Of a stretch of DNA of 64,000 bases, positions 1-64,000 are shown in pieces; the stretch's first letter is position 1; the number at the start of each line of letters is the position of its first letter. The position numbers and the translations under genes are program-made. The stretch is from assembly GCA_900318345.1 (NCBI GenBank), contig ONKD01000011.1, forward strand, positions 1-64,000, written 5' to 3'. Source of the DNA: an uncultured Prevotellaceae bacterium (GTDB lineage: Bacteria; Bacteroidota; Bacteroidia; Bacteroidales; Muribaculaceae). Below the pieces are notes generated by a model that made no database searches, was not told where the DNA came from, and was given only the letters and a program-made list of their open reading frames with translations.

Positions 1-792
1 GAGCAGGATGCACACGTCGCTGTTCTCGATGGCGCGGATGGAGCGCAGCACCGAGTAGTACTCGATGTCCTCGTTGACCTTGTTCTTCTTGCGGATGCCA
101 GCGGTGTCGACGAGATAGAAGTTGAAGCCGAACTTGTTGTAACGCGAGTAGATGCTGTCGCGCGTGGTGCCGGCGATGTCGGTGACAATGTTGCGCTGCT
201 CGTCCATGAGCGAGTTGACGAGCGATGACTTGCCGGCATTGGGCCTGCCGACGATGGCAAAGCGCGGCAGCTCTTCCTCGAGGGCCTCCTCGGCCTTGTC
301 GGGCATCTGCTTGACCACCTCGTCGAGGAGGTCGCCGGTGCCGTTGCCGTTGACTGCCGAGATGGAGAATGGCTGACCCAGGCCCAGCGCATAGAACTCG
401 GCCTCGGCATACATGCTCTGGTTGTTGTCGTCCTTGTTGGCCACGACGATGACGGGCTTGGAGGTGCGGCGCAGGATGTCGGCCACATGGTCATCGAGGT
501 CGGTGATGCCGTTCTTGATGTCCACGACAAAGAGGATGACGTCGGCCTCGTCGATGGCGAGTTGCACCTGCTTGTTGATTTCCTCCTCAAAGATGTCCTC
601 GCTGTTGACTACCCAGCCGCCTGTGTCGACGACTGACATCTCCATGCCGTTCCACTCCATCTTGCCGTACTGGCGGTCGCGTGTGGTGCCGCTGGTGTCG
701 TTGACGATGGCGGCGCGCGTCTGCGTCAGGCGGTTAAACAGTGTTGACTTGCCCACGTTGGGCCTTCCCACAATTGCTACTAATCGTCCCAT
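1..792 (-). CDS. der: Ribosome-assembly GTPase Der (EngA), 3' part outside the window
   Basis: Der is an essential GTPase with two tandem G domains that acts in maturation of the 50S ribosomal subunit. Reading the minus strand from the ATG at 790-792 gives 264 codons with no stop before the window edge. The first G domain opens with [17 protein letters not shown] and has DTGGW and NKDD motifs. A second P-loop, GRPNAGKSS, follows about 180 residues in, with DTAG after it. The paired P-loops are diagnostic for Der. The C-terminal KH-like domain is missing only because the window ends. The gene is the last visible member of the DUF177-rpmF-fabH-era-der run. A heptamer array (800-834) lies immediately upstream of the start codon. 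Confidence 0.95.
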
Positions 793-799
793 GATTTTT

Positions 800-834
800 T
801 AGTCTCTAGTCGCTAGTCACATTAGTCACTAGTC
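800..834 (-). repeat. GACTAGN heptamer array before der
   Basis: Read on the minus strand, this gap contains GACTAGT, GACTAAT, GACTAGC, GACTAGA and GACTAAA, mostly at a 7-bp step with one 2-bp insertion. It ends about 7 bp before the der start codon. The same heptamer family occurs before era, waaA, and the genes at 31654 and 35136. Function is unknown. Confidence 0.75.
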
Positions 835-861
835 CGGTTGTTATAGTTCTTGTCGTGTTGA

Positions 862-1743
862 TTACTCAATGTAGCCAAAGGCTCGCAGCTTGCTCTCCTG
901 GTTGCGCCAGTCCTTCTCGACCTTGACATAGAGCTGCAGGTACACCTTTTTCTCAAAGAAGGTCTCGATGTCCTTGCGGGCCAGGGTGCCCACCCGCTTG
1001 AGCTTGCTGCCCTGATGGCCGATGATGATCCCCTTTTGGCTATCGCGCTCGACATAGATGACTGCCATGATGTGGATGGCGGTGTCGCTCTCGTCAAACT
1101 TCTCGACGATGACCTGGGTGGCATAGGGCACTTCCTTGTCATAGGTGAGCAGGATCTTCTCCCTCACGATCTCAGTGACAAAGAAGCGGCTGCTGCGGTC
1201 GGTCAAGGCGTCCTTGCCAAAGTAAGGGGGACTCTCGGGCAACAGCTCGACAATGCGCTTCATGATGTTATCGACATTGAAGTTCTCGAGCGCGCTGGTG
1301 GGAAACACCTCGGCATTGGGCAACAGTTGCTTCCACTGGTCGATGAGGGCCACGAGCTCATCGTTCCCCTTGAGCAGGTCAATTTTGTTGATGACGAGCA
1401 GGATGGGAATCTTCTCGCGGGCGACGCGGTCAAGGAAGTCCTGGTTCTTGGTGGGGCTCTCGACCACATCGGTGACGTAGAGCAGCACGTCGGCATCAAT
1501 CAGCGCGCCGGTGGAGTACTCCAGCATGCTCTGCTGGAGACGGAACTTGGGCTTGAGCACGCCTGGGGTGTCGCTGAAGACGATTTGGTAATCCTCGCCG
1601 TTGACGATACCCATGATGCGGTGGCGGGTGGTTTGTGCCTTGCTGGTGATGATGGACAGGCGCTCGCCCACCAGGCGGTTGCTCAGTGTCGATTTTCCCA
1701 CGTTGGGGTTGCCCACGATGTTGACAAATCCTGCTCGGTGCAT
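862..1743 (-). CDS. era: GTPase Era
   Basis: Era is a GTPase that binds the 3' end of 16S rRNA through a KH domain and helps mature the 30S subunit. The 293-residue product has the usual family length. G1 (GNPNVGKS) is at residues 11-18, G3 (DTPG) at 58-61, and G4 (NKID) at 119-122. A C-terminal type-II KH domain carries GHQGSKLKRVG. The start at 1743 places the P-loop correctly. Era sits between fabH and der in the same orientation, 147 bp after fabH and 69 bp before der. The gap from fabH contains a long hairpin (1824-1869) and a heptamer array, so its expression level may be uncoupled from fabH. Confidence 0.97.
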   Translation of the reverse strand: MHRAGFVNIVGNPNVGKSTLSNRLVGERLSIITSKAQTTRHRIMGIVNGEDYQIVFSDTPGVLKPKFRLQQSMLEYSTGALIDADVLLYVTDVVESPTKNQDFLDRVAREKIPILLVINKIDLLKGNDELVALIDQWKQLLPNAEVFPTSALENFNVDNIMKRIVELLPESPPYFGKDALTDRSSRFFVTEIVREKILLTYDKEVPYATQVIVEKFDESDTAIHIMAVIYVERDSQKGIIIGHQGSKLKRVGTLARKDIETFFEKKVYLQLYVKVEKDWRNQESKLRAFGYIE

Positions 1744-1749
1744 TGCTGT

Positions 1750-1803
1750 TTAGTCTTTTAGTCGCTAGTCACTAGGTCTTAGTCCTTAGTTGCTAGTCAT
1801 TAA
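1750..1803 (-). repeat. GACTAGN heptamer array before era
   Basis: On the minus strand the gap reads as successive units such as GACTAGC, AACTAAG, GACTAAG, ACCTAGT, GACTAGC and GACTAAA, spaced mostly 7 bp apart. The array ends about 8 bp before the era start codon. It is the longest array of this family in the window. Confidence 0.75.
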
Positions 1804-1823
1804 GTTTTATTTTCCATATTCAA

Positions 1824-1869
1824 GAAGCATCGCTACTCGTGTTGTTTCCATCTGGAGTAGTGATGCTTC
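1824..1869 (-). terminator. Long hairpin between fabH and era
   Basis: The arms GAAGCATCGCTACTC (1824-1838) and GAGTAGTGATGCTTC (1855-1869) pair over 15 bp with a single G-T position. The hairpin lies directly downstream of the fabH stop codon. No T-tract follows on the minus strand, so a processing or stability element fits better than a strong intrinsic terminator. Confidence 0.5.
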
Positions 1870-1890
1870 AAGTGATGTGTCTGGTTGCTT

Positions 1891-2874
1891 TTACAGCGAC
1901 CAGATGAGGTAAAGCGCTCCCCAGGTGAACCCAGCGCCAAAGGCGGTGAGCACCATCTTGTCGCCTTTCTTCAGGCGGTGCTTGTACTCGTCAAGACACA
2001 GGGGGATGCTGGCAGCACTGGTGTTGCCACGATGCTGGATGTTGACCAGCACCTTCTCCTCGGGGATGCCCAGGCGTTCGCCCACGGCCTCGATGATGCG
2101 CAAGTTGGCCTGATGGGGAACAAACCACTGGATGTTCTCGTTGGTCAGGTTGTTGCGCTTCATCACGTCCCTGCTCGATGTGAGCATATCGACAACGGCA
2201 TGGCGGTAGACGGCGCGGCCCTCTTGATAAACACAGTGGTAGTTGGCGTCGACCGTCTCGTGACTGGTGGGCAGTGCTGAACCACCGGCCTTATAGACCA
2301 GGTGCTCGAGTCCCGAACCGTCAACATGGAAGATGCCGTCCATCACGCCGGTGTTCTCCTCGGTAGGCTCCAGCAGCATCGCTGCTGCGGCGTCACCAAA
2401 CAGGGGGCATGTCGCACGGTCATTATAGTCTACCATGCTCGACATCTTCTCGGCCGATACGACAATCACCTTCTTGTAAATGCCGGCACGGATATATGCG
2501 GTAGCCTCATAGAGACCTACCAGGAATCCGGCGCATGCAGCCTGGATGTCATAGGCATAACATTTCTTCTCGATGCCGGTGCCATGGGCGATGATCGATG
2601 CCGTTGAGGGGAATCGGTGATCAGGGTTGGACGTCGGGCAGATGAGCAGGTCGATGTCATTGCGATCGGTTCCTGTCTCCTCGAGCAGCTTGTTGACGGC
2701 CTGAATACCCATATAGGATGAGCCGACCGGCTTCTTGAGGATGCGACGTTCCTTGACCCCCACACGTGTTGTGATCCACTCGTCGTTGGTGTCCACCATC
2801 TGCGAGAGCATCTCGTTGTCCAGCACGTCATCGGGAATATATGATGCGATACCAGTAATCTTTGCGTTTAGCAT
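1891..2874 (-). CDS. fabH: 3-oxoacyl-ACP synthase III (KAS III)
   Basis: FabH condenses acetyl-CoA with malonyl-ACP to start type II fatty-acid synthesis; branched primers are used in many Bacteroidota. The 327-residue product has the full catalytic triad in the expected spacing: Cys114 in QAACAGF, His254 in PHQANLRI, and Asn284 in RGNTSAAS. The C-terminal GFGAGFTWG-type motif is present as AFGAGFTWGA. It follows rpmF in the same orientation with a 165-bp gap. The DUF177-rpmF-fabH order is widely conserved in bacteria. A second FabH-like paralogue is common in Bacteroidales, so this may be one of two. Confidence 0.96.
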   Translation of the reverse strand: MLNAKITGIASYIPDDVLDNEMLSQMVDTNDEWITTRVGVKERRILKKPVGSSYMGIQAVNKLLEETGTDRNDIDLLICPTSNPDHRFPSTASIIAHGTGIEKKCYAYDIQAACAGFLVGLYEATAYIRAGIYKKVIVVSAEKMSSMVDYNDRATCPLFGDAAAAMLLEPTEENTGVMDGIFHVDGSGLEHLVYKAGGSALPTSHETVDANYHCVYQEGRAVYRHAVVDMLTSSRDVMKRNNLTNENIQWFVPHQANLRIIEAVGERLGIPEEKVLVNIQHRGNTSAASIPLCLDEYKHRLKKGDKMVLTAFGAGFTWGALYLIWSL

Positions 2875-3039
2875 AAGCTCGTATGCTTATTATCTATCTT
2901 TTTTTGTTTTGGAGTGGAAAATCAATATCCTAAATGTGGATGAATGACATTAAAGATTCAGCCCATTCAGGATATTTCGTTTTGCTTCATCTCATGTCAC
3001 ACCGCCAGTCGCTGTCGCGACGGGCAGCAGTCATGGGAT

Positions 3040-3222
3040 TTAGGCTTCCTCCTTGCCCATCACGTTCTTGCCGCGGTAGTAACCGCACTCAGGGCATACG
3101 GTGTGATAAACGTGCCATGCGCCACAGTTAGAGCACTGAGCGATGGTGGGAGCCACAGCCACGTCGTGGGTGCGGCGCTTAGCGGTACGAGTCTTAGACT
3201 GTCTTCTTTTAGGATGTGCCAT
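3040..3222 (-). CDS. rpmF: 50S ribosomal protein L32
   Basis: This is a 60-residue ribosomal protein with the L32 signature: MAHPKRRQSKTRTAKRR at the N-terminus and a zinc ribbon formed by CSNCGAWH and CPECGYY (two CxxC pairs). It is a structural component of the large subunit. It lies 10 bp downstream of the DUF177 gene, so the two are co-transcribed, as in most bacteria. Confidence 0.97.
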   Translation of the reverse strand: MAHPKRRQSKTRTAKRRTHDVAVAPTIAQCSNCGAWHVYHTVCPECGYYRGKNVMGKEEA

Positions 3223-3232
3223 TTTCTTGTTG

Positions 3233-3751
3233 TTATTTAAAAGTTATGGTGCCGTTTGTTACACTCTGCGGGTTGTCATCGTCATCGGGGATCACCTCGA
3301 CGCTATGGCTGTCAAGCACATTGAGCATGTCGGCATTGCAGTCGTCCTCATTCTCGTGACAATGGGTCATCGGCAGTGAGAGCAGCACGGTATCGCGCAC
3401 CAGGGGTGCGGCATCCAGCTCTCGCCAGTCCGATGGCACGATCAGGAGTTCGTCATGCGTGTCATCCAGCTCAGTGCCCATTTGCTCCACGTTCAGGCAG
3501 TAGCTCACATCCACCGGCAAATCCAGGTCATCGAGACAACGGTCACAGCCTGTGGTGACTGTACCGCGGCACGTGATCTCCAGGCGGTAGGTGTTCTCGC
3601 TCTTGCGTGTCACATTGAGCGTGACATCAACATCGGCGCGACGCACCTCATTTTGCTCATCGGTATTGAAAAACGCCTCGTCCACATGACACTCAACCGC
3701 ATGAGTGCCAAATGGTAACGTCTTGATTTTCAACTTCAAAGCATCTACCAT
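3233..3751 (-). CDS. DUF177 (YceD-family) protein
   Basis: This 172-residue protein belongs to the DUF177/YceD family, recognised from its place before rpmF and from the central CDRCLDDLDLPV segment, which matches the conserved CxRCL core. Family members are linked to 23S rRNA accumulation, but the mechanism is not settled. The tail is strongly acidic and rich in Asp (for example PDDDDNP). It is the first gene of the rpmF-fabH-era-der operon; the promoter at 3778-3808 gives a leader of about 20 nt. Confidence 0.88.
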   Translation of the reverse strand: MVDALKLKIKTLPFGTHAVECHVDEAFFNTDEQNEVRRADVDVTLNVTRKSENTYRLEITCRGTVTTGCDRCLDDLDLPVDVSYCLNVEQMGTELDDTHDELLIVPSDWRELDAAPLVRDTVLLSLPMTHCHENEDDCNADMLNVLDSHSVEVIPDDDDNPQSVTNGTITFK

Positions 3752-3777
3752 CTCCTGAAATTTTCGTTAAAGCGCCA

Positions 3778-3808
3778 CAAAGGTATAACAAATCCCGCTA
3801 ATATTCAA
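3778..3808 (-). promoter_or_regulatory. Promoter of the DUF177-rpmF-fabH-era-der operon
   Basis: On the minus strand a TTG at 3806-3808 is followed after 20 bp by TACCTTTG (3778-3785). This matches the Bacteroidota housekeeping promoter (-33 TTTG, -7 TAnnTTTG). It lies about 27 bp before the DUF177 start. Confidence 0.8.
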
Positions 3809-4172
3809 CGATTTTCACTTTTTTTTTGATATTAGGAACAGCATGGAAGCATTCAGCCGTTTGGCCCCACGCCATGGCGCCAAGCTTTATCAAACAACCA
3901 AAACAACAATAAAAAACAATAAAAACAACTTTTAAATATGCTAGCGCGTTCTTAATATAACAACTGAATAGTCTGAGACCTCTGATGGCATTCGCGCACT
4001 TTTGTGTCCCGCTAAGCTTTTATCTTTTCACGTGTTTTTTTAAATGAATTTCGCGAATGAAACTAATTATCGCTAATTATTGTATTATAAATGTTGGAGT
4101 TAGATGGCTGGATTCCCATCGGCGGGTTCTACCCCGTAGACTCGCCCACTCGCAAATGAAGCCAGGAATAGG
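3809..4172. other. Intergenic region without a recognised gene
   Basis: This AT-rich stretch lies upstream of the DUF177 promoter and downstream of the ABC permease at 4173. It contains an A-rich run near 3895-3935 and a GCCATGGC palindrome near 3872-3880 inside TTGGC...GCCAA arms. No convincing ORF, RNA gene or T-tract terminator was seen. Confidence 0.6.
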
Positions 4173-5258
4173 TTACGAATTTTTCCGGTAACTCCTCACT
4201 GCCCAACAGGCCATCACGCCCGAGATGCCCACCAGGGCGAGAACCTGATGCGCGATACTCTGCAGGCCGCCACCGCGCACAAAAACTGTCCTGATGCCAT
4301 CGACAAAGTAGTGCATCGGGTTGACATAGGTGGTCGCATAGGCCCAATCGGGCATCGAACGCGTGGGGGTGAACAGTCCGCTCAGCAAAAGCATCATTAC
4401 CACAAAGAACCACATCACAAAGATGGCCTGCTGCATCGTGTCGCTGTAGTTGCTGATGATGAGGCCGAATGAACTCCAGAACAACGCCAGCGGCATCGCC
4501 AACAGGAACACGAGCCACAAGGGTCCCTGGCAGGTGATGCCATAGATGAGCCATGACAGCAACAGGCACACCACAATGACAAACAGGGCAATCAGCCAGT
4601 AAGGGATGAGTTTGGCCAGGATGAAGGCCCACTTGGGGACGGGCGTGACGTTGATTTGCTCGATGGTGCCGGCCTCCTTCTCGCCCACGATGTTCAAGGT
4701 GGGCAGGAATCCGCACATCAGCATCATCACTATAGCCAGCAAGGCCGGAATCATGAACACCTTATAATTAAGTCGCTTATTGTAGAGAAACAGCGTCGAG
4801 ACACGCTGCTGGATGGCTGCGGCACTGGGATTGACGGTAGTGGTGACAATCTGTGACAAGTAGGCATTACCGATGCCCCCCTTGGTGCCGTTGACCGCAT
4901 TGGCGGCGATAAAGACCTGGGGTTGCCCACCGTTGGCGAGGTCACGGCTGTAATTCTGAGGGATGACTAAGACCATATCGGCCTTGCTCGTCTCGATATC
5001 GTTGAGTGCGGCTTGATAGGTACTCTGCTGTCCATTGAAGATGAAATAGTTGCTGGCCTCGATGCTATGGACCAGCTGCTGTGATAACGTCGAGCGATCG
5101 TTATCCACTACCTCGACGACGACGTTCTTGACCTCCATGTTCATCACCCATGGCATCACACACATCATCACGATGGGGAAGATGACAATGAGGCGCGGCA
5201 GGAACGCGTTGCGGCGTATCTGCAGGAATTCCTTTTGTATGAAATATTTGAGTACCAT
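4173..5258 (-). CDS. ABC-2 type permease of efflux system (YbhR/YhhJ-like)
   Basis: This 361-residue inner-membrane permease has the ABC-2 layout: one N-terminal membrane segment (FLPRLIVIFPIVMMCVMPWV), a long extracytoplasmic domain of about 150 residues, then five or so C-terminal segments. The KEAGTIEQINVTPV motif marks the cytoplasmic coupling loop of YhhJ/YbhR proteins. It is the last gene of the tolC-hlyD-ABC-permease-permease operon, 10 bp after the sister permease. Together they should export a drug, bile acid or other amphipathic compound, or possibly a polyketide-like lipid; the substrate cannot be read from sequence. Confidence 0.9.
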   Translation of the reverse strand: MVLKYFIQKEFLQIRRNAFLPRLIVIFPIVMMCVMPWVMNMEVKNVVVEVVDNDRSTLSQQLVHSIEASNYFIFNGQQSTYQAALNDIETSKADMVLVIPQNYSRDLANGGQPQVFIAANAVNGTKGGIGNAYLSQIVTTTVNPSAAAIQQRVSTLFLYNKRLNYKVFMIPALLAIVMMLMCGFLPTLNIVGEKEAGTIEQINVTPVPKWAFILAKLIPYWLIALFVIVVCLLLSWLIYGITCQGPLWLVFLLAMPLALFWSSFGLIISNYSDTMQQAIFVMWFFVVMMLLLSGLFTPTRSMPDWAYATTYVNPMHYFVDGIRTVFVRGGGLQSIAHQVLALVGISGVMACWAVRSYRKNS

Positions 5259-5268
5259 GCCGATGAGT

Positions 5269-6327
5269 TTATTCCAATCTGGTCTTGAACTTTAACAGGG
5301 AAACAGCGAGCAACAGGATGGTCATGCCGCTAAGGATAGCCACCTCGCGCACGACCTCACCGATGCCCACACCCATAATCATGAGTTTGCGCATCGCCTG
5401 GATGTAATATCGGGGTGGCACAATGGCCGATATCCACTGCAGCACGGGCGGCATCGACTCGATAGGAAACAGCATGCCGCTAAGCATCACAATGGGCATC
5501 AGCAGCACCATCGCCGAGAGCAGCAGCGCCATCAACTGGCTGGTAGCAATGTTGCTGATGAGCAGTCCCAATGACAAGGCGAGCAGGATATAGATGGTGC
5601 TCACCAGGTAGATCCACACGATAGAGCCCTGCAACGGCACACCCAGCACATAACGGCCCATGAGCAGGATGGTGGTGAGGATGGCAAAGGCCAGCACCAG
5701 ATAGGGCACCGCCTTGGCAACGATAATCATCAGCGGTTTGACGGGAGAGACAAGCAGCACCTCCATGGTGCCCTTCTCTTTCTCGCGAACAATGGAGATG
5801 GACGTCATCATGGCGCACACAAGCATCAGCAGCATACCCATGATGGCCGGCACGAAGTTGTAGGCCGATCTCATCTGGGGATTGTAGAGCATCTTGCTAT
5901 TGACAAGTGCCGCGTCGGCATTGGCGATTACTCCAGTGGCATAATTAGTCCATTGCTGAGCCATGTTGGGGTCGGCACCGTCAACAATGAATTGTATTCC
6001 CTCACGCCTAGAGGCAAAGTCGGGGCTGAAGACGACAGCCATGTCGGCCTTTTGACGGCGTATCAGCAGCTCGGCCTCGCGGGGAGTGGCGACCGTGCTA
6101 GTGATGACAAAATACTCTGATGCCGCCAACCGGTCCACGGCCTGGCGGGTGAGGTGGTCCTGAGATGAGGTGACCACAACGGTGCGCACATTGCGCACGT
6201 CGGTCGTGATGGCGAAGCCAAAGAGGAGCATCAGCACGATGGGCATGCCGAAGAGGATGAGCATCGTGCGCTTGTCGCGCACAATGTGCTTGGCTTCCTT
6301 GGTGATGAATGAAATGAACTGCTTCAT
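5269..6327 (-). CDS. ABC-2 type permease of efflux system (YbhS-like)
   Basis: This is the second ABC-2 permease, 352 residues, with the same topology as its neighbour: N-terminal segment (MLILFGMPIVLMLLFGFAI), large periplasmic domain, and a C-terminal membrane bundle. The coupling motif is REKEKGTMEVLLVSPV. It starts 4 bp after the ATP-binding gene, implying translational coupling. A pair of related permeases probably forms a heterodimer, as in E. coli YbhS and YbhR. Confidence 0.9.
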   Translation of the reverse strand: MKQFISFITKEAKHIVRDKRTMLILFGMPIVLMLLFGFAITTDVRNVRTVVVTSSQDHLTRQAVDRLAASEYFVITSTVATPREAELLIRRQKADMAVVFSPDFASRREGIQFIVDGADPNMAQQWTNYATGVIANADAALVNSKMLYNPQMRSAYNFVPAIMGMLLMLVCAMMTSISIVREKEKGTMEVLLVSPVKPLMIIVAKAVPYLVLAFAILTTILLMGRYVLGVPLQGSIVWIYLVSTIYILLALSLGLLISNIATSQLMALLLSAMVLLMPIVMLSGMLFPIESMPPVLQWISAIVPPRYYIQAMRKLMIMGVGIGEVVREVAILSGMTILLLAVSLLKFKTRLE

Positions 6328-6331
6328 GGCG

Positions 6332-7792
6332 TTAATCGCTGCTTCTAGTGGCTTGCCGTGCCAGATAAGTGAACACGTGGTCCATATCGGGTTGGCGGAA
6401 TTTCTCTTTCAATTCAGCTGGTGTGCCCATTGCACTGATTTTGCCGTCGACCATAATCGAGATGCGGTCACAGTATTCAGCCTCGTCCATATAGTGGGTA
6501 GTCACGAAGACGGTGATGCCGCGTGCGGCAGCGTCATAGATGAGTTCCCAGAACTGGCGCCTGGTGGCGGGATCAACGCCGCCTGTGGGCTCATCGAGGA
6601 AGACGATGCTCGGGTCATGGAAAATCGAGACCGAGAAGGCCAGCTTCTGCTTCCAGCCTAGGGGCAACGAGCCTACCAGGTCGTTCTTGTGGTCGGTGAA
6701 TTGCAGTCGATCGAGCAATTCATCGGTCTTGCGGCTGATATCGGCGTCACTCATGTCATAGATGCCGCCAAAGAGGCGGATGTTTTCGGCCACCGTCAAG
6801 TCCTCGTAGAGCGAGAACCGCTGACTCATGTAGCCGATGTGTTTTTTGATCTGCTCATGCTCGGTGCGGATATCATAACCCGCCACGCGACCTGTGCCAC
6901 TGGTGGGTTGGTTGAGGCCCGTGAGCATGTGCATCGCCGTGGTCTTTCCGGCACCGTTAGCACCGAGAAAGCCGAAAATCTCTCCCCGTTTAACGGTGAA
7001 ACTGATGTCGTCAACGGCATGGAACTTGCCGAAAGCCTTGACCAGATGCTCCACCTCGATGACATTCTCGTCGTGGGTCTCACTGGTCGCGGCGTGTTCA
7101 ATGGCTGGAGGATTAAAGATGTCGGCAAAGCGGGTCAATATCTCGTCAGGCGTGCCAATGCCCCTGATCTTGCCCTGATCCAGGAAGGCCACACGCTCGC
7201 AGCGACGCACCTCATCGAGATAGGGTGTCGAGGCCATGATGGTAATCTCGCGCTCCTTGAGGGCCTGTAGCATATCCCAAAATTCCTTGCGCGACACGGG
7301 ATCGACGCCCGTAGTGGGCTCATCGAGGAAAAGGACACTCGGCTGGTGCACCAGGGCGCAGCACAGAGCGAGTTTCTGCTTCATGCCACCTGACAAAGCG
7401 CCTGCCTTGCGGTCCTTGAAACGCTCAATCTGGCTGTATATCGCCTTGATGCTGTCATAGCCCTGCTCGACAGTCGTGGCAAACAGCGTGGCAAAAAATT
7501 CCAGGTTTTCCTGTACAGTCAAGTCCTGATAAAGAGAAAACTTGCCCGGCATGTATCCCACGCGGCTACGTATCTGGGCCATCTGATTCACCGTGTCAAA
7601 CCCATCGACCAAGGCGCGGCCCTGTCCTGGCTTCAACAGGGTGCACAAGATGCGGTACATCGACGTCTTGCCGGCACCATCGGGCCCGATGAGGCCAAAG
7701 ACCTCACCCTTGCCGACGGTAAACGATACATCGTCTAGCGCCTTGAGCGTCCCGTAGGACTTGGACACATGATTGACCTCAATCGCGTTCAT
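6332..7792 (-). CDS. ABC transporter ATP-binding protein with two fused NBDs (YbhF-like)
   Basis: This 486-residue protein contains two complete ATP-binding domains. The first has Walker A GPDGAGKTS, signature LSGGMKQK and Walker B FLDEPTTGVDP. The second has Walker A GANGAGKTT, a degenerate signature LPLGWKQK and FLDEPTGGVDP. The degenerate second signature is usual for YbhF-type fusions. A linker of about 20 residues (around 240) separates the halves. It supplies ATP hydrolysis to the two permeases downstream. A TCTAG nonamer array fills the 51-bp gap from hlyD. Confidence 0.93.
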   Translation of the reverse strand: MNAIEVNHVSKSYGTLKALDDVSFTVGKGEVFGLIGPDGAGKTSMYRILCTLLKPGQGRALVDGFDTVNQMAQIRSRVGYMPGKFSLYQDLTVQENLEFFATLFATTVEQGYDSIKAIYSQIERFKDRKAGALSGGMKQKLALCCALVHQPSVLFLDEPTTGVDPVSRKEFWDMLQALKEREITIMASTPYLDEVRRCERVAFLDQGKIRGIGTPDEILTRFADIFNPPAIEHAATSETHDENVIEVEHLVKAFGKFHAVDDISFTVKRGEIFGFLGANGAGKTTAMHMLTGLNQPTSGTGRVAGYDIRTEHEQIKKHIGYMSQRFSLYEDLTVAENIRLFGGIYDMSDADISRKTDELLDRLQFTDHKNDLVGSLPLGWKQKLAFSVSIFHDPSIVFLDEPTGGVDPATRRQFWELIYDAAARGITVFVTTHYMDEAEYCDRISIMVDGKISAMGTPAELKEKFRQPDMDHVFTYLARQATRSSD

Positions 7793-7807
7793 TGCTGTTT
7801 CTTTTCA

Positions 7808-7851
7808 CTAGATGATCTAGATGGTCTAGAATAACTGGAATTTCTAGAATT
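7808..7851 (-). repeat. TCTAG nonamer array between hlyD and ABC gene
   Basis: On the minus strand the gap reads AAATTCTAG, AAATTCCAG, TTATTCTAG, ACCATCTAG, ATCATCTAG at an exact 9-bp step. The first unit is the last two codons and the stop codon (AAA TTC TAG) of the upstream hlyD gene. Function is unknown. Confidence 0.8.
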
Positions 7852-8824
7852 TCACTTCACCATACATGCCTATCTTGACAAAGCCATCGTTTTGGATAGC
7901 GATTTTGACGGCATACACCAGGTCGGCCCGCTCGTCATCGGTGAGGATAGTCTTGGGAGTGAACTCCGAGCGGCCCGAAATCCACGCAATGGTGCCGGCA
8001 TACTCTTTTTTCTGTCCGTTGCCATAGTCGGCAAACACCTTACACTGCTGCCCCACCTTGATGCTCTGCAACTGTGCTGACGTGACATAGGCACGGATGA
8101 ACATGTGCTCCACATCGGCCATCTTGAACATCGGTTTGCCGGTGGTCACATACTCGCCCATCTCGACATATTTCTCTAGCACGGTACCCTTGATTGGTGC
8201 CACGATGTCGGCATTGGCGATTTGATCGTCCAGTTGGCGTTGCTGGGCATTGATACCTGCCACCTGGGCGTCGATGCCATCCATCTGGGCACTGATGCCC
8301 TTGCCCTGCTCGGCCAGGGCTGCGTTGTTGCTGCGTATCTGGTCGCGGGTAGCCTCGAGTTGGCGATTGAGCACCTTGATCTGGTTATCGATGTCATCGA
8401 GTTGCTTGCGCGGCACGGCGCCGTCCTTGACGAGTTCGGCAAAGCGCTGGCGCTCACGCTGGGCGTTGGCGATCTGCTGCTGGATGGACGACAGTTGTTT
8501 GTTCAGGTCCAACTGCTGGCTATTAGTAGCCGAGCGGTTAGACGACATCTGGCGCTTGCTGGCGGCTAGCTGGCCGCGCTGGGTCTCGAGTTGCTGCTTT
8601 TTCAACTCCAGCTGATAGGTGTCGATGTGCCCCAACAGGGTTCCTTGCTCGACCGCCAGCCCCTCGGTGACATCAAACGCCTTCAGTTCACCCGTTGCCT
8701 TGGCGCTGACGGTGACCTCGGTTGCCTCAAATGTACCTGTCGCGTCAAACGCCTTTTCCTTCTTGCCGCAAGCGGTCGCCATCAGCACCACGCTTGCCAG
8801 TATCACTATCTTTTTCATCGTCAT
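7844..8824 (-). CDS. HlyD-family periplasmic adaptor lipoprotein of efflux system
   Basis: This 326-residue membrane-fusion protein starts with a lipoprotein signal (ILASVVLMATACGKK, lipidated Cys19). Biotinyl-lipoyl half-motifs flank a long alpha-helical hairpin of Gln-rich coiled coil (about residues 70-200, for example QQQIANAQRERQR). A beta-barrel domain follows, with the typical IVAPIKGTVLEKYVEMGEYV segment. It bridges the inner-membrane ABC transporter and the TolC-like channel encoded 8 bp upstream. It resembles YbhG. Confidence 0.92.
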   Translation of the reverse strand: MTMKKIVILASVVLMATACGKKEKAFDATGTFEATEVTVSAKATGELKAFDVTEGLAVEQGTLLGHIDTYQLELKKQQLETQRGQLAASKRQMSSNRSATNSQQLDLNKQLSSIQQQIANAQRERQRFAELVKDGAVPRKQLDDIDNQIKVLNRQLEATRDQIRSNNAALAEQGKGISAQMDGIDAQVAGINAQQRQLDDQIANADIVAPIKGTVLEKYVEMGEYVTTGKPMFKMADVEHMFIRAYVTSAQLQSIKVGQQCKVFADYGNGQKKEYAGTIAWISGRSEFTPKTILTDDERADLVYAVKIAIQNDGFVKIGMYGEVKF

Positions 8825-8832
8825 GTTGTATT

Positions 8833-10101
8833 TTAATCGTTGGTGGTATATTTCAGGTCATACATCTGCTTGAGCATCTCAATCTCGTGGATGGAGCGCT
8901 GCACGCGAGCCGCGTTCTCGCTGTTGATGTCGCGCAACAGGTCGTTCACGTCGATAATACCGTGCGCCAGCTTGGACTCGGCGGCCTTGCGCACCTGCTC
9001 GCGCAGGGCGATAATCTCCTCATCCTGGGACATGAGGCTGCGGTAACGGCCGATGGCCTCCTGTTGCTGCATCTGTTCCAACCGGTTGTTGAACAGGAAC
9101 ACTTCGCGCTGGTTCTGGGCAGTCTCGCGTTGCAGTTGCAGCTTTGCCTTGTCGTTATGACGGGTGTAGAGCGCGCCGATGTTCCATGTCATGCGCGCGC
9201 CCACCATGCCGTTCCATGACCAGTCGCGCCCCATCATGTCCTTGAACATGTTGTAGCCAGGGTAACCATAGTAGCCCTGGGCAAACACGCCCAATCGGGG
9301 CAGCAATGCAGCGTCAAGGGCTTTCTCCTGAGCATTAGCCAATCGCAGTTGGCTATCGATAAGCTTCAACTCAGGGCGATTGTTGCCCGTGCCGCTCGCC
9401 ACAGCTTGCGGCTTGACCACGCCACTCACTTCCAAACCGCAGAAGGTACCCAGCATCGCCAACAGCACACGCCGTTGTGACTCCAGCGTCGTTCGTTGTT
9501 GGACCACGTTCAGCCGCTCGGCAGTAACGTTGTTGAGGTCACACTGGGCAGCGGTGCCGTGCTTGACCATCGAGGTGAGTTTCTTCTCGCTGGCTGCGAG
9601 TTGCTCCTGCAGGTCAGCGTTGAGGGTGATCTGGTCCTCGAGCAGCAACAGGGCAAAGTACATCTCGTTGACGCGCTGGCGCACGTTGTACAGGCTCACG
9701 TCGAGTTGAGCCTGCTGCACAGCGCCCTGCTCGCGGGCCACACGTTTCTGTGCACCGATCATGCCACCGTCAAATACAGTCTGCTGCACGTCCAGCCCCA
9801 CGCGGTACTGGTCCTTGGCCAGGCCTTTCATGTCCAGCCCCATCTGCCCCATCATGGCCTGCATCTCGTCGGGCCACGACGGCACGGCATTCTGATAAGT
9901 CGCCTGAGCGGTCGCCGACACCTGTGGCAGCCACCCCTTCTGGACATTGGCAACTGTGAGGTCGGTAGTGCGAGCGATGAGGTCATGCTGGGCGATGAGC
10001 GGATAGTTGCGCTCGGCAGCCTGCTGGCACTCTTCCAGGGTCTGTCCGCTAGAGAAAAACGGCAGCAAGGCCAGTGCTATAAACAATAGATTCTTCATCA
10101 T
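8833..10101 (-). CDS. TolC-family outer-membrane channel
   Basis: TolC-type proteins form trimeric outer-membrane ducts. I set the start at 10101 (MMKNLLFIALALLPFFSSGQ), because this gives a clean signal peptide. An in-frame ATG at 10131 would fall inside the probable -7 box (10129-10136). The mature part shows two repeats of long coiled-coil helices with YPLIAQHDL and NRPELKLIDSQL motifs typical of OEP domains. It is the first gene of the efflux operon and faces the AraC regulator across a short divergent region. Confidence 0.9.
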   Translation of the reverse strand: MMKNLLFIALALLPFFSSGQTLEECQQAAERNYPLIAQHDLIARTTDLTVANVQKGWLPQVSATAQATYQNAVPSWPDEMQAMMGQMGLDMKGLAKDQYRVGLDVQQTVFDGGMIGAQKRVAREQGAVQQAQLDVSLYNVRQRVNEMYFALLLLEDQITLNADLQEQLAASEKKLTSMVKHGTAAQCDLNNVTAERLNVVQQRTTLESQRRVLLAMLGTFCGLEVSGVVKPQAVASGTGNNRPELKLIDSQLRLANAQEKALDAALLPRLGVFAQGYYGYPGYNMFKDMMGRDWSWNGMVGARMTWNIGALYTRHNDKAKLQLQRETAQNQREVFLFNNRLEQMQQQEAIGRYRSLMSQDEEIIALREQVRKAAESKLAHGIIDVNDLLRDINSENAARVQRSIHEIEMLKQMYDLKYTTND

Positions 10102-10128
10102 ATCGCAATGCGTTTTTGTTTCACTCTG

Positions 10129-10136
10129 CAAATTTA
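10129..10136 (-). promoter_or_regulatory. Probable -7 box of the tolC-hlyD-ABC operon
   Basis: The minus strand reads TAAATTTG, matching TAnnTTTG, about 28 bp before the chosen tolC start. The -33 element is not obvious, which suits an operon that needs the adjacent AraC-type activator. Confidence 0.5.
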
Positions 10137-10233
10137 CAACGACAATCAGGGTCTGCCTTTATCCATTTTGACGGAAAACCATCCTTTTTGTACAATAATC
10201 ATCAAAAAATGGATACATAAACGCATTTTTCCT

Positions 10234-10241
10234 TATCTTTG
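10234..10241 (+). promoter_or_regulatory. Probable -7 box of the AraC regulator gene
   Basis: TATCTTTG matches the Bacteroidota -7 consensus and lies 25 bp before the regulator start. No good -33 TTG is seen at 19-21 bp. Confidence 0.55.
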
Positions 10242-10266
10242 CATCCAAATTTCATGCAATAGAGAT

Positions 10267-11175
10267 ATGTCAAAGCAAGAACCCAAGCGATTACCCTTGT
10301 CTAGTCTCAAGGAGATGATCGATGCCGATTTCAAGACACAAGGAGTGAGGCCTTACCTCTCTCCAGAGTTCGCCATCGTGTATGGTTCCAACACCTTTCA
10401 AGCGATGCGGAATATATTTGAGATTTCGGTACCCTATCGCGTCGATGACTTCCGTTTCATCGCCTTTCATAAAGGTGACGTTGACATCACTGCCAACCTC
10501 TTGAAGTTTCACGTCACCGATAACACTGTGGGATTTATGGGCAATGGCGGCATCATACAGATGGACAGGATCTCATCAGATGTATCGATGTCAGGCATCG
10601 TGGTCAAGGAAGATTTCCTGCGACGTGCCATGGGTGGCAGGTTGCCCGCGACGTTTAACGGCAGGGTTCACAATTTCTATCTTCAGGTGACAGCCCAGGA
10701 ATGTGACATAGTGGTTCGCATGATTCTCACATTGCGCCTTCTGGTCGAGGATCCTCATTACAGTCGCGAAGCCTCGGCATCGCTCATTGCGGCAATAGTC
10801 AACTACATCGCTGGCCTGTATGAACGCTATGGCGCCGATGTGCCGGCCACCCGATCACGCCAGCAGGACGTGTTCAACCGATTTATCGCTCTGGTCAATG
10901 AGCAGTGTTTTCACCACCACACGTTGGAATACTACGCCGACAAGTTGTGCATTACCCAGCGTTACCTGGGCACCCTCGTCAAGCAGGCCAGTGGCACGAC
11001 CGCCAAGGAGTGGATTGACCGGGCGCTCATCAACGAGGCAAAGGTAGCCTTAAGGCACAGCGACATCACCGTCGCACAACTTGCCGACAGTCTGAGTTTT
11101 CCCAATCCAGCCTTTTTTTCAAAATTTTTCAAGCGCATGACTGGCATGACGCCATCCCAGTACAAGCACCAATAA
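10267..11175 (+). CDS. AraC-family transcriptional regulator
   Basis: This 302-residue regulator ends in an AraC-type double helix-turn-helix (about residues 205-302: LEYYADKLCITQRYLGTLVKQ... and SLSFPNPAFFSKFFKRMTGMTPSQYK). The N-terminal 180 residues form the effector-binding part. An upstream in-frame ATG at 10108 would add 53 residues across the promoter region, so I chose MSKQEPKRL. The gene is divergent from tolC, which makes control of the efflux operon its most likely role. Confidence 0.9.
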   Translation: MSKQEPKRLPLSSLKEMIDADFKTQGVRPYLSPEFAIVYGSNTFQAMRNIFEISVPYRVDDFRFIAFHKGDVDITANLLKFHVTDNTVGFMGNGGIIQMDRISSDVSMSGIVVKEDFLRRAMGGRLPATFNGRVHNFYLQVTAQECDIVVRMILTLRLLVEDPHYSREASASLIAAIVNYIAGLYERYGADVPATRSRQQDVFNRFIALVNEQCFHHHTLEYYADKLCITQRYLGTLVKQASGTTAKEWIDRALINEAKVALRHSDITVAQLADSLSFPNPAFFSKFFKRMTGMTPSQYKHQ

Positions 11176-11202
11176 GGATTCTGTTCTTGCTATGCCCCGG
11201 TA

Positions 11203-12468
11203 TCAATCAGTCGTTTCGGTTGATTGTGACGAACGGTTGAAGATCAGGTCATAGATGATTTTAGTGCCACCCAGGTGGGACTGGATGTAATCACCAGCCG
11301 TCTTGCCGCAATGCAGGCGCAACGGCTTATTCTCCAGCATGGGGTCCATGGCTGCCGAGAATGTGTCGGCATCGTGAATACTCATGGCACCATCCAGTTC
11401 AATCAGGTCCTTGGCCTCCTGGAACTTGTGGTACTTGGGACCAAAAATCACGGGAATGCCATAGACGGCCGCCTCGTTGATGTTGTGGATGCTCACACCA
11501 AATCCGCCGCCCACGTAGGCCGTTTGGCCATAACGATAGAGCGATGACAGCAACCCGAAACTGTCGATAATCAAGCAGTCGGCATTCTCGATGTTCTTCA
11601 GGGTGGCCTCGCTGTAGAAGCGGGCAGGACGAGTCAATTTTGACATGAGCACATGCAGGCGGTGGCGGTCAAACTCGTGGGGCGCGATGATAAGTTTCAT
11701 CTCGCGATGGGCATTAAAGTAAGGGATGACGATGTCCTCATCAGGAGGCCACGAACTGCCCATCACCAGGGTGAACTTGGCATTCTCGACAAACTTGGCC
11801 ACCACGGGGAACTCACGCGCTGCCGCGCGCACATCGGCCACGCGGTCAAAGCGTGTGTCGCCGGCAACGACCACATTCTCGACACCAATGCCCGCCAACA
11901 GGTCGCGCGACTGCTCGTTCTGCACAAACAATGTGTCAAAGCACTTGAGCATCTTGCGGAACATGCCGCCCCAGGGACGGAAGAATATTTGTCCGGGACG
12001 GAAGATGGCCGAGATGATATAGGTGGGAATTCCCCGTTGTTTAAGCGCGCTCAGGTAGTTGCCCCAAAATTCATACTTGATAAACACAGCCATCGAAGGC
12101 TTGACCAAGTCGAGGAATTTCTTCACGTTTTTGGACAGGTCAAACGGCAAATACACCACAGCGTCCACCATGCTGAAGTTTTTCCTCACCTCGTAGCCTG
12201 AGGGGGAGAAGAACGTGAGCAGGATGCGGGCATCGGGCTGATCACGCTTGATCATCTCGATGAGCGGACGGCCCTGCTCAAACTCGCCCAACGAGGAAGC
12301 ATGGATCCAGATGTATCCGCCATTGGGGTCAAGTTTGCGTTGCAAGGTGCGGAAACAACGACGCTGGCCTCGCAACAACAGTTTGGCCTTGCCATTGCGC
12401 AGTGGGCCTGCAGCGAATCTCACGGCATTACGGTAGGCAGCTACTCCTAGATTATATATTGGATCCAT
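11203..12468 (-). CDS. waaA: 3-deoxy-D-manno-octulosonic acid (Kdo) transferase
   Basis: WaaA (KdtA) adds Kdo to lipid IVA in lipopolysaccharide core synthesis at the inner face of the cytoplasmic membrane. The 421-residue product fits the GT30 family. It has an N-terminal membrane anchor, the IWIHASSLGEFEQGRPLI motif with the catalytic-type Glu, VMGSSWPPDE, and the C-terminal donor-binding AYVGGGFGVSIHNINEAAVYGIPVIFGPKYHKF region. A GACTAGN heptamer array fills the short gap from the upstream gene. Confidence 0.95.
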   Translation of the reverse strand: MDPIYNLGVAAYRNAVRFAAGPLRNGKAKLLLRGQRRCFRTLQRKLDPNGGYIWIHASSLGEFEQGRPLIEMIKRDQPDARILLTFFSPSGYEVRKNFSMVDAVVYLPFDLSKNVKKFLDLVKPSMAVFIKYEFWGNYLSALKQRGIPTYIISAIFRPGQIFFRPWGGMFRKMLKCFDTLFVQNEQSRDLLAGIGVENVVVAGDTRFDRVADVRAAAREFPVVAKFVENAKFTLVMGSSWPPDEDIVIPYFNAHREMKLIIAPHEFDRHRLHVLMSKLTRPARFYSEATLKNIENADCLIIDSFGLLSSLYRYGQTAYVGGGFGVSIHNINEAAVYGIPVIFGPKYHKFQEAKDLIELDGAMSIHDADTFSAAMDPMLENKPLRLHCGKTAGDYIQSHLGGTKIIYDLIFNRSSQSTETTD

Positions 12469-12479
12469 TGATTATTAGT

Positions 12480-12511
12480 TTTTTAGTCACTAGTCGCTAG
12501 TCACTAGTCTT
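12480..12511 (-). repeat. GACTAGN heptamer array before waaA
   Basis: The minus strand reads GACTAGT, GACTAGC, GACTAGT, GACTAAA at an exact 7-bp step. The first GACTAG contains the last codon (GAC) and stop (TAG) of the upstream gene at 12504. This is the cleanest example of an array seeded at a stop codon. Confidence 0.85.
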
Positions 12512-13553
12512 TGATCATTATTTTTTTTGATGAGCCCGCAATGTAGAAACGGCAACTAATCTGTTGCCAGAAACCTGTGGTCTTATCGGTGGCATGTAAC
12601 GCCAGAGAGCCCGTCAGGTCCACATAGTCATTGCTCACTACATGAAATATCAGGTCGGTGCGGCTGTAGGTTTTACTGTGATAATAGGGGTCACCCAAGT
12701 TCAGCAGACTGCCTAGTGAAGGATACAACGGCATGATGTCCTTGCCCAGATAGCACGTCTCGTCAAGCTGCAGCCATCGCCAGCGGGCAGTGACAGTAGC
12801 GACAAATCCGGCAGGTCGGTGCCAGCGTTCCTCCCCACGGTCGCGCTCCATGGCGATGATGGCTCCTGCAGCCAGCCGCAAGGAGTCAAGCATGGTGCGA
12901 TGTGAGAAGTCTAGTGCTGCCATGGGGTTGATCGCAAGGTCATCATTCACATGCTGGTCGCCGGGATTGAGGCGCGATTTGGCCAGATGGCTGTACTGCA
13001 CATGACCGCCCAGGCTCAACGGCCCGGCGATGCGCCAGTCGGTGTTAAGCATGACAGCAAAGGCCTCACGCTGATGGTCGGTCTGGAGTTGCCTCCAGTC
13101 CACGGCCAGTTCGGTATAGCCAGCGGGCTTGGCCAGTTGCACCAGCACGCCGTGCAGGTTGGGTTGGCAATAGTCCAGGGAGTCGCTCCACAAGTAGCGT
13201 GGCATGCGCTTAACCATGAGTGAACGCGGTACAAGACCTGTTGCCACATGCCACCCGTCAGTTCGGTTGTACTGGTAATAGAGCGTGGGCAGCACCTTAT
13301 AACCATGCAGGTTGTCGGTCATGGGCTGGTACCATGCGACGCCACCCTTGAGCACATGCTCCCCATCGCCCATCGACAAGCCCACCTCGGGGGCTAGGCG
13401 CGTGAACATGAAGGTCTGGTCGGGCGTATAGCCGTCACCACCCTCACGGTTATTGAGCAACACGTTGGCATCGACACTCCACACCACTTCCTGGGCTGTG
13501 AGTGTCGATACCGTAAGAATCAAGGTCGATATGGCAATGAGCCAATTACGCAT
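12504..13553 (-). CDS. Probable outer-membrane beta-barrel protein, unknown function
   Basis: The family was not recognised. The chosen start [21 protein letters not shown] gives a good signal peptide and overlaps the gltX stop by 8 bp; an ATG at 13586 would add 11 residues with no signal character. The mature 330 residues show alternating hydrophobic and aromatic strands (for example [19 protein letters not shown]) and end in a Phe-rich last strand (QQISCRFYI), then a short Lys-rich tail. This suggests an outer-membrane barrel. It is flanked by gltX and waaA. The stop codon is the first unit of the downstream heptamer array. Confidence 0.7.
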
Positions 13554-15081
13554 CAGCGGGAACTTGGATATTCTCGATGCCGGCATTCAGGCGTGCCAGG
13601 GTTTCCTCGCGCCCCAGCAACTCGGTGATATCAAACATGTGCGGACCGCGACACTCGCCCACCACCGTCAGGCGGAAAGCGTTCATCACGTTCCCCTTAT
13701 GGAGGCCGTCCTTGTCAATCCAATCCATAACGACGGCTTCACAGGCCTGACTGTTCATGTCGGTTGTCTCGAGCAGTTTGACCAGTTGCCTCATGAGTTC
13801 AGGGGTCTCGGGTTTCCAGCGTTTGCGTATGTCCTTCTCGCTATAGGTCGTGGGACGCACAAAGAAGAAGTTTGCCTGATCCCATAGGTCAACGACGAAG
13901 TTGATACGGCTCTTGACGAGTGATACCACACGGGCGATATACTCGTCGCTATAGTCAGCCACATTCACGTCATGGGCCTCGAGAATGGGCTTGAACAATT
14001 GGGCCAACTCGTTGTCATCCATATTCATCAGGTACTCGTGGTTGAACCACTTGCCCTTCTCAAAGTCAAACTTGGCACCCTTGCGTGAGCAATGGTCAAT
14101 AGAGAATTCCTTGATTAGCTCATCCATGGAGAAAATTTCACGGTCATCGCCAGGATTCCAGCCCAGCAGAGCAAGGAAATTCACAACGGCCTGAGGCAGG
14201 TAGCCCGCCTCACGGTAGCCGCTTGAGCGCTCGCCGCTCTTGGGGTCGTTCCAGTCAAGAGGGAACACCGGGAAGCCCAGGCGGTCGCCATCACGCTTGC
14301 TCAACTTGCCTTTACCATCGGGCTTGAGCAGCAAGGGCAGATGGACAAATGCGGGCATCGTGTCCTCCCAGCCAAAGGCCTGGTACAGCAACACGTGCAA
14401 CGGTGCGCTGGGCAGCCACTCCTCGCCACGGATGACGTGTGACACCTCCATCAGGTGGTCATCGACGATGTTGGCCAGGTGATAGGTGGGCAGGTCGTCG
14501 GCACTCTTGTAGAGCACCTTATCGTCAAGAATGGATGAGTTGATGGTCACGTCACCACGCAACAGGTCGTGAACCACAACGTCCTGGTCGGGCTCGATGC
14601 GGAACCTCACCACCCATTTAGCGCCACTATCCATCAGTGCCTTGACCTCCTCGGCAGGCAGTGAGAGGGAATTGCGCATCATGCCACGGGTGCGTGCGTC
14701 ATACTGGAAATTCTTGATTTCTTGACGCTTGGCCTCGAGTTCCTCGGGCGTGTCAAAGGCATAATAAGCCTTGCCAGCATCAATGAGTTGCTGCGTGTAC
14801 TTGCGATACAGGTCACGGCGCTCACTCTGCTTGTAGGGGCCATAGTTACCGCCCTCGCGCACACCCTCGTCAATGCCGATGCCCAGCCACTGCAGGGCCT
14901 CGTTGATATACTCCTCGGCACCAGGCACAAAACGGGTGCTGTCGGTATCCTCGATGCGCAGGATCATGTCGCCACCATGCTGGCGGGCAAACAGATAGTT
15001 ATACAACGCTGTGCGCACGCCGCCAATGTGCAACGGGCCAGTTGGTGATGGTGCAAAACGCACTCTTACTCTTCGTTCCAT
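13546..15081 (-). CDS. gltX: Glutamyl-tRNA synthetase
   Basis: GltX charges tRNA-Glu with glutamate in the cytoplasm. The 511-residue class I synthetase has its HIGH-type motif as [17 protein letters not shown] near residue 17 and its KMSKS-type motif as GKLSKRDG near residue 257. The length matches the Bacteroidota family. It overlaps the downstream outer-membrane protein gene by 8 bp and follows surE by 62 bp in the same direction. Confidence 0.97.
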
Positions 15082-15143
15082 GTTGTTCCTTTTATATTAT
15101 ATATATAATGTATAGTCTTGTTCTTATTCACATCGGTTTGAGC

Positions 15144-15917
15144 TCAGAGTAGCAAGTCGGCGATCTGTGACATGGACTCGTAATCGGTTTGGTCCACATG
15201 GGTAGGGGTCACGGTCACAAAGCCCCGCTCCAGCCAGTAGTAGTCGGTCAAGCCCTCGTTCTTGTCGGCAATCTCAAACTCGCCGGTCAGCCAATAGTAG
15301 TCGCGGCCCGTGGGGTCAACCCGGTGCTCCCACTCATTGACCCAGCGCCCCATGTCGCCAGTGGTCACTTTCATGCCCTTGAAGCCGCCATCCACCTTGG
15401 GGATGTTCACGTTGAGACACACGTCCTTGGGCAAGCCGCCCTTGAGCACACGCTCAGTCACATGCTTGACCACAGGCTCACACACGCTAGTATCGGCGTC
15501 AGAACTGTAGTCACCAAAAGAGAACGCCACACTGGGCACACCGTGGAGGATGCCCTCAAAGACACACGCCATCGTCCCGCTATAGAGCGTGTTCAGGCCG
15601 CTATTGTAGCCGTGATTGATGCCAGCGAGCACCAGGTCGGGCATGTTGTCGGCCATGAGCTGGCTTAACGCCAACTTCACACAATCGGCCGGCGTACCCG
15701 TCGCCAAATAGGCTGTGTAGCCCGGCTCCTGCGCGACTTTGATGGTACGCACAGGGTTGACAAACGTGATCGCGCTCGACTTGCCGCTCTGGTGCACGGC
15801 GGGAGCGACAACAAACACGTCGCCAAGCGTGCGAGCCACCTTGATGAGCGACTTGATGCCATTGTAGTCGTAGCCGTCATCGTTGCTGATGAGGATGAGT
15901 GGTCGCTTATTGTACAT
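15144..15917 (-). CDS. surE: 5'/3'-nucleotidase SurE
   Basis: SurE is a metal-dependent phosphatase acting on nucleoside monophosphates. The 257-residue protein begins with the metal-binding ISNDDGYDYNGIKSL motif and has the APAVHQSGKSSAIT and LVLAGINHGYNSGLNTLYSGT signatures. Length and motif order are normal. It is the first gene of the surE-gltX-(OMP)-waaA run, with a consensus promoter 25 bp upstream. Confidence 0.95.
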   Translation of the reverse strand: MYNKRPLILISNDDGYDYNGIKSLIKVARTLGDVFVVAPAVHQSGKSSAITFVNPVRTIKVAQEPGYTAYLATGTPADCVKLALSQLMADNMPDLVLAGINHGYNSGLNTLYSGTMACVFEGILHGVPSVAFSFGDYSSDADTSVCEPVVKHVTERVLKGGLPKDVCLNVNIPKVDGGFKGMKVTTGDMGRWVNEWEHRVDPTGRDYYWLTGEFEIADKNEGLTDYYWLERGFVTVTPTHVDQTDYESMSQIADLLL

Positions 15918-15942
15918 GTGTATTTTTTGTTAATTTTGGGTG

Positions 15943-15973
15943 CAAAGATAGTGCAAGCCGAACACAATCGCAA
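15943..15973 (-). promoter_or_regulatory. surE promoter
   Basis: On the minus strand, TTG (15971-15973) lies 20 bp before TATCTTTG (15943-15950). The -33 element lies inside a perfect 26-bp dyad (15964-15989). Confidence 0.8.
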
Positions 15974-15989
15974 ATAAATTTGCGATTGT
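15964..15989. promoter_or_regulatory. Perfect dyad over the surE -33 element
   Basis: ACAATCGCAAAT (15964-15975) and ATTTGCGATTGT (15978-15989) are exact inverted copies separated by AA. The -33 TTG of the surE promoter is within the left arm. The geometry suits a dimeric repressor operator, but a hairpin or an end of an old element is also possible. Confidence 0.6.
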
Positions 15990-16066
15990 TGAGGCAACGC
16001 CTATCTTGCACGAGCGACAGTGAGCGAAAGTTACAACTTTTTTATGGAGATTTTGCAGAAAAGAAG

Positions 16067-16074
16067 TAACTTTG
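16067..16074 (+). promoter_or_regulatory. Probable nagB -7 box
   Basis: TAACTTTG fits TAnnTTTG and lies 36 bp before the nagB start. The -33 element is not clear. Confidence 0.5.
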
Positions 16075-16110
16075 CCACATCATAACTACATCTAATCTAA
16101 TTCAAAGAAT

Positions 16111-16920
16111 ATGAGACTTATTATCGAACCTGATTACGAGAATGTATCAAAATGGGCTGCACGCTTTGTGGCTAAGCGAATCAACGACGCAAAACCAACT
16201 AAGGAAAAACCTTTTGTCCTAGGATGTCCCACAGGCAGTTCGCCCCTGGGAATGTACCGTGAGCTCATTGCCATGAACAAGGCTGGCAAGGTTTCCTTTG
16301 AGAACGTCATCACCTTTAACATGGATGAATACTGCAACCTGCCCGAGGAGCACCCCGAGAGCTACCACTCGTTCATGTGGAATAACTTTTTCTCTCACAT
16401 CGACATCAAGCCCGAGAATGTGAACATCCTCAACGGCAATGCCGAGGATCTGGTCAAGGAGTGTGCCGACTATGAGGCCCGCATCCAAGCAGCCGGCGGC
16501 ATCGACCTGTTCATGGGCGGCGTGGGCCCTGACGGCCACATCGCCTTCAACGAGCCGGGTTCATCGCTCACCTCCCGCACACGTCAAAAAACGCTCACCC
16601 AAGATACCATCATCGCCAACAGCCGCTTCTTTGACGGCGACTTGAACAAGGTGCCCAAGACGGCCCTCACCGTGGGCGTTGGCACCGTGATGGCAGCCCG
16701 CGAGGTGATGATCATCGTCAATGGCCACAACAAGGCACGCGCCCTGCAACAGGCCGTCGAGGGCGGTGTGTCGCACATGTGCACCCTGAGTGCCCTGCAG
16801 ATGCATCCCCATGCCGTCATCATTGCCGACGAACTGGCAGTCGATGAGCTCAAGGTGAGCACCTATCGCTACTTCAAGGACATTGAGCAGAACAACCTTG
16901 ACCCCGACACCCTGCTGTAA
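16111..16920 (+). CDS. nagB: Glucosamine-6-phosphate deaminase
   Basis: NagB converts glucosamine 6-phosphate to fructose 6-phosphate and ammonia, feeding amino sugars into glycolysis. The 269-residue length is normal. Visible signatures are [16 protein letters not shown], the active-site [35 protein letters not shown], and [21 protein letters not shown]. It is monocistronic between surE and the WbqC-like gene, with a hairpin 33 bp downstream. Confidence 0.96.
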
Positions 16921-16953
16921 GAACTCAACTCTAGCAAGAAAATATCACTTAAC

Positions 16954-16993
16954 AAGCCATGTGTTTTGCCGTCGGCATACACATGGCTTTATC
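16954..16993 (+). terminator. Terminator hairpin after nagB
   Basis: AAGCCATGTGT (16954-16964) pairs exactly with ACACATGGCTT (16979-16989), followed by a short T-rich run. It may also serve the convergent gene ending at 17016. Confidence 0.65.
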
Positions 16994-17015
16994 TTAAGTC
17001 AATAAAAGTATCAAA

Positions 17016-17666
17016 CTACTCACCAGCCGATGAAGTCATGGCCATGAGGGTGAAAATGCCCTCGCGGCCCATGTTCATCATCAGGTCGAGGATGCTCAGG
17101 TCGGGGCGGAAACCGTCAGCCCCTTTCCACATCTGGTAATAAGGCACATTGGCAATAGGTAGCGTGTCGGGCTTCTTCATCGCGATGCGCCCGCGCAGGT
17201 CGGTCGCGTTTTCAACAACACTGTCCCCCACCCCATAGCTTGTGCAGATGGGCAGGTCCATAAAGTCAACAACCACCTGATGTAATTGGGCATTGAACTC
17301 GTGCAGGTAGCGCTGTGAGCCATAAATCACCCGCTGCAGGTCATCGGCGACGTAATCAAAGTAGGGCGAGCGACCATAGGCCGAGTACAGGGCGCCCCAA
17401 TGCAGGCGGCGCCAGTCGCCGTGCTCCGAGATGAGCACGTCCCTGAGCGGGGTCATTATGTTGTTGGTTGAGCCCACGAGGGGCACGGTGAGCGTCTGGA
17501 CGCCATTGGGGCCGTCAACGCGGTAACGGTGGTGGCTGTGGCGCAGGGGCAAGCGCTTCTCGTCAAGGTCTATGAGCAGCGTGCCGCCCTTGAGGGCAGC
17601 GGCATAGCACCGCACGCTGGCGGCGCACATGCTACCCATGACCACGACCGATGCAGTATCAGACAT
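17016..17666 (-). CDS. WbqC-like family protein
   Basis: This 216-residue protein resembles the WbqC family, found near O-antigen and signal peptidase genes. The matching features are a DEKRLPLRHSHHRYRVDG segment, then TLTVPLVGSTNN and HWGALYSAYGRSPYFDYVADDL. In other members the corresponding LYLPQIHYF-type start is more hydrophobic. The biochemical role is not established. Its start codon shares one base with the stop of the signal peptidase gene, so translation is coupled. The signal-peptidase then WbqC order is conserved in Bacteroidales. Confidence 0.8.
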   Translation of the reverse strand: MSDTASVVVMGSMCAASVRCYAAALKGGTLLIDLDEKRLPLRHSHHRYRVDGPNGVQTLTVPLVGSTNNIMTPLRDVLISEHGDWRRLHWGALYSAYGRSPYFDYVADDLQRVIYGSQRYLHEFNAQLHQVVVDFMDLPICTSYGVGDSVVENATDLRGRIAMKKPDTLPIANVPYYQMWKGADGFRPDLSILDLMMNMGREGIFTLMAMTSSAGE

Positions 17667-18994
17667 TACTTCTTGTCGGGATTCGGCAACTTGAAGATGC
17701 GGTTCCAGCGGATGCCGCCATCAAAGAGCTTGTGGTCCTTGTTGAAGGAGATGAGGATGATCGACGGGGTGCCCACGATGTGAAGAATCTGGTTACCCTT
17801 GACTTCCAGGTCGTTGCCCTCATAGTTCTTGATGCAGCGCTCATACAGCGGCAGGTTCTGCAACGTCAGGTCCACCTTGGCGCCCTTCTTGGGAATCCAC
17901 ACGGGACCGTAATCGGCACGGGTCCAGCCGTAATCGGTGCCCACGGGATAGGTCCTGAGGGACTCACGCTGGTCGGGCTGAACGCGCAGTACCGACTTCA
18001 CCCAAGGCTTGGACTCGAGCGTCTTCTTCATCGCGGCAGTGAGCGGCAAGCGATAGGAATTGGGCAAGAGCAGCGGCGTGCCATTTTCGTCCAGATGGGA
18101 AAGCTCGCGGTCATCCATGCTGACCCCAAGCTCGTCGTACAGTTCGTCGCTGATGCGCGTGCCGTCGGTCTCGATATAGTAGCAATACTGCACGTTCTTG
18201 GGCTGCGGCAGCGCCTTGCCGTTCACATAGACGATGCCGTCCTTGATTTGGAGCGTCTCACCTGGCAGACCCAGGCAGCGCTTCACATAGTTGTCACGAC
18301 GGTCGACAGGACGGTATATGATGTCACCGAAGACCTCTTTATTGTTATTGACCACGTCGTGGCCATTCTCCAGGCACAAGGTATAGTAGTCGGGGTTGGT
18401 ACGTTTCAACGCCACGGTGTCACCAGCAGGGAAGTTAAACACCACGATATCCATGCGCTCGACATTGCGCAGGCCCTTCAGTCGGTGGTAATCAAGCTGC
18501 GGGCGCTCAATATAGGACTTGCAATTCAGGATGGGCAGCATGTTCTGAGCCAGCGGGAAGTGCAACGGCGTCTGCGGCACGCGGGGGCCATAGGTCACCT
18601 TGTTGACCCACAGGAAATCGCCCGTCAATAGCGATTTCTCAAGCGATGACGAGGGAATCTGATAGTTCTGGCCGATGAACAGGAAGAGGAAGTAAACCAG
18701 CATCAGAGCATAGACGATGGCGTCAATCCAACTCATAAGGGTGCGCAACGGTCCTTTCTTCCAGCCCTTCCATGCACCCCAGGGGATGAACTGCGTCAGG
18801 TAGATGTCGGCCAGCAATAACAAGCCAAGCAGCAACAATGGATTGCCCATCCACAACGTCCACAGCACATAGATAAGCGCCACGATGCCGAAGCGCCACC
18901 AGCGCGTCTTTTTCACACGCCCCAGGCGCTCCTTAAGGGAGCCAGTCTGACGTACGTATTCTTCTTTCTTTTCCTTATTCTTGCCAGTTGCCAT
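17666..18994 (-). CDS. lepB: Signal peptidase I paralogue with internal in-frame deletion of box E
   Basis: Signal peptidase I removes signal peptides on the outer face of the inner membrane by a Ser/Lys dyad. This 442-residue copy has several N-terminal membrane segments, the box B nucleophile Ser117 in IPSSSLEKSLLTGDF, and the box D general base Lys238 in VKRCLGLPGE. The C-terminal part reads VKGNQILHIVGTPSIILIS. Comparison with the sister gene and the family shows that about 35-40 residues between GNQI and HIVG are missing, including box E (GDNRxxSxDSR). The deletion keeps the frame. Activity without box E is doubtful; a sequence-assembly collapse between two near-identical copies is the main alternative. 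Confidence 0.85.
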   Translation of the reverse strand: MATGKNKEKKEEYVRQTGSLKERLGRVKKTRWWRFGIVALIYVLWTLWMGNPLLLLGLLLLADIYLTQFIPWGAWKGWKKGPLRTLMSWIDAIVYALMLVYFLFLFIGQNYQIPSSSLEKSLLTGDFLWVNKVTYGPRVPQTPLHFPLAQNMLPILNCKSYIERPQLDYHRLKGLRNVERMDIVVFNFPAGDTVALKRTNPDYYTLCLENGHDVVNNNKEVFGDIIYRPVDRRDNYVKRCLGLPGETLQIKDGIVYVNGKALPQPKNVQYCYYIETDGTRISDELYDELGVSMDDRELSHLDENGTPLLLPNSYRLPLTAAMKKTLESKPWVKSVLRVQPDQRESLRTYPVGTDYGWTRADYGPVWIPKKGAKVDLTLQNLPLYERCIKNYEGNDLEVKGNQILHIVGTPSIILISFNKDHKLFDGGIRWNRIFKLPNPDKK

Positions 18995-19036
18995 AGATAA
19001 TGACTGCTACAATAATCACACAGGGATTTCAGGCTC

Positions 19037-20381
19037 TCACTTCTTGTCGGGATTAGGCAACTTGAAGATGCGGTTCCAGCGGATGCCGCCATCAAAGAGC
19101 TTGTGGTCCTTGTTGAAGGAGATGAGGATGATCGACGGGGTGCCCACGATGTGACATCTTGAAGGTATAGCTCGTCGCAGGCTTGCCGTTGATGTAAATC
19201 TGGTTACCCTTGACTTCCAGGTTATTGCCCTCATAATTCTTGATGCAGCGCTCATACAGCGGCAGGTTCTCCACTGTCAGGTCCACCTTGGCGCCCTTCT
19301 TGGGAATCCAGATGGGGCCGTAGTTGGCGTGAGTCCAACCATAGTCGGTACCCACGGGGTAAGTAATGAGGGTTTCGCCTGGATCGGGCTGGATGCGTTG
19401 TACGTTCTGCACCCAGGGCTTGGCCTCGATCGTTTTTTTCATTTCAGCGGTAAGCGGCAGCACATATTCCGAAGTACTGATGTATCCTCGGGCCTGATCC
19501 TCATTGCTGATACTCAGTTCCTCGAAAAAGTCGTTGCTAAAAGGAGTGCCATCAGACTGCACGTAGTAGCAGTACTGCACATTCTTGGGTTGAGGCACAG
19601 CCTTGCCGTTGACATAGACAATGCCGTCCTTAATCTGGAGCGTCTCACCTGGCAATCCCAGGCAACGCTTCACGTAGTTATCACGGCGGTCAACTGGGCG
19701 ATAGATAATCTCGCCAAACTTATCCTTGTTGTTTCGCACCACCTCGCGACCATACATGGCACACTGGGTATAATAGTCAGGGTTAGTGCTGGCGAGTGCT
19801 ACGGTGTCGCCGGCAGGGAAGTTAAACACCACGATATCCATGCGCTCCACGTTGCGCAGACCTTTCAAGCGGTGGTAATCCAGCTGCGGGTGCTCAATAT
19901 AGGACTTGCAGTTCAGGATGGGCAGCATGTTCTGCGCCAGCGGGAAGTGCAACGGTGTCTGCGGCACGCGGGGGCCATAGGTCACCTTGTTGACCCACAG
20001 GAAATCACCGGTCAACAGCGATTTCTCGAGCGAGGACGAGGGAATCTGGTAATTCTGTCCCACGAACAGGAACAGGAAGTAAACCAGCACCAGGGCATAC
20101 ACGATGGCGTCAATCCAGCTCATGAGGGTGCGCAATGGACCGGGCTTCCAACCTTTCCATGCGCCCCAGGGGATAAACTGCGTCAGGTAGATATCGGCCA
20201 GCAATAACAAGCCCAGCAGCAACAATGGATTGCCCATCCACAGCGTCCACAGCACGTAGATGAGTGCCACGATGCCAAAGCGCCACCAGCGCGTTTTTTT
20301 CACACGTCCCAAGCGCTCCTTGAGTGACCCGGTCTGACGTACATACTCGTCTTCTTTCTTTTTCTCGATATCGTTTGCCAT
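19037..20381 (-). pseudogene. lepB: Signal peptidase I paralogue, frameshifted at box E
   Basis: This gene closely resembles the downstream copy. It keeps box B (IPSSSLEKSLLTGDF) and box D (VKRCLGLPGE). It reads further than the sister copy, through YINGKPATSYTFKM. It then jumps directly into the codons for HIVGTPSII, but in the wrong frame, and stops at 19092 after SHRGHPVDHPH. The correct-frame end (IRWNRIFKLPNPDKK) is still present down to 19037. About 25 residues including box E (GDNR...DSR) are missing. The start is set at MANDIEKKK (20381), matching the sister gene. It may be a true frameshift or a shared assembly error with copy 1. Confidence 0.75.
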
Positions 20382-20421
20382 ATTCTGTCTTAATAATTGA
20401 AATAGTGATAGTGTGGTCAAA

Positions 20422-20461
20422 GGCCTAAAACCTAACCGCCTAGAGCCTAAAACCTAAAAAA
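20422..20461 (-). repeat. GTTTTAG heptamer array before the lepB pair
   Basis: The minus strand reads GTTTTAG, GCTCTAG, GCGGTTAG, GTTTTAG with mostly 7-bp steps, ending about 40 bp before the upstream lepB start. The same family is seen after lptE at 35058. Confidence 0.65.
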
Positions 20462-20499
20462 ATCGGTGCGAAATTACTAAATAATGTGGAAATAATGCC

Positions 20500-20507
20500 T
20501 ATCTTTG
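20500..20507 (+). promoter_or_regulatory. Probable -7 box for the PH-domain gene
   Basis: TATCTTTG matches the consensus and lies about 97 bp before the start at 20604. No clear -33 TTG is present. Confidence 0.45.
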
Positions 20508-20603
20508 CCATTTAAGAAACGTTTTTTAGAAAAATTTGGCGGCACCTTAACAATAATCAAGAAAATGCTTTTGTTCCGGTGAGCACAATTAATAGGATAA
20601 GTT

Positions 20604-20966
20604 ATGAAAATCAACCGTATTATCGCCCCTGGCGAGAACATCATCTATGAGCCCAAACTGAGCAAAATCGCCTATTTTAACTTGGGGCGCCTCATCCGCA
20701 ACTTGACGACCACCATCTTTGTGAGCGACAAGCGGTTTTTCCACAGCCACGGCTGGATTCATCGCCATGCCCATGAGATTGTCATCGGCAAGGTGGAGAG
20801 CATCCTGGTCGAGCAAGGACTGTGGGGTCGCATCTTTAACTACGGCACCGTCAAGGTCTCGGGCACTGGTGCAGGCACCATCGTGTTGCGCTACATCAAG
20901 CGCCCCCTCGAGTTCCAGCGCCAGGTGCGCGCCATCCAGGGCGCCGGCACTGCCCCTAATCCATAA
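20604..20966 (+). CDS. Bacterial PH-domain (bPH2, YdbS-like) protein
   Basis: This 120-residue protein looks like a stand-alone bacterial pleckstrin-homology domain. It opens with PGENIIYEPKLSKIAYF, then has FVSDKRFFHSHGWIHRHAHEIVIGKVESILVEQGLWGRIFNYGTVKVSGTG, the usual strand order, and ends RPLEFQRQVRAIQGAG. The usual N-terminal membrane pair of YdbS proteins is absent or very short. Function is unknown. Its 3' end has a degenerate copy at 24480-24542 inside a chimeric gene scar. The rhamnosidase gene starts 17 bp downstream. Confidence 0.75.
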   Translation: MKINRIIAPGENIIYEPKLSKIAYFNLGRLIRNLTTTIFVSDKRFFHSHGWIHRHAHEIVIGKVESILVEQGLWGRIFNYGTVKVSGTGAGTIVLRYIKRPLEFQRQVRAIQGAGTAPNP

Positions 20967-20983
20967 TTCACACCCATCGTCTT

Positions 20984-23587
20984 ATGTTGTTCCTTATTAA
21001 AAAAACGGTGGCAACCAGCACGCATGCTGTGTCAAGAGGACATCTCATGGCATTGATGCTGTGTCTGTTGTGTGCCCTGCACTTGCATGCTGAGGTGATA
21101 GACCTGAAATGTGAGGGGTTAACAGCACCTTTAGGCATCGACACGACAATACCGCACTTCAGCTGGAAACACACGCTCACCCACAACGGCGAACGCCAAA
21201 CGGCCTACGAGATTCAAGTCGCCAGCGACAGCATCGCCCTAGCCAAGGGGCGGGCCGACCTGTGGAAAAGTGGGCGGATAGAAAACGACAATCAGGTGAT
21301 GGTACCCTATCAGGGCACGACGCTAGCCGAGCGGCAACTATGCTACTGGCGCGTCCGCACCTGGGACGAGCGAGGCCATCGCTCGGCTTGGAGCGGGATT
21401 GAGCGCTTTGCCGTGGGCATCTTGGGCGAGATGTCGGGCCAATTTATAGGCAACTTCCAGTGTGACACCCTCGCCTCAACACCGATGTTCCGCAAGAACA
21501 TCACCGTATCCCGTACCCGCAAAGGCATCGCTATGGTGCTTGTTCACATCAACTCATTGGGCTACCACGAACTTTTCGTCAACGGCTCACGGGTGGGCGA
21601 GCACGTGTTGCAGCCTGCCGTGTCCCAACTAGACAGACATTCCCTCATTGTGACGCAAGACATCACGCCCTACCTGCATGAAGGAGAAAATGAGATCCTC
21701 ATCGCGGTGGGCCAGGGCTGGTACCGCAAGACTACCTTTGGGGCACAATATGACGGCCCACTGCTGAGGGCCGAAGTATGCCAACTCGTTGACGGCCGTT
21801 GGAAGTTACTCGCTGCCACCGATGAGACATGGGAGACGGCCTCAAGCGGCTATAGTTACACCGGCACTTGGGAACCGCTGCGTTTCGGCGGCGAGCGGCT
21901 GGATGCCACTACAACGGCCGTATGGCACTCTGCTAGGGCATTTGCCGTGGATCATATGCGGGCTACACCTCAAGCGTTTGAAGGCAACCGCATCATTGAC
22001 ACCTTGTCGCCGAGAAGCGTGACACGTCAGGCCGACGGCTCGTGGCTCATCGACTTTGGGCGCGTCATCACAGGGTGGCTGCAAGTCGAGTTCACTCCGC
22101 TGCAGCGGGGACAAGAAGTGACGATGGAATACAGCGACCACATTCCCGAGGGCGGCACCTTCGAGTGCCAGGAGGGCGAGTGTGACTCCTATATAGCAAG
22201 CGGCAAGGGAGACCATCAGGAGTATTTCCGCAATAGGTTCCACCATCACGCCTTCCGTTACGTGCGACTCATGGGCGGTAACTTCAGCACAACCAAAGCG
22301 CTACAGATCAGCGCGCTGAATCCCGATGAGGCTTCTTTCTTTTCCTGCTCCGATACCCGTCTCAACGCTGTACATGACCTGATCCACTACACGATGCAGT
22401 GCCTCACCCTAGGCGGCTACATGGTGGATTGCCCCCACCTGGAGCGCATGGGCTACGGCGGCGACGGCAACTCATCGACGATGACGTTACAGACCATGTA
22501 TGACGTCGCACCCACCTACATGAACTGGCTGGACGCTTGGGGTGACCTGATGGACGAGGAAGGCTCGATACCACATGTCGCACCTGCCGGCAGCGGCGGT
22601 GGCGGCCCCTACTGGTGCGGATTCATCATCAAGGCTCCCTGGCGCACCTATCTCAACTATGGTGACAACCGGCTGCTCTCGCGCCATTATGAGCAGATGA
22701 AACGCTGGCTCGGTTATGTCAAGAAATACAGCGCCGATGATGGCCTGCTGCACCCCTGGCCTGACACTAAAATACGTTTCTGGTTCTTAGGCGACTGGCT
22801 AGCCCCTAAAGGCGTCGACGTGAAGGGCGAGTCGGTCCTCCACGCCAACAACTGCTTCATCAGCGAATGCCTAAAGGATATGGAGCATGTCGCCCTACTG
22901 CTCGGCCAGCCTGATGATGCTCATGCTTACGCGACATGGCATGAACGGCTCAAGGCCGCCATTCACAGCCAGTTTTACCATGCCGACAGCCACAGTTACG
23001 CCAACGGCACACCACTTGACAATGCTTATGCCCTGCTGGCCGGAGTACCTCCCGACAGCGTCATTGCACGTCAAGTGCAACAGCAACTCATCACTGACTC
23101 TTACGGCAAATATAACGCACATATTGCTGTAGGCTTGTTCGGTGTGCCCATCTTCACTGAATGGGTCACGAGGGAGCGTCAGAGCGACCTGATGGCGACC
23201 ATCTTGCGCCAGGAGGATTACCCAGGATACCTGTACATGATCAACCACGGCGCGACAGCCACCTGGGAATCGTGGGACTCGGAACGTAGCCGTGTCCATA
23301 ACTGCTACAACGGTATCGGCACCTGGTTCTATCAAGCTTTAGCCGGCATCTGTCCCGATGCCTCATCACCGGGCTATCGCCATTTCTTCATCGACCCGCA
23401 ACCCACAGGGGGCGTGACTTGGGTCAAAGCCACCAAACCCACCCCCTACGGTGGCATCATCGTGGAGATGGCCGACGGCAAACTCCACCTGACAATCCCA
23501 GTGGGGACCACAGCCACTGTATTCCCCCAATCAGCCCGCCAGCAGATTCTTCCTGCCGGTCGATGGACCATCGAATGGAAAATGTAA
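20984..23587 (+). CDS. Secreted alpha-L-rhamnosidase (GH78)
   Basis: GH78 enzymes release terminal L-rhamnose from plant polysaccharides, flavonoid glycosides or host and microbial glycans. The 867-residue protein has a signal segment (MALMLCLLCALHLHAE; M22 is an alternative start). Fibronectin-like and N-terminal rhamnosidase domains follow, then an (alpha/alpha)6 barrel. The acidic catalytic region is MVDCPHLERMGYGGDGNS, and the later WESWDSERSRVHNCYNGIGTWFYQ holds the likely base. A jelly-roll C-domain ends the protein. No SusC/SusD pair is nearby, so it is not in a typical polysaccharide utilisation locus. Confidence 0.92.
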   Translation: MLFLIKKTVATSTHAVSRGHLMALMLCLLCALHLHAEVIDLKCEGLTAPLGIDTTIPHFSWKHTLTHNGERQTAYEIQVASDSIALAKGRADLWKSGRIENDNQVMVPYQGTTLAERQLCYWRVRTWDERGHRSAWSGIERFAVGILGEMSGQFIGNFQCDTLASTPMFRKNITVSRTRKGIAMVLVHINSLGYHELFVNGSRVGEHVLQPAVSQLDRHSLIVTQDITPYLHEGENEILIAVGQGWYRKTTFGAQYDGPLLRAEVCQLVDGRWKLLAATDETWETASSGYSYTGTWEPLRFGGERLDATTTAVWHSARAFAVDHMRATPQAFEGNRIIDTLSPRSVTRQADGSWLIDFGRVITGWLQVEFTPLQRGQEVTMEYSDHIPEGGTFECQEGECDSYIASGKGDHQEYFRNRFHHHAFRYVRLMGGNFSTTKALQISALNPDEASFFSCSDTRLNAVHDLIHYTMQCLTLGGYMVDCPHLERMGYGGDGNSSTMTLQTMYDVAPTYMNWLDAWGDLMDEEGSIPHVAPAGSGGGGPYWCGFIIKAPWRTYLNYGDNRLLSRHYEQMKRWLGYVKKYSADDGLLHPWPDTKIRFWFLGDWLAPKGVDVKGESVLHANNCFISECLKDMEHVALLLGQPDDAHAYATWHERLKAAIHSQFYHADSHSYANGTPLDNAYALLAGVPPDSVIARQVQQQLITDSYGKYNAHIAVGLFGVPIFTEWVTRERQSDLMATILRQEDYPGYLYMINHGATATWESWDSERSRVHNCYNGIGTWFYQALAGICPDASSPGYRHFFIDPQPTGGVTWVKATKPTPYGGIIVEMADGKLHLTIPVGTTATVFPQSARQQILPAGRWTIEWKM

Positions 23588-23633
23588 ATGCACTAAATAC
23601 TTTTATAAATTAGAATTATTTCAATGGAAACTT

Positions 23634-23662
23634 TTGTAATTCAAAATTATTAGCTACTTTTG
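23634..23662 (+). promoter_or_regulatory. Promoter of the higBA module
   Basis: TTG (23634-23636) is followed after 18 bp by TACTTTTG (23655-23662), only 8 bp before the higB ATG. The mRNA would have almost no leader. Confidence 0.65.
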
Positions 23663-23670
23663 CAACTAAT

Positions 23671-23970
23671 ATGAGGATTGTATCACATAGAAAGCTGGTT
23701 GAGTTTTACCAACGTGATGTTCATGGTGATTCTCAAGCCGCACTAGAACGTTGGTATCATATTGCCCAACACGCTGAATGGAGAGACCTTTCAGATATCA
23801 AGATAGACTTTCCAGCAACTGATTATGTGGGAAACCAACACTATGTTTTTAACATTAGAGGAAATAAATACAGACTCGTCGTGGTCGTTAAATTCACGAT
23901 AGGGCACATCTTTATTCGCTTTGTCGGCACACATAGTGAATATGATAAAATTAACGCATCAACAATATAA
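23671..23970 (+). CDS. higB: HigB-type mRNA interferase toxin
   Basis: This 99-residue protein fits the HigB toxin family (RelE superfamily), which cleaves mRNA, often on the ribosome. Visible signatures are the N-terminal VSHRKLVEFYQRDVHGDSQAALERWY, DIKIDFPATDYVGNQHYVFNIRGNKYRL, and the C-terminal HIFIRFVGTHSEYDKI with the usual His/Tyr pair. The toxin gene precedes the antitoxin gene, as expected for HigBA. The pair lies in the accessory stretch between rhamnosidase and the chimeric scar. Confidence 0.88.
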   Translation: MRIVSHRKLVEFYQRDVHGDSQAALERWYHIAQHAEWRDLSDIKIDFPATDYVGNQHYVFNIRGNKYRLVVVVKFTIGHIFIRFVGTHSEYDKINASTI

Positions 23971-23979
23971 CTTAAGATC

Positions 23980-24342
23980 ATGGCCACAGTAACTAAAGAA
24001 CAATACGAATTTGCCCTCCAAAGGGTTGAAGAATTGCTACCCTTGGTTGACGAAAACACTCCAGCCAACGATAGGAATGCTTTGGAGTTGACCATCATGT
24101 CTAATGCTATTATTGAATATGAAAATGAGCATTTCCCAATAGGGACCCCTACCGTTGCACAACTTATCGAATTGGCTCTTGAAGAAATGCACATGACTCA
24201 AAAACAGCTGGCCCAACGGGTTGGAGTAAGTCCTTCTCGCATAAATGATTACATTTCGGGACGTGCCGAACCGACATTAAAGGTTGCACGCCAGTTGTGC
24301 ATGGCACTCAATATTACCCCAGCCATGATGATGGGAATATAA
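23980..24342 (+). CDS. higA: HigA-type antitoxin with XRE helix-turn-helix
   Basis: This 120-residue protein has a C-terminal Cro/C1-type helix-turn-helix (about residues 72-107, MTQKQLAQRVGVSPSRINDYISGRAEPTLKVARQLC...). The N-terminal half should bind the HigB toxin. It starts 9 bp after higB and would autorepress the pair. The longer N-terminal extension is usual for the toxin-first HigBA type. Confidence 0.88.
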   Translation: MATVTKEQYEFALQRVEELLPLVDENTPANDRNALELTIMSNAIIEYENEHFPIGTPTVAQLIELALEEMHMTQKQLAQRVGVSPSRINDYISGRAEPTLKVARQLCMALNITPAMMMGI

Positions 24343-24368
24343 ATCATTAATAACGTCGAGAAAACATC

Positions 24369-24542
24369 ATGCCGATTATCGAGATCAACACATTGAATCA
24401 TCCTGGGGTTGAGTTTTACGGGACCTTGACCGAGGCGCAGCTGCGCAACCGCCTGGAGCCAGACAAAGGCATCAACATCGCCCTCGAGTTCCAGCGCCAG
24501 GTTTGCGCCATCCTAGGAGTCGGCTCCCAGCCCATCGAATAG
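24369..24542 (+). pseudogene. Chimeric scar: SpoU-methylase 5' end fused to PH-domain gene 3' end
   Basis: An open frame of 57 codons starts MPIIEINTLNHPGVEFYGTL and continues TEAQLRNRLEPDKG, matching residues 1-35 of the methyltransferase at 26176. From about 24480 it switches in frame to ALEFQRQVCAILGVGSQPIE, matching the C-terminus (RPLEFQRQVRAIQGAGTAPNP) of the PH-domain protein at 20604. DNA identity to the methyltransferase is near complete over about 60 bp (24416-24474). It looks like a remnant of tandem duplication followed by deletion. Whether it is translated is unknown. Confidence 0.85.
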
Positions 24543-24548
24543 TAAGAT

Positions 24549-24648
24549 TTTTGTCCAAATCTATAGTTTTCACCGCACTTTTGGACAAAATTCAATCGAT
24601 TTTCGTCCAAATCTATAGTTTTCAACCCACTTTTGGACAAAATTCATT
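24549..24648 (+). repeat. Tandem operator-like repeats upstream of the ATPase gene
   Basis: Two copies of a roughly 46-bp sequence start 52 bp apart. Each runs from GTCCAAATCTATAGTTTTCA to CACTTTTGGACAAAATTCA. Each unit also has inverted arms, TTTGTCCAAA and TTTGGACAAA. The second copy ends at the -33 element of the promoter at 24647, which is a position suited to binding of a regulator. Confidence 0.8.
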
Positions 24649-24677
24649 GTTCATCTCAAAAAATCATACTACCTTTG
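24647..24677 (+). promoter_or_regulatory. Promoter of the AAA ATPase gene
   Basis: TTG (24647-24649), 20 bp, TACCTTTG (24670-24677): a full Bacteroidota consensus, 26 bp before the start codon and directly next to the tandem repeats. Confidence 0.8.
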
Positions 24678-24703
24678 TAAGTGTAAAGACAAAAGAATAA
24701 AAG

Positions 24704-26143
24704 ATGGAAAAACTCATTGGACGCGAACGTGAACTTAAAGAGCTGGAATGGACAATGAAATCCCAGCGGTCAGAGTTCGTCATACTCTATGGCCGTCGAC
24801 GAGTGGGTAAAACTTTCTTGGTCAGACATTTTTTTAATGACCGTTACAGTTTCCATTTTGTAGGTGCACACAAACAAAAGAAAAATGTACAACTACAAAA
24901 CTTCGCCGAAGCCCTCATCCGCTATGGAGCACCACATGATGCGCATGAAATAACGACCTGGCATGAGGCATTCTATCAGCTCATCAATCTGCTAGAGCGA
25001 TGCCCTGATGAGCGCAAGGTCATCTTCTTTGACGAGATACCCTGGATTGACACACACGGCAGCGAGTTTGTCAGTGAGTTGGAATACTTCTGGTCTAACT
25101 GGGTGCAGAATCGTGACGACATCGTCTTTATCGCCTGCGGCAGTGCAACAAGCTGGATGAAAGATAAGCTGGAGGACAATCAAGGGGGACTACACAACCG
25201 CATCACGCATCGCATCTACCTGAGGCCATTTTACCTTAATGAGTGTAAATCTTATCTGAATGAACATGGTTTTGAATGGGATGACTACCAGATTCTGCAA
25301 TGCTATATGATCTTTGGCGGAGTTCCATACTATCTGAGCCTGTTAAGACCCTACCTCAGTTTGCCGGAGAATGTCGATGCATTGATTTTCGGTCGCGGCG
25401 GAGACTTGAGCAACGAGTTTAATGAGCTATATAACGCCTTGTTTTCTAAAGCTGACCGATACATTGATATTGTAAAGCTGCTCTCGACCAAACGGGAAGG
25501 TTTCACCCGCATGGAAATAGAAGCCAAAACGGGATACCGTGGCGGTGGGTTGACAAAATTGCTCAGCAACCTTGAACGATGTGATTTCATCGTTTCATAC
25601 GTGCAGTTTGGAAACAAAAACAAACAGACACTTTTTCGTCTAGCCGATTTTTACACCTTATTCTATTTTCGCTATGTGGAAGGGAATTTATCACGCGACG
25701 AACACTACTGGCAGCACCATTTCATGGATCGCAGTGTGCAGAGTTGGGAGGGGTTCACATTCGAGGAAGTGTGCTTGAGACACTTGCCACACATCAAGCA
25801 GGGTCTGGGCATTGCTGGCATTGCGACTGAAGCGTCGGCATGGAGGTTCACTCCCAGTAAGAACGACACTCGCAAAGGAGCACAAATCGACTTAATTATT
25901 AAGCGTGTTGACAAGTTGATTCACCTTGTAGAGATGAAATTCTCAGAGAAATCTTACACAATCACCAAGGACTACAGCCAACAACTGCTAGAGCGTAAGC
26001 ATTTATTTATGGACATTACAGGAATTGACCGAGGTGCTGTCCTAACATTCATCACACCCATGGGGTTGTCTCAAGGTGTTCACTCATCAATAGTACATAG
26101 CGAACTCACCTCCAAGGACCTGTTCGCTCCTGTCAAGGCATAA
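24704..26143 (+). CDS. AAA family ATPase with C-terminal DUF234/nuclease-like domain
   Basis: This 479-residue protein belongs to the archaeal-type ATPase family common as accessory genes in gut Bacteroidales. Walker A GRRRVGKT is at residues 30-37 and Walker B VIFFDEIPW near 107-114. A winged-helix segment (TRMEIEAKTGYRGGGLTKLLSNLERCDF) follows, and the C-terminal domain has AQIDLIIKRVDKLIHLVEMKFS, a D...ExK arrangement like PD-(D/E)xK nucleases. The cellular role is unknown; defence or mobile-element functions are often suggested. Its promoter carries unusual tandem repeats. Confidence 0.85.
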   Translation: MEKLIGRERELKELEWTMKSQRSEFVILYGRRRVGKTFLVRHFFNDRYSFHFVGAHKQKKNVQLQNFAEALIRYGAPHDAHEITTWHEAFYQLINLLERCPDERKVIFFDEIPWIDTHGSEFVSELEYFWSNWVQNRDDIVFIACGSATSWMKDKLEDNQGGLHNRITHRIYLRPFYLNECKSYLNEHGFEWDDYQILQCYMIFGGVPYYLSLLRPYLSLPENVDALIFGRGGDLSNEFNELYNALFSKADRYIDIVKLLSTKREGFTRMEIEAKTGYRGGGLTKLLSNLERCDFIVSYVQFGNKNKQTLFRLADFYTLFYFRYVEGNLSRDEHYWQHHFMDRSVQSWEGFTFEEVCLRHLPHIKQGLGIAGIATEASAWRFTPSKNDTRKGAQIDLIIKRVDKLIHLVEMKFSEKSYTITKDYSQQLLERKHLFMDITGIDRGAVLTFITPMGLSQGVHSSIVHSELTSKDLFAPVKA

Positions 26144-26175
26144 AGGCTACCCATTGAATTAATAATAGAGTACTT

Positions 26176-26985
26176 ATGGCGATTATTGAGGTCACATCAC
26201 TGGAACAAGAAGGGGTTGAGGTTTACGGGACCTTGACCGAGGCGCAGCTGCGCAACCGCCTGGAGCCTGACAAGGGCATCTTCATTGCCGAGAGCCCCAA
26301 GGTCATCAACGTCGCACTTGACGCGGGCTACGAGCCGTTGTCGCTACTGTGTGAGCGGCGACACATCACCGGCGATGCCGCTGGCATCATCGAGCGCTGC
26401 GGCGACATCCCCGTCTATACCGGCGAGCGCGACCTGCTTGCCTCGCTCACGGGCTACACGCTCACGCGTGGTGTGTTGTGCGCCATGCGCCGCCCCACCC
26501 CACCCAACGTTGAGGAGGTTTGCCGTGATGCCCATCGCATCGTGGTCATCGATGCCGTGACCGACACGACCAACATCGGCGCCATCTTCCGCTCGGCAGC
26601 TGCCCTGGGCATTGATGCCGTGCTGTTGACACCCACGGCCTGTGACCCGTTGAACCGCCGTGCCGTGCGCGTCTCGATGGGCTCGGTGTTCCTCGTACCC
26701 TGGACATGGATTGAGGGCGAGGTGACCCCATCGCTCAACGCGCTGGGATTCCAGACCGCCGCCATGGCACTGAGCGACGACTCCATCACGCTCGACGATC
26801 CCATCCTCAAACAGATACCTCGCCTAGCGCTCATCATGGGCACCGAAGGCGACGGCCTTGCCCACAACGTCATCACCGCAGCCAACCACGTCGTGCGCAT
26901 CCCCATGCAGCATGGCGTTGATTCGCTCAACGTTGCCGCTGCCGCCGCGGTCGCCTTTTGGGAACTGCGCAAAACCAAAGATTAA
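26176..26985 (+). CDS. SpoU/TrmH-family RNA 2'-O-methyltransferase
   Basis: This 269-residue protein is a SPOUT-fold RNA methyltransferase. An N-terminal substrate-binding domain (residues 1-100, with LTEAQLRNRLEPDKGIFIAESPKVI) precedes the catalytic knot. The three motifs are visible: TDTTNIGAIFRSAAALG, ALIMGTEGDGL, and IPMQHGVDSLNVAAAAAVAFWEL. The target nucleotide, in rRNA or tRNA, cannot be assigned from sequence. Its 5' part has a degraded duplicate at 24369. Confidence 0.9.
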   Translation: MAIIEVTSLEQEGVEVYGTLTEAQLRNRLEPDKGIFIAESPKVINVALDAGYEPLSLLCERRHITGDAAGIIERCGDIPVYTGERDLLASLTGYTLTRGVLCAMRRPTPPNVEEVCRDAHRIVVIDAVTDTTNIGAIFRSAAALGIDAVLLTPTACDPLNRRAVRVSMGSVFLVPWTWIEGEVTPSLNALGFQTAAMALSDDSITLDDPILKQIPRLALIMGTEGDGLAHNVITAANHVVRIPMQHGVDSLNVAAAAAVAFWELRKTKD

Positions 26986-27010
26986 CAACAACTTATAACC
27001 ATATTGAACA

Positions 27011-27898
27011 ATGAAAACACCTAGAATTAGAGTCAGAATGCCCCGTAGTGCACGCAATTGGGCCTATGGGTCAACATGGAGAGAATTGCTCTTGACCATC
27101 GTCGGTACAACCATCTCGATCGTGCTCACCTTCGGCACCGCCGGCCTACTCGACCGCTGCCAGCGCATCGAGGACCGCAAGATGTCGGCCATGATGGTGA
27201 TGAGCAATATTGAGAAATTCTCAAGAACTGCCGAAGAAATGTCACAAAAGATTGCAAGATGTGACTCCATCGGAGCCTGGATGCTTTCGCTGCCAAAGGA
27301 CTCGCTTGACCTCATTCCGCCCGAAGAAGTGCAGAACCTTCTCCTCGAGGTGATGACCCTCGTTGATCCGTTGACTCACGACAAAACGGCCGAGAACATC
27401 TTTAGCAACAGCATTGAGACTTGGAAAAATATGGGTAATTTCCAGTTTATTGATAATGTGGGCAAGTGCTTCTCAGAGATGAATGCAAATGAGGCCAACT
27501 GGAACCAATGGGTCAATGAATATGAAGCCACCATCAGTGATGTGGTTTCCCAAATGAAACCAGGAGAGCACTCATTCACCAAACTGCTCAATGACAACAG
27601 TTTCAGGCAAAAGTTAGTGGACTTCCACGTGCGCAAGGCTTGGCTAGAATATGTTGCAGCCAATATACGCTATCTCAACACGAAGAACATGAAACTCATC
27701 GGCATAAACGAGGACGAGGTCATGGCCTTTACCGATGAACGTTCACGCGATATTCTAATCAGCAAGGAAAAACCCAAGCAAGCCGATTTCAGAACCGACA
27801 CAATCAGTTTCGATAGCCTGACCACGCTGCGTCCCGTCATCCAGCACTTTGACAGCATCATGCAGGGCAAGATACCCGCCAAAAAGCGCAAAAAATAA
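27011..27898 (+). CDS. Membrane-anchored protein of unknown function
   Basis: The family was not recognised. The 295-residue product starts with a basic segment (PRIRVRMPRSARNWAYG), then one membrane helix (about 26-47, LLLTIVGTTISIVLTFGTAGLL). The remainder is mostly helical and extracytoplasmic, ending in Lys-rich KIPAKKRKK. The topology resembles DUF6090-type proteins of Bacteroidota, but I see no firm family match. It lies 25 bp after the SpoU gene. Confidence 0.7.
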   Translation: MKTPRIRVRMPRSARNWAYGSTWRELLLTIVGTTISIVLTFGTAGLLDRCQRIEDRKMSAMMVMSNIEKFSRTAEEMSQKIARCDSIGAWMLSLPKDSLDLIPPEEVQNLLLEVMTLVDPLTHDKTAENIFSNSIETWKNMGNFQFIDNVGKCFSEMNANEANWNQWVNEYEATISDVVSQMKPGEHSFTKLLNDNSFRQKLVDFHVRKAWLEYVAANIRYLNTKNMKLIGINEDEVMAFTDERSRDILISKEKPKQADFRTDTISFDSLTTLRPVIQHFDSIMQGKIPAKKRKK

Positions 27899-27960
27899 CG
27901 CCAGTCCAATAAGGATATCTTCTGATTTTTTCAGCGAGTTATCTCCTATATAACATTGTA

Positions 27961-27982
27961 GAGACGCAAAATATTGCGTCTC
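27961..27982. repeat. REP-like hairpin
   Basis: GAGACGCAA (27961-27969) and TTGCGTCTC (27974-27982) are perfect inverted arms around AATA. This GAGACGCAA palindrome is a common dispersed element in Bacteroidota and Cyanobacteria. Confidence 0.75.
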
Positions 27983-28024
27983 GCAAACGACGATTACAAA
28001 ATACTTATCGGCTATTGAACACGA

Positions 28025-28187
28025 GAGGCTGTGTCATAATTGCAATGTCGCTACATATATCGGCCTACGGCCGAAAAATTTAAACAAATTATTTAATAAA
28101 TTAAATAAAAATTTTAATTATTATAATTTTAATACAAAATTTGTCTTAATTTCCCGCCCGCAGGGCGGTTAATAATGACACACCCTC
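28025..28187. mobile_element. MITE-like element, copy 1
   Basis: A 163-bp element is bounded by GAGGCTGTGTCATAAT and the inverted copy ATAATGACACACCCTC. It has an AT-rich core and two internal hairpins (CGGCCTACGGCCG and CCGCCCGCAGGGCGG). Copy 2 lies at 42233-42394 in the same orientation. It encodes no protein, so a transposase elsewhere would have to move it. Confidence 0.75.
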
Positions 28188-28255
28188 TACAGTTCTAATA
28201 CATTGATTATAGATTATTTCTCTTTCACCAAACTTACAGAAAAGCTGTCTTGAAG

Positions 28256-29650
28256 TCACACCATGAGGGCGGTAAAGAGGTTGATTAGCCAGCCACTGAT
28301 GGCCATGTAGATGGTAATGCCCACGATATCGTTAGTCACGGTGACAAAGGGGCCCGTAGCGATGGCAGGGTCAATCTTCATTTTCTCCAACACCAGCGGC
28401 ACTATCGTGCCAAACAACGAGGCGAACATGACCACCAGGAACAATGAGGTTGTCACGGCAGCGGCGGCGATGTTAGACTTAACCGGGTTGTCGTCGACGG
28501 GGAAGAAACGGGTATAAAGGAAGATGAGCAGTCCCATGACCAGCGCATTGATGATCGCTGTGCTGAACTCCTTGAACAAGTGCTTGCTCACATGCTTGAT
28601 GTCAAGGCTGCCATTGGCAAGACCCTGCACGACGATAGCGCTCGACTGGGTGCCCACGTTACCGCCAGTACCACCAATCAAGGGAATGAACAAGGCCAGA
28701 CCCGGCAGGATGCGCAACAGGTCGGCATCGCCCTCGCCTCCGCCCAGGATCAAGGCGTTAATGATACCACCCACCAGTCCAATGAGCAGCCACGGCAATC
28801 GCGCCCTCACCTGACGGAAGACGTTGTCGTCGGTCTCGAGGTCGCCCGAGATACCCGACGCCAACTGGTAGTCACGCTCTCCCTGCTCGCGCACACGGTC
28901 GATGATGTCATCGATGGTGATGCGGCCCACCAGGCGACCGATGCTGTCCACAACAGGCATCGCCACAAGGTCATATTTCTCGAAGTCAAGGGCCACGTCC
29001 TCGATGTCGGTATCGGTGCGCACGCTGATGGGGTCGGGCTCCATGACGTGCTTGATCTTGGATGCCGAGGGGTTGGTGATCGTGGTCTTCAAGGGGAAGA
29101 TACCCCTCAAGCGGTTATCGTCGTCGACGACGTAGATGTTGTAGATCTCGTCCAGGTCCTCGGCCTGCTGGCGCATCGCCTTGATGCAGTCGGGCATCGA
29201 CATGTTCTCGTTAACAACAATCATCTCGGTGGACATGTAACCACCGGCGGTGTCCTCGTCATATTGCAACAGGTCAACGATGTCGCCCGCTTGCTCCACG
29301 TCATCAATGTGCTTGATGACGTCCTCGCGGTCCTCCTCGTCAAGTTCCTGGATCACGTCAACAGCGTCGTTGGCGTCCATCTGCTCCAGCTGCTTGGCGA
29401 TTTCCTCGTTGGGCATCAGTTCCATGAGGTCGTGGCGCTGGTCCTCGTCAAGTTCAATCATCACGTCGGCGGCGGTCTCGTCGTCGAGCAGCATCATGAT
29501 GAACAGGGCCTCCTCGTCATCGAGGTCACCCACGAGCTCAGCGATATCGGCGGGGTGCAAATCCTGGATTTGCTCCCTCACCTTATCCTCTTCTTTGTTG
29601 TCGATGAGTTGATTCAGGGACAACAGATAATCTTCGGTAAACTCTTTCAT
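28256..29650 (-). CDS. mgtE: Magnesium transporter MgtE
   Basis: MgtE is a homodimeric magnesium channel gated by cytoplasmic Mg2+. The 464-residue protein has the acidic N domain of about 130 residues (many LDEDQRHDLMELMPNEE-type repeats), two CBS domains (about 140-260), a plug helix, and five C-terminal membrane helices with GGTGGNVGTQSSAIVVQGLA near 335. The acidic cytoplasmic domains are the Mg2+ sensor. It overlaps the rsmA stop by 3 bp, so the two are translationally coupled. Confidence 0.95.
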   Translation of the reverse strand: MKEFTEDYLLSLNQLIDNKEEDKVREQIQDLHPADIAELVGDLDDEEALFIMMLLDDETAADVMIELDEDQRHDLMELMPNEEIAKQLEQMDANDAVDVIQELDEEDREDVIKHIDDVEQAGDIVDLLQYDEDTAGGYMSTEMIVVNENMSMPDCIKAMRQQAEDLDEIYNIYVVDDDNRLRGIFPLKTTITNPSASKIKHVMEPDPISVRTDTDIEDVALDFEKYDLVAMPVVDSIGRLVGRITIDDIIDRVREQGERDYQLASGISGDLETDDNVFRQVRARLPWLLIGLVGGIINALILGGGEGDADLLRILPGLALFIPLIGGTGGNVGTQSSAIVVQGLANGSLDIKHVSKHLFKEFSTAIINALVMGLLIFLYTRFFPVDDNPVKSNIAAAAVTTSLFLVVMFASLFGTIVPLVLEKMKIDPAIATGPFVTVTNDIVGITIYMAISGWLINLFTALMV

Positions 29651-30450
29651 TGTTTTTCAAGTGTAGATGGTTGATTGAGAGATGTGGCAAGCCGCGTGAG
29701 ATCGATAAAATCCTCCACGCTCAGTGTCTCGGGACGTTGTCGGAACACATCGCGCTCCATCACCGCGGCATTGGCAGCGAAAATCGGCTTCAGTGAGCTG
29801 CGCAACATCTTGCGCCGCTGCCCGAACGAGGCCTTGACAATGCGCTTGAACATGCGTTCATCAACACCCAGGTCGGTCACGCTGTTGCGGGTGAGTTTCA
29901 CCACGCCGCTCTTGACTTTTGGGGGAGGGTTGAAGACATGCTCATCAACGGTGAACAGGTAATCGATATCATACCATGCCTGCAACAACACCGACAAGAT
30001 GCCATAGGTCTTGCTTCCAGGGGGCTCGGCAATGCGTTGAGCCACCTCGCGCTGCAGCATGCCGCTGCAACACAACACCTGGTCGCGATAGTCAAGCACC
30101 TTGAAGAAAATCTGTGTCGAAATGTTATAGGGATAATTGCCAATGACGCAGAAGGGGCGGTCGCCGTACAGCCGCTTGAGGTCCATCTTCAGGAAGTCCT
30201 CACCGATGATGCGGCCATGCAGCTGCGGATAAGCGGCCTCAAGATAGTCCACGCTCTCGCTATCAAGTTCCACGACAGTCAAGTCAAGGCCCATCTCGAG
30301 CAGAAACTGGGTGAGCACTCCCATGCCAGGTCCCACTTCGAGCACCGGCAAGTGCTTGAAGTCGTCCAGGGTGTGGGCGATGCGCTCAGCAATCGACAAA
30401 TCGGTCAAGAAATGCTGGCCCAATGACTTTTTTGCTCTAACTTTCCGCAT
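29647..30450 (-). CDS. rsmA: 16S rRNA dimethyladenosine transferase RsmA (KsgA)
   Basis: RsmA dimethylates two adjacent adenosines in helix 45 of 16S rRNA during late 30S assembly. I chose the start MRKVRAKKSLGQHFL (30450), which gives 267 residues and the classic N-terminus; an in-frame ATG at 30549 would add 33 residues covering the promoter. SAM-binding motif I is LEVGPGMGVLT, and the catalytic IGNYPYNISTQI motif (N-x-P-Y) is present. It is followed by mgtE with a 4-bp ATGA overlap. Confidence 0.95.
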   Translation of the reverse strand: MRKVRAKKSLGQHFLTDLSIAERIAHTLDDFKHLPVLEVGPGMGVLTQFLLEMGLDLTVVELDSESVDYLEAAYPQLHGRIIGEDFLKMDLKRLYGDRPFCVIGNYPYNISTQIFFKVLDYRDQVLCCSGMLQREVAQRIAEPPGSKTYGILSVLLQAWYDIDYLFTVDEHVFNPPPKVKSGVVKLTRNSVTDLGVDERMFKRIVKASFGQRRKMLRSSLKPIFAANAAVMERDVFRQRPETLSVEDFIDLTRLATSLNQPSTLEKQ

Positions 30451-30467
30451 TATTCTACATTTTATGT

Positions 30468-30475
30468 TACCTTTG
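30468..30475 (+). promoter_or_regulatory. Probable -7 box for the gene at 30576
   Basis: TACCTTTG matches the consensus. It lies just upstream of the rsmA start on the other strand, making a compact divergent region. Confidence 0.5.
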
Positions 30476-30504
30476 CACGCTCCAATCAAATCATTTGCAA
30501 TGTG

Positions 30505-30512
30505 CAAAGATA
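30505..30512 (-). promoter_or_regulatory. Probable -7 box for rsmA-mgtE
   Basis: The minus strand reads TATCTTTG, 55 bp before the chosen rsmA start. The -33 box is weak. Confidence 0.5.
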
Positions 30513-30575
30513 ACCATTTTTTGGCGTTCAGCGGCACAGGGGGCTTCATTTTAACTTAACATTAAACGAAAAAAC

Positions 30576-31628
30576 GTGAAAAAGGCCATTTCCTACCTGA
30601 TAAAGTACGGCATACCTCTCGCCATCGGCGTGGGGCTGATGTATTTCCTGTACAAGAATGTGGATGTTAACTCCATGATGGAAACACTCAAGACCGATGT
30701 CAATTACTGGTGGTTTATCCCCATTGCCATCGTGAGCCTCTTGAGCCATGTGTTCAGAGCACTGAGGTGGCGCCTGCAGCTCAATGCCATCGACGTGAAA
30801 CCATCGTTCAGCGCTGTTCTGAACAGCATCTTCGGCACCTATGCCGTTAACCTGGCATTCCCTCGATTGGGCGAGGTGTGGCGCTGCGGCTACATCGCCA
30901 ATCGCCAGAAGGCTTCGGTCACTCAGGTCATGGGCTCGATGGTTGCCGACCGACTGACCGACACGGTCACCGTGCTGGCTCTGACTTTTGTCACCTTCCT
31001 GCTCGCCCAGGGGGCCTTCGGCAAGTTCTTTGACGCTTATCCGCAGATGAAAGAGAACTTCATAAACATCGCCAGCGATGCGAGGATTTGGTTCGGCACC
31101 ACGATTCTCATCATTGCCCTGGGATGGCTGCTGGTGATGAAGACCGAGAACAAGATCATCAAGAAAATCCAGCTCATGGCCCGCAACCTGTGGGACGGTT
31201 TCGCCGCCATCACCCGCATGGAGGGCAAGTGGTGGTTCCTGCTGCTCACCGTCCTCATCTGGGGCTGCTACTTCCTGCAGCTCTACCTGGCCACCAAGGC
31301 CTTCACCTTCACCAACGGGTTGAGCGTGCTGGCCGTGCTGGTCATGTTTGTGCTCAGCAGCATCGGCATGGGTGTGCCCACCAATGGCGGACTCGGTGCC
31401 TGGCACGTCGCCATCATCTTTGGACTCTCGCTCTATGGCGTGGGAGTTTTTGCCACCAACAACTTTGACCCGCGCGCTTCGGCATTCGCCATGCTCGTGT
31501 GGGGATTCCAGACGCTGCTACTCATCGTGCTGGGCATCTATGCGTTCACCAGCATGGCAATCGACCGCCGCCGCATCGAGACCGGCAAAACCATCGTCGA
31601 TACCACCAACGATGCCATCAAACTGTAA
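30576..31628 (+). CDS. Lysylphosphatidylglycerol synthase TM-region (UPF0104) family protein
   Basis: This 350-residue polytopic membrane protein belongs to the LPG_synthase_TM/UPF0104 family, related to the flippase part of MprF. About eight membrane helices are visible, with the family motifs YAVNLAFPRLGEVWRCGYIAN near residue 90 and GVPTNGGLGAWHVAIIFGL near 270. It has no synthase domain. It probably moves or alters membrane lipids, or works with a glycosyltransferase; the substrate is unknown. Confidence 0.88.
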   Translation: MKKAISYLIKYGIPLAIGVGLMYFLYKNVDVNSMMETLKTDVNYWWFIPIAIVSLLSHVFRALRWRLQLNAIDVKPSFSAVLNSIFGTYAVNLAFPRLGEVWRCGYIANRQKASVTQVMGSMVADRLTDTVTVLALTFVTFLLAQGAFGKFFDAYPQMKENFINIASDARIWFGTTILIIALGWLLVMKTENKIIKKIQLMARNLWDGFAAITRMEGKWWFLLLTVLIWGCYFLQLYLATKAFTFTNGLSVLAVLVMFVLSSIGMGVPTNGGLGAWHVAIIFGLSLYGVGVFATNNFDPRASAFAMLVWGFQTLLLIVLGIYAFTSMAIDRRRIETGKTIVDTTNDAIKL

Positions 31629-31629
31629 T

Positions 31630-31650
31630 CACTAGCGACTAAAGACTAAG
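31630..31650 (+). repeat. GACTAGN heptamer array before the gene at 31654
   Basis: CACTAGC, GACTAAA and GACTAAG follow at a 7-bp step, beginning 2 bp after the upstream TAA stop and ending 3 bp before the next ATG. The whole 25-bp gap is array. Confidence 0.75.
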
Positions 31651-31653
31651 AAT

Positions 31654-32181
31654 ATGGACGATAATTTCAACGACTACTTCACCGACGATGCCCCCGAGGA
31701 GCAGCCTCAAGTGCATCAGGAGACCGAGCAGGAACGCGAGGAACGCGAGATCAAGGAGGCCACTATCGAGCGTCGCGGCAACTCTATCAAGATGTTGCTC
31801 ATGCTCATCATCGCCGCAATGGCTCTGTTCCTAGGTTGGTGGATATGGCAATACTATTTCCATCCTTACCGTGTGAGCCAGGAAAAAGGCTGGATCATGA
31901 AAGTGAGCAACGAGGGCACGGTGTTCAAGACCGTTGAGGGTGAGATGATCAGCGAGGGATACATCGAGGACACCATTGCTGCGCTGCACAGCGACTTCCT
32001 GTTCAGCATCCCGTCAGACAGCCTTGCTCGCGAGGCCATGCGCTGGGCAGGCAATGGCAAGCGCGTGATCCTCTCCTACGAGGAGTATAAGGGCACCGTG
32101 ATGTGGCGCGGCAACTCCCGTCACGTCGTGACCAACATCGAGCCCGACAGCGACCTCGTTAAGCAGAATCCCTACAAGTGA
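31654..32181 (+). CDS. Single-pass membrane protein of unknown function
   Basis: The family is not recognised with confidence. The 175-residue protein has an acidic N-terminus (MDDNFNDYFTDDAPEEQ), then Glu/Arg-rich helix, one membrane span (about 48-69, MLLMLIIAAMALFLGWWIW), and an extracytoplasmic domain of about 100 residues with YEEYKGTVMWRGNSRHVV. Similar proteins are found in Bacteroidales next to envelope genes. It is co-directional with the flippase-like gene and is followed by a terminator. Confidence 0.75.
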   Translation: MDDNFNDYFTDDAPEEQPQVHQETEQEREEREIKEATIERRGNSIKMLLMLIIAAMALFLGWWIWQYYFHPYRVSQEKGWIMKVSNEGTVFKTVEGEMISEGYIEDTIAALHSDFLFSIPSDSLAREAMRWAGNGKRVILSYEEYKGTVMWRGNSRHVVTNIEPDSDLVKQNPYK

Positions 32182-32220
32182 GGCTCACTGCACTCGCAGT
32201 CTAGAGTAAAGAGTTTAGAG

Positions 32221-32256
32221 GCATCCGCGTCCTTTTGCAGGGCGCGGATGCTTTCT
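32221..32256 (+). terminator. Intrinsic terminator after the gene at 31654
   Basis: GCATCCGCG (32221-32229) pairs with CGCGGATGC (32243-32251), followed by TTTCT. It is preceded by a weak heptamer run (GTCTAGA, GTAAAGA, GTTTAGA). Confidence 0.8.
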
Positions 32257-32347
32257 CAGTTTAATTGACTTCATTCAACGAAAGGAAAACGGAGCGTAGA
32301 TGTCCAAAGGGGGAGACTCTGCCAAAATGTCATATTTTAACATTAGT

Positions 32348-32381
32348 TTTGTGTCAGTTCCCGAAAATCATTGTACCTTTG
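32348..32381 (+). promoter_or_regulatory. Promoter of the acyltransferase-sigma54-lptE operon
   Basis: TTTG (32348-32351) and TACCTTTG (32374-32381), spaced 22 bp, slightly long but otherwise consensus. The start codon at 32405 is 23 bp downstream. Confidence 0.65.
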
Positions 32382-32404
32382 CACCCCGAATAATGAGAGA
32401 ACTA

Positions 32405-33304
32405 ATGGAAGAAAACAAGATAGAGCAAAACAAACCAGTGGAACAAACCGCTGAGCAACAGCAGCAACCCACGCCCATCAAGCCCGATATCCTGGACTAT
32501 GACGACATCCGCAAGATGGTGCCATTCTTTGACGGCAAGCCCAAGTTGGTCAAGTGGCTCTTCCACCTGTTCGACATGGACGACGCCAACTGGATTCATG
32601 GCCACAACTGCCACACGCCAGGCGTACCCTTCTGCACCGGTGTGCTTAAGGACCTGAACGCGACCATCACCTATGATAACGGTGAGGTGCTCGACAACCT
32701 GCCCGAGGGACCCTTCATCACGGTGACCAACCACCCCTTTGGCGCCGTTGATGGCGTGATGATGATACACATCATCGGCACCCATCGCCCCGACTACAAG
32801 TTCATGGTCAACATGATATTGAGCAAGATTGGCGGCATGATGCCCAACTTCATCACCGTCGATGCCCTGGCCAGCGACGACCCGGCCAAGCGCGCCGTGT
32901 CGATGCAGGGCATCAGCGAGACGATGAAGCACGTCAAGGCAGGCCACCCCATGGGATTCTTCCCCGCCGGCGCCGTGAGCAAATTGACGTGGAAATTGCG
33001 CGTCGAGGACCGCGAGTGGCAACCAGTCATCATGCGACTGATCCAGAAACTCAAGGTGCCCGTCATCCCCATTTACATCCACGGGCACAACAGCTGGATT
33101 TCGCTCGTGCTGGGTGCCATCAGTTGGAAACTGCGCACACTGAGGCTCCCCTCCGAGATGTTCCGCCGCAAGAGTTACGACTTCCGCGTGAGCGTGCATG
33201 ATCCCATCATGCCCGAGGAGTACGCACAATACAAAACGCCCGAGGAACTGGGCGTGTTCCTGAAGAACGAAACTTATAAAATGAAGAAATGGCAACAAAA
33301 ATAA
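32405..33304 (+). CDS. PlsC-like phospholipid or lipoamino-acid acyltransferase
   Basis: This protein of about 299 residues is a lysophospholipid-type acyltransferase of the hemolysin/OlsA-like branch. The active-site motif is NHPFGAVDG (H-x5-D), and the phosphate or donor-binding motif is GFFPAGAVSK. In Bacteroides, members of this branch (GlsA type) acylate glycine or ornithine lipids, so a lipoamino-acid role is as likely as phosphatidate synthesis. The promoter at 32374 rules out an ATG at 32300; starts at 32393 or 32405 (MEENKIEQ) remain. It overlaps the sigma-54 activator by 16 bp. Confidence 0.85.
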   Translation: MEENKIEQNKPVEQTAEQQQQPTPIKPDILDYDDIRKMVPFFDGKPKLVKWLFHLFDMDDANWIHGHNCHTPGVPFCTGVLKDLNATITYDNGEVLDNLPEGPFITVTNHPFGAVDGVMMIHIIGTHRPDYKFMVNMILSKIGGMMPNFITVDALASDDPAKRAVSMQGISETMKHVKAGHPMGFFPAGAVSKLTWKLRVEDREWQPVIMRLIQKLKVPVIPIYIHGHNSWISLVLGAISWKLRTLRLPSEMFRRKSYDFRVSVHDPIMPEEYAQYKTPEELGVFLKNETYKMKKWQQK

Positions 33305-34542
33305 CCGACCAAGAAATACGCGCACTCAAACTGCGCTTTGGCATCGTGGGTGAGTCGCCCGCGCTGATTGCCGCCATTCGCCGCGCTATGCTCGTGGCTC
33401 CCATCGACTTGAGCGTGCTCATCATCGGCGAGAGCGGCTCGGGTAAGGAATCCTTCCCCAAAATCATCCATGAGAGCAGCCCTCGCAAGCACAAGAAATA
33501 TATCGCCGTGAACTGCGGCGCCATCCCCGAGGGCACCATCGACAGTGAACTCTTTGGTCACGTGAAAGGCTCTTTCACGGGTGCCATCGCCGACCACAAG
33601 GGCTATTTTGAGGAAGCCGACGGCGGTGTCATTTTCCTGGATGAGGTGGCCGAGATGCCCCTGAGCACCCAGGCGCGCCTGCTGCGTGTGCTTGAAAACG
33701 GCGAGTACCTGCGTGTGGGCGACAGCACCGTGCGCAAGACCAACATCCGCGTGGTCGCCGCCACCAACAAGGACATGCTGCAAGCCGTCAAGGACGGCAA
33801 GTTCCGCGAGGACCTGTATTACCGCCTCTCGACAGTGCAAATCAACGTGCCACCGCTGCGCGACCGTGGCGATGACATCGTGCTGCTGGCCAGGTTGTTC
33901 CTGCGCAACTTCATCAACGAGAACCGCACCAGTGAGGTCACACTCACCGAGGACGCCCAACAGTTGCTCAAGTCGTATCACTGGCCCGGCAACGTACGCC
34001 AGCTCAAGAGTGTCATCGAGCAGGTCGCCTTGTTCGAGAGCGGCAACACGGTAGATGCTGCCACCCTCAGCCAGTACATGCCTAGCAACCGCAGCACGGC
34101 CCTGACGGTGCAATCGCAGCCAAACTATGACTATAACGCTGAGCGCGAGCAGCTGTTCACGCTCATCTTGTCGATGAGGGCCGAGATCGAGGCGCTCAAG
34201 AAACGCATGGACAGCGGCGCTCCCACCTCACATGTGTCATCGACTGTGCATGAGCTCAAGCGCGACACCAATCCATTGCTCGACATGGGCAACGACACTA
34301 ACATGGGCATGACCTCGCCTTACCACAACATGCAGCACTCGGCTCATGACCTGGGACACGTGGATGAGGTACCGCTCGACGTGGAGGGTGAGACCGTCAA
34401 GACCCTTGACGAGACCGAGCGCGAGACAATCGAGAGTGCCCTACGCCGCAACAACGGCCGCCGCAAGCTCACGGCCCAGGAGTTGAACATCTCGGAACGC
34501 ACCCTGTATCGCAAAATCAAGCAATACAACCTGGAACGATAG
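33289..34542 (+). CDS. Sigma-54-dependent transcriptional activator without receiver domain
   Basis: This 417-residue protein has a central AAA+ domain of the enhancer-binding type: Walker A GESGSGKE (47-54), the sigma-54 contact loop as GSFTGA (94-99), and Walker B GVIFLDEV (about 113-120). A Fis-type helix-turn-helix ends the protein (about 380-414, NNGRRKLTAQELNISERTLYRKIK). No N-terminal receiver or sensor domain is present, so activity may be set by abundance or by protein contacts. It is embedded between the acyltransferase and lptE. Confidence 0.92.
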   Translation: MATKITDQEIRALKLRFGIVGESPALIAAIRRAMLVAPIDLSVLIIGESGSGKESFPKIIHESSPRKHKKYIAVNCGAIPEGTIDSELFGHVKGSFTGAIADHKGYFEEADGGVIFLDEVAEMPLSTQARLLRVLENGEYLRVGDSTVRKTNIRVVAATNKDMLQAVKDGKFREDLYYRLSTVQINVPPLRDRGDDIVLLARLFLRNFINENRTSEVTLTEDAQQLLKSYHWPGNVRQLKSVIEQVALFESGNTVDAATLSQYMPSNRSTALTVQSQPNYDYNAEREQLFTLILSMRAEIEALKKRMDSGAPTSHVSSTVHELKRDTNPLLDMGNDTNMGMTSPYHNMQHSAHDLGHVDEVPLDVEGETVKTLDETERETIESALRRNNGRRKLTAQELNISERTLYRKIKQYNLER

Positions 34543-35057
34543 TGAAAAGGCTCATCATCATATTGGCTCTTGCAATTGCGGCCACCGCTTGGCAGGCATG
34601 TATTCCACATTACACGCTTAATGGCGCGTCTATCGACTACAACGTCTATAAGACGATCTCCTTTGGCGAGTTCCCCATTCGTGCGGCGCTGGTCTATCCA
34701 CCGTTGCAGTCGATGTTTGAGAACCGCATGACCGACATGATCGCCCAGCAGACCCGCTTGAGCGTCATCGACAGCAACAACGCCGACCTGCGCATGGAGG
34801 GCGAGATTACTAACTACCAGTTGTCGCCGCAGGCAGTGGGAGAAGATGCCTACGCGAGCCAAACGCGACTCACCATCACGGTCAAGGTCAAGTACATCAA
34901 CAACAAGAACCAGAATCTCTCCAAGGACTTGTCCTTCAGCGCCTACAGGGACTTCTCGAGCAGCGAGCTGCTGGTCGACGTGCAAGACGAGCTGTGTAAC
35001 CAAATCTGCAAGGACCTGGCCGACCTGATATTCAACGCCACCCTGGGCGATTGGTGA
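34542..35057 (+). CDS. lptE: LptE-family LPS-assembly lipoprotein
   Basis: LptE plugs the LptD barrel that inserts lipopolysaccharide into the outer membrane. This 171-residue protein starts with GTG, which shares a base with the upstream stop. Its lipoprotein signal ends at Cys20 (IAATAWQACIPHYTL). The Bacteroidota LptE pattern follows: SIDYNVYKTISFGEFPIRAALVYPPLQ, QQTRLSVIDSNNADLRMEGEI, and LTITVKVKYINNK. It is translationally coupled to the sigma-54 activator. Confidence 0.88.
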   Translation: MKRLIIILALAIAATAWQACIPHYTLNGASIDYNVYKTISFGEFPIRAALVYPPLQSMFENRMTDMIAQQTRLSVIDSNNADLRMEGEITNYQLSPQAVGEDAYASQTRLTITVKVKYINNKNQNLSKDLSFSAYRDFSSSELLVDVQDELCNQICKDLADLIFNATLGDW

Positions 35058-35099
35058 TTTTTAGGTTTTAGGTATGAGGTGTTAGATGTTAGGCTATAA
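35058..35099 (+). repeat. GTTTTAG heptamer array after lptE
   Basis: GTTTTAG, GTATGAG, GTGTTAG, ATGTTAG, GCTATAAG follow at 7-bp steps, starting within 5 bp of the lptE stop. A GACTA array continues directly downstream. Confidence 0.7.
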
Positions 35100-35103
35100 G
35101 TAT

Positions 35104-35130
35104 TGACTAAAGACTAGAGACTAGCAACTG
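35104..35130 (+). repeat. GACTAGN heptamer array before the gene at 35136
   Basis: GACTAAA, GACTAGA, GACTAGC, AACTGAA at an exact 7-bp step, ending about 5 bp before the ATG. It is fused to the GTTTTAG array, so two repeat families share one 78-bp gap. Confidence 0.8.
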
Positions 35131-35135
35131 AAAAA

Positions 35136-35897
35136 ATGACTTGGATTGAGGATATTAAACAAGCCCTCGGCAACGAGGGACAACAACTCACGAGGGAATG
35201 GCTGGAACATGTAGAAAGCCAGGCTCCTTACAGTGTGTTGCCGGCCATGTTATTCCTCAAAACTAACGGCGTGAAGGGCAACGAAGACGTGCTGGCCCGC
35301 CTATCCATTTCATTTCCCGACCGCCAGGCCCTGTCGCTCGTGCTGGGCGATGATACCGGTGATTTTGCCCATTTCTACCCTCCCGAGGAAACGCCCGAGC
35401 CCCCTGACACCGTCACAACCATCGACCGCTTCCTCGACCAGTATGGCAAAACCAGCCCAGGCGAGCTCGAAGCCCTCAACCGTGCCATCTTCAACCCCAC
35501 GCCCGACTATGCCGATGTGCTAGCCGCACAAGAGAAAGAGGAGGGTGACGGACTAGCCTCTGGCGGCGACTCACAGGATGAACTCATCAACCAGTTTATC
35601 GCCGAACAGATGGAACTGGGCAAGCAAGCGTCCCAAGTCCCCATCACCAGCCCGGTGGGCGAAAAAGAGAAGGCCGAAATTGCCGAAGAGACCATCGACA
35701 ATCCTACCAAAACTGATGATTCAATGCTCAGTGAAAGTCTGGCCAAGATGTACATCGCCCGACACAAATATTCACAGGCACTTGAAATTATTAAGGGATT
35801 AAGTTTGAAATATCCAGAAAAAAGTATTTACTTTGCAGACCAAATTCGATTTTTGGCCAAATTGGTCCTAAATGAGACACTAAACGACAAAAAATAA
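35136..35897 (+). CDS. Conserved cytoplasmic protein with TPR-like C-terminus
   Basis: The family has no name I can give. The 253-residue protein is soluble and acidic. The last 50 residues (SESLAKMYIARHKYSQALEIIKGLSLKYPEKSIYFADQIRFL) read as a tetratricopeptide-like helical hairpin, a protein-contact module. The middle is Pro/Glu-rich and probably disordered. In Bacteroidales such a protein is commonly found just before secG, as here (6 bp). A role linked to secretion is inference from position only. Confidence 0.75.
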   Translation: MTWIEDIKQALGNEGQQLTREWLEHVESQAPYSVLPAMLFLKTNGVKGNEDVLARLSISFPDRQALSLVLGDDTGDFAHFYPPEETPEPPDTVTTIDRFLDQYGKTSPGELEALNRAIFNPTPDYADVLAAQEKEEGDGLASGGDSQDELINQFIAEQMELGKQASQVPITSPVGEKEKAEIAEETIDNPTKTDDSMLSESLAKMYIARHKYSQALEIIKGLSLKYPEKSIYFADQIRFLAKLVLNETLNDKK

Positions 35898-35903
35898 GAA
35901 AAA

Positions 35904-36305
35904 ATGTACAACATCTTAGCAATTCTTATCATGATCGCATCGATTCTGTTGATCGGTGTAATCCTTATTCAAAAATCTAAAGGTGGCGGTCTCGCTGCCA
36001 ACGTGAACAACTATAACCAGTTCATGGGTGTTCGCAAGACCACCGACTTTGTTGAAAAAGCAACTTGGGCCCTGGCTGGCTTCATCTGCGCCGCCAGTAT
36101 CGCTACGGCATTCGTGACTTCACCCACCCTTGTCGAGAGTGGTCCTCAAGTAAAGAAATTGCCCACCAGCGAGACTCAGGCTCCCAACTTCGGTACTCAA
36201 ACCGAGCAGGCTCCCGCCGCAGCTGCTCCCGCTACTGGCAAGGCTACCACCGCTACCGAGGTTGCTGTCCCCGCAAAGGAACAGCCTGCTAAGGAGGGCA
36301 AGTAA
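35904..36305 (+). CDS. secG: Protein translocase subunit SecG
   Basis: SecG is the small non-essential subunit of the SecYEG channel. The 133-residue product has two membrane helices, ILAILIMIASILLIGVILIQ (about 3-22) and ATWALAGFICAASIATAFV (about 54-72), with the conserved QKSKGGGLAANVN loop between them. The long Ala/Pro/Thr-rich tail after residue 75 is typical of Bacteroidota SecG. Confidence 0.94.
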   Translation: MYNILAILIMIASILLIGVILIQKSKGGGLAANVNNYNQFMGVRKTTDFVEKATWALAGFICAASIATAFVTSPTLVESGPQVKKLPTSETQAPNFGTQTEQAPAAAAPATGKATTATEVAVPAKEQPAKEGK

Positions 36306-36337
36306 TTAACACTGCATCTTAAACTAACTGATTCAAG

Positions 36338-36397
36338 GATGCGGTATGTCGTATCCGCATCGCAGCGGAACAAGACATACCGTATCTTTCTTTTTTT
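36338..36397 (+). terminator. Terminator after secG with alternative hairpin
   Basis: GATGCGGTATGTC (36338-36350) pairs with GACATACCGTATC (from 36374) over 12 of 13 bp, followed by TTTCTTTTTTT. The first arm can instead pair locally (GATGCGG with CCGCATC at 36355-36361). The two pairings exclude each other. Confidence 0.8.
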
Positions 36398-36407
36398 ACC
36401 TCACGAC

Positions 36408-37385
36408 ATGAAAATGACATTATTATATATGCTACTGGCAACGCTCTTGACCACATGCGTCAATTCAGGGAGCAGCTCAAGCAACGATGCTGCCGTTGAC
36501 ACCACCTCGACGACAAGCCAAACGGTGCACCGCAACTCCTTTGACGGTCAAGCCGCACTCGCTCTCGCACAGCAGCAATGCGACTTCGGGCCGCGCGTGC
36601 CAGCCACACCCGCCCACGCCAAGTGTGCCGACTGGTTGACCACAACGCTTCAAGCCTCATGTGACACGGTCATCGTGCAACAGGCCTCAGTGACCACGGG
36701 CCAAGGCAAGCCTCTGGGCATCAAGAACATCATCGGTGTCATCAACCCCAGCGCTGAGCAACGCCTGCTGCTGCTCGCCCACTGGGACACGCGCCCCTGG
36801 GCTGACAATGACCCCGACCAAGCCAACCACACCAAACCCGTGATGGGTGCCAACGATGGCGCTAGTGGCGTGGCCGTTTTGCTCCAACTAGCGCGCCAAC
36901 TCAAGGCCGAAGGCACTACCCTGGGCATTGACATCGTGTTGGTCGACGCCGAGGACATGGGCATCAACGACGATGAAGAATCCTGGTGCTTGGGTACACA
37001 GTATTGGACCCAGCATCCCCATGTAGCGGGCTACAAGCCGCTGTTTGGCATCCTGCTCGACATGGTGGGTGCACCCGATGCCCGCTTCACCCGCGAGTAT
37101 TACTCCATGTACTATGCCGGCGGCTTTACCGAGGCCATCTGGCGCAGCGCCAATGGTGGACACTTCATCAATGAAAACGGTGGCGCCGTTACCGATGACC
37201 ATGTGTTCATCAACCGCGCTGGTATCCCCTGTGTGGACATCATCGACCTGAGGAGCGACAGCGAGACCGGTTTTTGCCCTGCTTGGCACACGGTTGACGA
37301 CACAATGGAGCACATCAGCGCCACGACCCTGGGCGAAGTGGGTCAAGCCCTGCTCAACGTCATCGCCAGCCTCGAGCAAGAATAA
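36408..37385 (+). CDS. M28-family zinc peptidase or glutaminyl cyclase-like lipoprotein
   Basis: This protein of about 325 residues starts at MKMTLLYMLLATLLTTCVNSG, a lipoprotein signal with Cys17; an ATG at 36339 would start inside the terminator. M28 zinc ligands are visible: His and Asp in LLLAHWDTRPWAD and GANDGASGVAVL, Glu/Asp in DIVLVDAEDMG, and a late His in PAWHTVDDTMEHI. Relatives are annotated as glutaminyl-peptide cyclotransferases or aminopeptidases; sequence alone does not separate the two. It acts in the periplasm or at the outer membrane. Confidence 0.88.
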   Translation: MKMTLLYMLLATLLTTCVNSGSSSSNDAAVDTTSTTSQTVHRNSFDGQAALALAQQQCDFGPRVPATPAHAKCADWLTTTLQASCDTVIVQQASVTTGQGKPLGIKNIIGVINPSAEQRLLLLAHWDTRPWADNDPDQANHTKPVMGANDGASGVAVLLQLARQLKAEGTTLGIDIVLVDAEDMGINDDEESWCLGTQYWTQHPHVAGYKPLFGILLDMVGAPDARFTREYYSMYYAGGFTEAIWRSANGGHFINENGGAVTDDHVFINRAGIPCVDIIDLRSDSETGFCPAWHTVDDTMEHISATTLGEVGQALLNVIASLEQE

Positions 37386-37411
37386 TCACCAAAAATATTA
37401 TATATTATACT

Positions 37412-39559
37412 ATGAGAAAAGAAAGGATTTTACTCATGAGCAGTGCATTAATCGCAGCGTCGGCTGTGACGACGCAGGCTCGCATCAACTACCCTGACAC
37501 GCGCCGCGTGGACACGGTGGACACTTATTTCGGCACCCAGGTGCCTGACCCGTATCGCTGGCTCGAGGACGACAACAGTCCCGAAACCGAAGCCTGGGTT
37601 GCAGCCCAGAACAAGGTTACCCAGAACTACCTGTCAAAGATCTCCTTCCGCAAGGATGTAAAGAAGCGCATCACCGAACTCGCCAACTACGAGAAGATGG
37701 GCGCTCCCTTCAAGGTGAAGGACAAATTCTACTTCTTCAAGAACAATGGTCTGCAGAACCAGAGCGTTCTCTACGAGTATGACAAGAACGGCAAACACAA
37801 GATGGTGCTCGACCCCAACACGCTGAGCGAGGACGGCACCGTGGCCCTGCAGCAGCTCGACTTCTCCAATGACGGCCGCTATCTGGCCTATGTGATCACC
37901 CGCAGCGGCAGTGACTGGAATGAAATCTTCGTTAAGGACCTCAAGGAGGACCGTGTGCTTGATGACCACATCGTCTGGGCCAAGTTCACCGATGCCCAGT
38001 GGCTGGGAGACGGCTTCTTCTACAGCGGTTATGACGCCCCCGAGGATGCCAAGTCGTCCAAGAACGAGTTCCAGAAAGTGTATTACCACAAGTTGGGTAC
38101 CCCCCAGAGCCAGGACTACATCGAGTATCAGGACAAGAGCGAACCGCTGCACTTCCACCAGGTGAGCGTCAGCGAGGATGAGCGCTATGTCATCCTGTGG
38201 AAGAGCGATGCCGAGGGCAACGACATCTATGTCAAGGACCTGAAGGACCGCAATCCCCACTACGTGCAGCTCATCGGCGGCATGAAGTATGAGCGCGGTA
38301 TCATCGGCATCGACAACGGCAAGATTTATGTGATGACCAACGAGAATGCCCCCAAGGGCAAGATCATCACCTACGATGCTGAGACTTTGTCTCCCGCCAG
38401 TTGCGCTGAGTTCATTCCCGAGCAGGAATCGGTACTCACCGGTGCTGTGATGGCCGACCACAAGTTCATCCTCACCTACGACAAGGATGCTTCGAGCCAC
38501 CCCTACCTGTATGACCAGCAGGGCAAGCTCATCCGCGAGATTCAGTTGCCCACCTACGGTTCTGTTGGCTTCTCCTGTAAGAAGACCGCTAAGGAGGTCT
38601 TCTACAGCTTTGCCAGCTACACCTTCCCCGGTGCCATCTACAAGTATGACCTGGAGACGGGCAAGAGCGAATTGTTCTTCCAACCCAAGGTCAACCTCAA
38701 GAGCGAGGACTATGTGACCGAGCAGGTCTTCTTCAACAGCAAGGACGGCGCCCGCATCCCCATGTTCTTGGTTTACAAAAAGGGTCTGAAGCGTGACGGC
38801 CAGCGTCCCACCTTCCTCTACGGTTACGGTGGCTTCAACGTGAGCCTCAACCCCGCCTTTACTTACACCCGCACCCTGTTTGCCATGCTGGACTGCGGCG
38901 GCATCTGCGCCTATGTCAACCTGCGTGGCGGTGGCGAGTATGGCGAGGAATGGCATCAGGCCGGCACCAAGATGAACAAGCAGAACGTGTTTGACGACTT
39001 TATCGCCGCTGCTGAGTGGCTCATCGACAACAAGTACACCAACCCCAAGAAGCTGGCCTGCAACGGTGCCAGCAACGGCGGTCTGCTCGTGGGTGCTGTT
39101 GTCAATCAGCGTCCTGACCTGTTTGCTGCTGCAGTGCCTCAGGTGGGTGTGATGGACATGTTGCGCTATCACGAGTTCACCATCGGCTGGAACTGGGCCC
39201 CCGACTATGGCCGCAGTGATGACAGCCCCGAGATGTTCAACTACCTGCGTGGCTACTCGCCCTTGCACAACATCAAGAACGATGGCACGCACTATCCCGC
39301 CATCATGGTGACCACCGGCGACCACGATGACCGTGTCGTACCTGCCCACAGCTTCAAGTATGCCGCTGAGTTGCAGCACTGTAACACCGGCGACCAACCC
39401 AAGCTCATCCGCATCGACAGCAAGGCTGGCCACGGCCACAGCAAGCCCATCAGCAAGATCATCGACGAGTACACCGACATCCAGGCCTTCATCATGGTAA
39501 CACTCATCCCAACAGCATCAAGGAGGCGGGTCACCAGACACGTCTCCTTGGTTTTTTAA
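37412..39559 (+). CDS. Prolyl oligopeptidase (S9A) with altered C-terminus
   Basis: This 715-residue secreted serine peptidase cleaves short peptides after proline. A signal peptide is present (LLMSSALIAASAVTTQA). A seven-bladed propeller (about 70-420) precedes the hydrolase domain. The triad is visible: Ser554 in GASNGGLL, Asp639/640 in GDHDDRVVP, and His674 in KAGHGHSKP. The last 20 residues (VTLIPTASRRRVTRHVSLVF) are unlike the family and overlap a terminator. Removing one G at 39496-39497 would create ATG TAA directly after IQAFIM, the normal family end. Confidence 0.93.
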   Translation: MRKERILLMSSALIAASAVTTQARINYPDTRRVDTVDTYFGTQVPDPYRWLEDDNSPETEAWVAAQNKVTQNYLSKISFRKDVKKRITELANYEKMGAPFKVKDKFYFFKNNGLQNQSVLYEYDKNGKHKMVLDPNTLSEDGTVALQQLDFSNDGRYLAYVITRSGSDWNEIFVKDLKEDRVLDDHIVWAKFTDAQWLGDGFFYSGYDAPEDAKSSKNEFQKVYYHKLGTPQSQDYIEYQDKSEPLHFHQVSVSEDERYVILWKSDAEGNDIYVKDLKDRNPHYVQLIGGMKYERGIIGIDNGKIYVMTNENAPKGKIITYDAETLSPASCAEFIPEQESVLTGAVMADHKFILTYDKDASSHPYLYDQQGKLIREIQLPTYGSVGFSCKKTAKEVFYSFASYTFPGAIYKYDLETGKSELFFQPKVNLKSEDYVTEQVFFNSKDGARIPMFLVYKKGLKRDGQRPTFLYGYGGFNVSLNPAFTYTRTLFAMLDCGGICAYVNLRGGGEYGEEWHQAGTKMNKQNVFDDFIAAAEWLIDNKYTNPKKLACNGASNGGLLVGAVVNQRPDLFAAAVPQVGVMDMLRYHEFTIGWNWAPDYGRSDDSPEMFNYLRGYSPLHNIKNDGTHYPAIMVTTGDHDDRVVPAHSFKYAAELQHCNTGDQPKLIRIDSKAGHGHSKPISKIIDEYTDIQAFIMVTLIPTASRRRVTRHVSLVF
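39519..39557 (+). terminator. Intrinsic terminator at the end of the prolyl oligopeptidase gene
   Basis: CAAGGAGGCG (39519-39528) pairs with CGTCTCCTTG (39541-39550) over 10 bp with one wobble, followed by six T. It overlaps the last codons of the ORF, suggesting that the true stop is upstream. Confidence 0.85.
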
Positions 39560-39563
39560 TGCC

Positions 39564-39608
39564 CCTAAAGGCCTTAAAGTCCTTAATGGCCCTATAGGCC
39601 TTAAAAAA
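39564..39608 (+). repeat. CCTAAAGGC nonamer array before the UvrA-like gene
   Basis: Five units at an exact 9-bp step: CCTAAAGGC, CTTAAAGTC, CTTAATGGC, CCTATAGGC, CTTAAAAAA. The array ends 6 bp before the -7 box. A related array lies before lolD at 53575. Confidence 0.8.
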
Positions 39609-39614
39609 TTTCAC

Positions 39615-39622
39615 TACCTTTG
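39615..39622 (+). promoter_or_regulatory. -7 box of the UvrA-like gene
   Basis: TACCTTTG ends only 5 bp before the ATG at 39628, so the transcript is probably leaderless or nearly so. The nonamer array occupies the -33 region and no TTG is seen. Confidence 0.65.
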
Positions 39623-39627
39623 CAGTC

Positions 39628-41889
39628 ATGATAGGCGACAAGATAATTATCAAGGGGGCACGTGAGAACAACCTCAAGGAAGTCTCGCTAGAGATTCCCA
39701 AGCATCAAATCACAGTTTTTACGGGCGTTTCAGGCTCTGGTAAGAGTTCATTGGTACTCGACACCATCGCGGCCAAATCCAGACGCGAGTTGAACGACAC
39801 CTTCCCCTCGTTTGTGCAGCAGTACCTGCCCAAGTATGGCCGTCCCCATGTGGATGCCATCGAGAACCTGCCCATCGCCATCGTCATCGACCAGAAGAAG
39901 CCTGCCCAGAACTCCCGCTCGACCGTGGCGACCTATACCGACATCGCCGCGCTGCTGCGACTGCTGTTCTCGCGTGTGGGCCAACCCTTTGTGGGCTATG
40001 CCGAGTCGTTCAGTTTCAACCACCCTGAGGGCAGCTGTCCGCGCTGTTCTGGCCTGGGCGAGATCCGCGAGTTGGACATCCACAAACTCGTGGACTTTGA
40101 CAAGAGCCTCAACGACGAGGACACGATACACTACATCGCCTTCGGCAAGGGCGGCTGGCGATGGATCCGCTACGCCCACAGCGGCCTGTTTGACCTGGAC
40201 AAGAAAATCAAGGACTATAGCCCCGAGGAACTGGATCTGTTCCTCAACAGCCCGCAAATCCGCCTCAAAAATCCTCCCGCCAACTGGCCCAAGTCGGCGA
40301 AATATGAAGGCATCATCCCGCGCATGTACCGCAGCATCATCAACAGCGAGGAAGGCTTGCTGCACGCTGCCGTGCTCAACCCCATGCTCAACATGGGCGT
40401 CTGCCCCGATTGTGGCGGTACCCGTCTGAGTCCTCGCGTACTCTCGTGCAAGATTGAGGGCATCAACATCGCCCAGGCCTGCGCCATGTCCATCACGCGC
40501 CTCAACCAGTGGATCAAGGCGCTCACCGCACCGCTGGCCGTGGATCTCAAACAAGCCATCAGCGCACGCCTCACGGCCCTCGAGGAGATCGGGCTGGGTT
40601 ACCTGAGCCTGGAACGCGCCGTGGGCACCCTCTCGGGCGGCGAGGCACAGCGCTGCAAGATTGCTAAATATATCAACTCATCGCTGGCCGATGTGCTCTA
40701 CATCCTCGACGAGCCCAGCACAGGCCTGCACGACCACGATATCGAGAAGATGAAGCACTCGGTGCGGCGCCTGCGCGACGCGGGTAACACCGTGCTGCTC
40801 GTTGAGCACCACCGCGAGATGATCGGCCTGGCCGACCACATCGTGGACCTGGGTCCTGGACCCGGCAGCGAGGGCGGGCGCATCATCTTTGAGGGCAATT
40901 ATGACCAACTGCTCCACAGTGGCACGAGCACGGGGCAGATGCTCAGCCAGCGCGGCGACTTCAAGGCCAAACCGCGTGAGGTCAAGGAGACCTTCCCCCT
41001 GCGCCACGCCTCACTCCATAACCTCAAGGACATCTCCATCGACCTGCCCATGGGCGTGCTGGCTGCAGTGGCCGGTGTCGCTGGCTCGGGCAAGAGCTCA
41101 CTGATGGAGTGTTTCCGCCGCGAGCATGGCGACGTGGTTTATATCAGCCAAAAAAACATCGGCGTGAGCCTGCGCTCCACGCCTGCGACCTATATGGATG
41201 TCGCCCCCGACATACGCAAACGCTTCGCTAAAGCCCACAAGATCAAAGAGCAATACTTCACCTTCAACGGCAAGGGGGCTTGTCCCGTGTGCGGCGGCAA
41301 GGGCGTGGTCATCGCCGAGATGGCCTTCATGGACAACATCGAGACCACCTGCGAGGCCTGTCACGGCCTGCGCTATTCACCTGAGGCACTCCAGTACACC
41401 ATCGACGGCATGAACATCGCCCAAGTGATGGACATGTCGGTGAGGCGCGCCAGCGAGTTCTTCAAGGGCACCAGCATCGAGGAGAAGTTGCAGCCCATGA
41501 TGGCCGTTGGCCTGCACTACCTGCACCTCAACCAAGCCCTCAGCACCCTCTCGGGCGGCGAGTTGCAGCGCCTGAAGATGGCCTCCTGCCTCAAGCAGTA
41601 CACCCTGCCCCTCGATGCTGGCGGCACACGCGGCGTGTTTGTCATCGACGAGCCCACCGACGGCTTGCACCTCAAGGATGTGCGCCACCTCATCGACCTG
41701 TTTGAACAGATGGTGGAGATGGGCAATACGGTCTATGTCATCGAGCACAACACCGACGTCATCAAGGCCGCCGACCACGTCATCGAGCTCGGCCCCGGCG
41801 CCGGCGACCTGGGTGGCACCATCATCTATCAGGGCACACCCCGCGGCATGCTCGACTGCCCCCACTCCATCACTGCCCGCTACCTGTAA
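39628..41889 (+). CDS. UvrA-like ABC ATPase (short UvrA2 class)
   Basis: This 753-residue protein has the UvrA plan of two ABC modules with zinc fingers, but is about 190 residues shorter than UvrA. Walker A sites are GVSGSGKSS (33-41) and GVAGSGKSS (about 485). Zinc-finger cysteines are seen in CPRCSGLGEI, CPDCGG, CPVCGGKG and CEACHGL. Signatures LSGGEAQR and LSGGELQR are intact. The UvrB-binding domain appears absent, as in class II/III UvrA-like proteins tied to drug self-resistance or unknown repair roles. It should not replace UvrA. Confidence 0.9.
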   Translation: MIGDKIIIKGARENNLKEVSLEIPKHQITVFTGVSGSGKSSLVLDTIAAKSRRELNDTFPSFVQQYLPKYGRPHVDAIENLPIAIVIDQKKPAQNSRSTVATYTDIAALLRLLFSRVGQPFVGYAESFSFNHPEGSCPRCSGLGEIRELDIHKLVDFDKSLNDEDTIHYIAFGKGGWRWIRYAHSGLFDLDKKIKDYSPEELDLFLNSPQIRLKNPPANWPKSAKYEGIIPRMYRSIINSEEGLLHAAVLNPMLNMGVCPDCGGTRLSPRVLSCKIEGINIAQACAMSITRLNQWIKALTAPLAVDLKQAISARLTALEEIGLGYLSLERAVGTLSGGEAQRCKIAKYINSSLADVLYILDEPSTGLHDHDIEKMKHSVRRLRDAGNTVLLVEHHREMIGLADHIVDLGPGPGSEGGRIIFEGNYDQLLHSGTSTGQMLSQRGDFKAKPREVKETFPLRHASLHNLKDISIDLPMGVLAAVAGVAGSGKSSLMECFRREHGDVVYISQKNIGVSLRSTPATYMDVAPDIRKRFAKAHKIKEQYFTFNGKGACPVCGGKGVVIAEMAFMDNIETTCEACHGLRYSPEALQYTIDGMNIAQVMDMSVRRASEFFKGTSIEEKLQPMMAVGLHYLHLNQALSTLSGGELQRLKMASCLKQYTLPLDAGGTRGVFVIDEPTDGLHLKDVRHLIDLFEQMVEMGNTVYVIEHNTDVIKAADHVIELGPGAGDLGGTIIYQGTPRGMLDCPHSITARYL

Positions 41890-41920
41890 AATCGATTATT
41901 AACAACAATATAACAACGTC

Positions 41921-42166
41921 ATGATGATTGAAGGAAAATTCATAACCACCTTGCCCAGTGTTGTGGGCTACGAAGTAGAGAAGAGTCAAGGCTTACTCAT
42001 CGAGGATTCTATTATAAGTGTCCACAAGGCCCTTAAGGATCTGGTTAAAAAGGCCGAAAAATTGGATTGCAACGCTTTGGTCAACGTGAGGTTCGACAGC
42101 GGTGCCAACGGCTATATTGCCTATGGCGAGGCCGTCGTCGTCAGGGAAAAGCCCTTCAGCTACTAA
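41921..42166 (+). CDS. YbjQ/UPF0145-like small protein
   Basis: This 81-residue protein matches the YbjQ (UPF0145) fold: TLPSVVGYEVEKSQGL, a helix (SVHKALKDLVKKAEKLDCNALVNVRFD), and the GYIAYGEAVVV strand. Members form pentameric rings and have been called heavy-metal-binding, without firm function. An alternative start at 41924 drops one Met. It lies 31 bp after the UvrA-like gene. Confidence 0.7.
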   Translation: MMIEGKFITTLPSVVGYEVEKSQGLLIEDSIISVHKALKDLVKKAEKLDCNALVNVRFDSGANGYIAYGEAVVVREKPFSY

Positions 42167-42232
42167 AGCCCATCCCGAGACGCCGACCTTCTCTCCCAGC
42201 AATAACTGCACCCGCTAGCGACTAAAACTAAG

Positions 42233-42394
42233 GAGGGTGTGTCATAATTGCAATGTCGCTACATATATCGGCCTACGGCCGAGAAATTTAAACAAATTAT
42301 TTAAAAAATTAAATAAAAATTTTATTTGTTCTTGTTTTAATTTCCCGCCCGAAGGGCGGTTATAATTCTCGCAGATAAATTATGACACAGCCTC
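42233..42394. mobile_element. MITE-like element, copy 2
   Basis: A 162-bp element with ends GAGGGTGTGTCATAATT and AATTATGACACAGCCTC, a near-perfect inverted pair. The body matches copy 1 (28025-28187), including the hairpins CGGCCTACGGCCG and CCGCCCGAAGGGCGG. The right end is 20 bp from the -7 box of the next gene. Confidence 0.78.
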
Positions 42395-42414
42395 TTTTCT
42401 TTCAGTTTTTTTAG

Positions 42415-42422
42415 TATTTTTG
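42415..42422 (+). promoter_or_regulatory. Probable -7 box of the dockerin protein gene
   Basis: TATTTTTG fits TAnnTTTG, 46 bp before the start at 42469. The expected -33 site falls at the right end of the MITE-like element. Confidence 0.5.
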
Positions 42423-42468
42423 CAGTGAATTTACTCATGTTTATTAACTCTCAAAAAATCGTTAGACA

Positions 42469-43392
42469 ATGAAAAAACTATTCTTACTTTTCGCTACCGT
42501 TGCTGCCATGAGCATGAGTGCTCAAGCCCAGGAAATTAAGACCGGTGTCCTGGAGGTGGGTGATTACACCAATGCCACCGAGTTCTACAACGGCTCCTAC
42601 TTTGACATGGCTCCCACCAACTTCTATGTGGACCATTTCGCTTCCCAGATGATGTATCTCTATGATACCGACTTTGCTGAATTTGCTGGCAAACAGAATG
42701 TGAAAATCACCAAGATTTATTACAAGTTTAATGATCAGGCAGTGTACAGCGACATCAATGCCGATGTGAACTACTGTTTACAGCTAGTGGATGCCAACGA
42801 ATTCCAGATTGACGCTGACGGTGACAAGGTTTACTTTGACTTTGGTGAGCCTGCTGTGACTGGCGAGTTCTACTACGAGGCATTCAGTGCCTATGGCGAA
42901 GACGTGGAAGTGGTGATCGACCTCACCGATGCCCCCTTTGCTGTAACTCCGGGCAAGAACCTTGTGGTTACTGCTATCTTTGATCTCACCAGCGATTGCA
43001 TGGCAAGCAGTGATGATGCTGCATTCTACACATCAGGCATCAGGAACCGCGTGATGACTTACAGTGACAATTACGACTCTTTCCTGGACTACGTTAACTC
43101 AAGCACCTATCCCAAGTGCTCGCCCACTTATTCTGGCGGCAGCACCAATTCTGATCTGCCCGTTACCCGCATCGAGTATACCTACACCGAGGGCGGAACG
43201 ACCGAATTGCGTGGCGACGTGAACATGAGCAATGATGTGACCATCGCCGACGTGACAGCCCTTATCGACTACCTGCTGAGCAACGACGCATCAAACATCA
43301 ACCTGGTAAATGCCAACTGCAACCAGGATCAGGAAGTCACTATTGCCGATGTGACAGCCCTCATCGACTACCTGCTGAGCGGTGCCTGGTAA
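42469..43392 (+). CDS. Secreted protein with C-terminal dockerin-like repeats
   Basis: This 307-residue protein has a signal peptide (LFLLFATVAAMSMSAQAQE) and an all-beta body of about 220 residues that I do not recognise. It ends in two dockerin type I-like calcium loops with helices (about 246-305: RGDVNMSNDVTIADVTALIDYLLS and NQDQEVTIADVTALIDYLLSG). The loop residues D, N, D and the terminal helix match F-hand dockerins. In Muribaculaceae and Prevotella such modules are frequent on surface proteins. The partner is unknown; no cohesin is seen in the window. Confidence 0.82.
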   Translation: MKKLFLLFATVAAMSMSAQAQEIKTGVLEVGDYTNATEFYNGSYFDMAPTNFYVDHFASQMMYLYDTDFAEFAGKQNVKITKIYYKFNDQAVYSDINADVNYCLQLVDANEFQIDADGDKVYFDFGEPAVTGEFYYEAFSAYGEDVEVVIDLTDAPFAVTPGKNLVVTAIFDLTSDCMASSDDAAFYTSGIRNRVMTYSDNYDSFLDYVNSSTYPKCSPTYSGGSTNSDLPVTRIEYTYTEGGTTELRGDVNMSNDVTIADVTALIDYLLSNDASNINLVNANCNQDQEVTIADVTALIDYLLSGAW

Positions 43393-43445
43393 TCAGGAGC
43401 ATAGTACCGATAGTTTCACCCATGAGGTGAGACATCAACAGCAAT

Positions 43446-43495
43446 AAAAAAGCGAAACTGACTTAAGTCGCAACTTAGTCAGTTTCGCTCTTTTA
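43446..43495. terminator. Bidirectional terminator between the dockerin gene and recA
   Basis: GCGAAACTGACT (from 43452) and AGTCAGTTTCGC (to 43488) pair perfectly over 12 bp. A-rich sequence on the left and TTTT on the right make it usable from both strands. Confidence 0.9.
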
Positions 43496-43511
43496 AGGTC
43501 AACCTTTAATC

Positions 43512-44555
43512 TTACTTGGCCCGCATGGCGGCCTTGATTTTGGCCTCGAGTTCCTCGGCCAGCTCGGGGTTATCGGCTACCATCTGCTTGGCGGCGTCAC
43601 GTCCCTGGCCCAGCTTGGTCCCTTCATAGGAGAACCATGCGCCACTCTTCTTGACGATGCCAAACTCGACGCCCAGGTCGATAATCTCGCCCACCTTGCT
43701 GATGCCCTCACCAAAGCGGATTTCAAACTCGGTCTTGCGGAAGGGAGGAGCCACCTTGTTCTTCACCACTTTCACGCGCGTGAGGCTACCGGTCACCTGG
43801 TCGCCGTCCTTGATCTGGCCGATGCGACGGATGTCGAGACGCACGCTGCTGTAGAACTTCAACGCGTTGCCACCAGTCGTAGTCTCGGGGTTGCCGAACA
43901 TCACGCCCAGTTTCTCACGCAGCTGGTTGATGAAGATGCAGCAGGTGTTGGTGCGGCTGATGGTGGCCGTGAGTTTCCTCAGTGCCTGGCTCATCAGGCG
44001 GGCCTGCAGACCCATCTTGCTCTCGCCCATCTCACCCTCGATCTCGGCTTTGGGGGTCAAGGCAGCGACGCTATCGATGACAATAATGTCGATGGCACTG
44101 CTGCGGATGAGCTGGTCGGCAATTTCCAGAGCCTGCTCGCCATTATCGGGCTGTGAGATCCACAGGTTGTTCACGTCAACGCCCAGCGACTCGGCATAGA
44201 AGCGGTCAAACGCGTGCTCGGCATCGATAATCGCAGCAATGCCGCCCATCTTCTGGGCCTCGGCAATAGCGTGAATGGCCAGCGTGGTTTTACCCGACGA
44301 CTCGGGACCATAAATCTCAATGATGCGTCCACGGGGATAACCGCCCACGCCCAGGGCGTTGTCAAGACCGATAGAGCCGGTGGGGATGACCTCGATGTCC
44401 TCGATGTGGTCATCACCAAGCTTCATGATTGATCCGCTGCCAAAGGTCTTGCCTATCTTATCCATTGCCACCTGCAGGGCCTTGAGCTTCTCGGGAGAAA
44501 CCTCCTTGCGCTGGGGCTGGTTAGTTTGTTCTTGATTAAGAATTTCTTCTGCCAT
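43512..44555 (-). CDS. recA: Recombinase A
   Basis: RecA forms ATP-dependent filaments on single-stranded DNA for homologous recombination and SOS induction. The 347-residue length is usual. Visible are Walker [10 protein letters not shown] (about 83-91), [27 protein letters not shown] with L1, and the L2 loop [16 protein letters not shown] consensus promoter lies 43 bp upstream. No SOS-type operator was recognised. Confidence 0.97.
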
Positions 44556-44597
44556 AATTGTTCTATAATAATATTTTAATTGATTTCACATGAGGTG

Positions 44598-44628
44598 CAA
44601 AGATACTGATTTTTTTGCACATCAGCAA
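44598..44628 (-). promoter_or_regulatory. recA promoter
   Basis: On the minus strand TTG (44626-44628) is followed after 20 bp by TATCTTTG (44598-44605), a full consensus. Confidence 0.8.
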
Positions 44629-44640
44629 TAGCACGAGGCA

Positions 44641-46377
44641 TCAGTGAAGGAGAAGATCAATCAAATCGCTGATGTCGCTGATGTTGACCTCACCGTCACC
44701 GTTCACGTCAGCACGGGCCCTCAGGTCCTCGTCGGTGACAGGCTCACCCAGCATCAAATCTATAATCTCACTGATGTCGCTGATGTTGACCTCGCCATCA
44801 TCGTTCACGTCACCTGGCAATATCTCTACTGGCGGGAAAATGAACTCATCGACATAGGCCATGCGGCGGCGAATCCAGTCTTCGACATATTCCATCTCTC
44901 CACTGAGGTCAAGCACGCGGCCCCCGATGTCGGCGTTTTGGCTCCAGCGCCTCTCCTCACGACCAGCCGCGCCACAGGCCTCCAGTTCATCGACAACGCG
45001 CTGGAAACGCTCCACCAGGCTGTCGGTGACAAAATAAGTGTTCCTCAATTCCCAGTAACGTTTTCTGATTTTCCTTTGCAAGGATTTGGAATTGTGGTAC
45101 ATGTTAAACATGGGCACGTTGGAAATCCATGAGAGATCGCTCTCGGGCATGTACTTGTCCTCGGTCCAAGTAGCGTACAACTTAGCCCCGACGCTAACGT
45201 CAAGATCCCAAGGGGTGAGCATCACGCGAGGATCGAGCGTTTTGTCATAGGCGCTGTACATGATATTCTTGGACTCATTGTCCCTAATCTGGAGCGCCGC
45301 GATAAAGATGAAATAATCGATGAATACCGGCAAATCAAAGTAATAGCCCAACGAGTCTTCAAATGTCTTAATATCATGCGTCTGATTGGTGTTATAGGCA
45401 AAGTTGACCGCATTGGCAAGCGTACTCCAATCGGTGGGATTCACTTCCTCAAAGTCGGGATACTCCACATAGATGCTGTCCCACTTGGGGCTATTGTTGT
45501 CATAGGCCACAGGGCTTGACATCGTGCCCGTCCTGCACCAGGCTTTATTGTACCACAACTGCCCGTGAAACTCATTATTGATGGTGTCATGCTTGACAAG
45601 TTTGAGCTGCTTGCGGTCCACAGGCTCTATCAAGTGGTAAATACCATGATAGCGCTCGTTAAGAATCACCTCGACAGCTTTTCCACGTGACCCGTTGATC
45701 GCTTTGGGTTCAAGCTCGGCATACCATGGTTTAACCGCCATGTCAAGCCACAAATCGGTGCAAACACGGTTACGCACACGCAACAGGTCAACCTGTCCCG
45801 CGTCCAGCTTCCAGTGATTATCCTTGCGCATGTCCAGCAGCTTACGATCCATCTTGTCGCCATTCTCGTCCAGGAACTTGATGCTGTAGTTGCGTTTTTG
45901 CTTTCCCGGCAGATTGGTGAGACCTCCACGCCACTTAAGTTTGGCGCTCATCTCGTCATTGCTCGTGCCATCGGATTCACTGATTGAGACGGTACCTTCA
46001 GCATAATCATTACCAAACGTGCCATTCAGCTCCATGACAGGCAACCACGTGAATTGGATTTTCCCCTTGTGGGTTCTTCCCTTATAGACGACCGAAAACG
46101 AGTACCCCTTGCCCGGAGCAATCGAGTCAAAGGTGACGACGGCACCATTGCGGATGCTCACACCGTTAAAAGTCGCCCTCGTGCAAGTGCTGTCAAAATC
46201 CAGTTGGACTGTCCAGTCCGTCCCAAAATACTCCTTTGGGATGCTGCACAACCACTGGCTGTACAATATGTCCCTCACGGCCTTGTGGCCGCCAATATAC
46301 AATCCTTGGGCCCATGATGAACTTGTCGCCCAAAGCATTATCAATATGATAACAAGTTGTTTGAAATTCCTAGACAT
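44641..46377 (-). CDS. CotH-kinase family secreted protein with dockerin-like repeats
   Basis: This 578-residue protein has a signal peptide (LVIILIMLWATSSSWAQ). The CotH-like domain (about 135-470) includes KLKWRGGLTNLPGKQKRNYSIKF, KDNHWKLDAG, GIYHLIEPVDRKQL and the late TPWDLDVSVGA. CotH proteins are protein kinases in Bacillus spores; in gut Bacteroidales the function is unknown. Two dockerin-like repeats end the protein (GDVNDDGEVNISDISEIIDLML and ADVNGDGEVNISDISDLIDLLL). It is divergent from the large dockerin protein at 46611. A paralogue is at 58245. Confidence 0.85.
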   Translation of the reverse strand: MSRNFKQLVIILIMLWATSSSWAQGLYIGGHKAVRDILYSQWLCSIPKEYFGTDWTVQLDFDSTCTRATFNGVSIRNGAVVTFDSIAPGKGYSFSVVYKGRTHKGKIQFTWLPVMELNGTFGNDYAEGTVSISESDGTSNDEMSAKLKWRGGLTNLPGKQKRNYSIKFLDENGDKMDRKLLDMRKDNHWKLDAGQVDLLRVRNRVCTDLWLDMAVKPWYAELEPKAINGSRGKAVEVILNERYHGIYHLIEPVDRKQLKLVKHDTINNEFHGQLWYNKAWCRTGTMSSPVAYDNNSPKWDSIYVEYPDFEEVNPTDWSTLANAVNFAYNTNQTHDIKTFEDSLGYYFDLPVFIDYFIFIAALQIRDNESKNIMYSAYDKTLDPRVMLTPWDLDVSVGAKLYATWTEDKYMPESDLSWISNVPMFNMYHNSKSLQRKIRKRYWELRNTYFVTDSLVERFQRVVDELEACGAAGREERRWSQNADIGGRVLDLSGEMEYVEDWIRRRMAYVDEFIFPPVEILPGDVNDDGEVNISDISEIIDLMLGEPVTDEDLRARADVNGDGEVNISDISDLIDLLLH

Positions 46378-46412
46378 TAATTATAACATAAGACAATTGC
46401 CAATACAAACTG

Positions 46413-46420
46413 CAAATTTA
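46413..46420 (-). promoter_or_regulatory. Possible -7 box of the CotH-like gene
   Basis: The minus strand reads TAAATTTG, 36 bp before the start. No well-spaced -33 TTG is seen. Confidence 0.4.
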
Positions 46421-46521
46421 ACAACATTTTTTCAAATATATTGCAGCATGGACCACTTTTTACAACAACAATTGACTATTTTATTGATTGTGTTACCGAT
46501 ATGTAAAATTTAACACACCTA

Positions 46522-46555
46522 TTGGTCAGCGATTAGAAAAAAAACTCTACCTTTG
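46522..46555 (+). promoter_or_regulatory. Promoter of the large dockerin protein gene
   Basis: TTG (46522-46524) and TACCTTTG (46548-46555) with a 23-bp spacer, slightly long. The start codon is 55 bp downstream. Confidence 0.6.
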
Positions 46556-46610
46556 CACAATTAAAGGGATGCGACCATAACTTTATTAACCATTTAATAA
46601 ATTCATTGCA

Positions 46611-49076
46611 ATGAGGAAGTTCTTTACGTTATTAACCATGTGCATGTTGGCTGCTGCAGCATGGGCTGCCGACATTACTTTTGATCCAGCCGTCGACAAG
46701 GGCAACGCTGGCGAACAGGCCTCGGCCTATCAGGTTCCCAAAGATGGTGTGGTTATCAGTGTGTCCAACGGACTGGTTGCCGCCGACAAAGGCGTGTGGG
46801 CTTACCGCGTTTACAAGGGTCAGACGATGACCATCAGCTGCGAGTCAAGCGACATCACCCAAATCGTGTTTGAGTGCGCTGCCAATGGCCAGGAGAAGTA
46901 TGGTCCCGGCTGCTTCACTGTTGAACCTAATAATGGTAGCTACACCTATGAAACTAGTGGTCCCAAGGGTACCTGGACAGGCAATTCCAGGAGCATCACA
47001 TTCACTGCTTCGACCAACCAGGTGCGTGCCACCAAGATCATCGTGACCGTTGGCGAGGCAGGCCTTGCCGCTCCCGTGATCAAGCCCGCTAGCGACACCT
47101 ATTACGAACCCATCCAGGTGAACATGACTTGCTCGACCAGTGGTGCTAAGATCTACTACACCACCAATGGCAGCAATCCCACCACTAGCTCAACACAGTA
47201 CACCGCTCCCTTCACCTTGAGCAGCAACACCACCGTGAAAGCTATCTCTTACTTAGATGGTGAGACTAGCGACGTGGTGACTGCCGAGTATGTGTTCTCG
47301 ACCGCTACCCCAGTGGACAACATCGCAGAATATTCGGCAGTAGCCGATGAGACGGTTGTGAAGTTCAACAATCCCGTAACCGCTACCGCTCAGAATGGCA
47401 AGTACCTCTACGTGAAGGACAACTCTGGCTACGGATTGTTCTATGGCATTACTGACCAGACTTATAAGACGGGTGACGTGATCCCCGCTGGTTTTGTCGG
47501 CAAGAAGACCACTTATGGTGGAGAGCCTGAGCTGGCCGACCTGAGCAACTTCCAAGCAGCAAGCGGTAATGTGACCGTTAATCCCGAGGTCATCACTGCC
47601 AACCAAGTGGGCCATAACATGTGGGCACACTATGTGTATTTCGAGGATGCTATGATTGATCCTGAGGCCAAGATCCTCACCGATGCTAACGGCAACACCG
47701 CTCCTGTCTATTTCAGCATGGGTGTGACCGCAGGTCAAGTGACCGCAGGTGTGAAGTGCAAGGTTTGGGCTATCGTGGGTTCTTACAAGCCCAATGATGG
47801 CGATGTGATTTACCAGTTGCTGCCCATCAAGGTTTATTATGAACCCATCATCCCCGATGATGCAGTTGCATTGTGTGAACTGGGCGACCTTGCAGACGAC
47901 ACTGCTGTCTCGATCAAGAATGACGCTATCGTGCTGGGTCAGAAAGGTCTATATCTGTACCTGAAGGATACCGAATGCGGTTATGGTCTCGCCTACGGCG
48001 ACTGCGGCCAGACTTACGAGCCTGGTGACGTGATCCCCGCTGGTTACGGCGGCACCAAGACCACTTGGGACATGGAGCCCGAGTTGAAGAACCTGACTGG
48101 TTTCCAGCCCAAGAAGGACAACATCGGCGGTCAAGCCAAGCTTGAGGAAATGGCCGAGGTCATCACGATTCCTGAAGTTGGCCACGAGACTTGGGGACAC
48201 TATGTATTGGTAAAGCAAGTGTATATTGATACCGAGAACAAGACCTTTACCGACGCCAATGGCAACTCCATCGGTTACTACGACCGCTTCGGCATCGCTT
48301 GGCCCGAGGATTTGAATGAGTCCTACGATGTTTATGCCATCGTTGGTTCCTATAAGACCAACTATCAATTGCTGCCCACTCGCATCGTCTTCAACCCACC
48401 TGTTTACACTGCAGAGTGCTTTAGCGACCTCTATCAATATAACCAAGGTGTAATTGTCACCTTCACCAAGCCCCTTACCGCCATCTACCAGAATGGTCCT
48501 AATTTGTACTTGAAGGACTCTTGCGGTGACTATAGCCTGGCTTACGGCAGCGTTGCCGGCACCTTCTCCAATGGTAACTACATCAACGATGCACAGGCTA
48601 GCTGGACAACCTACCAGAACGCTAAGCAGCTGTCTCCCGTTGCCAATACCTTTGTTCCCGCTGGTTTCGGCACTCCCGTTGAGCCCGAGATCATGCCCAT
48701 CGAGGAGGTTTCTCAGGATATGATTCACTGGTTCCTGGGCTTTATGAATGTTGATATTATCAAGGACGGTGACGACTTCTTCATCGTTGATGAGACTGGT
48801 CAAATCAAGTTGTATGATAAGTTCAACGTTGGCATCAATACTGCCGAGAACACTTATGTTGAGGGCTTCCTCACCGTCTATAAGGGCGAGCTTGAGCTCT
48901 ATCCCATCCCCTACAACCCCTATGACGTGAACAGGGACAACGAGGTGAACATCAGCGATATTAGCGCGGTGATTGACACGATCCTGGGTAACGGAACCAT
49001 TGGTGACGTGAACAAGGACGGCGAGGTGAACATCTCAGACATTAACGCTGTCATCGACTACATCCTTCGCCACTAA
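46611..49076 (+). CDS. Large secreted repeat protein with CHB_HEX_C and dockerin-like domains
   Basis: This 821-residue protein starts with a signal peptide (FFTLLTMCMLAAAAWA). An N-terminal beta domain (20-150) is followed by a chitobiase/hexosaminidase C-terminal-type domain (about 153-229, AAPVIKPASDTYYEPIQVNMTC... YYTTNGSNPTTSS). Three related beta-rich repeats of about 180 residues follow, each with a LYLKD-type strand and GDVIPAG loop, resembling OB-fold-like extracellular modules. Two dockerin-like repeats close the protein (DVNRDNEVNISDISAVIDTIL and DVNKDGEVNISDINAVIDYIL). No catalytic domain was recognised, so a structural or binding role is likely. Confidence 0.82.
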   Translation: MRKFFTLLTMCMLAAAAWAADITFDPAVDKGNAGEQASAYQVPKDGVVISVSNGLVAADKGVWAYRVYKGQTMTISCESSDITQIVFECAANGQEKYGPGCFTVEPNNGSYTYETSGPKGTWTGNSRSITFTASTNQVRATKIIVTVGEAGLAAPVIKPASDTYYEPIQVNMTCSTSGAKIYYTTNGSNPTTSSTQYTAPFTLSSNTTVKAISYLDGETSDVVTAEYVFSTATPVDNIAEYSAVADETVVKFNNPVTATAQNGKYLYVKDNSGYGLFYGITDQTYKTGDVIPAGFVGKKTTYGGEPELADLSNFQAASGNVTVNPEVITANQVGHNMWAHYVYFEDAMIDPEAKILTDANGNTAPVYFSMGVTAGQVTAGVKCKVWAIVGSYKPNDGDVIYQLLPIKVYYEPIIPDDAVALCELGDLADDTAVSIKNDAIVLGQKGLYLYLKDTECGYGLAYGDCGQTYEPGDVIPAGYGGTKTTWDMEPELKNLTGFQPKKDNIGGQAKLEEMAEVITIPEVGHETWGHYVLVKQVYIDTENKTFTDANGNSIGYYDRFGIAWPEDLNESYDVYAIVGSYKTNYQLLPTRIVFNPPVYTAECFSDLYQYNQGVIVTFTKPLTAIYQNGPNLYLKDSCGDYSLAYGSVAGTFSNGNYINDAQASWTTYQNAKQLSPVANTFVPAGFGTPVEPEIMPIEEVSQDMIHWFLGFMNVDIIKDGDDFFIVDETGQIKLYDKFNVGINTAENTYVEGFLTVYKGELELYPIPYNPYDVNRDNEVNISDISAVIDTILGNGTIGDVNKDGEVNISDINAVIDYILRH

Positions 49077-49428
49077 TCACTTTATTGATAGATTTTTCAA
49101 CTAATGAGGGCGCTCACGGCTTGAGCGCCCTCATTGTTTAATTTTGATTCATCAGTGCCCGGAGAAAAAACGCCAAGGTCACATAAGCACACCAACATCA
49201 ATGCCGTTATGGCGTTTTCGTGTGAAGGGGGCTTGCGTTGAAGCCCGTTAGGGCTGATTAGGGCCGGTTGCATGTCAAAGACTCACTGCCGCCCCGATGG
49301 GGCTAAGGCCAGTGGTGCCTAATATTACAGGGGTTACACTCGGCTTCGCCTCGTTACACCCCTGTCTATACCCTAGCCGCTCCTAACGGAGCTTTTACCG
49401 GACACCCTAATGGTTTTTCATTATTCCT
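49077..49428. other. Intergenic region with terminator and palindrome cluster
   Basis: A terminator is at 49103-49135. From about 49190 to 49420 several short palindromes follow: GCCCGTTAGGGC, CCCCGATGGGG, CAGGGGT...ACCCCTG around GGCTTCGCC, and GCTCCTAACGGAGC. No ORF or known RNA is supported. Confidence 0.7.
49103..49135 (+). terminator. Terminator after the large dockerin protein gene
   Basis: AATGAGGGCGCTCA and TGAGCGCCCTCATT are perfect 14-bp arms around a 5-base loop, followed by GTTTAATTTT. Confidence 0.88.
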
Positions 49429-50916
49429 TTACCTGAAGAAACGGCCGACGACGGGCAACTTGGCAAGCATCGGGCCAAGGTGCTCCTTGCGGAAAATGAA
49501 GCCCACGAATAAGAGCAACAGCACGGTGCGGAAAGCCAGCCTGAGCCACGCATTCTCCACAGGCAGCATCATTCCAGCGAACAGGACAGCGGCCACCACG
49601 GTATAGATGGCAATGTCGCGCAGCGGATAGCGAATCGGGAAATACTTCTGCCCAATGAAATAGGACAAAAGCATCGACACGCTATATGCGATAAGTCCTG
49701 CCCAGGCACATGCCATGTAGCTGAAGCGGGGGATGAACAGCAGATTGATGATGAACAGCACCACAGCACCGATGCCTGAGAAATAGGCGCCCCAGATGGT
49801 GCGGTCGGTGAGCTTGTACCAGAATGAGAGGTTGAAGAAGACGCCAAACACGATTTCGGCGGCCATCACGATGGGCACCACGCGCAATCCGCTCCAGTAA
49901 CTCTCGCCAATCAGGTACTTGAGCAGGTCAAGATAGGCCATCACTACGAGGAATGCCAGCAAGGTGAAGATAATGTAGTATTTCATCGTCTGGGCATACA
50001 CCTCCTTGCTGTCCTTGTCCTTGACCTTGCTGAACACAAAGGGCTCATAAGCAAAACGGAAGGCCTGGGTAATCATCATCATGATCATTGCAATCTTGAT
50101 GCACGCGCCATAGATGCCCAGCTCGCTCATCGCGTTGCCACCCGGATACACTTTGGGGAACATGATCTGCGACAGGCTCTGATTAAGCTGTCCGGCGATT
50201 CCCATGACAAGGATGGGCCAAGCATAGGACAACATCTGGCGGCACATCTTCTTGTCAAATCCAAAGTTGATGCCCCGCAGTTCCTTGTGCAGGAAAACGA
50301 GGTTGAACATCGAGCAGAACAGATTGATGTAAAATACCCACACCACGTCGTAGTGGAACGTCTCGCCATAGATGCCGAAGGGATTGAGATGAAGCATCGG
50401 CAACCCGAAGAAATAGATCAGGTTGAGCACGATGTTCAAGCCGATATTGGCGATCTTCAGGGAAGCGAATTTGATGGGTTTATGCTCACAGCGCAGGTAA
50501 GCGAACGCAATGGCCGTGAAGGCGTCGAGCGCAACCGTGATATACATCACCACCACATATTCGGGGTGGTTGCCATAGCCCAACAGCGCTGCTATCTGCC
50601 TGCAGAAGAGTAGAACGATCACCGTGGTCACCAAGCCCACCGTGCCCACCATCCTGAGCACCGTCGAATACACTTTTTTCCGATCCATGCCCTCTTTGTT
50701 CATGAATCTGAAGAAAGTGGTCTCCATGCCGAAGGTGAGCACCATGATGAGAATAGCCACATAGGCATAGACGTTGGTGATGATGCCATATTCGCCTCCT
50801 GTCGAGGCAAATTTCAACGTCTGTATCGGCACGAGCAGGTAATTGACAAAACGTGCCACAATGCTGCTCAAGCCATAGATGGCGGTATCTTTAGCCAGTG
50901 ATTTCAGGTTAGCCAT
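49429..50916 (-). CDS. Polysaccharide flippase-like membrane protein (MATE/Wzx superfamily)
   Basis: This 495-residue protein has about 14 membrane helices and fits the oligosaccharide flippase family (MVF/MATE/Wzx). It begins MANLKSLAKDTAIYGLSSIVARFVNYLL, a typical Wzx N-terminus, and has WPILVMGIAGQLNQSLSQIMFP in the middle. It probably flips lipid-linked saccharides. No glycan cluster is adjacent; it follows ruvB, an arrangement found in other Bacteroidales. The end (MLAKLPVVGRFFR) is basic. Confidence 0.88.
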   Translation of the reverse strand: MANLKSLAKDTAIYGLSSIVARFVNYLLVPIQTLKFASTGGEYGIITNVYAYVAILIMVLTFGMETTFFRFMNKEGMDRKKVYSTVLRMVGTVGLVTTVIVLLFCRQIAALLGYGNHPEYVVVMYITVALDAFTAIAFAYLRCEHKPIKFASLKIANIGLNIVLNLIYFFGLPMLHLNPFGIYGETFHYDVVWVFYINLFCSMFNLVFLHKELRGINFGFDKKMCRQMLSYAWPILVMGIAGQLNQSLSQIMFPKVYPGGNAMSELGIYGACIKIAMIMMMITQAFRFAYEPFVFSKVKDKDSKEVYAQTMKYYIIFTLLAFLVVMAYLDLLKYLIGESYWSGLRVVPIVMAAEIVFGVFFNLSFWYKLTDRTIWGAYFSGIGAVVLFIINLLFIPRFSYMACAWAGLIAYSVSMLLSYFIGQKYFPIRYPLRDIAIYTVVAAVLFAGMMLPVENAWLRLAFRTVLLLLFVGFIFRKEHLGPMLAKLPVVGRFFR

Positions 50917-50919
50917 ATT

Positions 50920-50976
50920 ATCAGTTAACAGTTTGTCAGTTAACAGTTAATAGTTGATAGTGAACAGTTAATAGAT
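50920..50976 (-). repeat. CTGTTAA heptamer array before the flippase gene
   Basis: On the minus strand units such as CTATTAA, CTGTTCA, CTATCAA, CTATTAA, CTGTTAA and CTGTTAA follow at mostly 7-bp steps up to a few bases before the start codon. Confidence 0.8.
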
Positions 50977-50998
50977 AATCGTTGGGAGTGAGAATGCC

Positions 50999-51033
50999 AA
51001 CTGTAAACTATTCACTGTAAACTATTCACTAAA
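50999..51033 (-). repeat. TGAATAG/TTTACAG heptamer array seeded at the ruvB stop
   Basis: The minus strand reads TTTTTAG, TGAATAG, TTTACAG, TGAATAG, TTTACAG at an exact 7-bp step. The first unit holds the last codon and TAG stop of ruvB. Confidence 0.8.
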
Positions 51034-52048
51034 AAATTGATCCCACCTCACCGGGATGCTCTCGCTTCAAGTGGTTATAGGCAAGCATGGTTGCCTCGCG
51101 GCCGCGCGGGGTGCGGTTGATGAAGCCCTCCTTGATGAGGTAAGGCTCATACACCTCCTCGATGGTGCCAGCGTCCTCGTTCATCGCCGTGGCGATGGTG
51201 TTCAAGCCCACAGGACCGCCATTGAACTTGTCAATGATAGTCAGCAATATCTTGTTGTCGATTTCGTCGAGACCATACTTGTCGATGTTCAGCGCCTCGA
51301 GGGCATAGCGGGCGATCTCGAGGTCGATGCGTCCGTTGCCCTTGACCTGGGCAAAGTCGCGCACTCGCCTCAAGAGCGAGTTGGCGATACGGGGCGTGCC
51401 ACGGCTGCGCAGGGCGATTTCCACAGCGGCCTTGTCGTCGATGGGCACCGACAGCAGGCGCGCCGAGCGATGGATGATGCCTTGCAACACCTTGTGGTCA
51501 TAGTACTCCAGGTGGCAGTTGATGCCGAAACGGGCTCGCAGCGGCGAGGTGAGCAGGCCACTGCGCGTGGTAGCACCGATGAGGGTAAACGGGGCAAGGG
51601 TCAGCTGCACCGATCGTGCTCCCGGCCCCTTATCAATCATGATATCGATGCGATAGTCCTCCATCGCGCTGTAGAGGTATTCCTCGACGATGGGGCTCAG
51701 GCGATGAATCTCGTCGATGAAGAGCACATCGTTCTCGTCGAGCGACGTCAGCAGGCCCGCCAGGTCGCCAGGCTTGTCGAGCACGGGACCCGAGGTAACC
51801 TTGAAACCCACGCCCAACTCATTGGCGATGATGTTGCTCAATGTAGTCTTTCCCAGACCCGGAGGCCCATGAAACAGCACATGGTCCAGCGACTCGCCGC
51901 GCAGCTTAGCAGCGGCGACAAACACGCGCAGGTTCTCGATGATCTTGTCCTGACCCGCGAAATCCTCAAAGCGCACGGGACGTAATGCCCGCTCAAAGTC
52001 CTGGTCGGTCTTCAACGACTCTCTCCTGATATCAAATTCCTCGTCCAT
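51029..52048 (-). CDS. ruvB: Holliday junction branch-migration helicase RuvB
   Basis: RuvB is the hexameric AAA+ motor that drives branch migration with RuvA. The protein of about 339 residues has Walker [10 protein letters not shown], Walker B LFIDEIHR, sensor [18 protein letters not shown] and the winged-helix C-terminus with [15 protein letters not shown] chose [10 protein letters not shown] (52048); the upstream ATG at 52057 lies inside a TAATTTTG -7 box (52055-52062), so the mRNA may be leaderless. No ruvA is adjacent. Confidence 0.96.
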
Positions 52049-52104
52049 AGACCACAAAATTACTAATAATTCGTTATTGGACGTCTATCTGGGCGCCAAA
52101 AACG

Positions 52105-53370
52105 TCACGAGAGGCCGAAGGTTGCCCGCAGGGTCTCGGTCATGTTGAGTTTCTCCCAAGTGAAGAGCTCAACCTCGACTTCGCGGGTCTCATTATATAA
52201 GGATTCAAATTTCTTGACCTTGAGCTCATACTTACGGCCCATGTGGCCATAGGCGGCCGTCTCGGTGTACATGGGCTGCAACAGTTTCAATCGCTCGATG
52301 ATGGCCTTGGGACGCATGTCAAACAAGGTCTTGATGATTTCGGCGATCTCCACATCGCTCATGTTCACATGGCTCGTGCCATAGGTGTTGATGTAGAAGC
52401 TCACAGGCTCGGCACGGCCGATGGCATAGGCCACCTGGACCAGCACTTCGTCGGCGATGCCAGCAGCCACGATGTTCTTGGCGATGTGGCGGCAAGCGTA
52501 GGCGGCGCTACGGTCAACCTTGCTGGGATCCTTGCCGCTGAATGCGCCACCACCATGGGCACCACGGCCGCCATAGGTATCGACGATGATTTTGCGGCCA
52601 GTGAGACCGGTGTCGCCGTGCGGTCCACCGATGACGAACTTGCCCGTGGGATTAACAAACAGCTCGGTCTTCTCATCCACCAGATTGCGGATATCCTCTT
52701 TGAAGTGGCGCAAGGTCTTGGGGATGAGGATCTCGCGCACGTCCTTGAGAATGCGCGGCTGATCAACGTCGGCATCATGCTGGGTGCTCACCACAATGGT
52801 GTGTACATGTACGGGGCGACGGGTCTCGCTGTCATACTCTACGGTAACCTGAGCCTTGGCATCGGGCCTCAGGTAAGGCATGAGTTCGGGATGGTTGTGG
52901 CGGATATCGGCCAATTCCATCATGAGCGCATGGGCCAAATCGAGCGTCAACGGCATGTAATTGGGCGTCTCGTTGCAGGCATAGCCAAACATCATGCCCT
53001 GGTCGCCGGCGCCCTGGTCCTCACGGTTGTCCTCGGCATTGTCAACTCCCTGCTTGATGTCGCCACTCTGCTCGTGAACGCTGTTGAGGATACCACACGA
53101 GTTGCCGTCAAACTGGTACTCGCTCTTGGTGTAACCGATGCGGTTAACCACCTCGCGCGCAGTACGTTGCAGGTCAATATAAACGTTAGTTGTCACCTCG
53201 CCCGAGATGATGATCTGACCCGTGGTCACGAGTGTCTCGCATGCCACATGGCAGTTGGGGTCAAAGGCAAGGAATTTGTCAAGAATAGCATCGCTGATCT
53301 GGTCAGCAACTTTGTCGGGGTGTCCCTCAGAGACACTCTCGGACGTGAAAAGATAGTTCTTACTGTTCAT
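52105..53370 (-). CDS. metK: S-adenosylmethionine synthetase
   Basis: MetK makes S-adenosylmethionine from methionine and ATP. The 421-residue protein shows [38 protein letters not shown], and [21 protein letters not shown] motifs. It is somewhat longer than the E. coli enzyme (384), as usual in Bacteroidota. Its leader of roughly 130 nt contains a SAM-II-like riboswitch candidate (53436-53486), which would provide feedback control. Confidence 0.97.
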
Positions 53371-53402
53371 TGTACCTAAATTGTTTATTGTGGGACATGA
53401 AC

Positions 53403-53446
53403 GCTAAAAGAAACCGATAAAAATCGCTGATTATCGCAGTTTTAGC
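53403..53446 (-). promoter_or_regulatory. Possible riboswitch expression platform of metK
   Basis: On the minus strand the GCTAAAA of the riboswitch core (53440-53446) is complementary to TTTTAGC (53403-53409) downstream. Pairing of these two would exclude the core pseudoknot. A short hairpin, CGATAA with TTATCG, lies between them. Confidence 0.4.
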
Positions 53447-53486
53447 ATTTTTTCAAGTGGTTGCAAGCAGCCAAATTTGTCCACTG
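53436..53486 (-). ncRNA. SAM-II-like riboswitch candidate in the metK leader
   Basis: The metK leader contains CAGTGG...CCACTTG arms (P1), a loop of about 20 nt ending TTGCAA, then TTGAAAAAAT and GCTAAAA. The order P1, loop ending UUGCAA, P1', A-rich linker, GCUAAA matches my recollection of the SAM-II class found in Proteobacteria and Bacteroidota. The pseudoknot pairing was not proven by eye. Confidence 0.55.
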
Positions 53487-53504
53487 TTGTTAATAAATCG
53501 GCTG

Positions 53505-53533
53505 CAAAGATAATACAAAAAAATATAACACAA
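53505..53533 (-). promoter_or_regulatory. metK promoter
   Basis: On the minus strand TTG (53531-53533), 18 bp, TATCTTTG (53505-53512). It gives a leader of roughly 130 nt containing the riboswitch candidate. Confidence 0.75.
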
Positions 53534-53574
53534 TCATGTTAGCCACGATTTTTCCACAGCGATCACTTATAGGG

Positions 53575-53612
53575 CCTATAAGACTTATAAGACCTATAGG
53601 TCCTATAGGACC
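53575..53612 (+). repeat. CCTATAGGN nonamer array between metK and lolD
   Basis: CCTATAAGA, CTTATAAGA, CCTATAGGT, CCTATAGGA at an exact 9-bp step. It ends about 30 bp before the -33 of the lolD promoter and is related to the array at 39564. Confidence 0.8.
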
Positions 53613-53643
53613 AGTCTCAACATAAAAAAAGAATAAATTCTTT

Positions 53644-53673
53644 TTGTTCTGTGCTCGACTTGCACTACCTTTG
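53644..53673 (+). promoter_or_regulatory. lolD promoter
   Basis: TTG (53644-53646), 19 bp, TACCTTTG (53666-53673), 10 bp before the start codon. Confidence 0.75.
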
Positions 53674-53683
53674 CAAGCTAATT

Positions 53684-54364
53684 ATGATGATTGAGGCAAG
53701 AAATATCGTGAAACGGTATGGCGACCTGGAGGTGCTGCGGGGAGTTGACCTCGACATCGCCCAGGGCGAAATCGTGTCGATTGTGGGCCCTAGCGGTGCC
53801 GGCAAGACGACATTGTTGCAGATTATCGGCACGCTCGACATGCCGCAGCAAGGCGAGGTATACTATGAGGGCAAGAACGTGCTGGCGCTCAAGGACAAGG
53901 AGCTGGCCCATTTCAGGAACCGCAACATCGGCTTTGTGTTCCAGTTCCACCAGCTGCTGCCAGAGTTCACCATGCTCGAGAATGTCGCTATCCCTGCCCT
54001 GCTGGGCGGTGATAACCGCACCGACGCCTACCAGCGCGCCCAACGGCTGCTGGAACGCATGCACCTGGCCGACCGCCTGAACCACAAGCCCTCGCAGCTG
54101 AGCGGCGGTGAATGCCAGCGTGTGGCCGTGGCCCGTGCCCTGATGAACAGTCCCAAGGTCATCCTGGCCGATGAGCCGTCGGGCAGCCTTGACTCACAAA
54201 ACAAGCAGGAATTACACCAGTTGTTCTTTGAACTGCGCGAGGAATTGGGCCAGACCTTTATCATCGTGACCCATGACGAAGGGCTCGCAGCGCAAGCTGA
54301 CCGCACACTCCACATGCGTGACGGCATGATTGTTGACCAAACCATCCGCGACAAGAAGCTATGA
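53684..54364 (+). CDS. lolD: LolD-like ABC transporter ATP-binding protein
   Basis: This protein of about 226 residues is an ABC ATPase of the LolD/MacB class. LolD powers release of lipoproteins from the inner membrane. Walker [10 protein letters not shown], signature LSGGE, Walker [13 protein letters not shown] and the [17 protein letters not shown]-loop are intact. I start at [13 protein letters not shown], since an ATG at 53651 precedes the -7 box. No LolC/LolE permease is adjacent, which is usual in Bacteroidota. It overlaps the next gene by 4 bp (ATGA). Confidence 0.88.
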
Positions 54365-55026
54365 AACTGCATCACCTGGCCATATCGCTGATTGCGGCAC
54401 TGCTCGCCCTGTCCTCATGTGACAAGGACGAGGACATCGACCGCGCCTATACCGACTACCGCTATGACATCGTGACGTTCCTGGAACAGAACGCCACGGG
54501 AGCGGTGTTTGAGTACCTGGGACACGGCGACTCGGCAGCCGTCAGACTCCAGTCAAGAGTCGCCTTGAGCGAAGAGGTCAAGGCCAACCAACGCGTGCTT
54601 CTGCGATATGACTTTGCCGACAATACTGCCAGCGATCACCGCAACATCAACGTCTACTCTTGCAGCGGCATCGTGAGCGACTCGTTACGCCAGACCGGGG
54701 CTTCGCCCGACAGCCTGCCCATGCACGAGGTGAAACTGCGCAGCCTGTGGCGCACGGGCGAATACATCAACCTGCACTGCCAGGTGGAATACATCAACAC
54801 GGCTCGCACCCTCATGCTCGTGGCCGACGGTCAGACACTAAGCAACGACACCGTCAACTGCTATCTGGTCCATGACCTCAGGGGCGAGCGCGGCACTTTT
54901 TGGCGCGACTGCTATGCGTCCTTCAATGTGGGCGCGTTGTGGAAGAAACCCACATTCAAGGTCATGAGGATTTTCCTCAATGACAAGACTTATCCTAACA
55001 CTGAGTATTACGATTTTACTAAATAA
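54361..55026 (+). CDS. NigD-like lipoprotein
   Basis: This 221-residue lipoprotein (signal [16 protein letters not shown], Cys20) fits the NigD-like family of Bacteroidota, named from a bacteriocin-associated operon but of unknown function. A beta-sandwich-type body with [10 protein letters not shown] and [13 protein letters not shown] is visible. The start overlaps the lolD stop, so the two are translationally coupled; a link to lipoprotein traffic is possible but unproven. Confidence 0.8.
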
Positions 55027-55061
55027 TCATTTTTAAACATTTATCATAATAAGAAATAATT

Positions 55062-55385
55062 ATGGCAAACGAAAATCAGAACCAGAACCAAATCAAAATC
55101 GAACTTCCCAAGGAAGAATTGCAAGGACGCTACTCAAACATGGCTATGATTGCCCATGATCCCAACGATTTCTTTATTGATATGATCCTGCGCGGTCCCA
55201 ACATGCCGCAGGCACGCGTACAGAGCCGCATCATCATGGCTCCCCAGCACGCTAAGGAGCTTATGTTCGCCCTGCAGGACAATATCCGCCGCTATGAGAG
55301 TAACTTCGGCGAGATCAAGATCAACCGTCCCGCCGGCGGCAACAGCAACATCATGGATTTCCCCCTGCCCAAGGGTCAGGCTTAA
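55062..55385 (+). CDS. DUF3467 protein
   Basis: This 107-residue protein has the DUF3467 core: GRYSNMAMIAHDPNDFFIDMILRGP, ARVQSRIIMAPQHAKELMFALQDNIRRYE, and NFGEIKI. The Asn/Gln-rich start is usual. The function is unknown; homologues occur as single genes near rpoC or other housekeeping genes in Bacteroidota. Confidence 0.88.
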   Translation: MANENQNQNQIKIELPKEELQGRYSNMAMIAHDPNDFFIDMILRGPNMPQARVQSRIIMAPQHAKELMFALQDNIRRYESNFGEIKINRPAGGNSNIMDFPLPKGQA

Positions 55386-55429
55386 TTCTCGATTAGGGAT
55401 TAGAGGATTTTCACCCACTGACATCAGAG

Positions 55430-56905
55430 ATGGAACATCCACTACTTATCTATAACACACTGACCAGGCGCAAGGAGCACTTCGTGCCCCTGAACGAGCC
55501 GATGGTGGGCATGTATGTGTGTGGTCCCACGGTCTATGGCGATCCGCATCTGGGACACACCAGGCCTGCCATCACGTTTGACGTGCTGTTCCGTTACCTG
55601 CAGCAACTGGGCTACAAGGTGCGCTACGTGCGCAACATCACCGATGTGGGGCATCTGGAGCACGATGCCGACGAGGGCGAGGACAAAATCGCCAAGAAGG
55701 CCCGCCTCGAGCAGCTCGAACCCATGGAAGTGGCTCAGTACTACACTAACCGCTACCATGCCGCGATGCAGCAACTCAACGTGTTGCCCCCGAGCATCGA
55801 GCCACATGCCACGGGCCACATCATCGAGCAGGAGGAACTGGTGAAACAAATCATGGCTAACGGCTACGCCTATGAGAGCAACGGCAGCGTGTACTTTGAC
55901 ATCGAGGCCTACAACCGAGACCACCGCTACGGTGTCCTCTCGGGACGTAACCTCGATGACATCCTCAACGCCAGCCGCGAGCTCGATGGCGTGGGCGAGA
56001 AGCACAACCAAGCCGACTTTGCCTTGTGGAAGAAGGCTCAGCCCGAGCACATCATGCGCTGGCCCTCGCCCTGGAGCGACGGATTCCCCGGGTGGCACTG
56101 CGAGTGCACCGCCATGGGACGCAAGTACCTGGGCAAGCACTTTGACATCCACGGCGGCGGGATGGACCTCGTGTTCCCGCACCACGAGTGCGAGATTGCC
56201 CAGGCTGTGGCCAGCCAGGGCGACGAGATGGTGCACTACTGGATGCATAACAACATGATCACCATCAATGGGCAGAAGATGGGCAAATCGCTGGGTAACT
56301 TCATCACCCTGGAACAATTCTTCACGGGTGACCACCCCGCATTGACCCAAGCCTACTCGCCCATGACGATCCGCTTCTTCATCCTGCAAGCCCACTATCG
56401 TGGAACGGTCGACTTCAGCAACGAGGCCCTTCAAGCGGCCGAAAAAGCTGTTGAGCGCATGCTTGACGGTTGGCACCGCCTGAACAACCTCACTGCCGCT
56501 GACCAATCCTCAGTGACGCCGGAGAACTACCGTCAGCGCTGCGCCGACGCGATGAACGACGACCTGAACACACCCATGGTTATCGCAACCCTGTTTGACG
56601 CCTGCAAGGTCATCAATCAGGTCAACGACGGCCATGCCACGCTCACCCAGGCCGACATCGACGAGCTCAAGAGCATCTTCCAGACCTATCTGTTTGACGT
56701 GCTGGGCATACGCGATGATGCCGCCGGTGGTGAGAGCGTCAACCTCGACCCCTATCGCCATGCCGTTGACCTGTTGCTGGAGATGCGCCGCACTGCCAAG
56801 GCCAACAAGGACTGGGCGACCAGCGACCTGATTCGCGACAAGCTCAGCGAGTTTGGCTTTGAGGTGAAGGACACCAAGGACGGCTTTGAGTGGAAAGTGA
56901 AATAA
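55430..56905 (+). CDS. cysS: Cysteinyl-tRNA synthetase
   Basis: CysS charges tRNA-Cys. The 491-residue class I enzyme has [16 protein letters not shown] (HIGH-type motif), the zinc ligands in WHCECTAMG and PHHECEIAQ, and KMGKSLGN (KMSKS-type). Length and motif order are normal. The gap to the next gene contains paired heptamer arrays that form an inverted repeat. Confidence 0.97.
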
Positions 56906-56914
56906 ACCAGTAAT

Positions 56915-56978
56915 CAGTTGACAGTTAATAGTGAACAGTTGTTCGCATTTAACTGTCAACTGTTAATTATCAACTATT
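56915..56978 (+). repeat. Inverted pair of CTGTTAA heptamer arrays
   Basis: CAGTTGACAGTTAA (56915-56928) and TTAACTGTCAACTG (56949-56962) are perfect 14-bp inverted arms. Each arm is part of a heptamer run (CTGTTCA, CTATTAA, CTGTCAA and the reverse), so the array can fold into a long hairpin between cysS and the glycosyltransferase. Confidence 0.8.
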
Positions 56979-56988
56979 ATCTAGAAAA

Positions 56989-57966
56989 GTGGAGCCGCTC
57001 ATTTCGGTTATTGTTCCCGTTTATAATGTTGAGAAGTATCTGGACCAATGCATGGAAAGCATTGTTGGCCAGACCTATCCTCATCTCGAGATCCTTGTGG
57101 TGGATGACGGCAGCACCGACAACAGCGGCATCCTTTGTGACCAATGGGCAACACGAGATGAACGCATCAGCGTCATCCACCAGCCAAATGGTGGCTTATC
57201 GGCAGCGCGCAACACGGCTCTAGAAATCATGCAGGGCGAACTGGTGATGATGGTCGATAGCGACGACGTGTTGCATCCCCAGTGCACCTCGGTGTTGCTC
57301 AAAACCATGCAAGGCAATAATGCTGATATCGCCATCGGGGAATACCAGCCATTTTTTGATGGCCAAACCCCATTTACCGAGCAAGGCTCACGGCAAGGTT
57401 CAACAACGACCTATGACCAGCACGAGGCCATTCTCGCCATTCTATACCAGCACAGACTCACCCACTCGGCGTGGGGACGCTTGTACAAGTCATCACTGTT
57501 TGACGGCATACGTTATCCCGTCGGCAAATTCTATGAGGACTTTGCCATCATTTACCCACTCCTGCTCAAGTGTGACAAGGTTGTGAAGACCGACATCACC
57601 ATTTATGGTTACCGCCAGCGAGAGAAAAGCATCCTGCAGACATTCTCGCCCAAGCGTGCAGCCGTTCTTGACATCGGTGAGCAACTAGAGCAAGAGACCC
57701 TGGCCAATGACAAACAGTATGTCAGGGCTGCCCGAAGCCGCCTGTTGAGCGCTTATTTCAATATCCTGCTGTTGAGCAACCAGGACAAGGCAGTTGACCA
57801 CAAAGCTCTGCAAGACCGCTGCTGGAGAGGCATCAAGCGCCTTCGCTATAACTGCCTGCTTGACAGTAACGTTAGACTAAAAAACAAAGTAGGCATCCTG
57901 GCTTCTTACATGGGGCGCTGGTTCCTGTGCTCGGCGCTAGGACGCCGCTACCAACCTAAAGCCTAG
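56989..57966 (+). CDS. Family 2 glycosyltransferase
   Basis: This 325-residue GT-A fold enzyme starts with GTG (MEPLISVIVPVYNVEKYLDQC). It shows LVVDDGSTDNSG, GLSAARNTAL, and the metal-binding MVDSDDVL (DxD-type). A likely acceptor region contains SAWGRLYKSSLFDGIRYPVGKFYEDF. It should add a sugar to a surface glycan or lipid; the sugar cannot be predicted. It is not in a glycan cluster. Confidence 0.9.
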   Translation: MEPLISVIVPVYNVEKYLDQCMESIVGQTYPHLEILVVDDGSTDNSGILCDQWATRDERISVIHQPNGGLSAARNTALEIMQGELVMMVDSDDVLHPQCTSVLLKTMQGNNADIAIGEYQPFFDGQTPFTEQGSRQGSTTTYDQHEAILAILYQHRLTHSAWGRLYKSSLFDGIRYPVGKFYEDFAIIYPLLLKCDKVVKTDITIYGYRQREKSILQTFSPKRAAVLDIGEQLEQETLANDKQYVRAARSRLLSAYFNILLLSNQDKAVDHKALQDRCWRGIKRLRYNCLLDSNVRLKNKVGILASYMGRWFLCSALGRRYQPKA

Positions 57967-58192
57967 TCCTTTTCCCGATATAAAATCATGGTGTAAAGTG
58001 ATTTGCGTTGCTTTCCAATCTTTCATTGAAAAAATCGAGCGATTGGTAGAAAAAATTTTGATAGTTATATAACATTACTTTTCTTTGCAATGTCAAATCA
58101 GTACAAAGACTAAGAATAGAAGTAAATAATTGTTTTTAGGCTTGTTTTTATCAATACCATGACATTTGGGTTTAGTAAAGAAAAGGCTTCAG
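57967..58192. other. AT-rich intergenic region, nothing recognised
   Basis: Between the glycosyltransferase and the convergent terminator the sequence is AT-rich. A weak TTTTCTTTG motif near 58078 resembles a -7 box, but no ORF of useful length follows. Confidence 0.6.
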
Positions 58193-58238
58193 AACACAAA
58201 AAAAGTAAGACAGGGTGGGAATCCTGTCTTATTTTATT
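58193..58238. terminator. Bidirectional terminator
   Basis: TAAGACAGG (58206-58214) and CCTGTCTTA (58223-58231) pair perfectly; A-rich on the left and T-rich on the right. It mainly serves the gene ending at 58245. Confidence 0.85.
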
Positions 58239-58244
58239 ATGCAT

Positions 58245-59735
58245 TTAATCCTTAGGGCTACTCGTCTGGTTCAGCAGCTGGTCAATGAGCATAGTCACGT
58301 CCTGAATGCCAATCACGCCATCACCATCCACATCATTAGCATATCGATAGGATCTGGCGCTTCCCAGCAGCACATCGATCAAGTCAGCGATATCTGACAC
58401 ATTCACAGCGCCATCAATATTAATGTCTCCAATGGGATTCATTGCATCGATTTGTCTGTTCAGCCAACGGTAACGTGATTTATACCAGATAATGCGGTCT
58501 TGAACATGCTCCTCCAAATCAGTTGGCGTGTAGCCACTAACCAGTCCATCGAGTACAAGGCTAGCATTCAGTGCACGCCCTTCACTGGATGAATTGAATG
58601 AATTTAAAAACTGACTGATGGTCGAAAAAAAAGTCTTATTCATTTTCCTCCACAAGCCGACATACTCATCAACAAATGTGCGGTTCTCATTATCAAACAA
58701 CGACTGAAAATGTTTAATGTGGCTCCTGGACCATGAAAACGAAGTGTGTTCTGCCATATCGAAGTCCCACAACAAGGGCATCTGGATTTTAGATGTGCCG
58801 GTACTGTCATATTTGCAATAATACCTATTGGCACCGCCAGAGTCTTGAGTTCCCTCGATATCGTGGCCCAAACACCATGCGGCAAACGTGACAACATCAA
58901 TTTTGTCGGTATAGTTGGGACCATTGAGGCTATTCTCATAATCAGTCACAACCGTCTGCATGTACTGCAACTGCTCGGGGAGAATTTCATCGCTCTCGGG
59001 ATACTTGAAAGTAAAATTATAGGAAGGTGCTGTGAGTGAATTCACATACACATCCTCGTTCCACCAATAGGGGTCACACTCAAAGATGTAGCCCGAGTTC
59101 TTATCCACATTGATACGGCAGTCGGGATTGCGCTTGACCGACTCACAAAGCATGTACAGTCCCTTGTAATTGCCATTTAAAACCACACTCACAAAATGAA
59201 ATTTAGGAGTCCAAGGAAGATCCAACAAGGCATTCACCTTGAAGCCAACCAAGGTGAGGAGGTAATCATACTTGAGCAGCAACCAGTCCTTGTCCTTATA
59301 GGTTGCTTCATCGCCACGGAAAAGCAGATCCTGCTTTTTTTGCAACTTGATTTTATAAGGCTTCTTGGTACCATAAGCACTCGTGTTGCCACGAATCTTG
59401 ATGGTCATGCCGCTAACGTCTTTCTCATAATCGCCACTATCATACAGCACGCTATCGATCTCACCAATATGCTGATAGATAATCATCCGGCCAGGAACTT
59501 TAGTGACGTTGGTGATGGACTTGCCCATGCATCCAGCAGGGGCAGACACATAATCACAGGTGGGTTCCTCGCTATCGACCGTTTGGATATACAGGACTGG
59601 TAGTCCCTTGGAAATGATGTCGCTTAATACCATCATCGAGTCACCCACAGCAACCACCGATGACGTATCGGCCTTGGCTACAAGGGAACTGAGCGCTATA
59701 CAGATTGTTACACATATAAAAGCATACTTTTTCAT
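58245..59735 (-). CDS. CotH-kinase family secreted protein with dockerin-like repeats (second copy)
   Basis: This 496-residue protein parallels the CotH-like protein at 44641. A signal peptide (FICVTICIALSSLVAKA) precedes the CotH-like domain (about 65-430), with IKIRGNTSAYGTKKPYKIKLQKK, KDKDWLLLKYD, NGNYKGLYMLCESVKR and LLWDFDMAEHT. Dockerin-like repeats end it (about 437-490, GDINIDGAVNVSDIADLIDVLL and NDVDGDGVIGIQDVTMLIDQLL). The first motif set is more canonical (RGNTS) than in the other copy. Confidence 0.86.
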   Translation of the reverse strand: MKKYAFICVTICIALSSLVAKADTSSVVAVGDSMMVLSDIISKGLPVLYIQTVDSEEPTCDYVSAPAGCMGKSITNVTKVPGRMIIYQHIGEIDSVLYDSGDYEKDVSGMTIKIRGNTSAYGTKKPYKIKLQKKQDLLFRGDEATYKDKDWLLLKYDYLLTLVGFKVNALLDLPWTPKFHFVSVVLNGNYKGLYMLCESVKRNPDCRINVDKNSGYIFECDPYWWNEDVYVNSLTAPSYNFTFKYPESDEILPEQLQYMQTVVTDYENSLNGPNYTDKIDVVTFAAWCLGHDIEGTQDSGGANRYYCKYDSTGTSKIQMPLLWDFDMAEHTSFSWSRSHIKHFQSLFDNENRTFVDEYVGLWRKMNKTFFSTISQFLNSFNSSSEGRALNASLVLDGLVSGYTPTDLEEHVQDRIIWYKSRYRWLNRQIDAMNPIGDINIDGAVNVSDIADLIDVLLGSARSYRYANDVDGDGVIGIQDVTMLIDQLLNQTSSPKD

Positions 59736-59818
59736 CCGGATAATACTATTAATATGTTTTGGTTATGATGTTGTTGCTAATGCCTGAAGGGTTAGCGCTT
59801 GAGGCCGTCGTACTTTCT

Positions 59819-59842
59819 GAATAAACCGCCAACGGTTTATTC
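59819..59842. terminator. Hairpin at the end of the acyltransferase gene
   Basis: GAATAAACCG and CGGTTTATTC are perfect 10-bp arms around CCAA. The hairpin includes the stop codon of the gene at 59837. No strong T-tract follows on the minus strand. Confidence 0.6.
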
Positions 59843-60814
59843 CACCCCGCGCATCTTTTTGATCATAAGGATGAGATTATCCTTGATGAAATAGTACAGC
59901 AGGGCGACCATGATAGTTAAAATAATAATCAAGAATGGTCTAATCCATGCCTCCAATAATCCTGGCGTTGGCCTAAGTGCATCATAGGCGTGAATGACTA
60001 TGGGATGCATGATATAGACCATAAAAGAATACTTGAAGCCTAGAGGGCACAAGATATTTTTCTTAATATTTGACCGAGCGGCAATATAATATAGCGCTGG
60101 ACTTAACAGCAATGTTCCCACATGCCATAGCAGATTGTTGGCAAAAAAGGATACCGAGATAATCACGGCTCCAACCAGCCCAATTAACAGCGCGTTCAAC
60201 CTGCTCATCGGGTTTTCTTCTCTCTCAAGGTACAACCTGATGTAGCCACCTATGGCAAAGAATGGTATACCTCTAATCCACACGTTGTTGATAGGCACAT
60301 AAAAATGAAATACCGATGATGCAATAACAATCAAGAAACTTAACGCCGTGAGAAAGTAGGACAGTTTGATGAGTGCTTCTCTTTTTAACAATAGCCTGAA
60401 CAGGTAGCAGTATAGCATCGTGAACAAGAACCACACAACGCCGCTAACGTAGGTTTCATTCAAGAAAAAGAAAAACAGCATGTGCCGCACAGTGAAGATC
60501 TTTTCCTGGAAAAAGGCGCAGAAAAGCGAGAAGTCACAATCGTTTTGTATGTAGATCCTCACTAAGTTAATCGTGTATGCAAACAATAAATATCGGCACA
60601 TCTTCATGATCGATTTCTTAGTCTTGGACGGTTTGGTATGGACCGCAAAGTAGCCTGCCGTAATAAAGAAAATCGGGGATGCAAAGTGAGAGAGCAATGC
60701 TACATATTGACCAAATACGCCAGGGAAATAGGCATGGTTCAAAACCACAAACCACGCTGTAACTGCCTTTAGCGCATCAATGGTGTAATTCCTTTTTTTA
60801 GCAACAGGATTCAT
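59837..60814 (-). CDS. Acyltransferase family 3 membrane protein
   Basis: This 325-residue protein has about ten membrane helices and fits the acyltransferase 3 family (OatA/WecH/OafA type), which O-acetylates sugars. The N-terminal IDALKAVTAWFVVLNHAYFPG holds the conserved active-site His. The FMVYIMHPIVIH motif near the C-terminus is typical. The substrate is a surface sugar of unknown kind. It lies downstream of sufS by 53 bp in the same direction, but the functions look unrelated. Confidence 0.88.
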   Translation of the reverse strand: MNPVAKKRNYTIDALKAVTAWFVVLNHAYFPGVFGQYVALLSHFASPIFFITAGYFAVHTKPSKTKKSIMKMCRYLLFAYTINLVRIYIQNDCDFSLFCAFFQEKIFTVRHMLFFFFLNETYVSGVVWFLFTMLYCYLFRLLLKREALIKLSYFLTALSFLIVIASSVFHFYVPINNVWIRGIPFFAIGGYIRLYLEREENPMSRLNALLIGLVGAVIISVSFFANNLLWHVGTLLLSPALYYIAARSNIKKNILCPLGFKYSFMVYIMHPIVIHAYDALRPTPGLLEAWIRPFLIIILTIMVALLYYFIKDNLILMIKKMRGVE

Positions 60815-60867
60815 CCTTTATAATTTCTTAGAATCATTATTTACACAACATTTGGGGGCATAAATTG

Positions 60868-62079
60868 CTAGCGGAGCATTTGGGCAACACGCCGGGTGGC
60901 GGCGACAAAGGCGGCAACCTCCTCGAGGGTATTATACACCGCGAACGATGCCCTGACCATTCCCTGGACACCATAGTGAGCCATCAGCGGTTGAGCGCAG
61001 TGATGACCAGTGCGCACTGCTACACCCAACTTGTCGAGCAGCAAGCCCATGTCATAGCTGCTGATGTCGCCCACGAGGAAGGACACCACGCCACTCTTGC
61101 CAGGGGCGGTACCAAACAAGCGGATATCCTCGATGCTACTCAAACCCTCAATAGCGGCCTGCAACAACTCGTGCTCATGGGCAGCAATGTTGTCGATGCC
61201 CAACTGCTGGATATAGTCAATGGCTGCGCCAAATGCTGCGATATCCACAAAGTCGGGAGTGCCAGCCTCAAACTTGAAAGGCAATTCGGCGAATGTAGTG
61301 TGATCAAACGACACTTGTCCAATCATCTCTCCACCACCCTGATAAGGCGGCATCTTATCCAGCCAGTAGCGTTTGCCATAGAGGATACCCACTCCAGCGG
61401 GGCCATACATCTTGTGGCTGGAGAAGGCATAGAAGTCACAGTCCAAGTCCTTCACGTCAACTGCTACATGGGGGGCCGCTTGGGCTCCGTCGATGAGCAC
61501 GGGCACACCGTGGCTATGGGCGATGGCAATCATCTCCTTGACGGGATTGACCGTGCCCAGCACGTTAGACACATGGGCTAGCGCGACAAAGCGAGTGTTA
61601 TCGGTAAACAAATCCTCAAATGCCTGCATATCCACCTGGCCGCTATCGTCGATAGGCACCACGCGCAGGGTGACCCGCTTGCGTTGCCCGATAAGTTGCC
61701 AGGGGACAATGTTGCTGTGATGCTCCATCACCGTAACGATGATTTCGTCACTATTCTCGAGCATCTGGCCAAAGGACGATGCCACCAGGTTGATGCCCTC
61801 GGTCGTGCCACGGGTAAAAATCACCTCCTCGATGCTGTCAGCATTGATAAAAGCACGCACTTTCTCGCGAGTGAGCTCAACCAGGTCGGTCGCCTCTTGT
61901 GAGAGCGTGTGCACGCCGCGATGCACATTGGCCTTATAGTGATAGTACATCTGGTCAATGGCCTCGACGACGGGTCGCGGCGTTTGGGACGTTGCGGCAT
62001 TGTCGAGATAGATGAGAGGGCGTCCCTCAATCTGGCGTTGAAGGATGGGATAATCCTCGCGTATCTTGTTAATGTCCAT
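60868..62079 (-). CDS. sufS: Cysteine desulfurase SufS
   Basis: SufS is a PLP enzyme that takes sulfur from cysteine for Fe-S cluster assembly. I start at MDINKIREDYPILQ (62079, 403 residues), since the GACTA-type sequence GTGACTGCGACTAAT sits just upstream; a start at 62097 would add six residues. The PLP lysine is in SSHKMYGPAG (Lys223) and the catalytic cysteine in RTGHHCAQP (Cys361). It is the last gene of the sufCDS run. Confidence 0.95.
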   Translation of the reverse strand: MDINKIREDYPILQRQIEGRPLIYLDNAATSQTPRPVVEAIDQMYYHYKANVHRGVHTLSQEATDLVELTREKVRAFINADSIEEVIFTRGTTEGINLVASSFGQMLENSDEIIVTVMEHHSNIVPWQLIGQRKRVTLRVVPIDDSGQVDMQAFEDLFTDNTRFVALAHVSNVLGTVNPVKEMIAIAHSHGVPVLIDGAQAAPHVAVDVKDLDCDFYAFSSHKMYGPAGVGILYGKRYWLDKMPPYQGGGEMIGQVSFDHTTFAELPFKFEAGTPDFVDIAAFGAAIDYIQQLGIDNIAAHEHELLQAAIEGLSSIEDIRLFGTAPGKSGVVSFLVGDISSYDMGLLLDKLGVAVRTGHHCAQPLMAHYGVQGMVRASFAVYNTLEEVAAFVAATRRVAQMLR

Positions 62080-62084
62080 TTTAT

Positions 62085-62138
62085 TAGTCGCAGTCACTTG
62101 TGGGTAGGTTTCTAGTGTACCTATAACATCTAGGAGAT
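62085..62138 (-). repeat. TAG-ending nonamer array between sufD and sufS
   Basis: The minus strand reads ATCTCCTAG, ATGTTATAG, GTACACTAG at a 9-bp step, the first unit being the last codons and stop of sufD. A short GACTGC, GACTAAT pair follows, directly before the sufS start. Confidence 0.7.
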
Positions 62139-63494
62139 TTCTTTATTAGCAGGGCGGCAGGCTGCCATACAGCTTGCACAGTTGCTCAACGTGCCGGCAA
62201 AGCGTTTCTCGACCAGATAATGCAGTCGGTCCTTGAGGGCATCAAGACGCACACCATCGATGACATCGGCAACAAAGGCCTGCATCAACAGGCGACGGGC
62301 CTCACTGCTGCTGATGCCGCGGGTGCGCATGTAAAACAGCGCATCCTCATCAAGCTGTCCCACAGCCGAACCATGCGAGCACATCACGTCATCGGTGTAG
62401 ATTTCCAGCTGTGGCTTAGTGTACATCTTTGCCGTTGGAGCGCCACACAGGTTGCGGTTGCCCTGGTAAGCCTCAACGCGCGGGCAGTCGGGCTTTACAA
62501 GGATTTTTCCAGCAAAAGCCCCCACAGCATTGCCATCGAGCACATACTTGAACATCTCGTTGCTATGGCAACGTGGAGCATTGTGGCTGATAAACGTGTG
62601 ACTGTCCACATGTTGCTCGCCGCTAGCGATGGTCATGCCCAGCAACTGGGTCTCGGCATGTTCCCCGTTGACCTCGACATGGTAATTGTTTCGGGTAAAA
62701 CCATTGACGAGGGTGATGCCATCGATAAGGACATTGCTGCCCTCGTGCTGATCGACAAAGACTGACGAGACACGATGGGTTAACGGCGTGCTCTCCTCCA
62801 AATCATAAAAATCGATAGTACTGCCTTGCATGGCTACGATCTCAATCACCTGATTGTTCAGGTATCGGTAATCGGGGCTCTGGGTGTGGTCACATGCAAG
62901 CAACTTGATGCTGGCGTTCTTACCCACGATAATGAGCAATCGGCGCTGCACCATCATGTCGAGTGCTGCATTGAAGATATTGACCAACTGGATGGGGCGC
63001 TCGGCAACGACGCCGTCGGGGACATAGATGAACAACCCGTCCTGGACGAGCAACGTGTTAAGTGCCACAGTTGGGTCGCTCATGCAGGCAAGTCGACCAT
63101 AATGAGCGTTCATGAGCTCGGGATAATCCACTGCTGCCATGCTGAATGGCTCGACGACCACCTGGCCGATGTTGCGCTCGGCGGTGGCACTGCTATGGAA
63201 AGCGTCATTGCTCGTGTAGTACAAGCAAGTGCTCATGTTGGGCACGTCGCAATGGAAAGTCTCCACAGGGTCGGCATCAAAGGGCAAGCGGTTGACGTTC
63301 ACGCCATAGTCGTGGGCAAACACCTCCTCAAGGTCGGTTGCCTCAAAGTCCTCGCTACCCTTGCGCGGCAATCTGGCTTCCCGCAACTGCTCGCGGGCGG
63401 TATTGCGCAACGTGTTGAGCAAAGCTGGTGACTGCTGCTCGATAAGAGCCCTGCTCTCATCATACAGGTCAATATATTGCTTGAGGGCGTTCAT
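62130..63494 (-). CDS. sufD: Fe-S cluster assembly protein SufD
   Basis: SufD forms the SufBC2D scaffold with SufB and SufC. The 454-residue protein has an N-terminal helical part and a long beta-helix with motifs NVLIDGITLVNGF, HVDSHTFISHNAPRCHSNEMFKYVLDG, and GAFAGKILVKPDC, all typical for SufD. The unusual Cys-rich tail (NCASCMAACRPANKE) could be an extra metal site. It lies 3 bp downstream of sufC. Confidence 0.94.
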   Translation of the reverse strand: MNALKQYIDLYDESRALIEQQSPALLNTLRNTAREQLREARLPRKGSEDFEATDLEEVFAHDYGVNVNRLPFDADPVETFHCDVPNMSTCLYYTSNDAFHSSATAERNIGQVVVEPFSMAAVDYPELMNAHYGRLACMSDPTVALNTLLVQDGLFIYVPDGVVAERPIQLVNIFNAALDMMVQRRLLIIVGKNASIKLLACDHTQSPDYRYLNNQVIEIVAMQGSTIDFYDLEESTPLTHRVSSVFVDQHEGSNVLIDGITLVNGFTRNNYHVEVNGEHAETQLLGMTIASGEQHVDSHTFISHNAPRCHSNEMFKYVLDGNAVGAFAGKILVKPDCPRVEAYQGNRNLCGAPTAKMYTKPQLEIYTDDVMCSHGSAVGQLDEDALFYMRTRGISSSEARRLLMQAFVADVIDGVRLDALKDRLHYLVEKRFAGTLSNCASCMAACRPANKEIS

Positions 63495-63497
63495 GGC

Positions 63498-64000
63498 TTA
63501 CTGCTGAGAGTCAACTTGTTCCTTGATCCAATCATAACCCTTGTCCTCCAACTCGAGTGCGAGTTCAGGGCCAGCGCTCATGACGATGCGCCCCTTGTAG
63601 AGGACATGAACAAAATCGGGCTTGATATAATCCAGCAGTCGCTGGTAGTGGGTGATGACGATGGTGGCGTTGTCCTTGCTCTTGAGGGTGTTCACACCAC
63701 TGGCGACAATGCGCAGGGCATCGATGTCCAGTCCACTATCGGTCTCGTCAAGGATGCTCAGGCGTGGCTCAAGCATCGCCATCTGGAAAATCTCGTTGCG
63801 CTTCTTCTCGCCACCCGAGAAACCCTCGTTGACGGCACGTGACGCAAGCTTGTTATCGAGTTGCACGATAGCGCGTTTCTCGCGCATGAGTTTGAGGAAA
63901 TCGGCAGCACTCAGCGGCTCCTCGCCCATATACTTGCGCTTCTCGTTCATGGCGGTGCGCATGAAGTTGACCATCGACACGCCGGGAATCTCGACAGGAT
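63498..64000 (-). CDS. sufC: Fe-S cluster assembly ATPase SufC, 5' part outside the window
   Basis: SufC is the ABC-type ATPase of the SufBCD complex. The visible 167 codons read PVEIPGVSMVNFMR at the right edge and continue open to it. The signature SGGEKKRNEIFQMAML, Walker B LSILDETDSGLDIDALRIV and the H-loop VITHYQRLLDYIKPDFVHVL are intact. Walker A lies beyond the edge. A GTG at 63980 is internal and not a real start. The order sufC-sufD-sufS is the Bacteroidota arrangement, with sufB expected further upstream. Confidence 0.95.
   Translation of the reverse strand, partial: PVEIPGVSMVNFMRTAMNEKRKYMGEEPLSAADFLKLMREKRAIVQLDNKLASRAVNEGFSGGEKKRNEIFQMAMLEPRLSILDETDSGLDIDALRIVASGVNTLKSKDNATIVITHYQRLLDYIKPDFVHVLYKGRIVMSAGPELALELEDKGYDWIKEQVDSQQ

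Follow-up and report, generated by a model that had tools for sequence, protein, structure and literature searches.

Imperfect intergenic repeat arrays that may extend into the ends of upstream genes in a Muribaculaceae genome

The short tandemly repeated repetitive sequences of cyanobacteria are degenerate intergenic heptamers. A second family, the TAACTGA intergenic direct repeats, occurs in Beggiatoaceae, Cyanobacteria and five Bacteroidetes (MacGregor 2015, PMC4679880). In the sections of that paper on which we draw, the repeats lie mostly directly upstream of start codons, and 13 sets run over the preceding gene's stop codon; the author regards such overlap as a necessary consequence of stops. 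The same sections describe intergenic heptamer arrays as sporadic, note other heptamers in Bacteroidetes gaps, and record that some array-bearing gaps are shorter and lack obvious repeats in relatives. Long simple sequence repeats have units of 5–11 nt, heptamers being commonest, and polymerase slippage has been proposed as their origin (Mrazek et al. 2007, as cited in the sections used of PMC4679880). Among the matches listed from open-licence literature, PMC4679880 was the one close paper, and none described Bacteroidales arrays built from several words.

The window analyzed here is a stretch of 64,000 nucleotides (contig ONKD01000011.1) from an uncultured Prevotellaceae bacterium. A first-pass annotation had cited four gene ends in it, named hlyD, OMP, ruvB and sufD, from which adjacent arrays were said to have grown by copying. 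The letters given at all four were correct on re-reading, and Pfam bore out HlyD, RuvB and SufD, while the gene called OMP (12504..13553, minus strand) had no Pfam hit at E 0.001. Scoring of the last 10 CDS nucleotides plus the gap at periods 5–14 against 2000 dinucleotide shuffles upheld three of the arrays, at hlyD (period 9, score 19), OMP (period 7, score 15) and ruvB (period 7, score 21), each score being reached by 0/2000 shuffles. Periodicity in the sufD–sufS gap (62080..62129, minus strand) was not significant; the best score of 4 was reached by 1873/2000 shuffles, and there is therefore no array at sufD. Several sisters have 7- or 9-mer arrays in this gap. Taken singly, the match between gene end and following sequence held for hlyD (lag 9, 8/9, shuffled-gap p=0.0008, equalled by no other of 471 gene ends) and OMP (lag 7, 6/7, p=0.0026, equalled by 8/471), was marginal for sufD (lag 9, 6/9, p=0.011, equalled by 12/471) and was chance-like for ruvB (lag 7, 4/7, p=0.148, equalled by 67/471).

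The hlyD array (7808..7853, minus strand) comprises five copies of NNNNTCTAG and takes in the last 10 nt of an hlyD-type gene (7844..8818, minus strand; Pfam HlyD_3, 3e-16) with terminal AAATTCTAG (KF*). An array of the 9-mer TCTAGANNN occupies the orthologous gap in 4/12 genomes, own included, behind gene ends TTCTAG, TTTTAA, TTCTAA and TTTTAG. The OMP array (12484..12509, minus strand), detected by TRF and the array test, consists of 3.7 copies of NGACTAR and overlaps the gene end, whose tail IMIKD* was absent from 14 other genomes among the matches listed. Downstream of ruvB (51029..52048, minus strand; identified by Pfam and orthologues), a first arm with TGAATAG TTTACAG twice (51000..51030, minus strand; TRF, 100% matches) is followed by an inverted second arm from the array listing, CTATTAACTG..., reaching the next start codon (50918..50979, minus strand); the second arm is predicted to pair partly with the first (dG -25.0). 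Adjacent TAACTGA copies were found in none of the four cited gaps, the ruvB arms being made of TGAATAG/TTTACAG and CTGTTAA-type words.

Elsewhere in the window, TTAGGNN words followed by ACTAGNG words form a 7-mer array at 35046..35129 (plus strand; array test score 25), and a 7-mer array pair at 56905..56983 (plus strand; array test and fold) is predicted to fold as a hairpin; in 4 sisters, the same gap is missing or just 4 nt long. TRF and the array listing gave two 9-mer arrays, one of CCTTAAAGN (39557..39603, plus strand) and one in a divergent gap where no gene ends (53568..53612). A motif site at 32220..32251 (plus strand) holds a hairpin core, GGCATCCGC...GCGGATGC, preceded by a short TTTAGAG-like arm.

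Wider counts used 838,100 of the 3,174,479 bases of the same genome, a non-random sample, every contig in it matching the ruvB array, with 471 gene ends called by an in-house dicodon caller instead of standard annotation. The 12 sister stretches represent no more than 11 genomes, and the relatives include metagenome-type assemblies. Two overlapping stretches, L050 and G018:C13, are one record counted twice in the all-gene-end lag test, self-match profile, folds, array-restricted test, TAG-stop count, per-period array counts, divergent-gap density and all-frame stop count; the duplicate was omitted from the word-sharing test and the CDS position profile. Its removal changed little in two recounts, of sister period-7 arrays and the TAG-stop background. 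Period-7 arrays numbered 25 against 0.5 in shuffled sequence in the own genome, 30 against 0.3 in sisters (still 30 without the duplicate) and 32 against 1.2 in other Bacteroidales, and the intergenic lag-7 excess over shuffled reached z 14.0, 14.2 and 10.3, respectively. In codirectional gaps of all three sets, the arrays are imperfect and drawn from a few words, with units 7 nt long or, less often, 8 or 9 nt; after period 7 (its double, 14, aside) came 9 in the own genome and sisters, and 8 then 9 in other Bacteroidales. Units were imperfect in most listed arrays, with a near-perfect exception at contig C49 (TGATTAG), and perfect copies across the array, a trait of long simple sequence repeats, were not found in most of them.

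All three frames were stopped by 25/36 own 7-mer arrays (14.3 shuffled) and 29/39 in sisters (12.2 shuffled); antisense-strand all-frame stops were as frequent (30/36 and 29/39), and 9-mer arrays stopped all frames in 2/16 and 0/13 cases. The commonness of period 9 (8 elsewhere) does not favor selection for all-frame stops, and selection for period 7 as an all-frame stopper was rejected on this ground. In the sampled genome, TTAG lies toward the stop-codon side of gaps and CTAA toward the start-codon side. Across 31 own array gaps, arrays touch both gap ends, with lag-7 self-match of 0.59 just after stops and 0.41–0.45 across the 14 nt that precede starts. Divergent gaps also held arrays: 6 7-mer (0.3 expected) and 5 9-mer (0.2) in the own genome, 0 7-mer (0.4) and 7 9-mer (0.0) in sisters.

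Repeat words form genome-wide “dialects,” shared more among the gaps of one genome than among those of different genomes. Sharing of 7-mers was 0.114 between different gaps of one genome, 0.060 between different gaps of different genomes and 0.043 in shuffled sequence (genome-label permutation, 0/500), compared with 0.187 for orthologous gaps and 0.003 for gene ends (last 14 nt, unmatched in length). The earlier view that the sequence varies among sites is half right: several words exist, but the same ones recur at many sites. Shared words are no proof of spread, and a common mutational bias could produce sharing. Among 58 dockerin ends, drawn from sampled stretches and the first 30 of 158 matches, TTAAYAG-type arrays followed nine (ND*, GE*, SE*, GN* twice, GS* three times, QW*), such that one dialect stands behind dockerin genes with differing last codons and all three stops; in this set, the stop was TAG in 4/9 ends with an array versus 1/49 without (p=0.0014).

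At the gaps compared, array words turn over between sister species. The RuvB end SIF* is constant in 10/10 genomes compared, and the gap behind it holds unrelated array words or no array. Gap 31/32 measures at most 4 nt in four of seven genomes and 61–83 nt in three, with two unrelated array kinds, and its upstream gene ends in AAAGTRAAATAA in 6/7. Likewise, HlyD ends in G[EKD]VK[FL] in 12/12 genomes, GEVKF occurring also in two without the array. As a general rule, the claim of array growth by copying of the adjacent gene end fails on these observations, as well as on the recurrence of one word after unrelated ends in one genome, the arrays in divergent gaps and the little or no coupling of 9-mers. 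Since words recur genome-wide and change between sisters, most of the arrays do not represent copies of the adjoining gene end; seeding at every site was rejected as a general rule, while register coupling is real.

That coupling was seen in 44 7-mer arrays beginning no more than 6 nt beyond the stop, which agree, in register, with the final seven bases of the CDS: positions -7 to -1 were raised and -8 to -21 lay at background, taken from gene ends of the whole sample. Coupling only one unit deep into the CDS is exactly what seeding predicts and speaks against array overwriting; free overwriting would be expected to reach deeper in about two thirds of cases unless removed by selection. The genome-wide comparison proposed in the first-pass annotation gave an excess, albeit a small one: over all 471 ends, the lag-7 match was 0.307 versus 0.292 with permuted ends (z 2.5), with z 2.5 also at lag 9 and z 2.6 at lag 14. 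Among sisters, control lag 11 (z 3.8) exceeded lag 7 (z 3.0), and lag 9 stood at z -0.2. Restriction to own 7-mer arrays at most 6 nt after the stop gave 0.489 versus 0.357 permuted (n=19, 0/2000 permutations), or 0.434 versus 0.268 without the stop codon (p=0.0015); in sisters (n=14) p was 0.086, and 0.29 without the stop codon. Across nine gene families (7–25 orthologue rows each, 149 in this test), the first unit matched the genome's own gene end at lag 7 better than the orthologues' ends (0.383 versus 0.321, 0/2000 permutations), also among array-bearing rows only (0.564 versus 0.460, p=0.001). The annotation had held that seeding fails if the match is no commoner than in shuffled sequence; for 7-mers, it was commoner in the restricted and family tests. 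For 9-mers, coupling is absent or marginal, with array-restricted p≥0.27 in every set and within-family p=0.11 for all rows and 0.049 for array-bearing rows (n=9). TAG was the stop beside 13/34 7-mer arrays versus 66/502 other ends (p=0.0004; 66/497 without the duplicate), and AGT the last codon at 7/30 own ends with a 7-mer array at most 6 nt away, arrays being detected from the gap alone, versus 2/441 others (p=7e-8). Both excesses are compatible with either direction, and a letter match alone cannot tell whether sequence passed from array to gene end or the reverse.

In a few genes, named like the dockerins and MscS and DAHP synthase from a separate identity check, the array appears to encode the protein tail. 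In RfbD, whose Pfam domain runs to residue 292 of 297, the array lies 23 nt into the CDS and the tail reads LLTVNS*; read by eye, the tails of two relatives are LKTDN* and FIVNSL*. The MFS permease “FucP,” which we take to be a fucose permease, ends in KTVNP* here and in six different tails in six relatives, and FolD ends in EYFS* (AGTTAA TAGTTAATAG) or EYFSE* (AGTGAATAG TGAATAG). Conservation of the last five residues was not lower in array-bearing tails (0.775, n=8, versus 0.706, n=280; p=0.76), in a list searched on CDS and gap together and therefore selected for match. Poorer tail conservation was accordingly rejected as a general mark of array takeover, which is claimed for the named genes only.

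We consider it probable that fast-turnover, stop-rich intergenic arrays can extend into an open reading frame until their own stop, a few encoding a protein tail. Replication slippage would grow and homogenize arrays, their words would spread or converge within one genome, and gaps would tolerate them. An array meeting a reading frame would enter only as far as its first in-frame stop; the gene would thereby take that stop, and the first unit would equal the terminal codons. The gene-end match, the TAG-stop and AGT-last-codon excesses and the array-coded tails would then arise because the array's stop ends the frame, the gene end being where the array stops and not the origin of its sequence. 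Least certain is the idea that arrays establish more easily where the gene end happens to resemble the local dialect. The opposite direction, in which slippage duplicates the last 7 or 9 CDS nucleotides and later slippage lengthens the array away from the gene, seems unlikely. It would explain the in-register match of one unit, the tracking of a gene's own end within families at lag 7, the SufD ends GAGTTAG (G007, G009, G017) and the C46:5 end GAGTTAG, each with GAGTTAG arrays and, for SufD, a fitting KKS*, and an MscS end HVNS* that persists in a sister showing no visible array; it fits poorly with one word behind many gene ends, differing words behind one (ruvB, gap 31/32), divergent-gap arrays and weakly coupled 9-mers.

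In the sampled genome, arrays are enriched beside some dispersed hairpin cores (GGCATCCGC, GCTCGC), motifs chosen after being noticed there. A dispersed mobile repeat of the REP/MITE kind would be expected to recur, with a hairpin core, in unrelated places. Of 21 intergenic GGCATCCGC sites in 838 kb, several in paralogous dockerin ends, 8 have an array before the core, versus 74/4000 random intergenic positions, and their 45-nt flanks hold 20 TTAG and 3 CTAA, arrays lying 5' of the hairpin. Predicted folds were stronger in 7-mer-array than array-less gaps (mean z -1.78 versus -0.75 own, -2.35 versus -1.56 sisters); of 18 own 7-mer-array gaps, about a third had z<-2, versus about a fifth of 131 array-less ones. 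An RNA hairpin was rejected as the unifying feature and, strong folds being confined to some gaps, is kept as a side feature. These folds, the oriented flanks and the excess of all-frame stops are what a functional 3'-end cassette would show, with stop-rich array and terminator-like hairpin selected to halt ribosomes in every frame before transcription ends, and gene ends, arrays and hairpins co-evolving. We judge this improbable, given an equally stop-rich antisense strand, a common period 9 (a multiple of 3) that rarely stops all frames, sister gaps that can lack the array and arrays in some divergent gaps. Chance matching in AT-rich gaps would suffice for ruvB (p=0.15), the aperiodic sufD gap and a small genome-wide excess that a control lag equals in sisters; it is contradicted by the array-restricted and within-family tests, was rejected for 7-mers, and has very little probability overall. 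Speculatively, and doubtfully, stop codons may be array-growth capture points in the genus, a dialect-like gene end nucleating an array that homogenizes across the stop and rewrites the last residues and the stop; dialect change would then drive concerted C-terminus change across the genome.

Array replacement between sister species and the coincidence of arrays with changed gene ends offer a natural record of short repeats arising, spreading and fixing reading-frame ends, and a warning that repeats can be what makes orthologues differ at their C-termini. By description, the cyanobacterial short tandemly repeated repetitive sequences are alike, in another phylum. As far as the sections used of PMC4679880 describe them, TAACTGA repeats resemble the 7-mers here, not the 9-mers, in being 7-nt intergenic direct repeats with three-frame stops; they differ in being one near-invariant word, in contrast to several imperfect, genome-specific words plus 9-mers, turnover between sisters, tails encoded by different words, and hairpin cores next to a part of the arrays. 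Long simple sequence repeats (Mrazek et al. 2007, as cited there) share the intergenic heptamer excess over shuffled sequence and are repeat series longer than expected, unlike the imperfect units found here by periodic self-match. The arrays are best read as relatives in kind of the known intergenic heptamer repeats. Here, a gap that holds one array can hold an array of other words in a sister species, and arrays coincide with altered stop codons and, for a few genes, with altered protein tails.

Self-matching at a lag of 7 nt exceeds dinucleotide shuffles in codirectional gaps of 20–300 nt from the window's own genome (z 14.0, 271 gaps), sister genomes (z 14.2, 184 gaps) and 75 other Bacteroidales loci (z 10.3, 394 gaps). 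Genes were called with a dicodon model over 838 kb of the own assembly (82 contigs, 3.17 Mb) and stretches of sister genomes; the window RuvB is 96–98% identical to that of five Muribaculaceae, Prevotellaceae or Bacteroidales assemblies, two of which derive from buffalo omasum and roe-deer abomasum. At a score of 11 or more, imperfect tandem arrays of period 7 were counted in 25 own (0.5 expected), 30 sister (0.3) and 32 other Bacteroidales gaps (1.2), those of period 9 in 5 (0.4), 11 (0.5) and 10 (1.3), and those of period 8 in 14 other Bacteroidales gaps (1.2). Convergent gaps held 7-mers in 10 own cases (0.0 expected) and no sister case, while divergent gaps held 7-mers in 6 own (0.3) and 0 sister (0.4) cases and 9-mers in 5 own (0.2) and 7 sister (0.0) cases. 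Among 295 genomes in the order, 46 contain four successive copies of ACTARNN, with unit sequences (words) that vary by genome among the matches listed; the control, the same pattern backwards and hence also of period 7, matches several genomes (e.g., G100 and G263), so the scan demonstrates period-7 arrays more than this particular word. On contig C49 of the own genome, two 9-mer arrays (41849–41888 and 42327–42372; AGACAAGAA and its reverse complement) bracket one short called gene in inverted orientation, and in a window gap a 52-bp direct repeat is present about twice (24546–24661).

The first-pass annotation saw the first repeat unit in the gaps after hlyD, an OMP gene, ruvB and sufD as the terminal codon(s) and stop of the upstream gene, an observation that is confirmed in part, and proposed that each array grew by copying that gene end. 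Arrays are present at hlyD (period 9), OMP and ruvB (both period 7), with scores reached by 0 of 2000 shuffles each, and the sufD gap lacks a true array (score equalled in 1873/2000 shuffles). Agreement with the gene end is strong after hlyD (8/9) and OMP (6/7). The sufD match (6/9), equalled at 12/471 gene ends, is marginal, and that of ruvB (4/7), equalled at 67/471, is ordinary. Across all 471 own ends the effect is weak at lags 7, 9 and 14 (z about 2.5 each); sister ends gave z 3.0 at lag 7, with control lag 11 higher (z 3.8), and no excess at lag 9. When 7-arrays beginning ≤6 nt past the stop were detected from the gap alone, the match was 0.489 versus 0.357 permuted in the own genome (n = 19; 0/2000 permutations) and 0.408 versus 0.344 in sisters (n = 14, p = 0.086); for 9-mer arrays it was no higher than the permuted level. 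A profile over 44 own and sister arrays at tandem and convergent ends shows elevation at CDS positions −7 to −1 (0.415 versus 0.264 and 0.583 versus 0.445; reached by 0 of 1000 samples of other gene ends) and none at positions −21 to −8. In nine gene families, the first unit at lag 7 resembles the end of its own gene more closely than those of orthologues (0.383 versus 0.321; 0/2000), with p = 0.11 at lag 9 over all 149 rows and p = 0.049 over the nine array-bearing rows. The coupling is real, but confined to one unit.

As a rule, arrays are not copies of their own gene ends, and five lines of evidence speak against that origin. Word sharing among unrelated gaps is 0.114 inside one genome, a value that 0/500 label permutations reach; across genomes it is 0.060, in shuffled arrays 0.043 and among gene ends (last 14 nt; lengths unmatched) 0.003. 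Dockerin-domain genes are a natural experiment: TTAAYAG-type arrays lie directly 3' of 9 of 58 recovered ends, which read ND, GE, SE, GN, GN, GS, GS, GS and QW and use all three stops. The query (Pfam Dockerin_1, 9.8e-12) is the 64-aa terminal domain of a CotH-kinase protein, with 158 matches in the own genome (e.g., loci L354–L383). Orthologous gaps in sisters pair constant gene ends with different arrays or little gap. RuvB ends in SIF* in ten genomes, with TTAAYAG in the gap of the window and relatives G019 and L052, AGTTNTC in L049 and L051, two distinct 9-mers in L050 and L053, and other words in G007, G021 and G024; the last L053 codons are those of the window apart from the stop. The gene before gap 31/32 closes with six codons for FEWKVK in 7/7 genomes, and the gap is ≤4 nt in four genomes, carries one kind of array in the window and G007, and a 9-mer array in G009. 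Four of 12 genomes, with differing hlyD gene ends, share the 9-mer array there, and the encoded HlyD terminus is of the same kind in genomes that lack it.

In own codirectional gaps, TTAG favours the first third and CTAA the last (47/22 versus 22/49, p = 2e-5); TTAG/CTAA counts in sisters were 16/16 in the first versus 19/47 in the last third (p = 0.046). In certain gaps two array arms pair in the predicted fold (ruvB, dG −25.0). Two motifs were selected after being noticed beside arrays: a 7-array lies within the 45 nt ahead of 8/21 own intergenic GGCATCCGC cores (74/4000 for random intergenic positions), and one follows 7/8 GCWCGCAGW/GCTCGCTG sites. The GGCATCCGC core is the same behind arrays of different words. 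It is dispersed, at window 32220–32251 and 20 more own intergenic sites, and a GGCATCCGC...GCGGATGC hairpin is closed at several, with adjoining arms that differ in words. A palindrome, GAGACGCAAAATTTTGCGTCTC, lies in the sufD–sufS gap of locus L139 and at G024 69790–69868 (script coordinates, as below), where other genomes have arrays. Directly 3' of a stop, a hairpin at G024 46497–46598 and G021 19408–19501 has paired changes (TTCCAATG/CATTGGA versus TTCTAATG/CATTAGA), which suggests a conserved structured 3' end. Related copies of a motif around AGGCG..AGTAATC..ACT lie between array arms in non-orthologous gaps, in and near the suf operon, of G007, G009, G021 and G024.

A fast-turnover, genome-specific array family overlapping gene ends explains these data better than seeding, which we retain as a minority possibility; a recount left the standing of every result unchanged. 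From the sequences we infer probable array growth by slippage and homogenisation, and likewise the manner of word spread within a genome. Several tails vary at the boundary. RfbD, whose Pfam domain ends at residue 292/297, finishes in LLTVNS* in the own genome, within a scored array that reaches 23 nt into the CDS; the tail is LKTDN* in G009, and a relative with 65% identity has FIVNSL* (heptamers in the latter two identified by eye); the gap-only family scan counts no RfbD arrays because they lie mostly within the CDS. FucP ends in KTVNP* in the own genome and differently in six relatives, and FolD ends in EYFS* or EYFSE* depending on whether the first unit is AGTTAAT or AGTGAAT, which in each case agrees with the second unit. 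Two observations count against general takeover of gene ends by arrays: tail conservation in eight array-bearing genes is no lower than in 280 others, and the SufD (KKS*) and MscS (HVNS*) ends fit seeding. TAG stops are enriched beside 7-arrays (13/34 versus 66/502 elsewhere, p = 0.0004) and at dockerin ends with an array (4/9 versus 1/49 without), as is a last codon AGT at own ends beside 7-arrays detected from the gap only (7/30 versus 2/441, p = 7e-8). An ORF entering an array with stops in every frame produces just such an excess, a point made for TAACTGA repeats by MacGregor (PMC4679880); identical counts would nevertheless be expected if certain gene ends were prone to array seeding.
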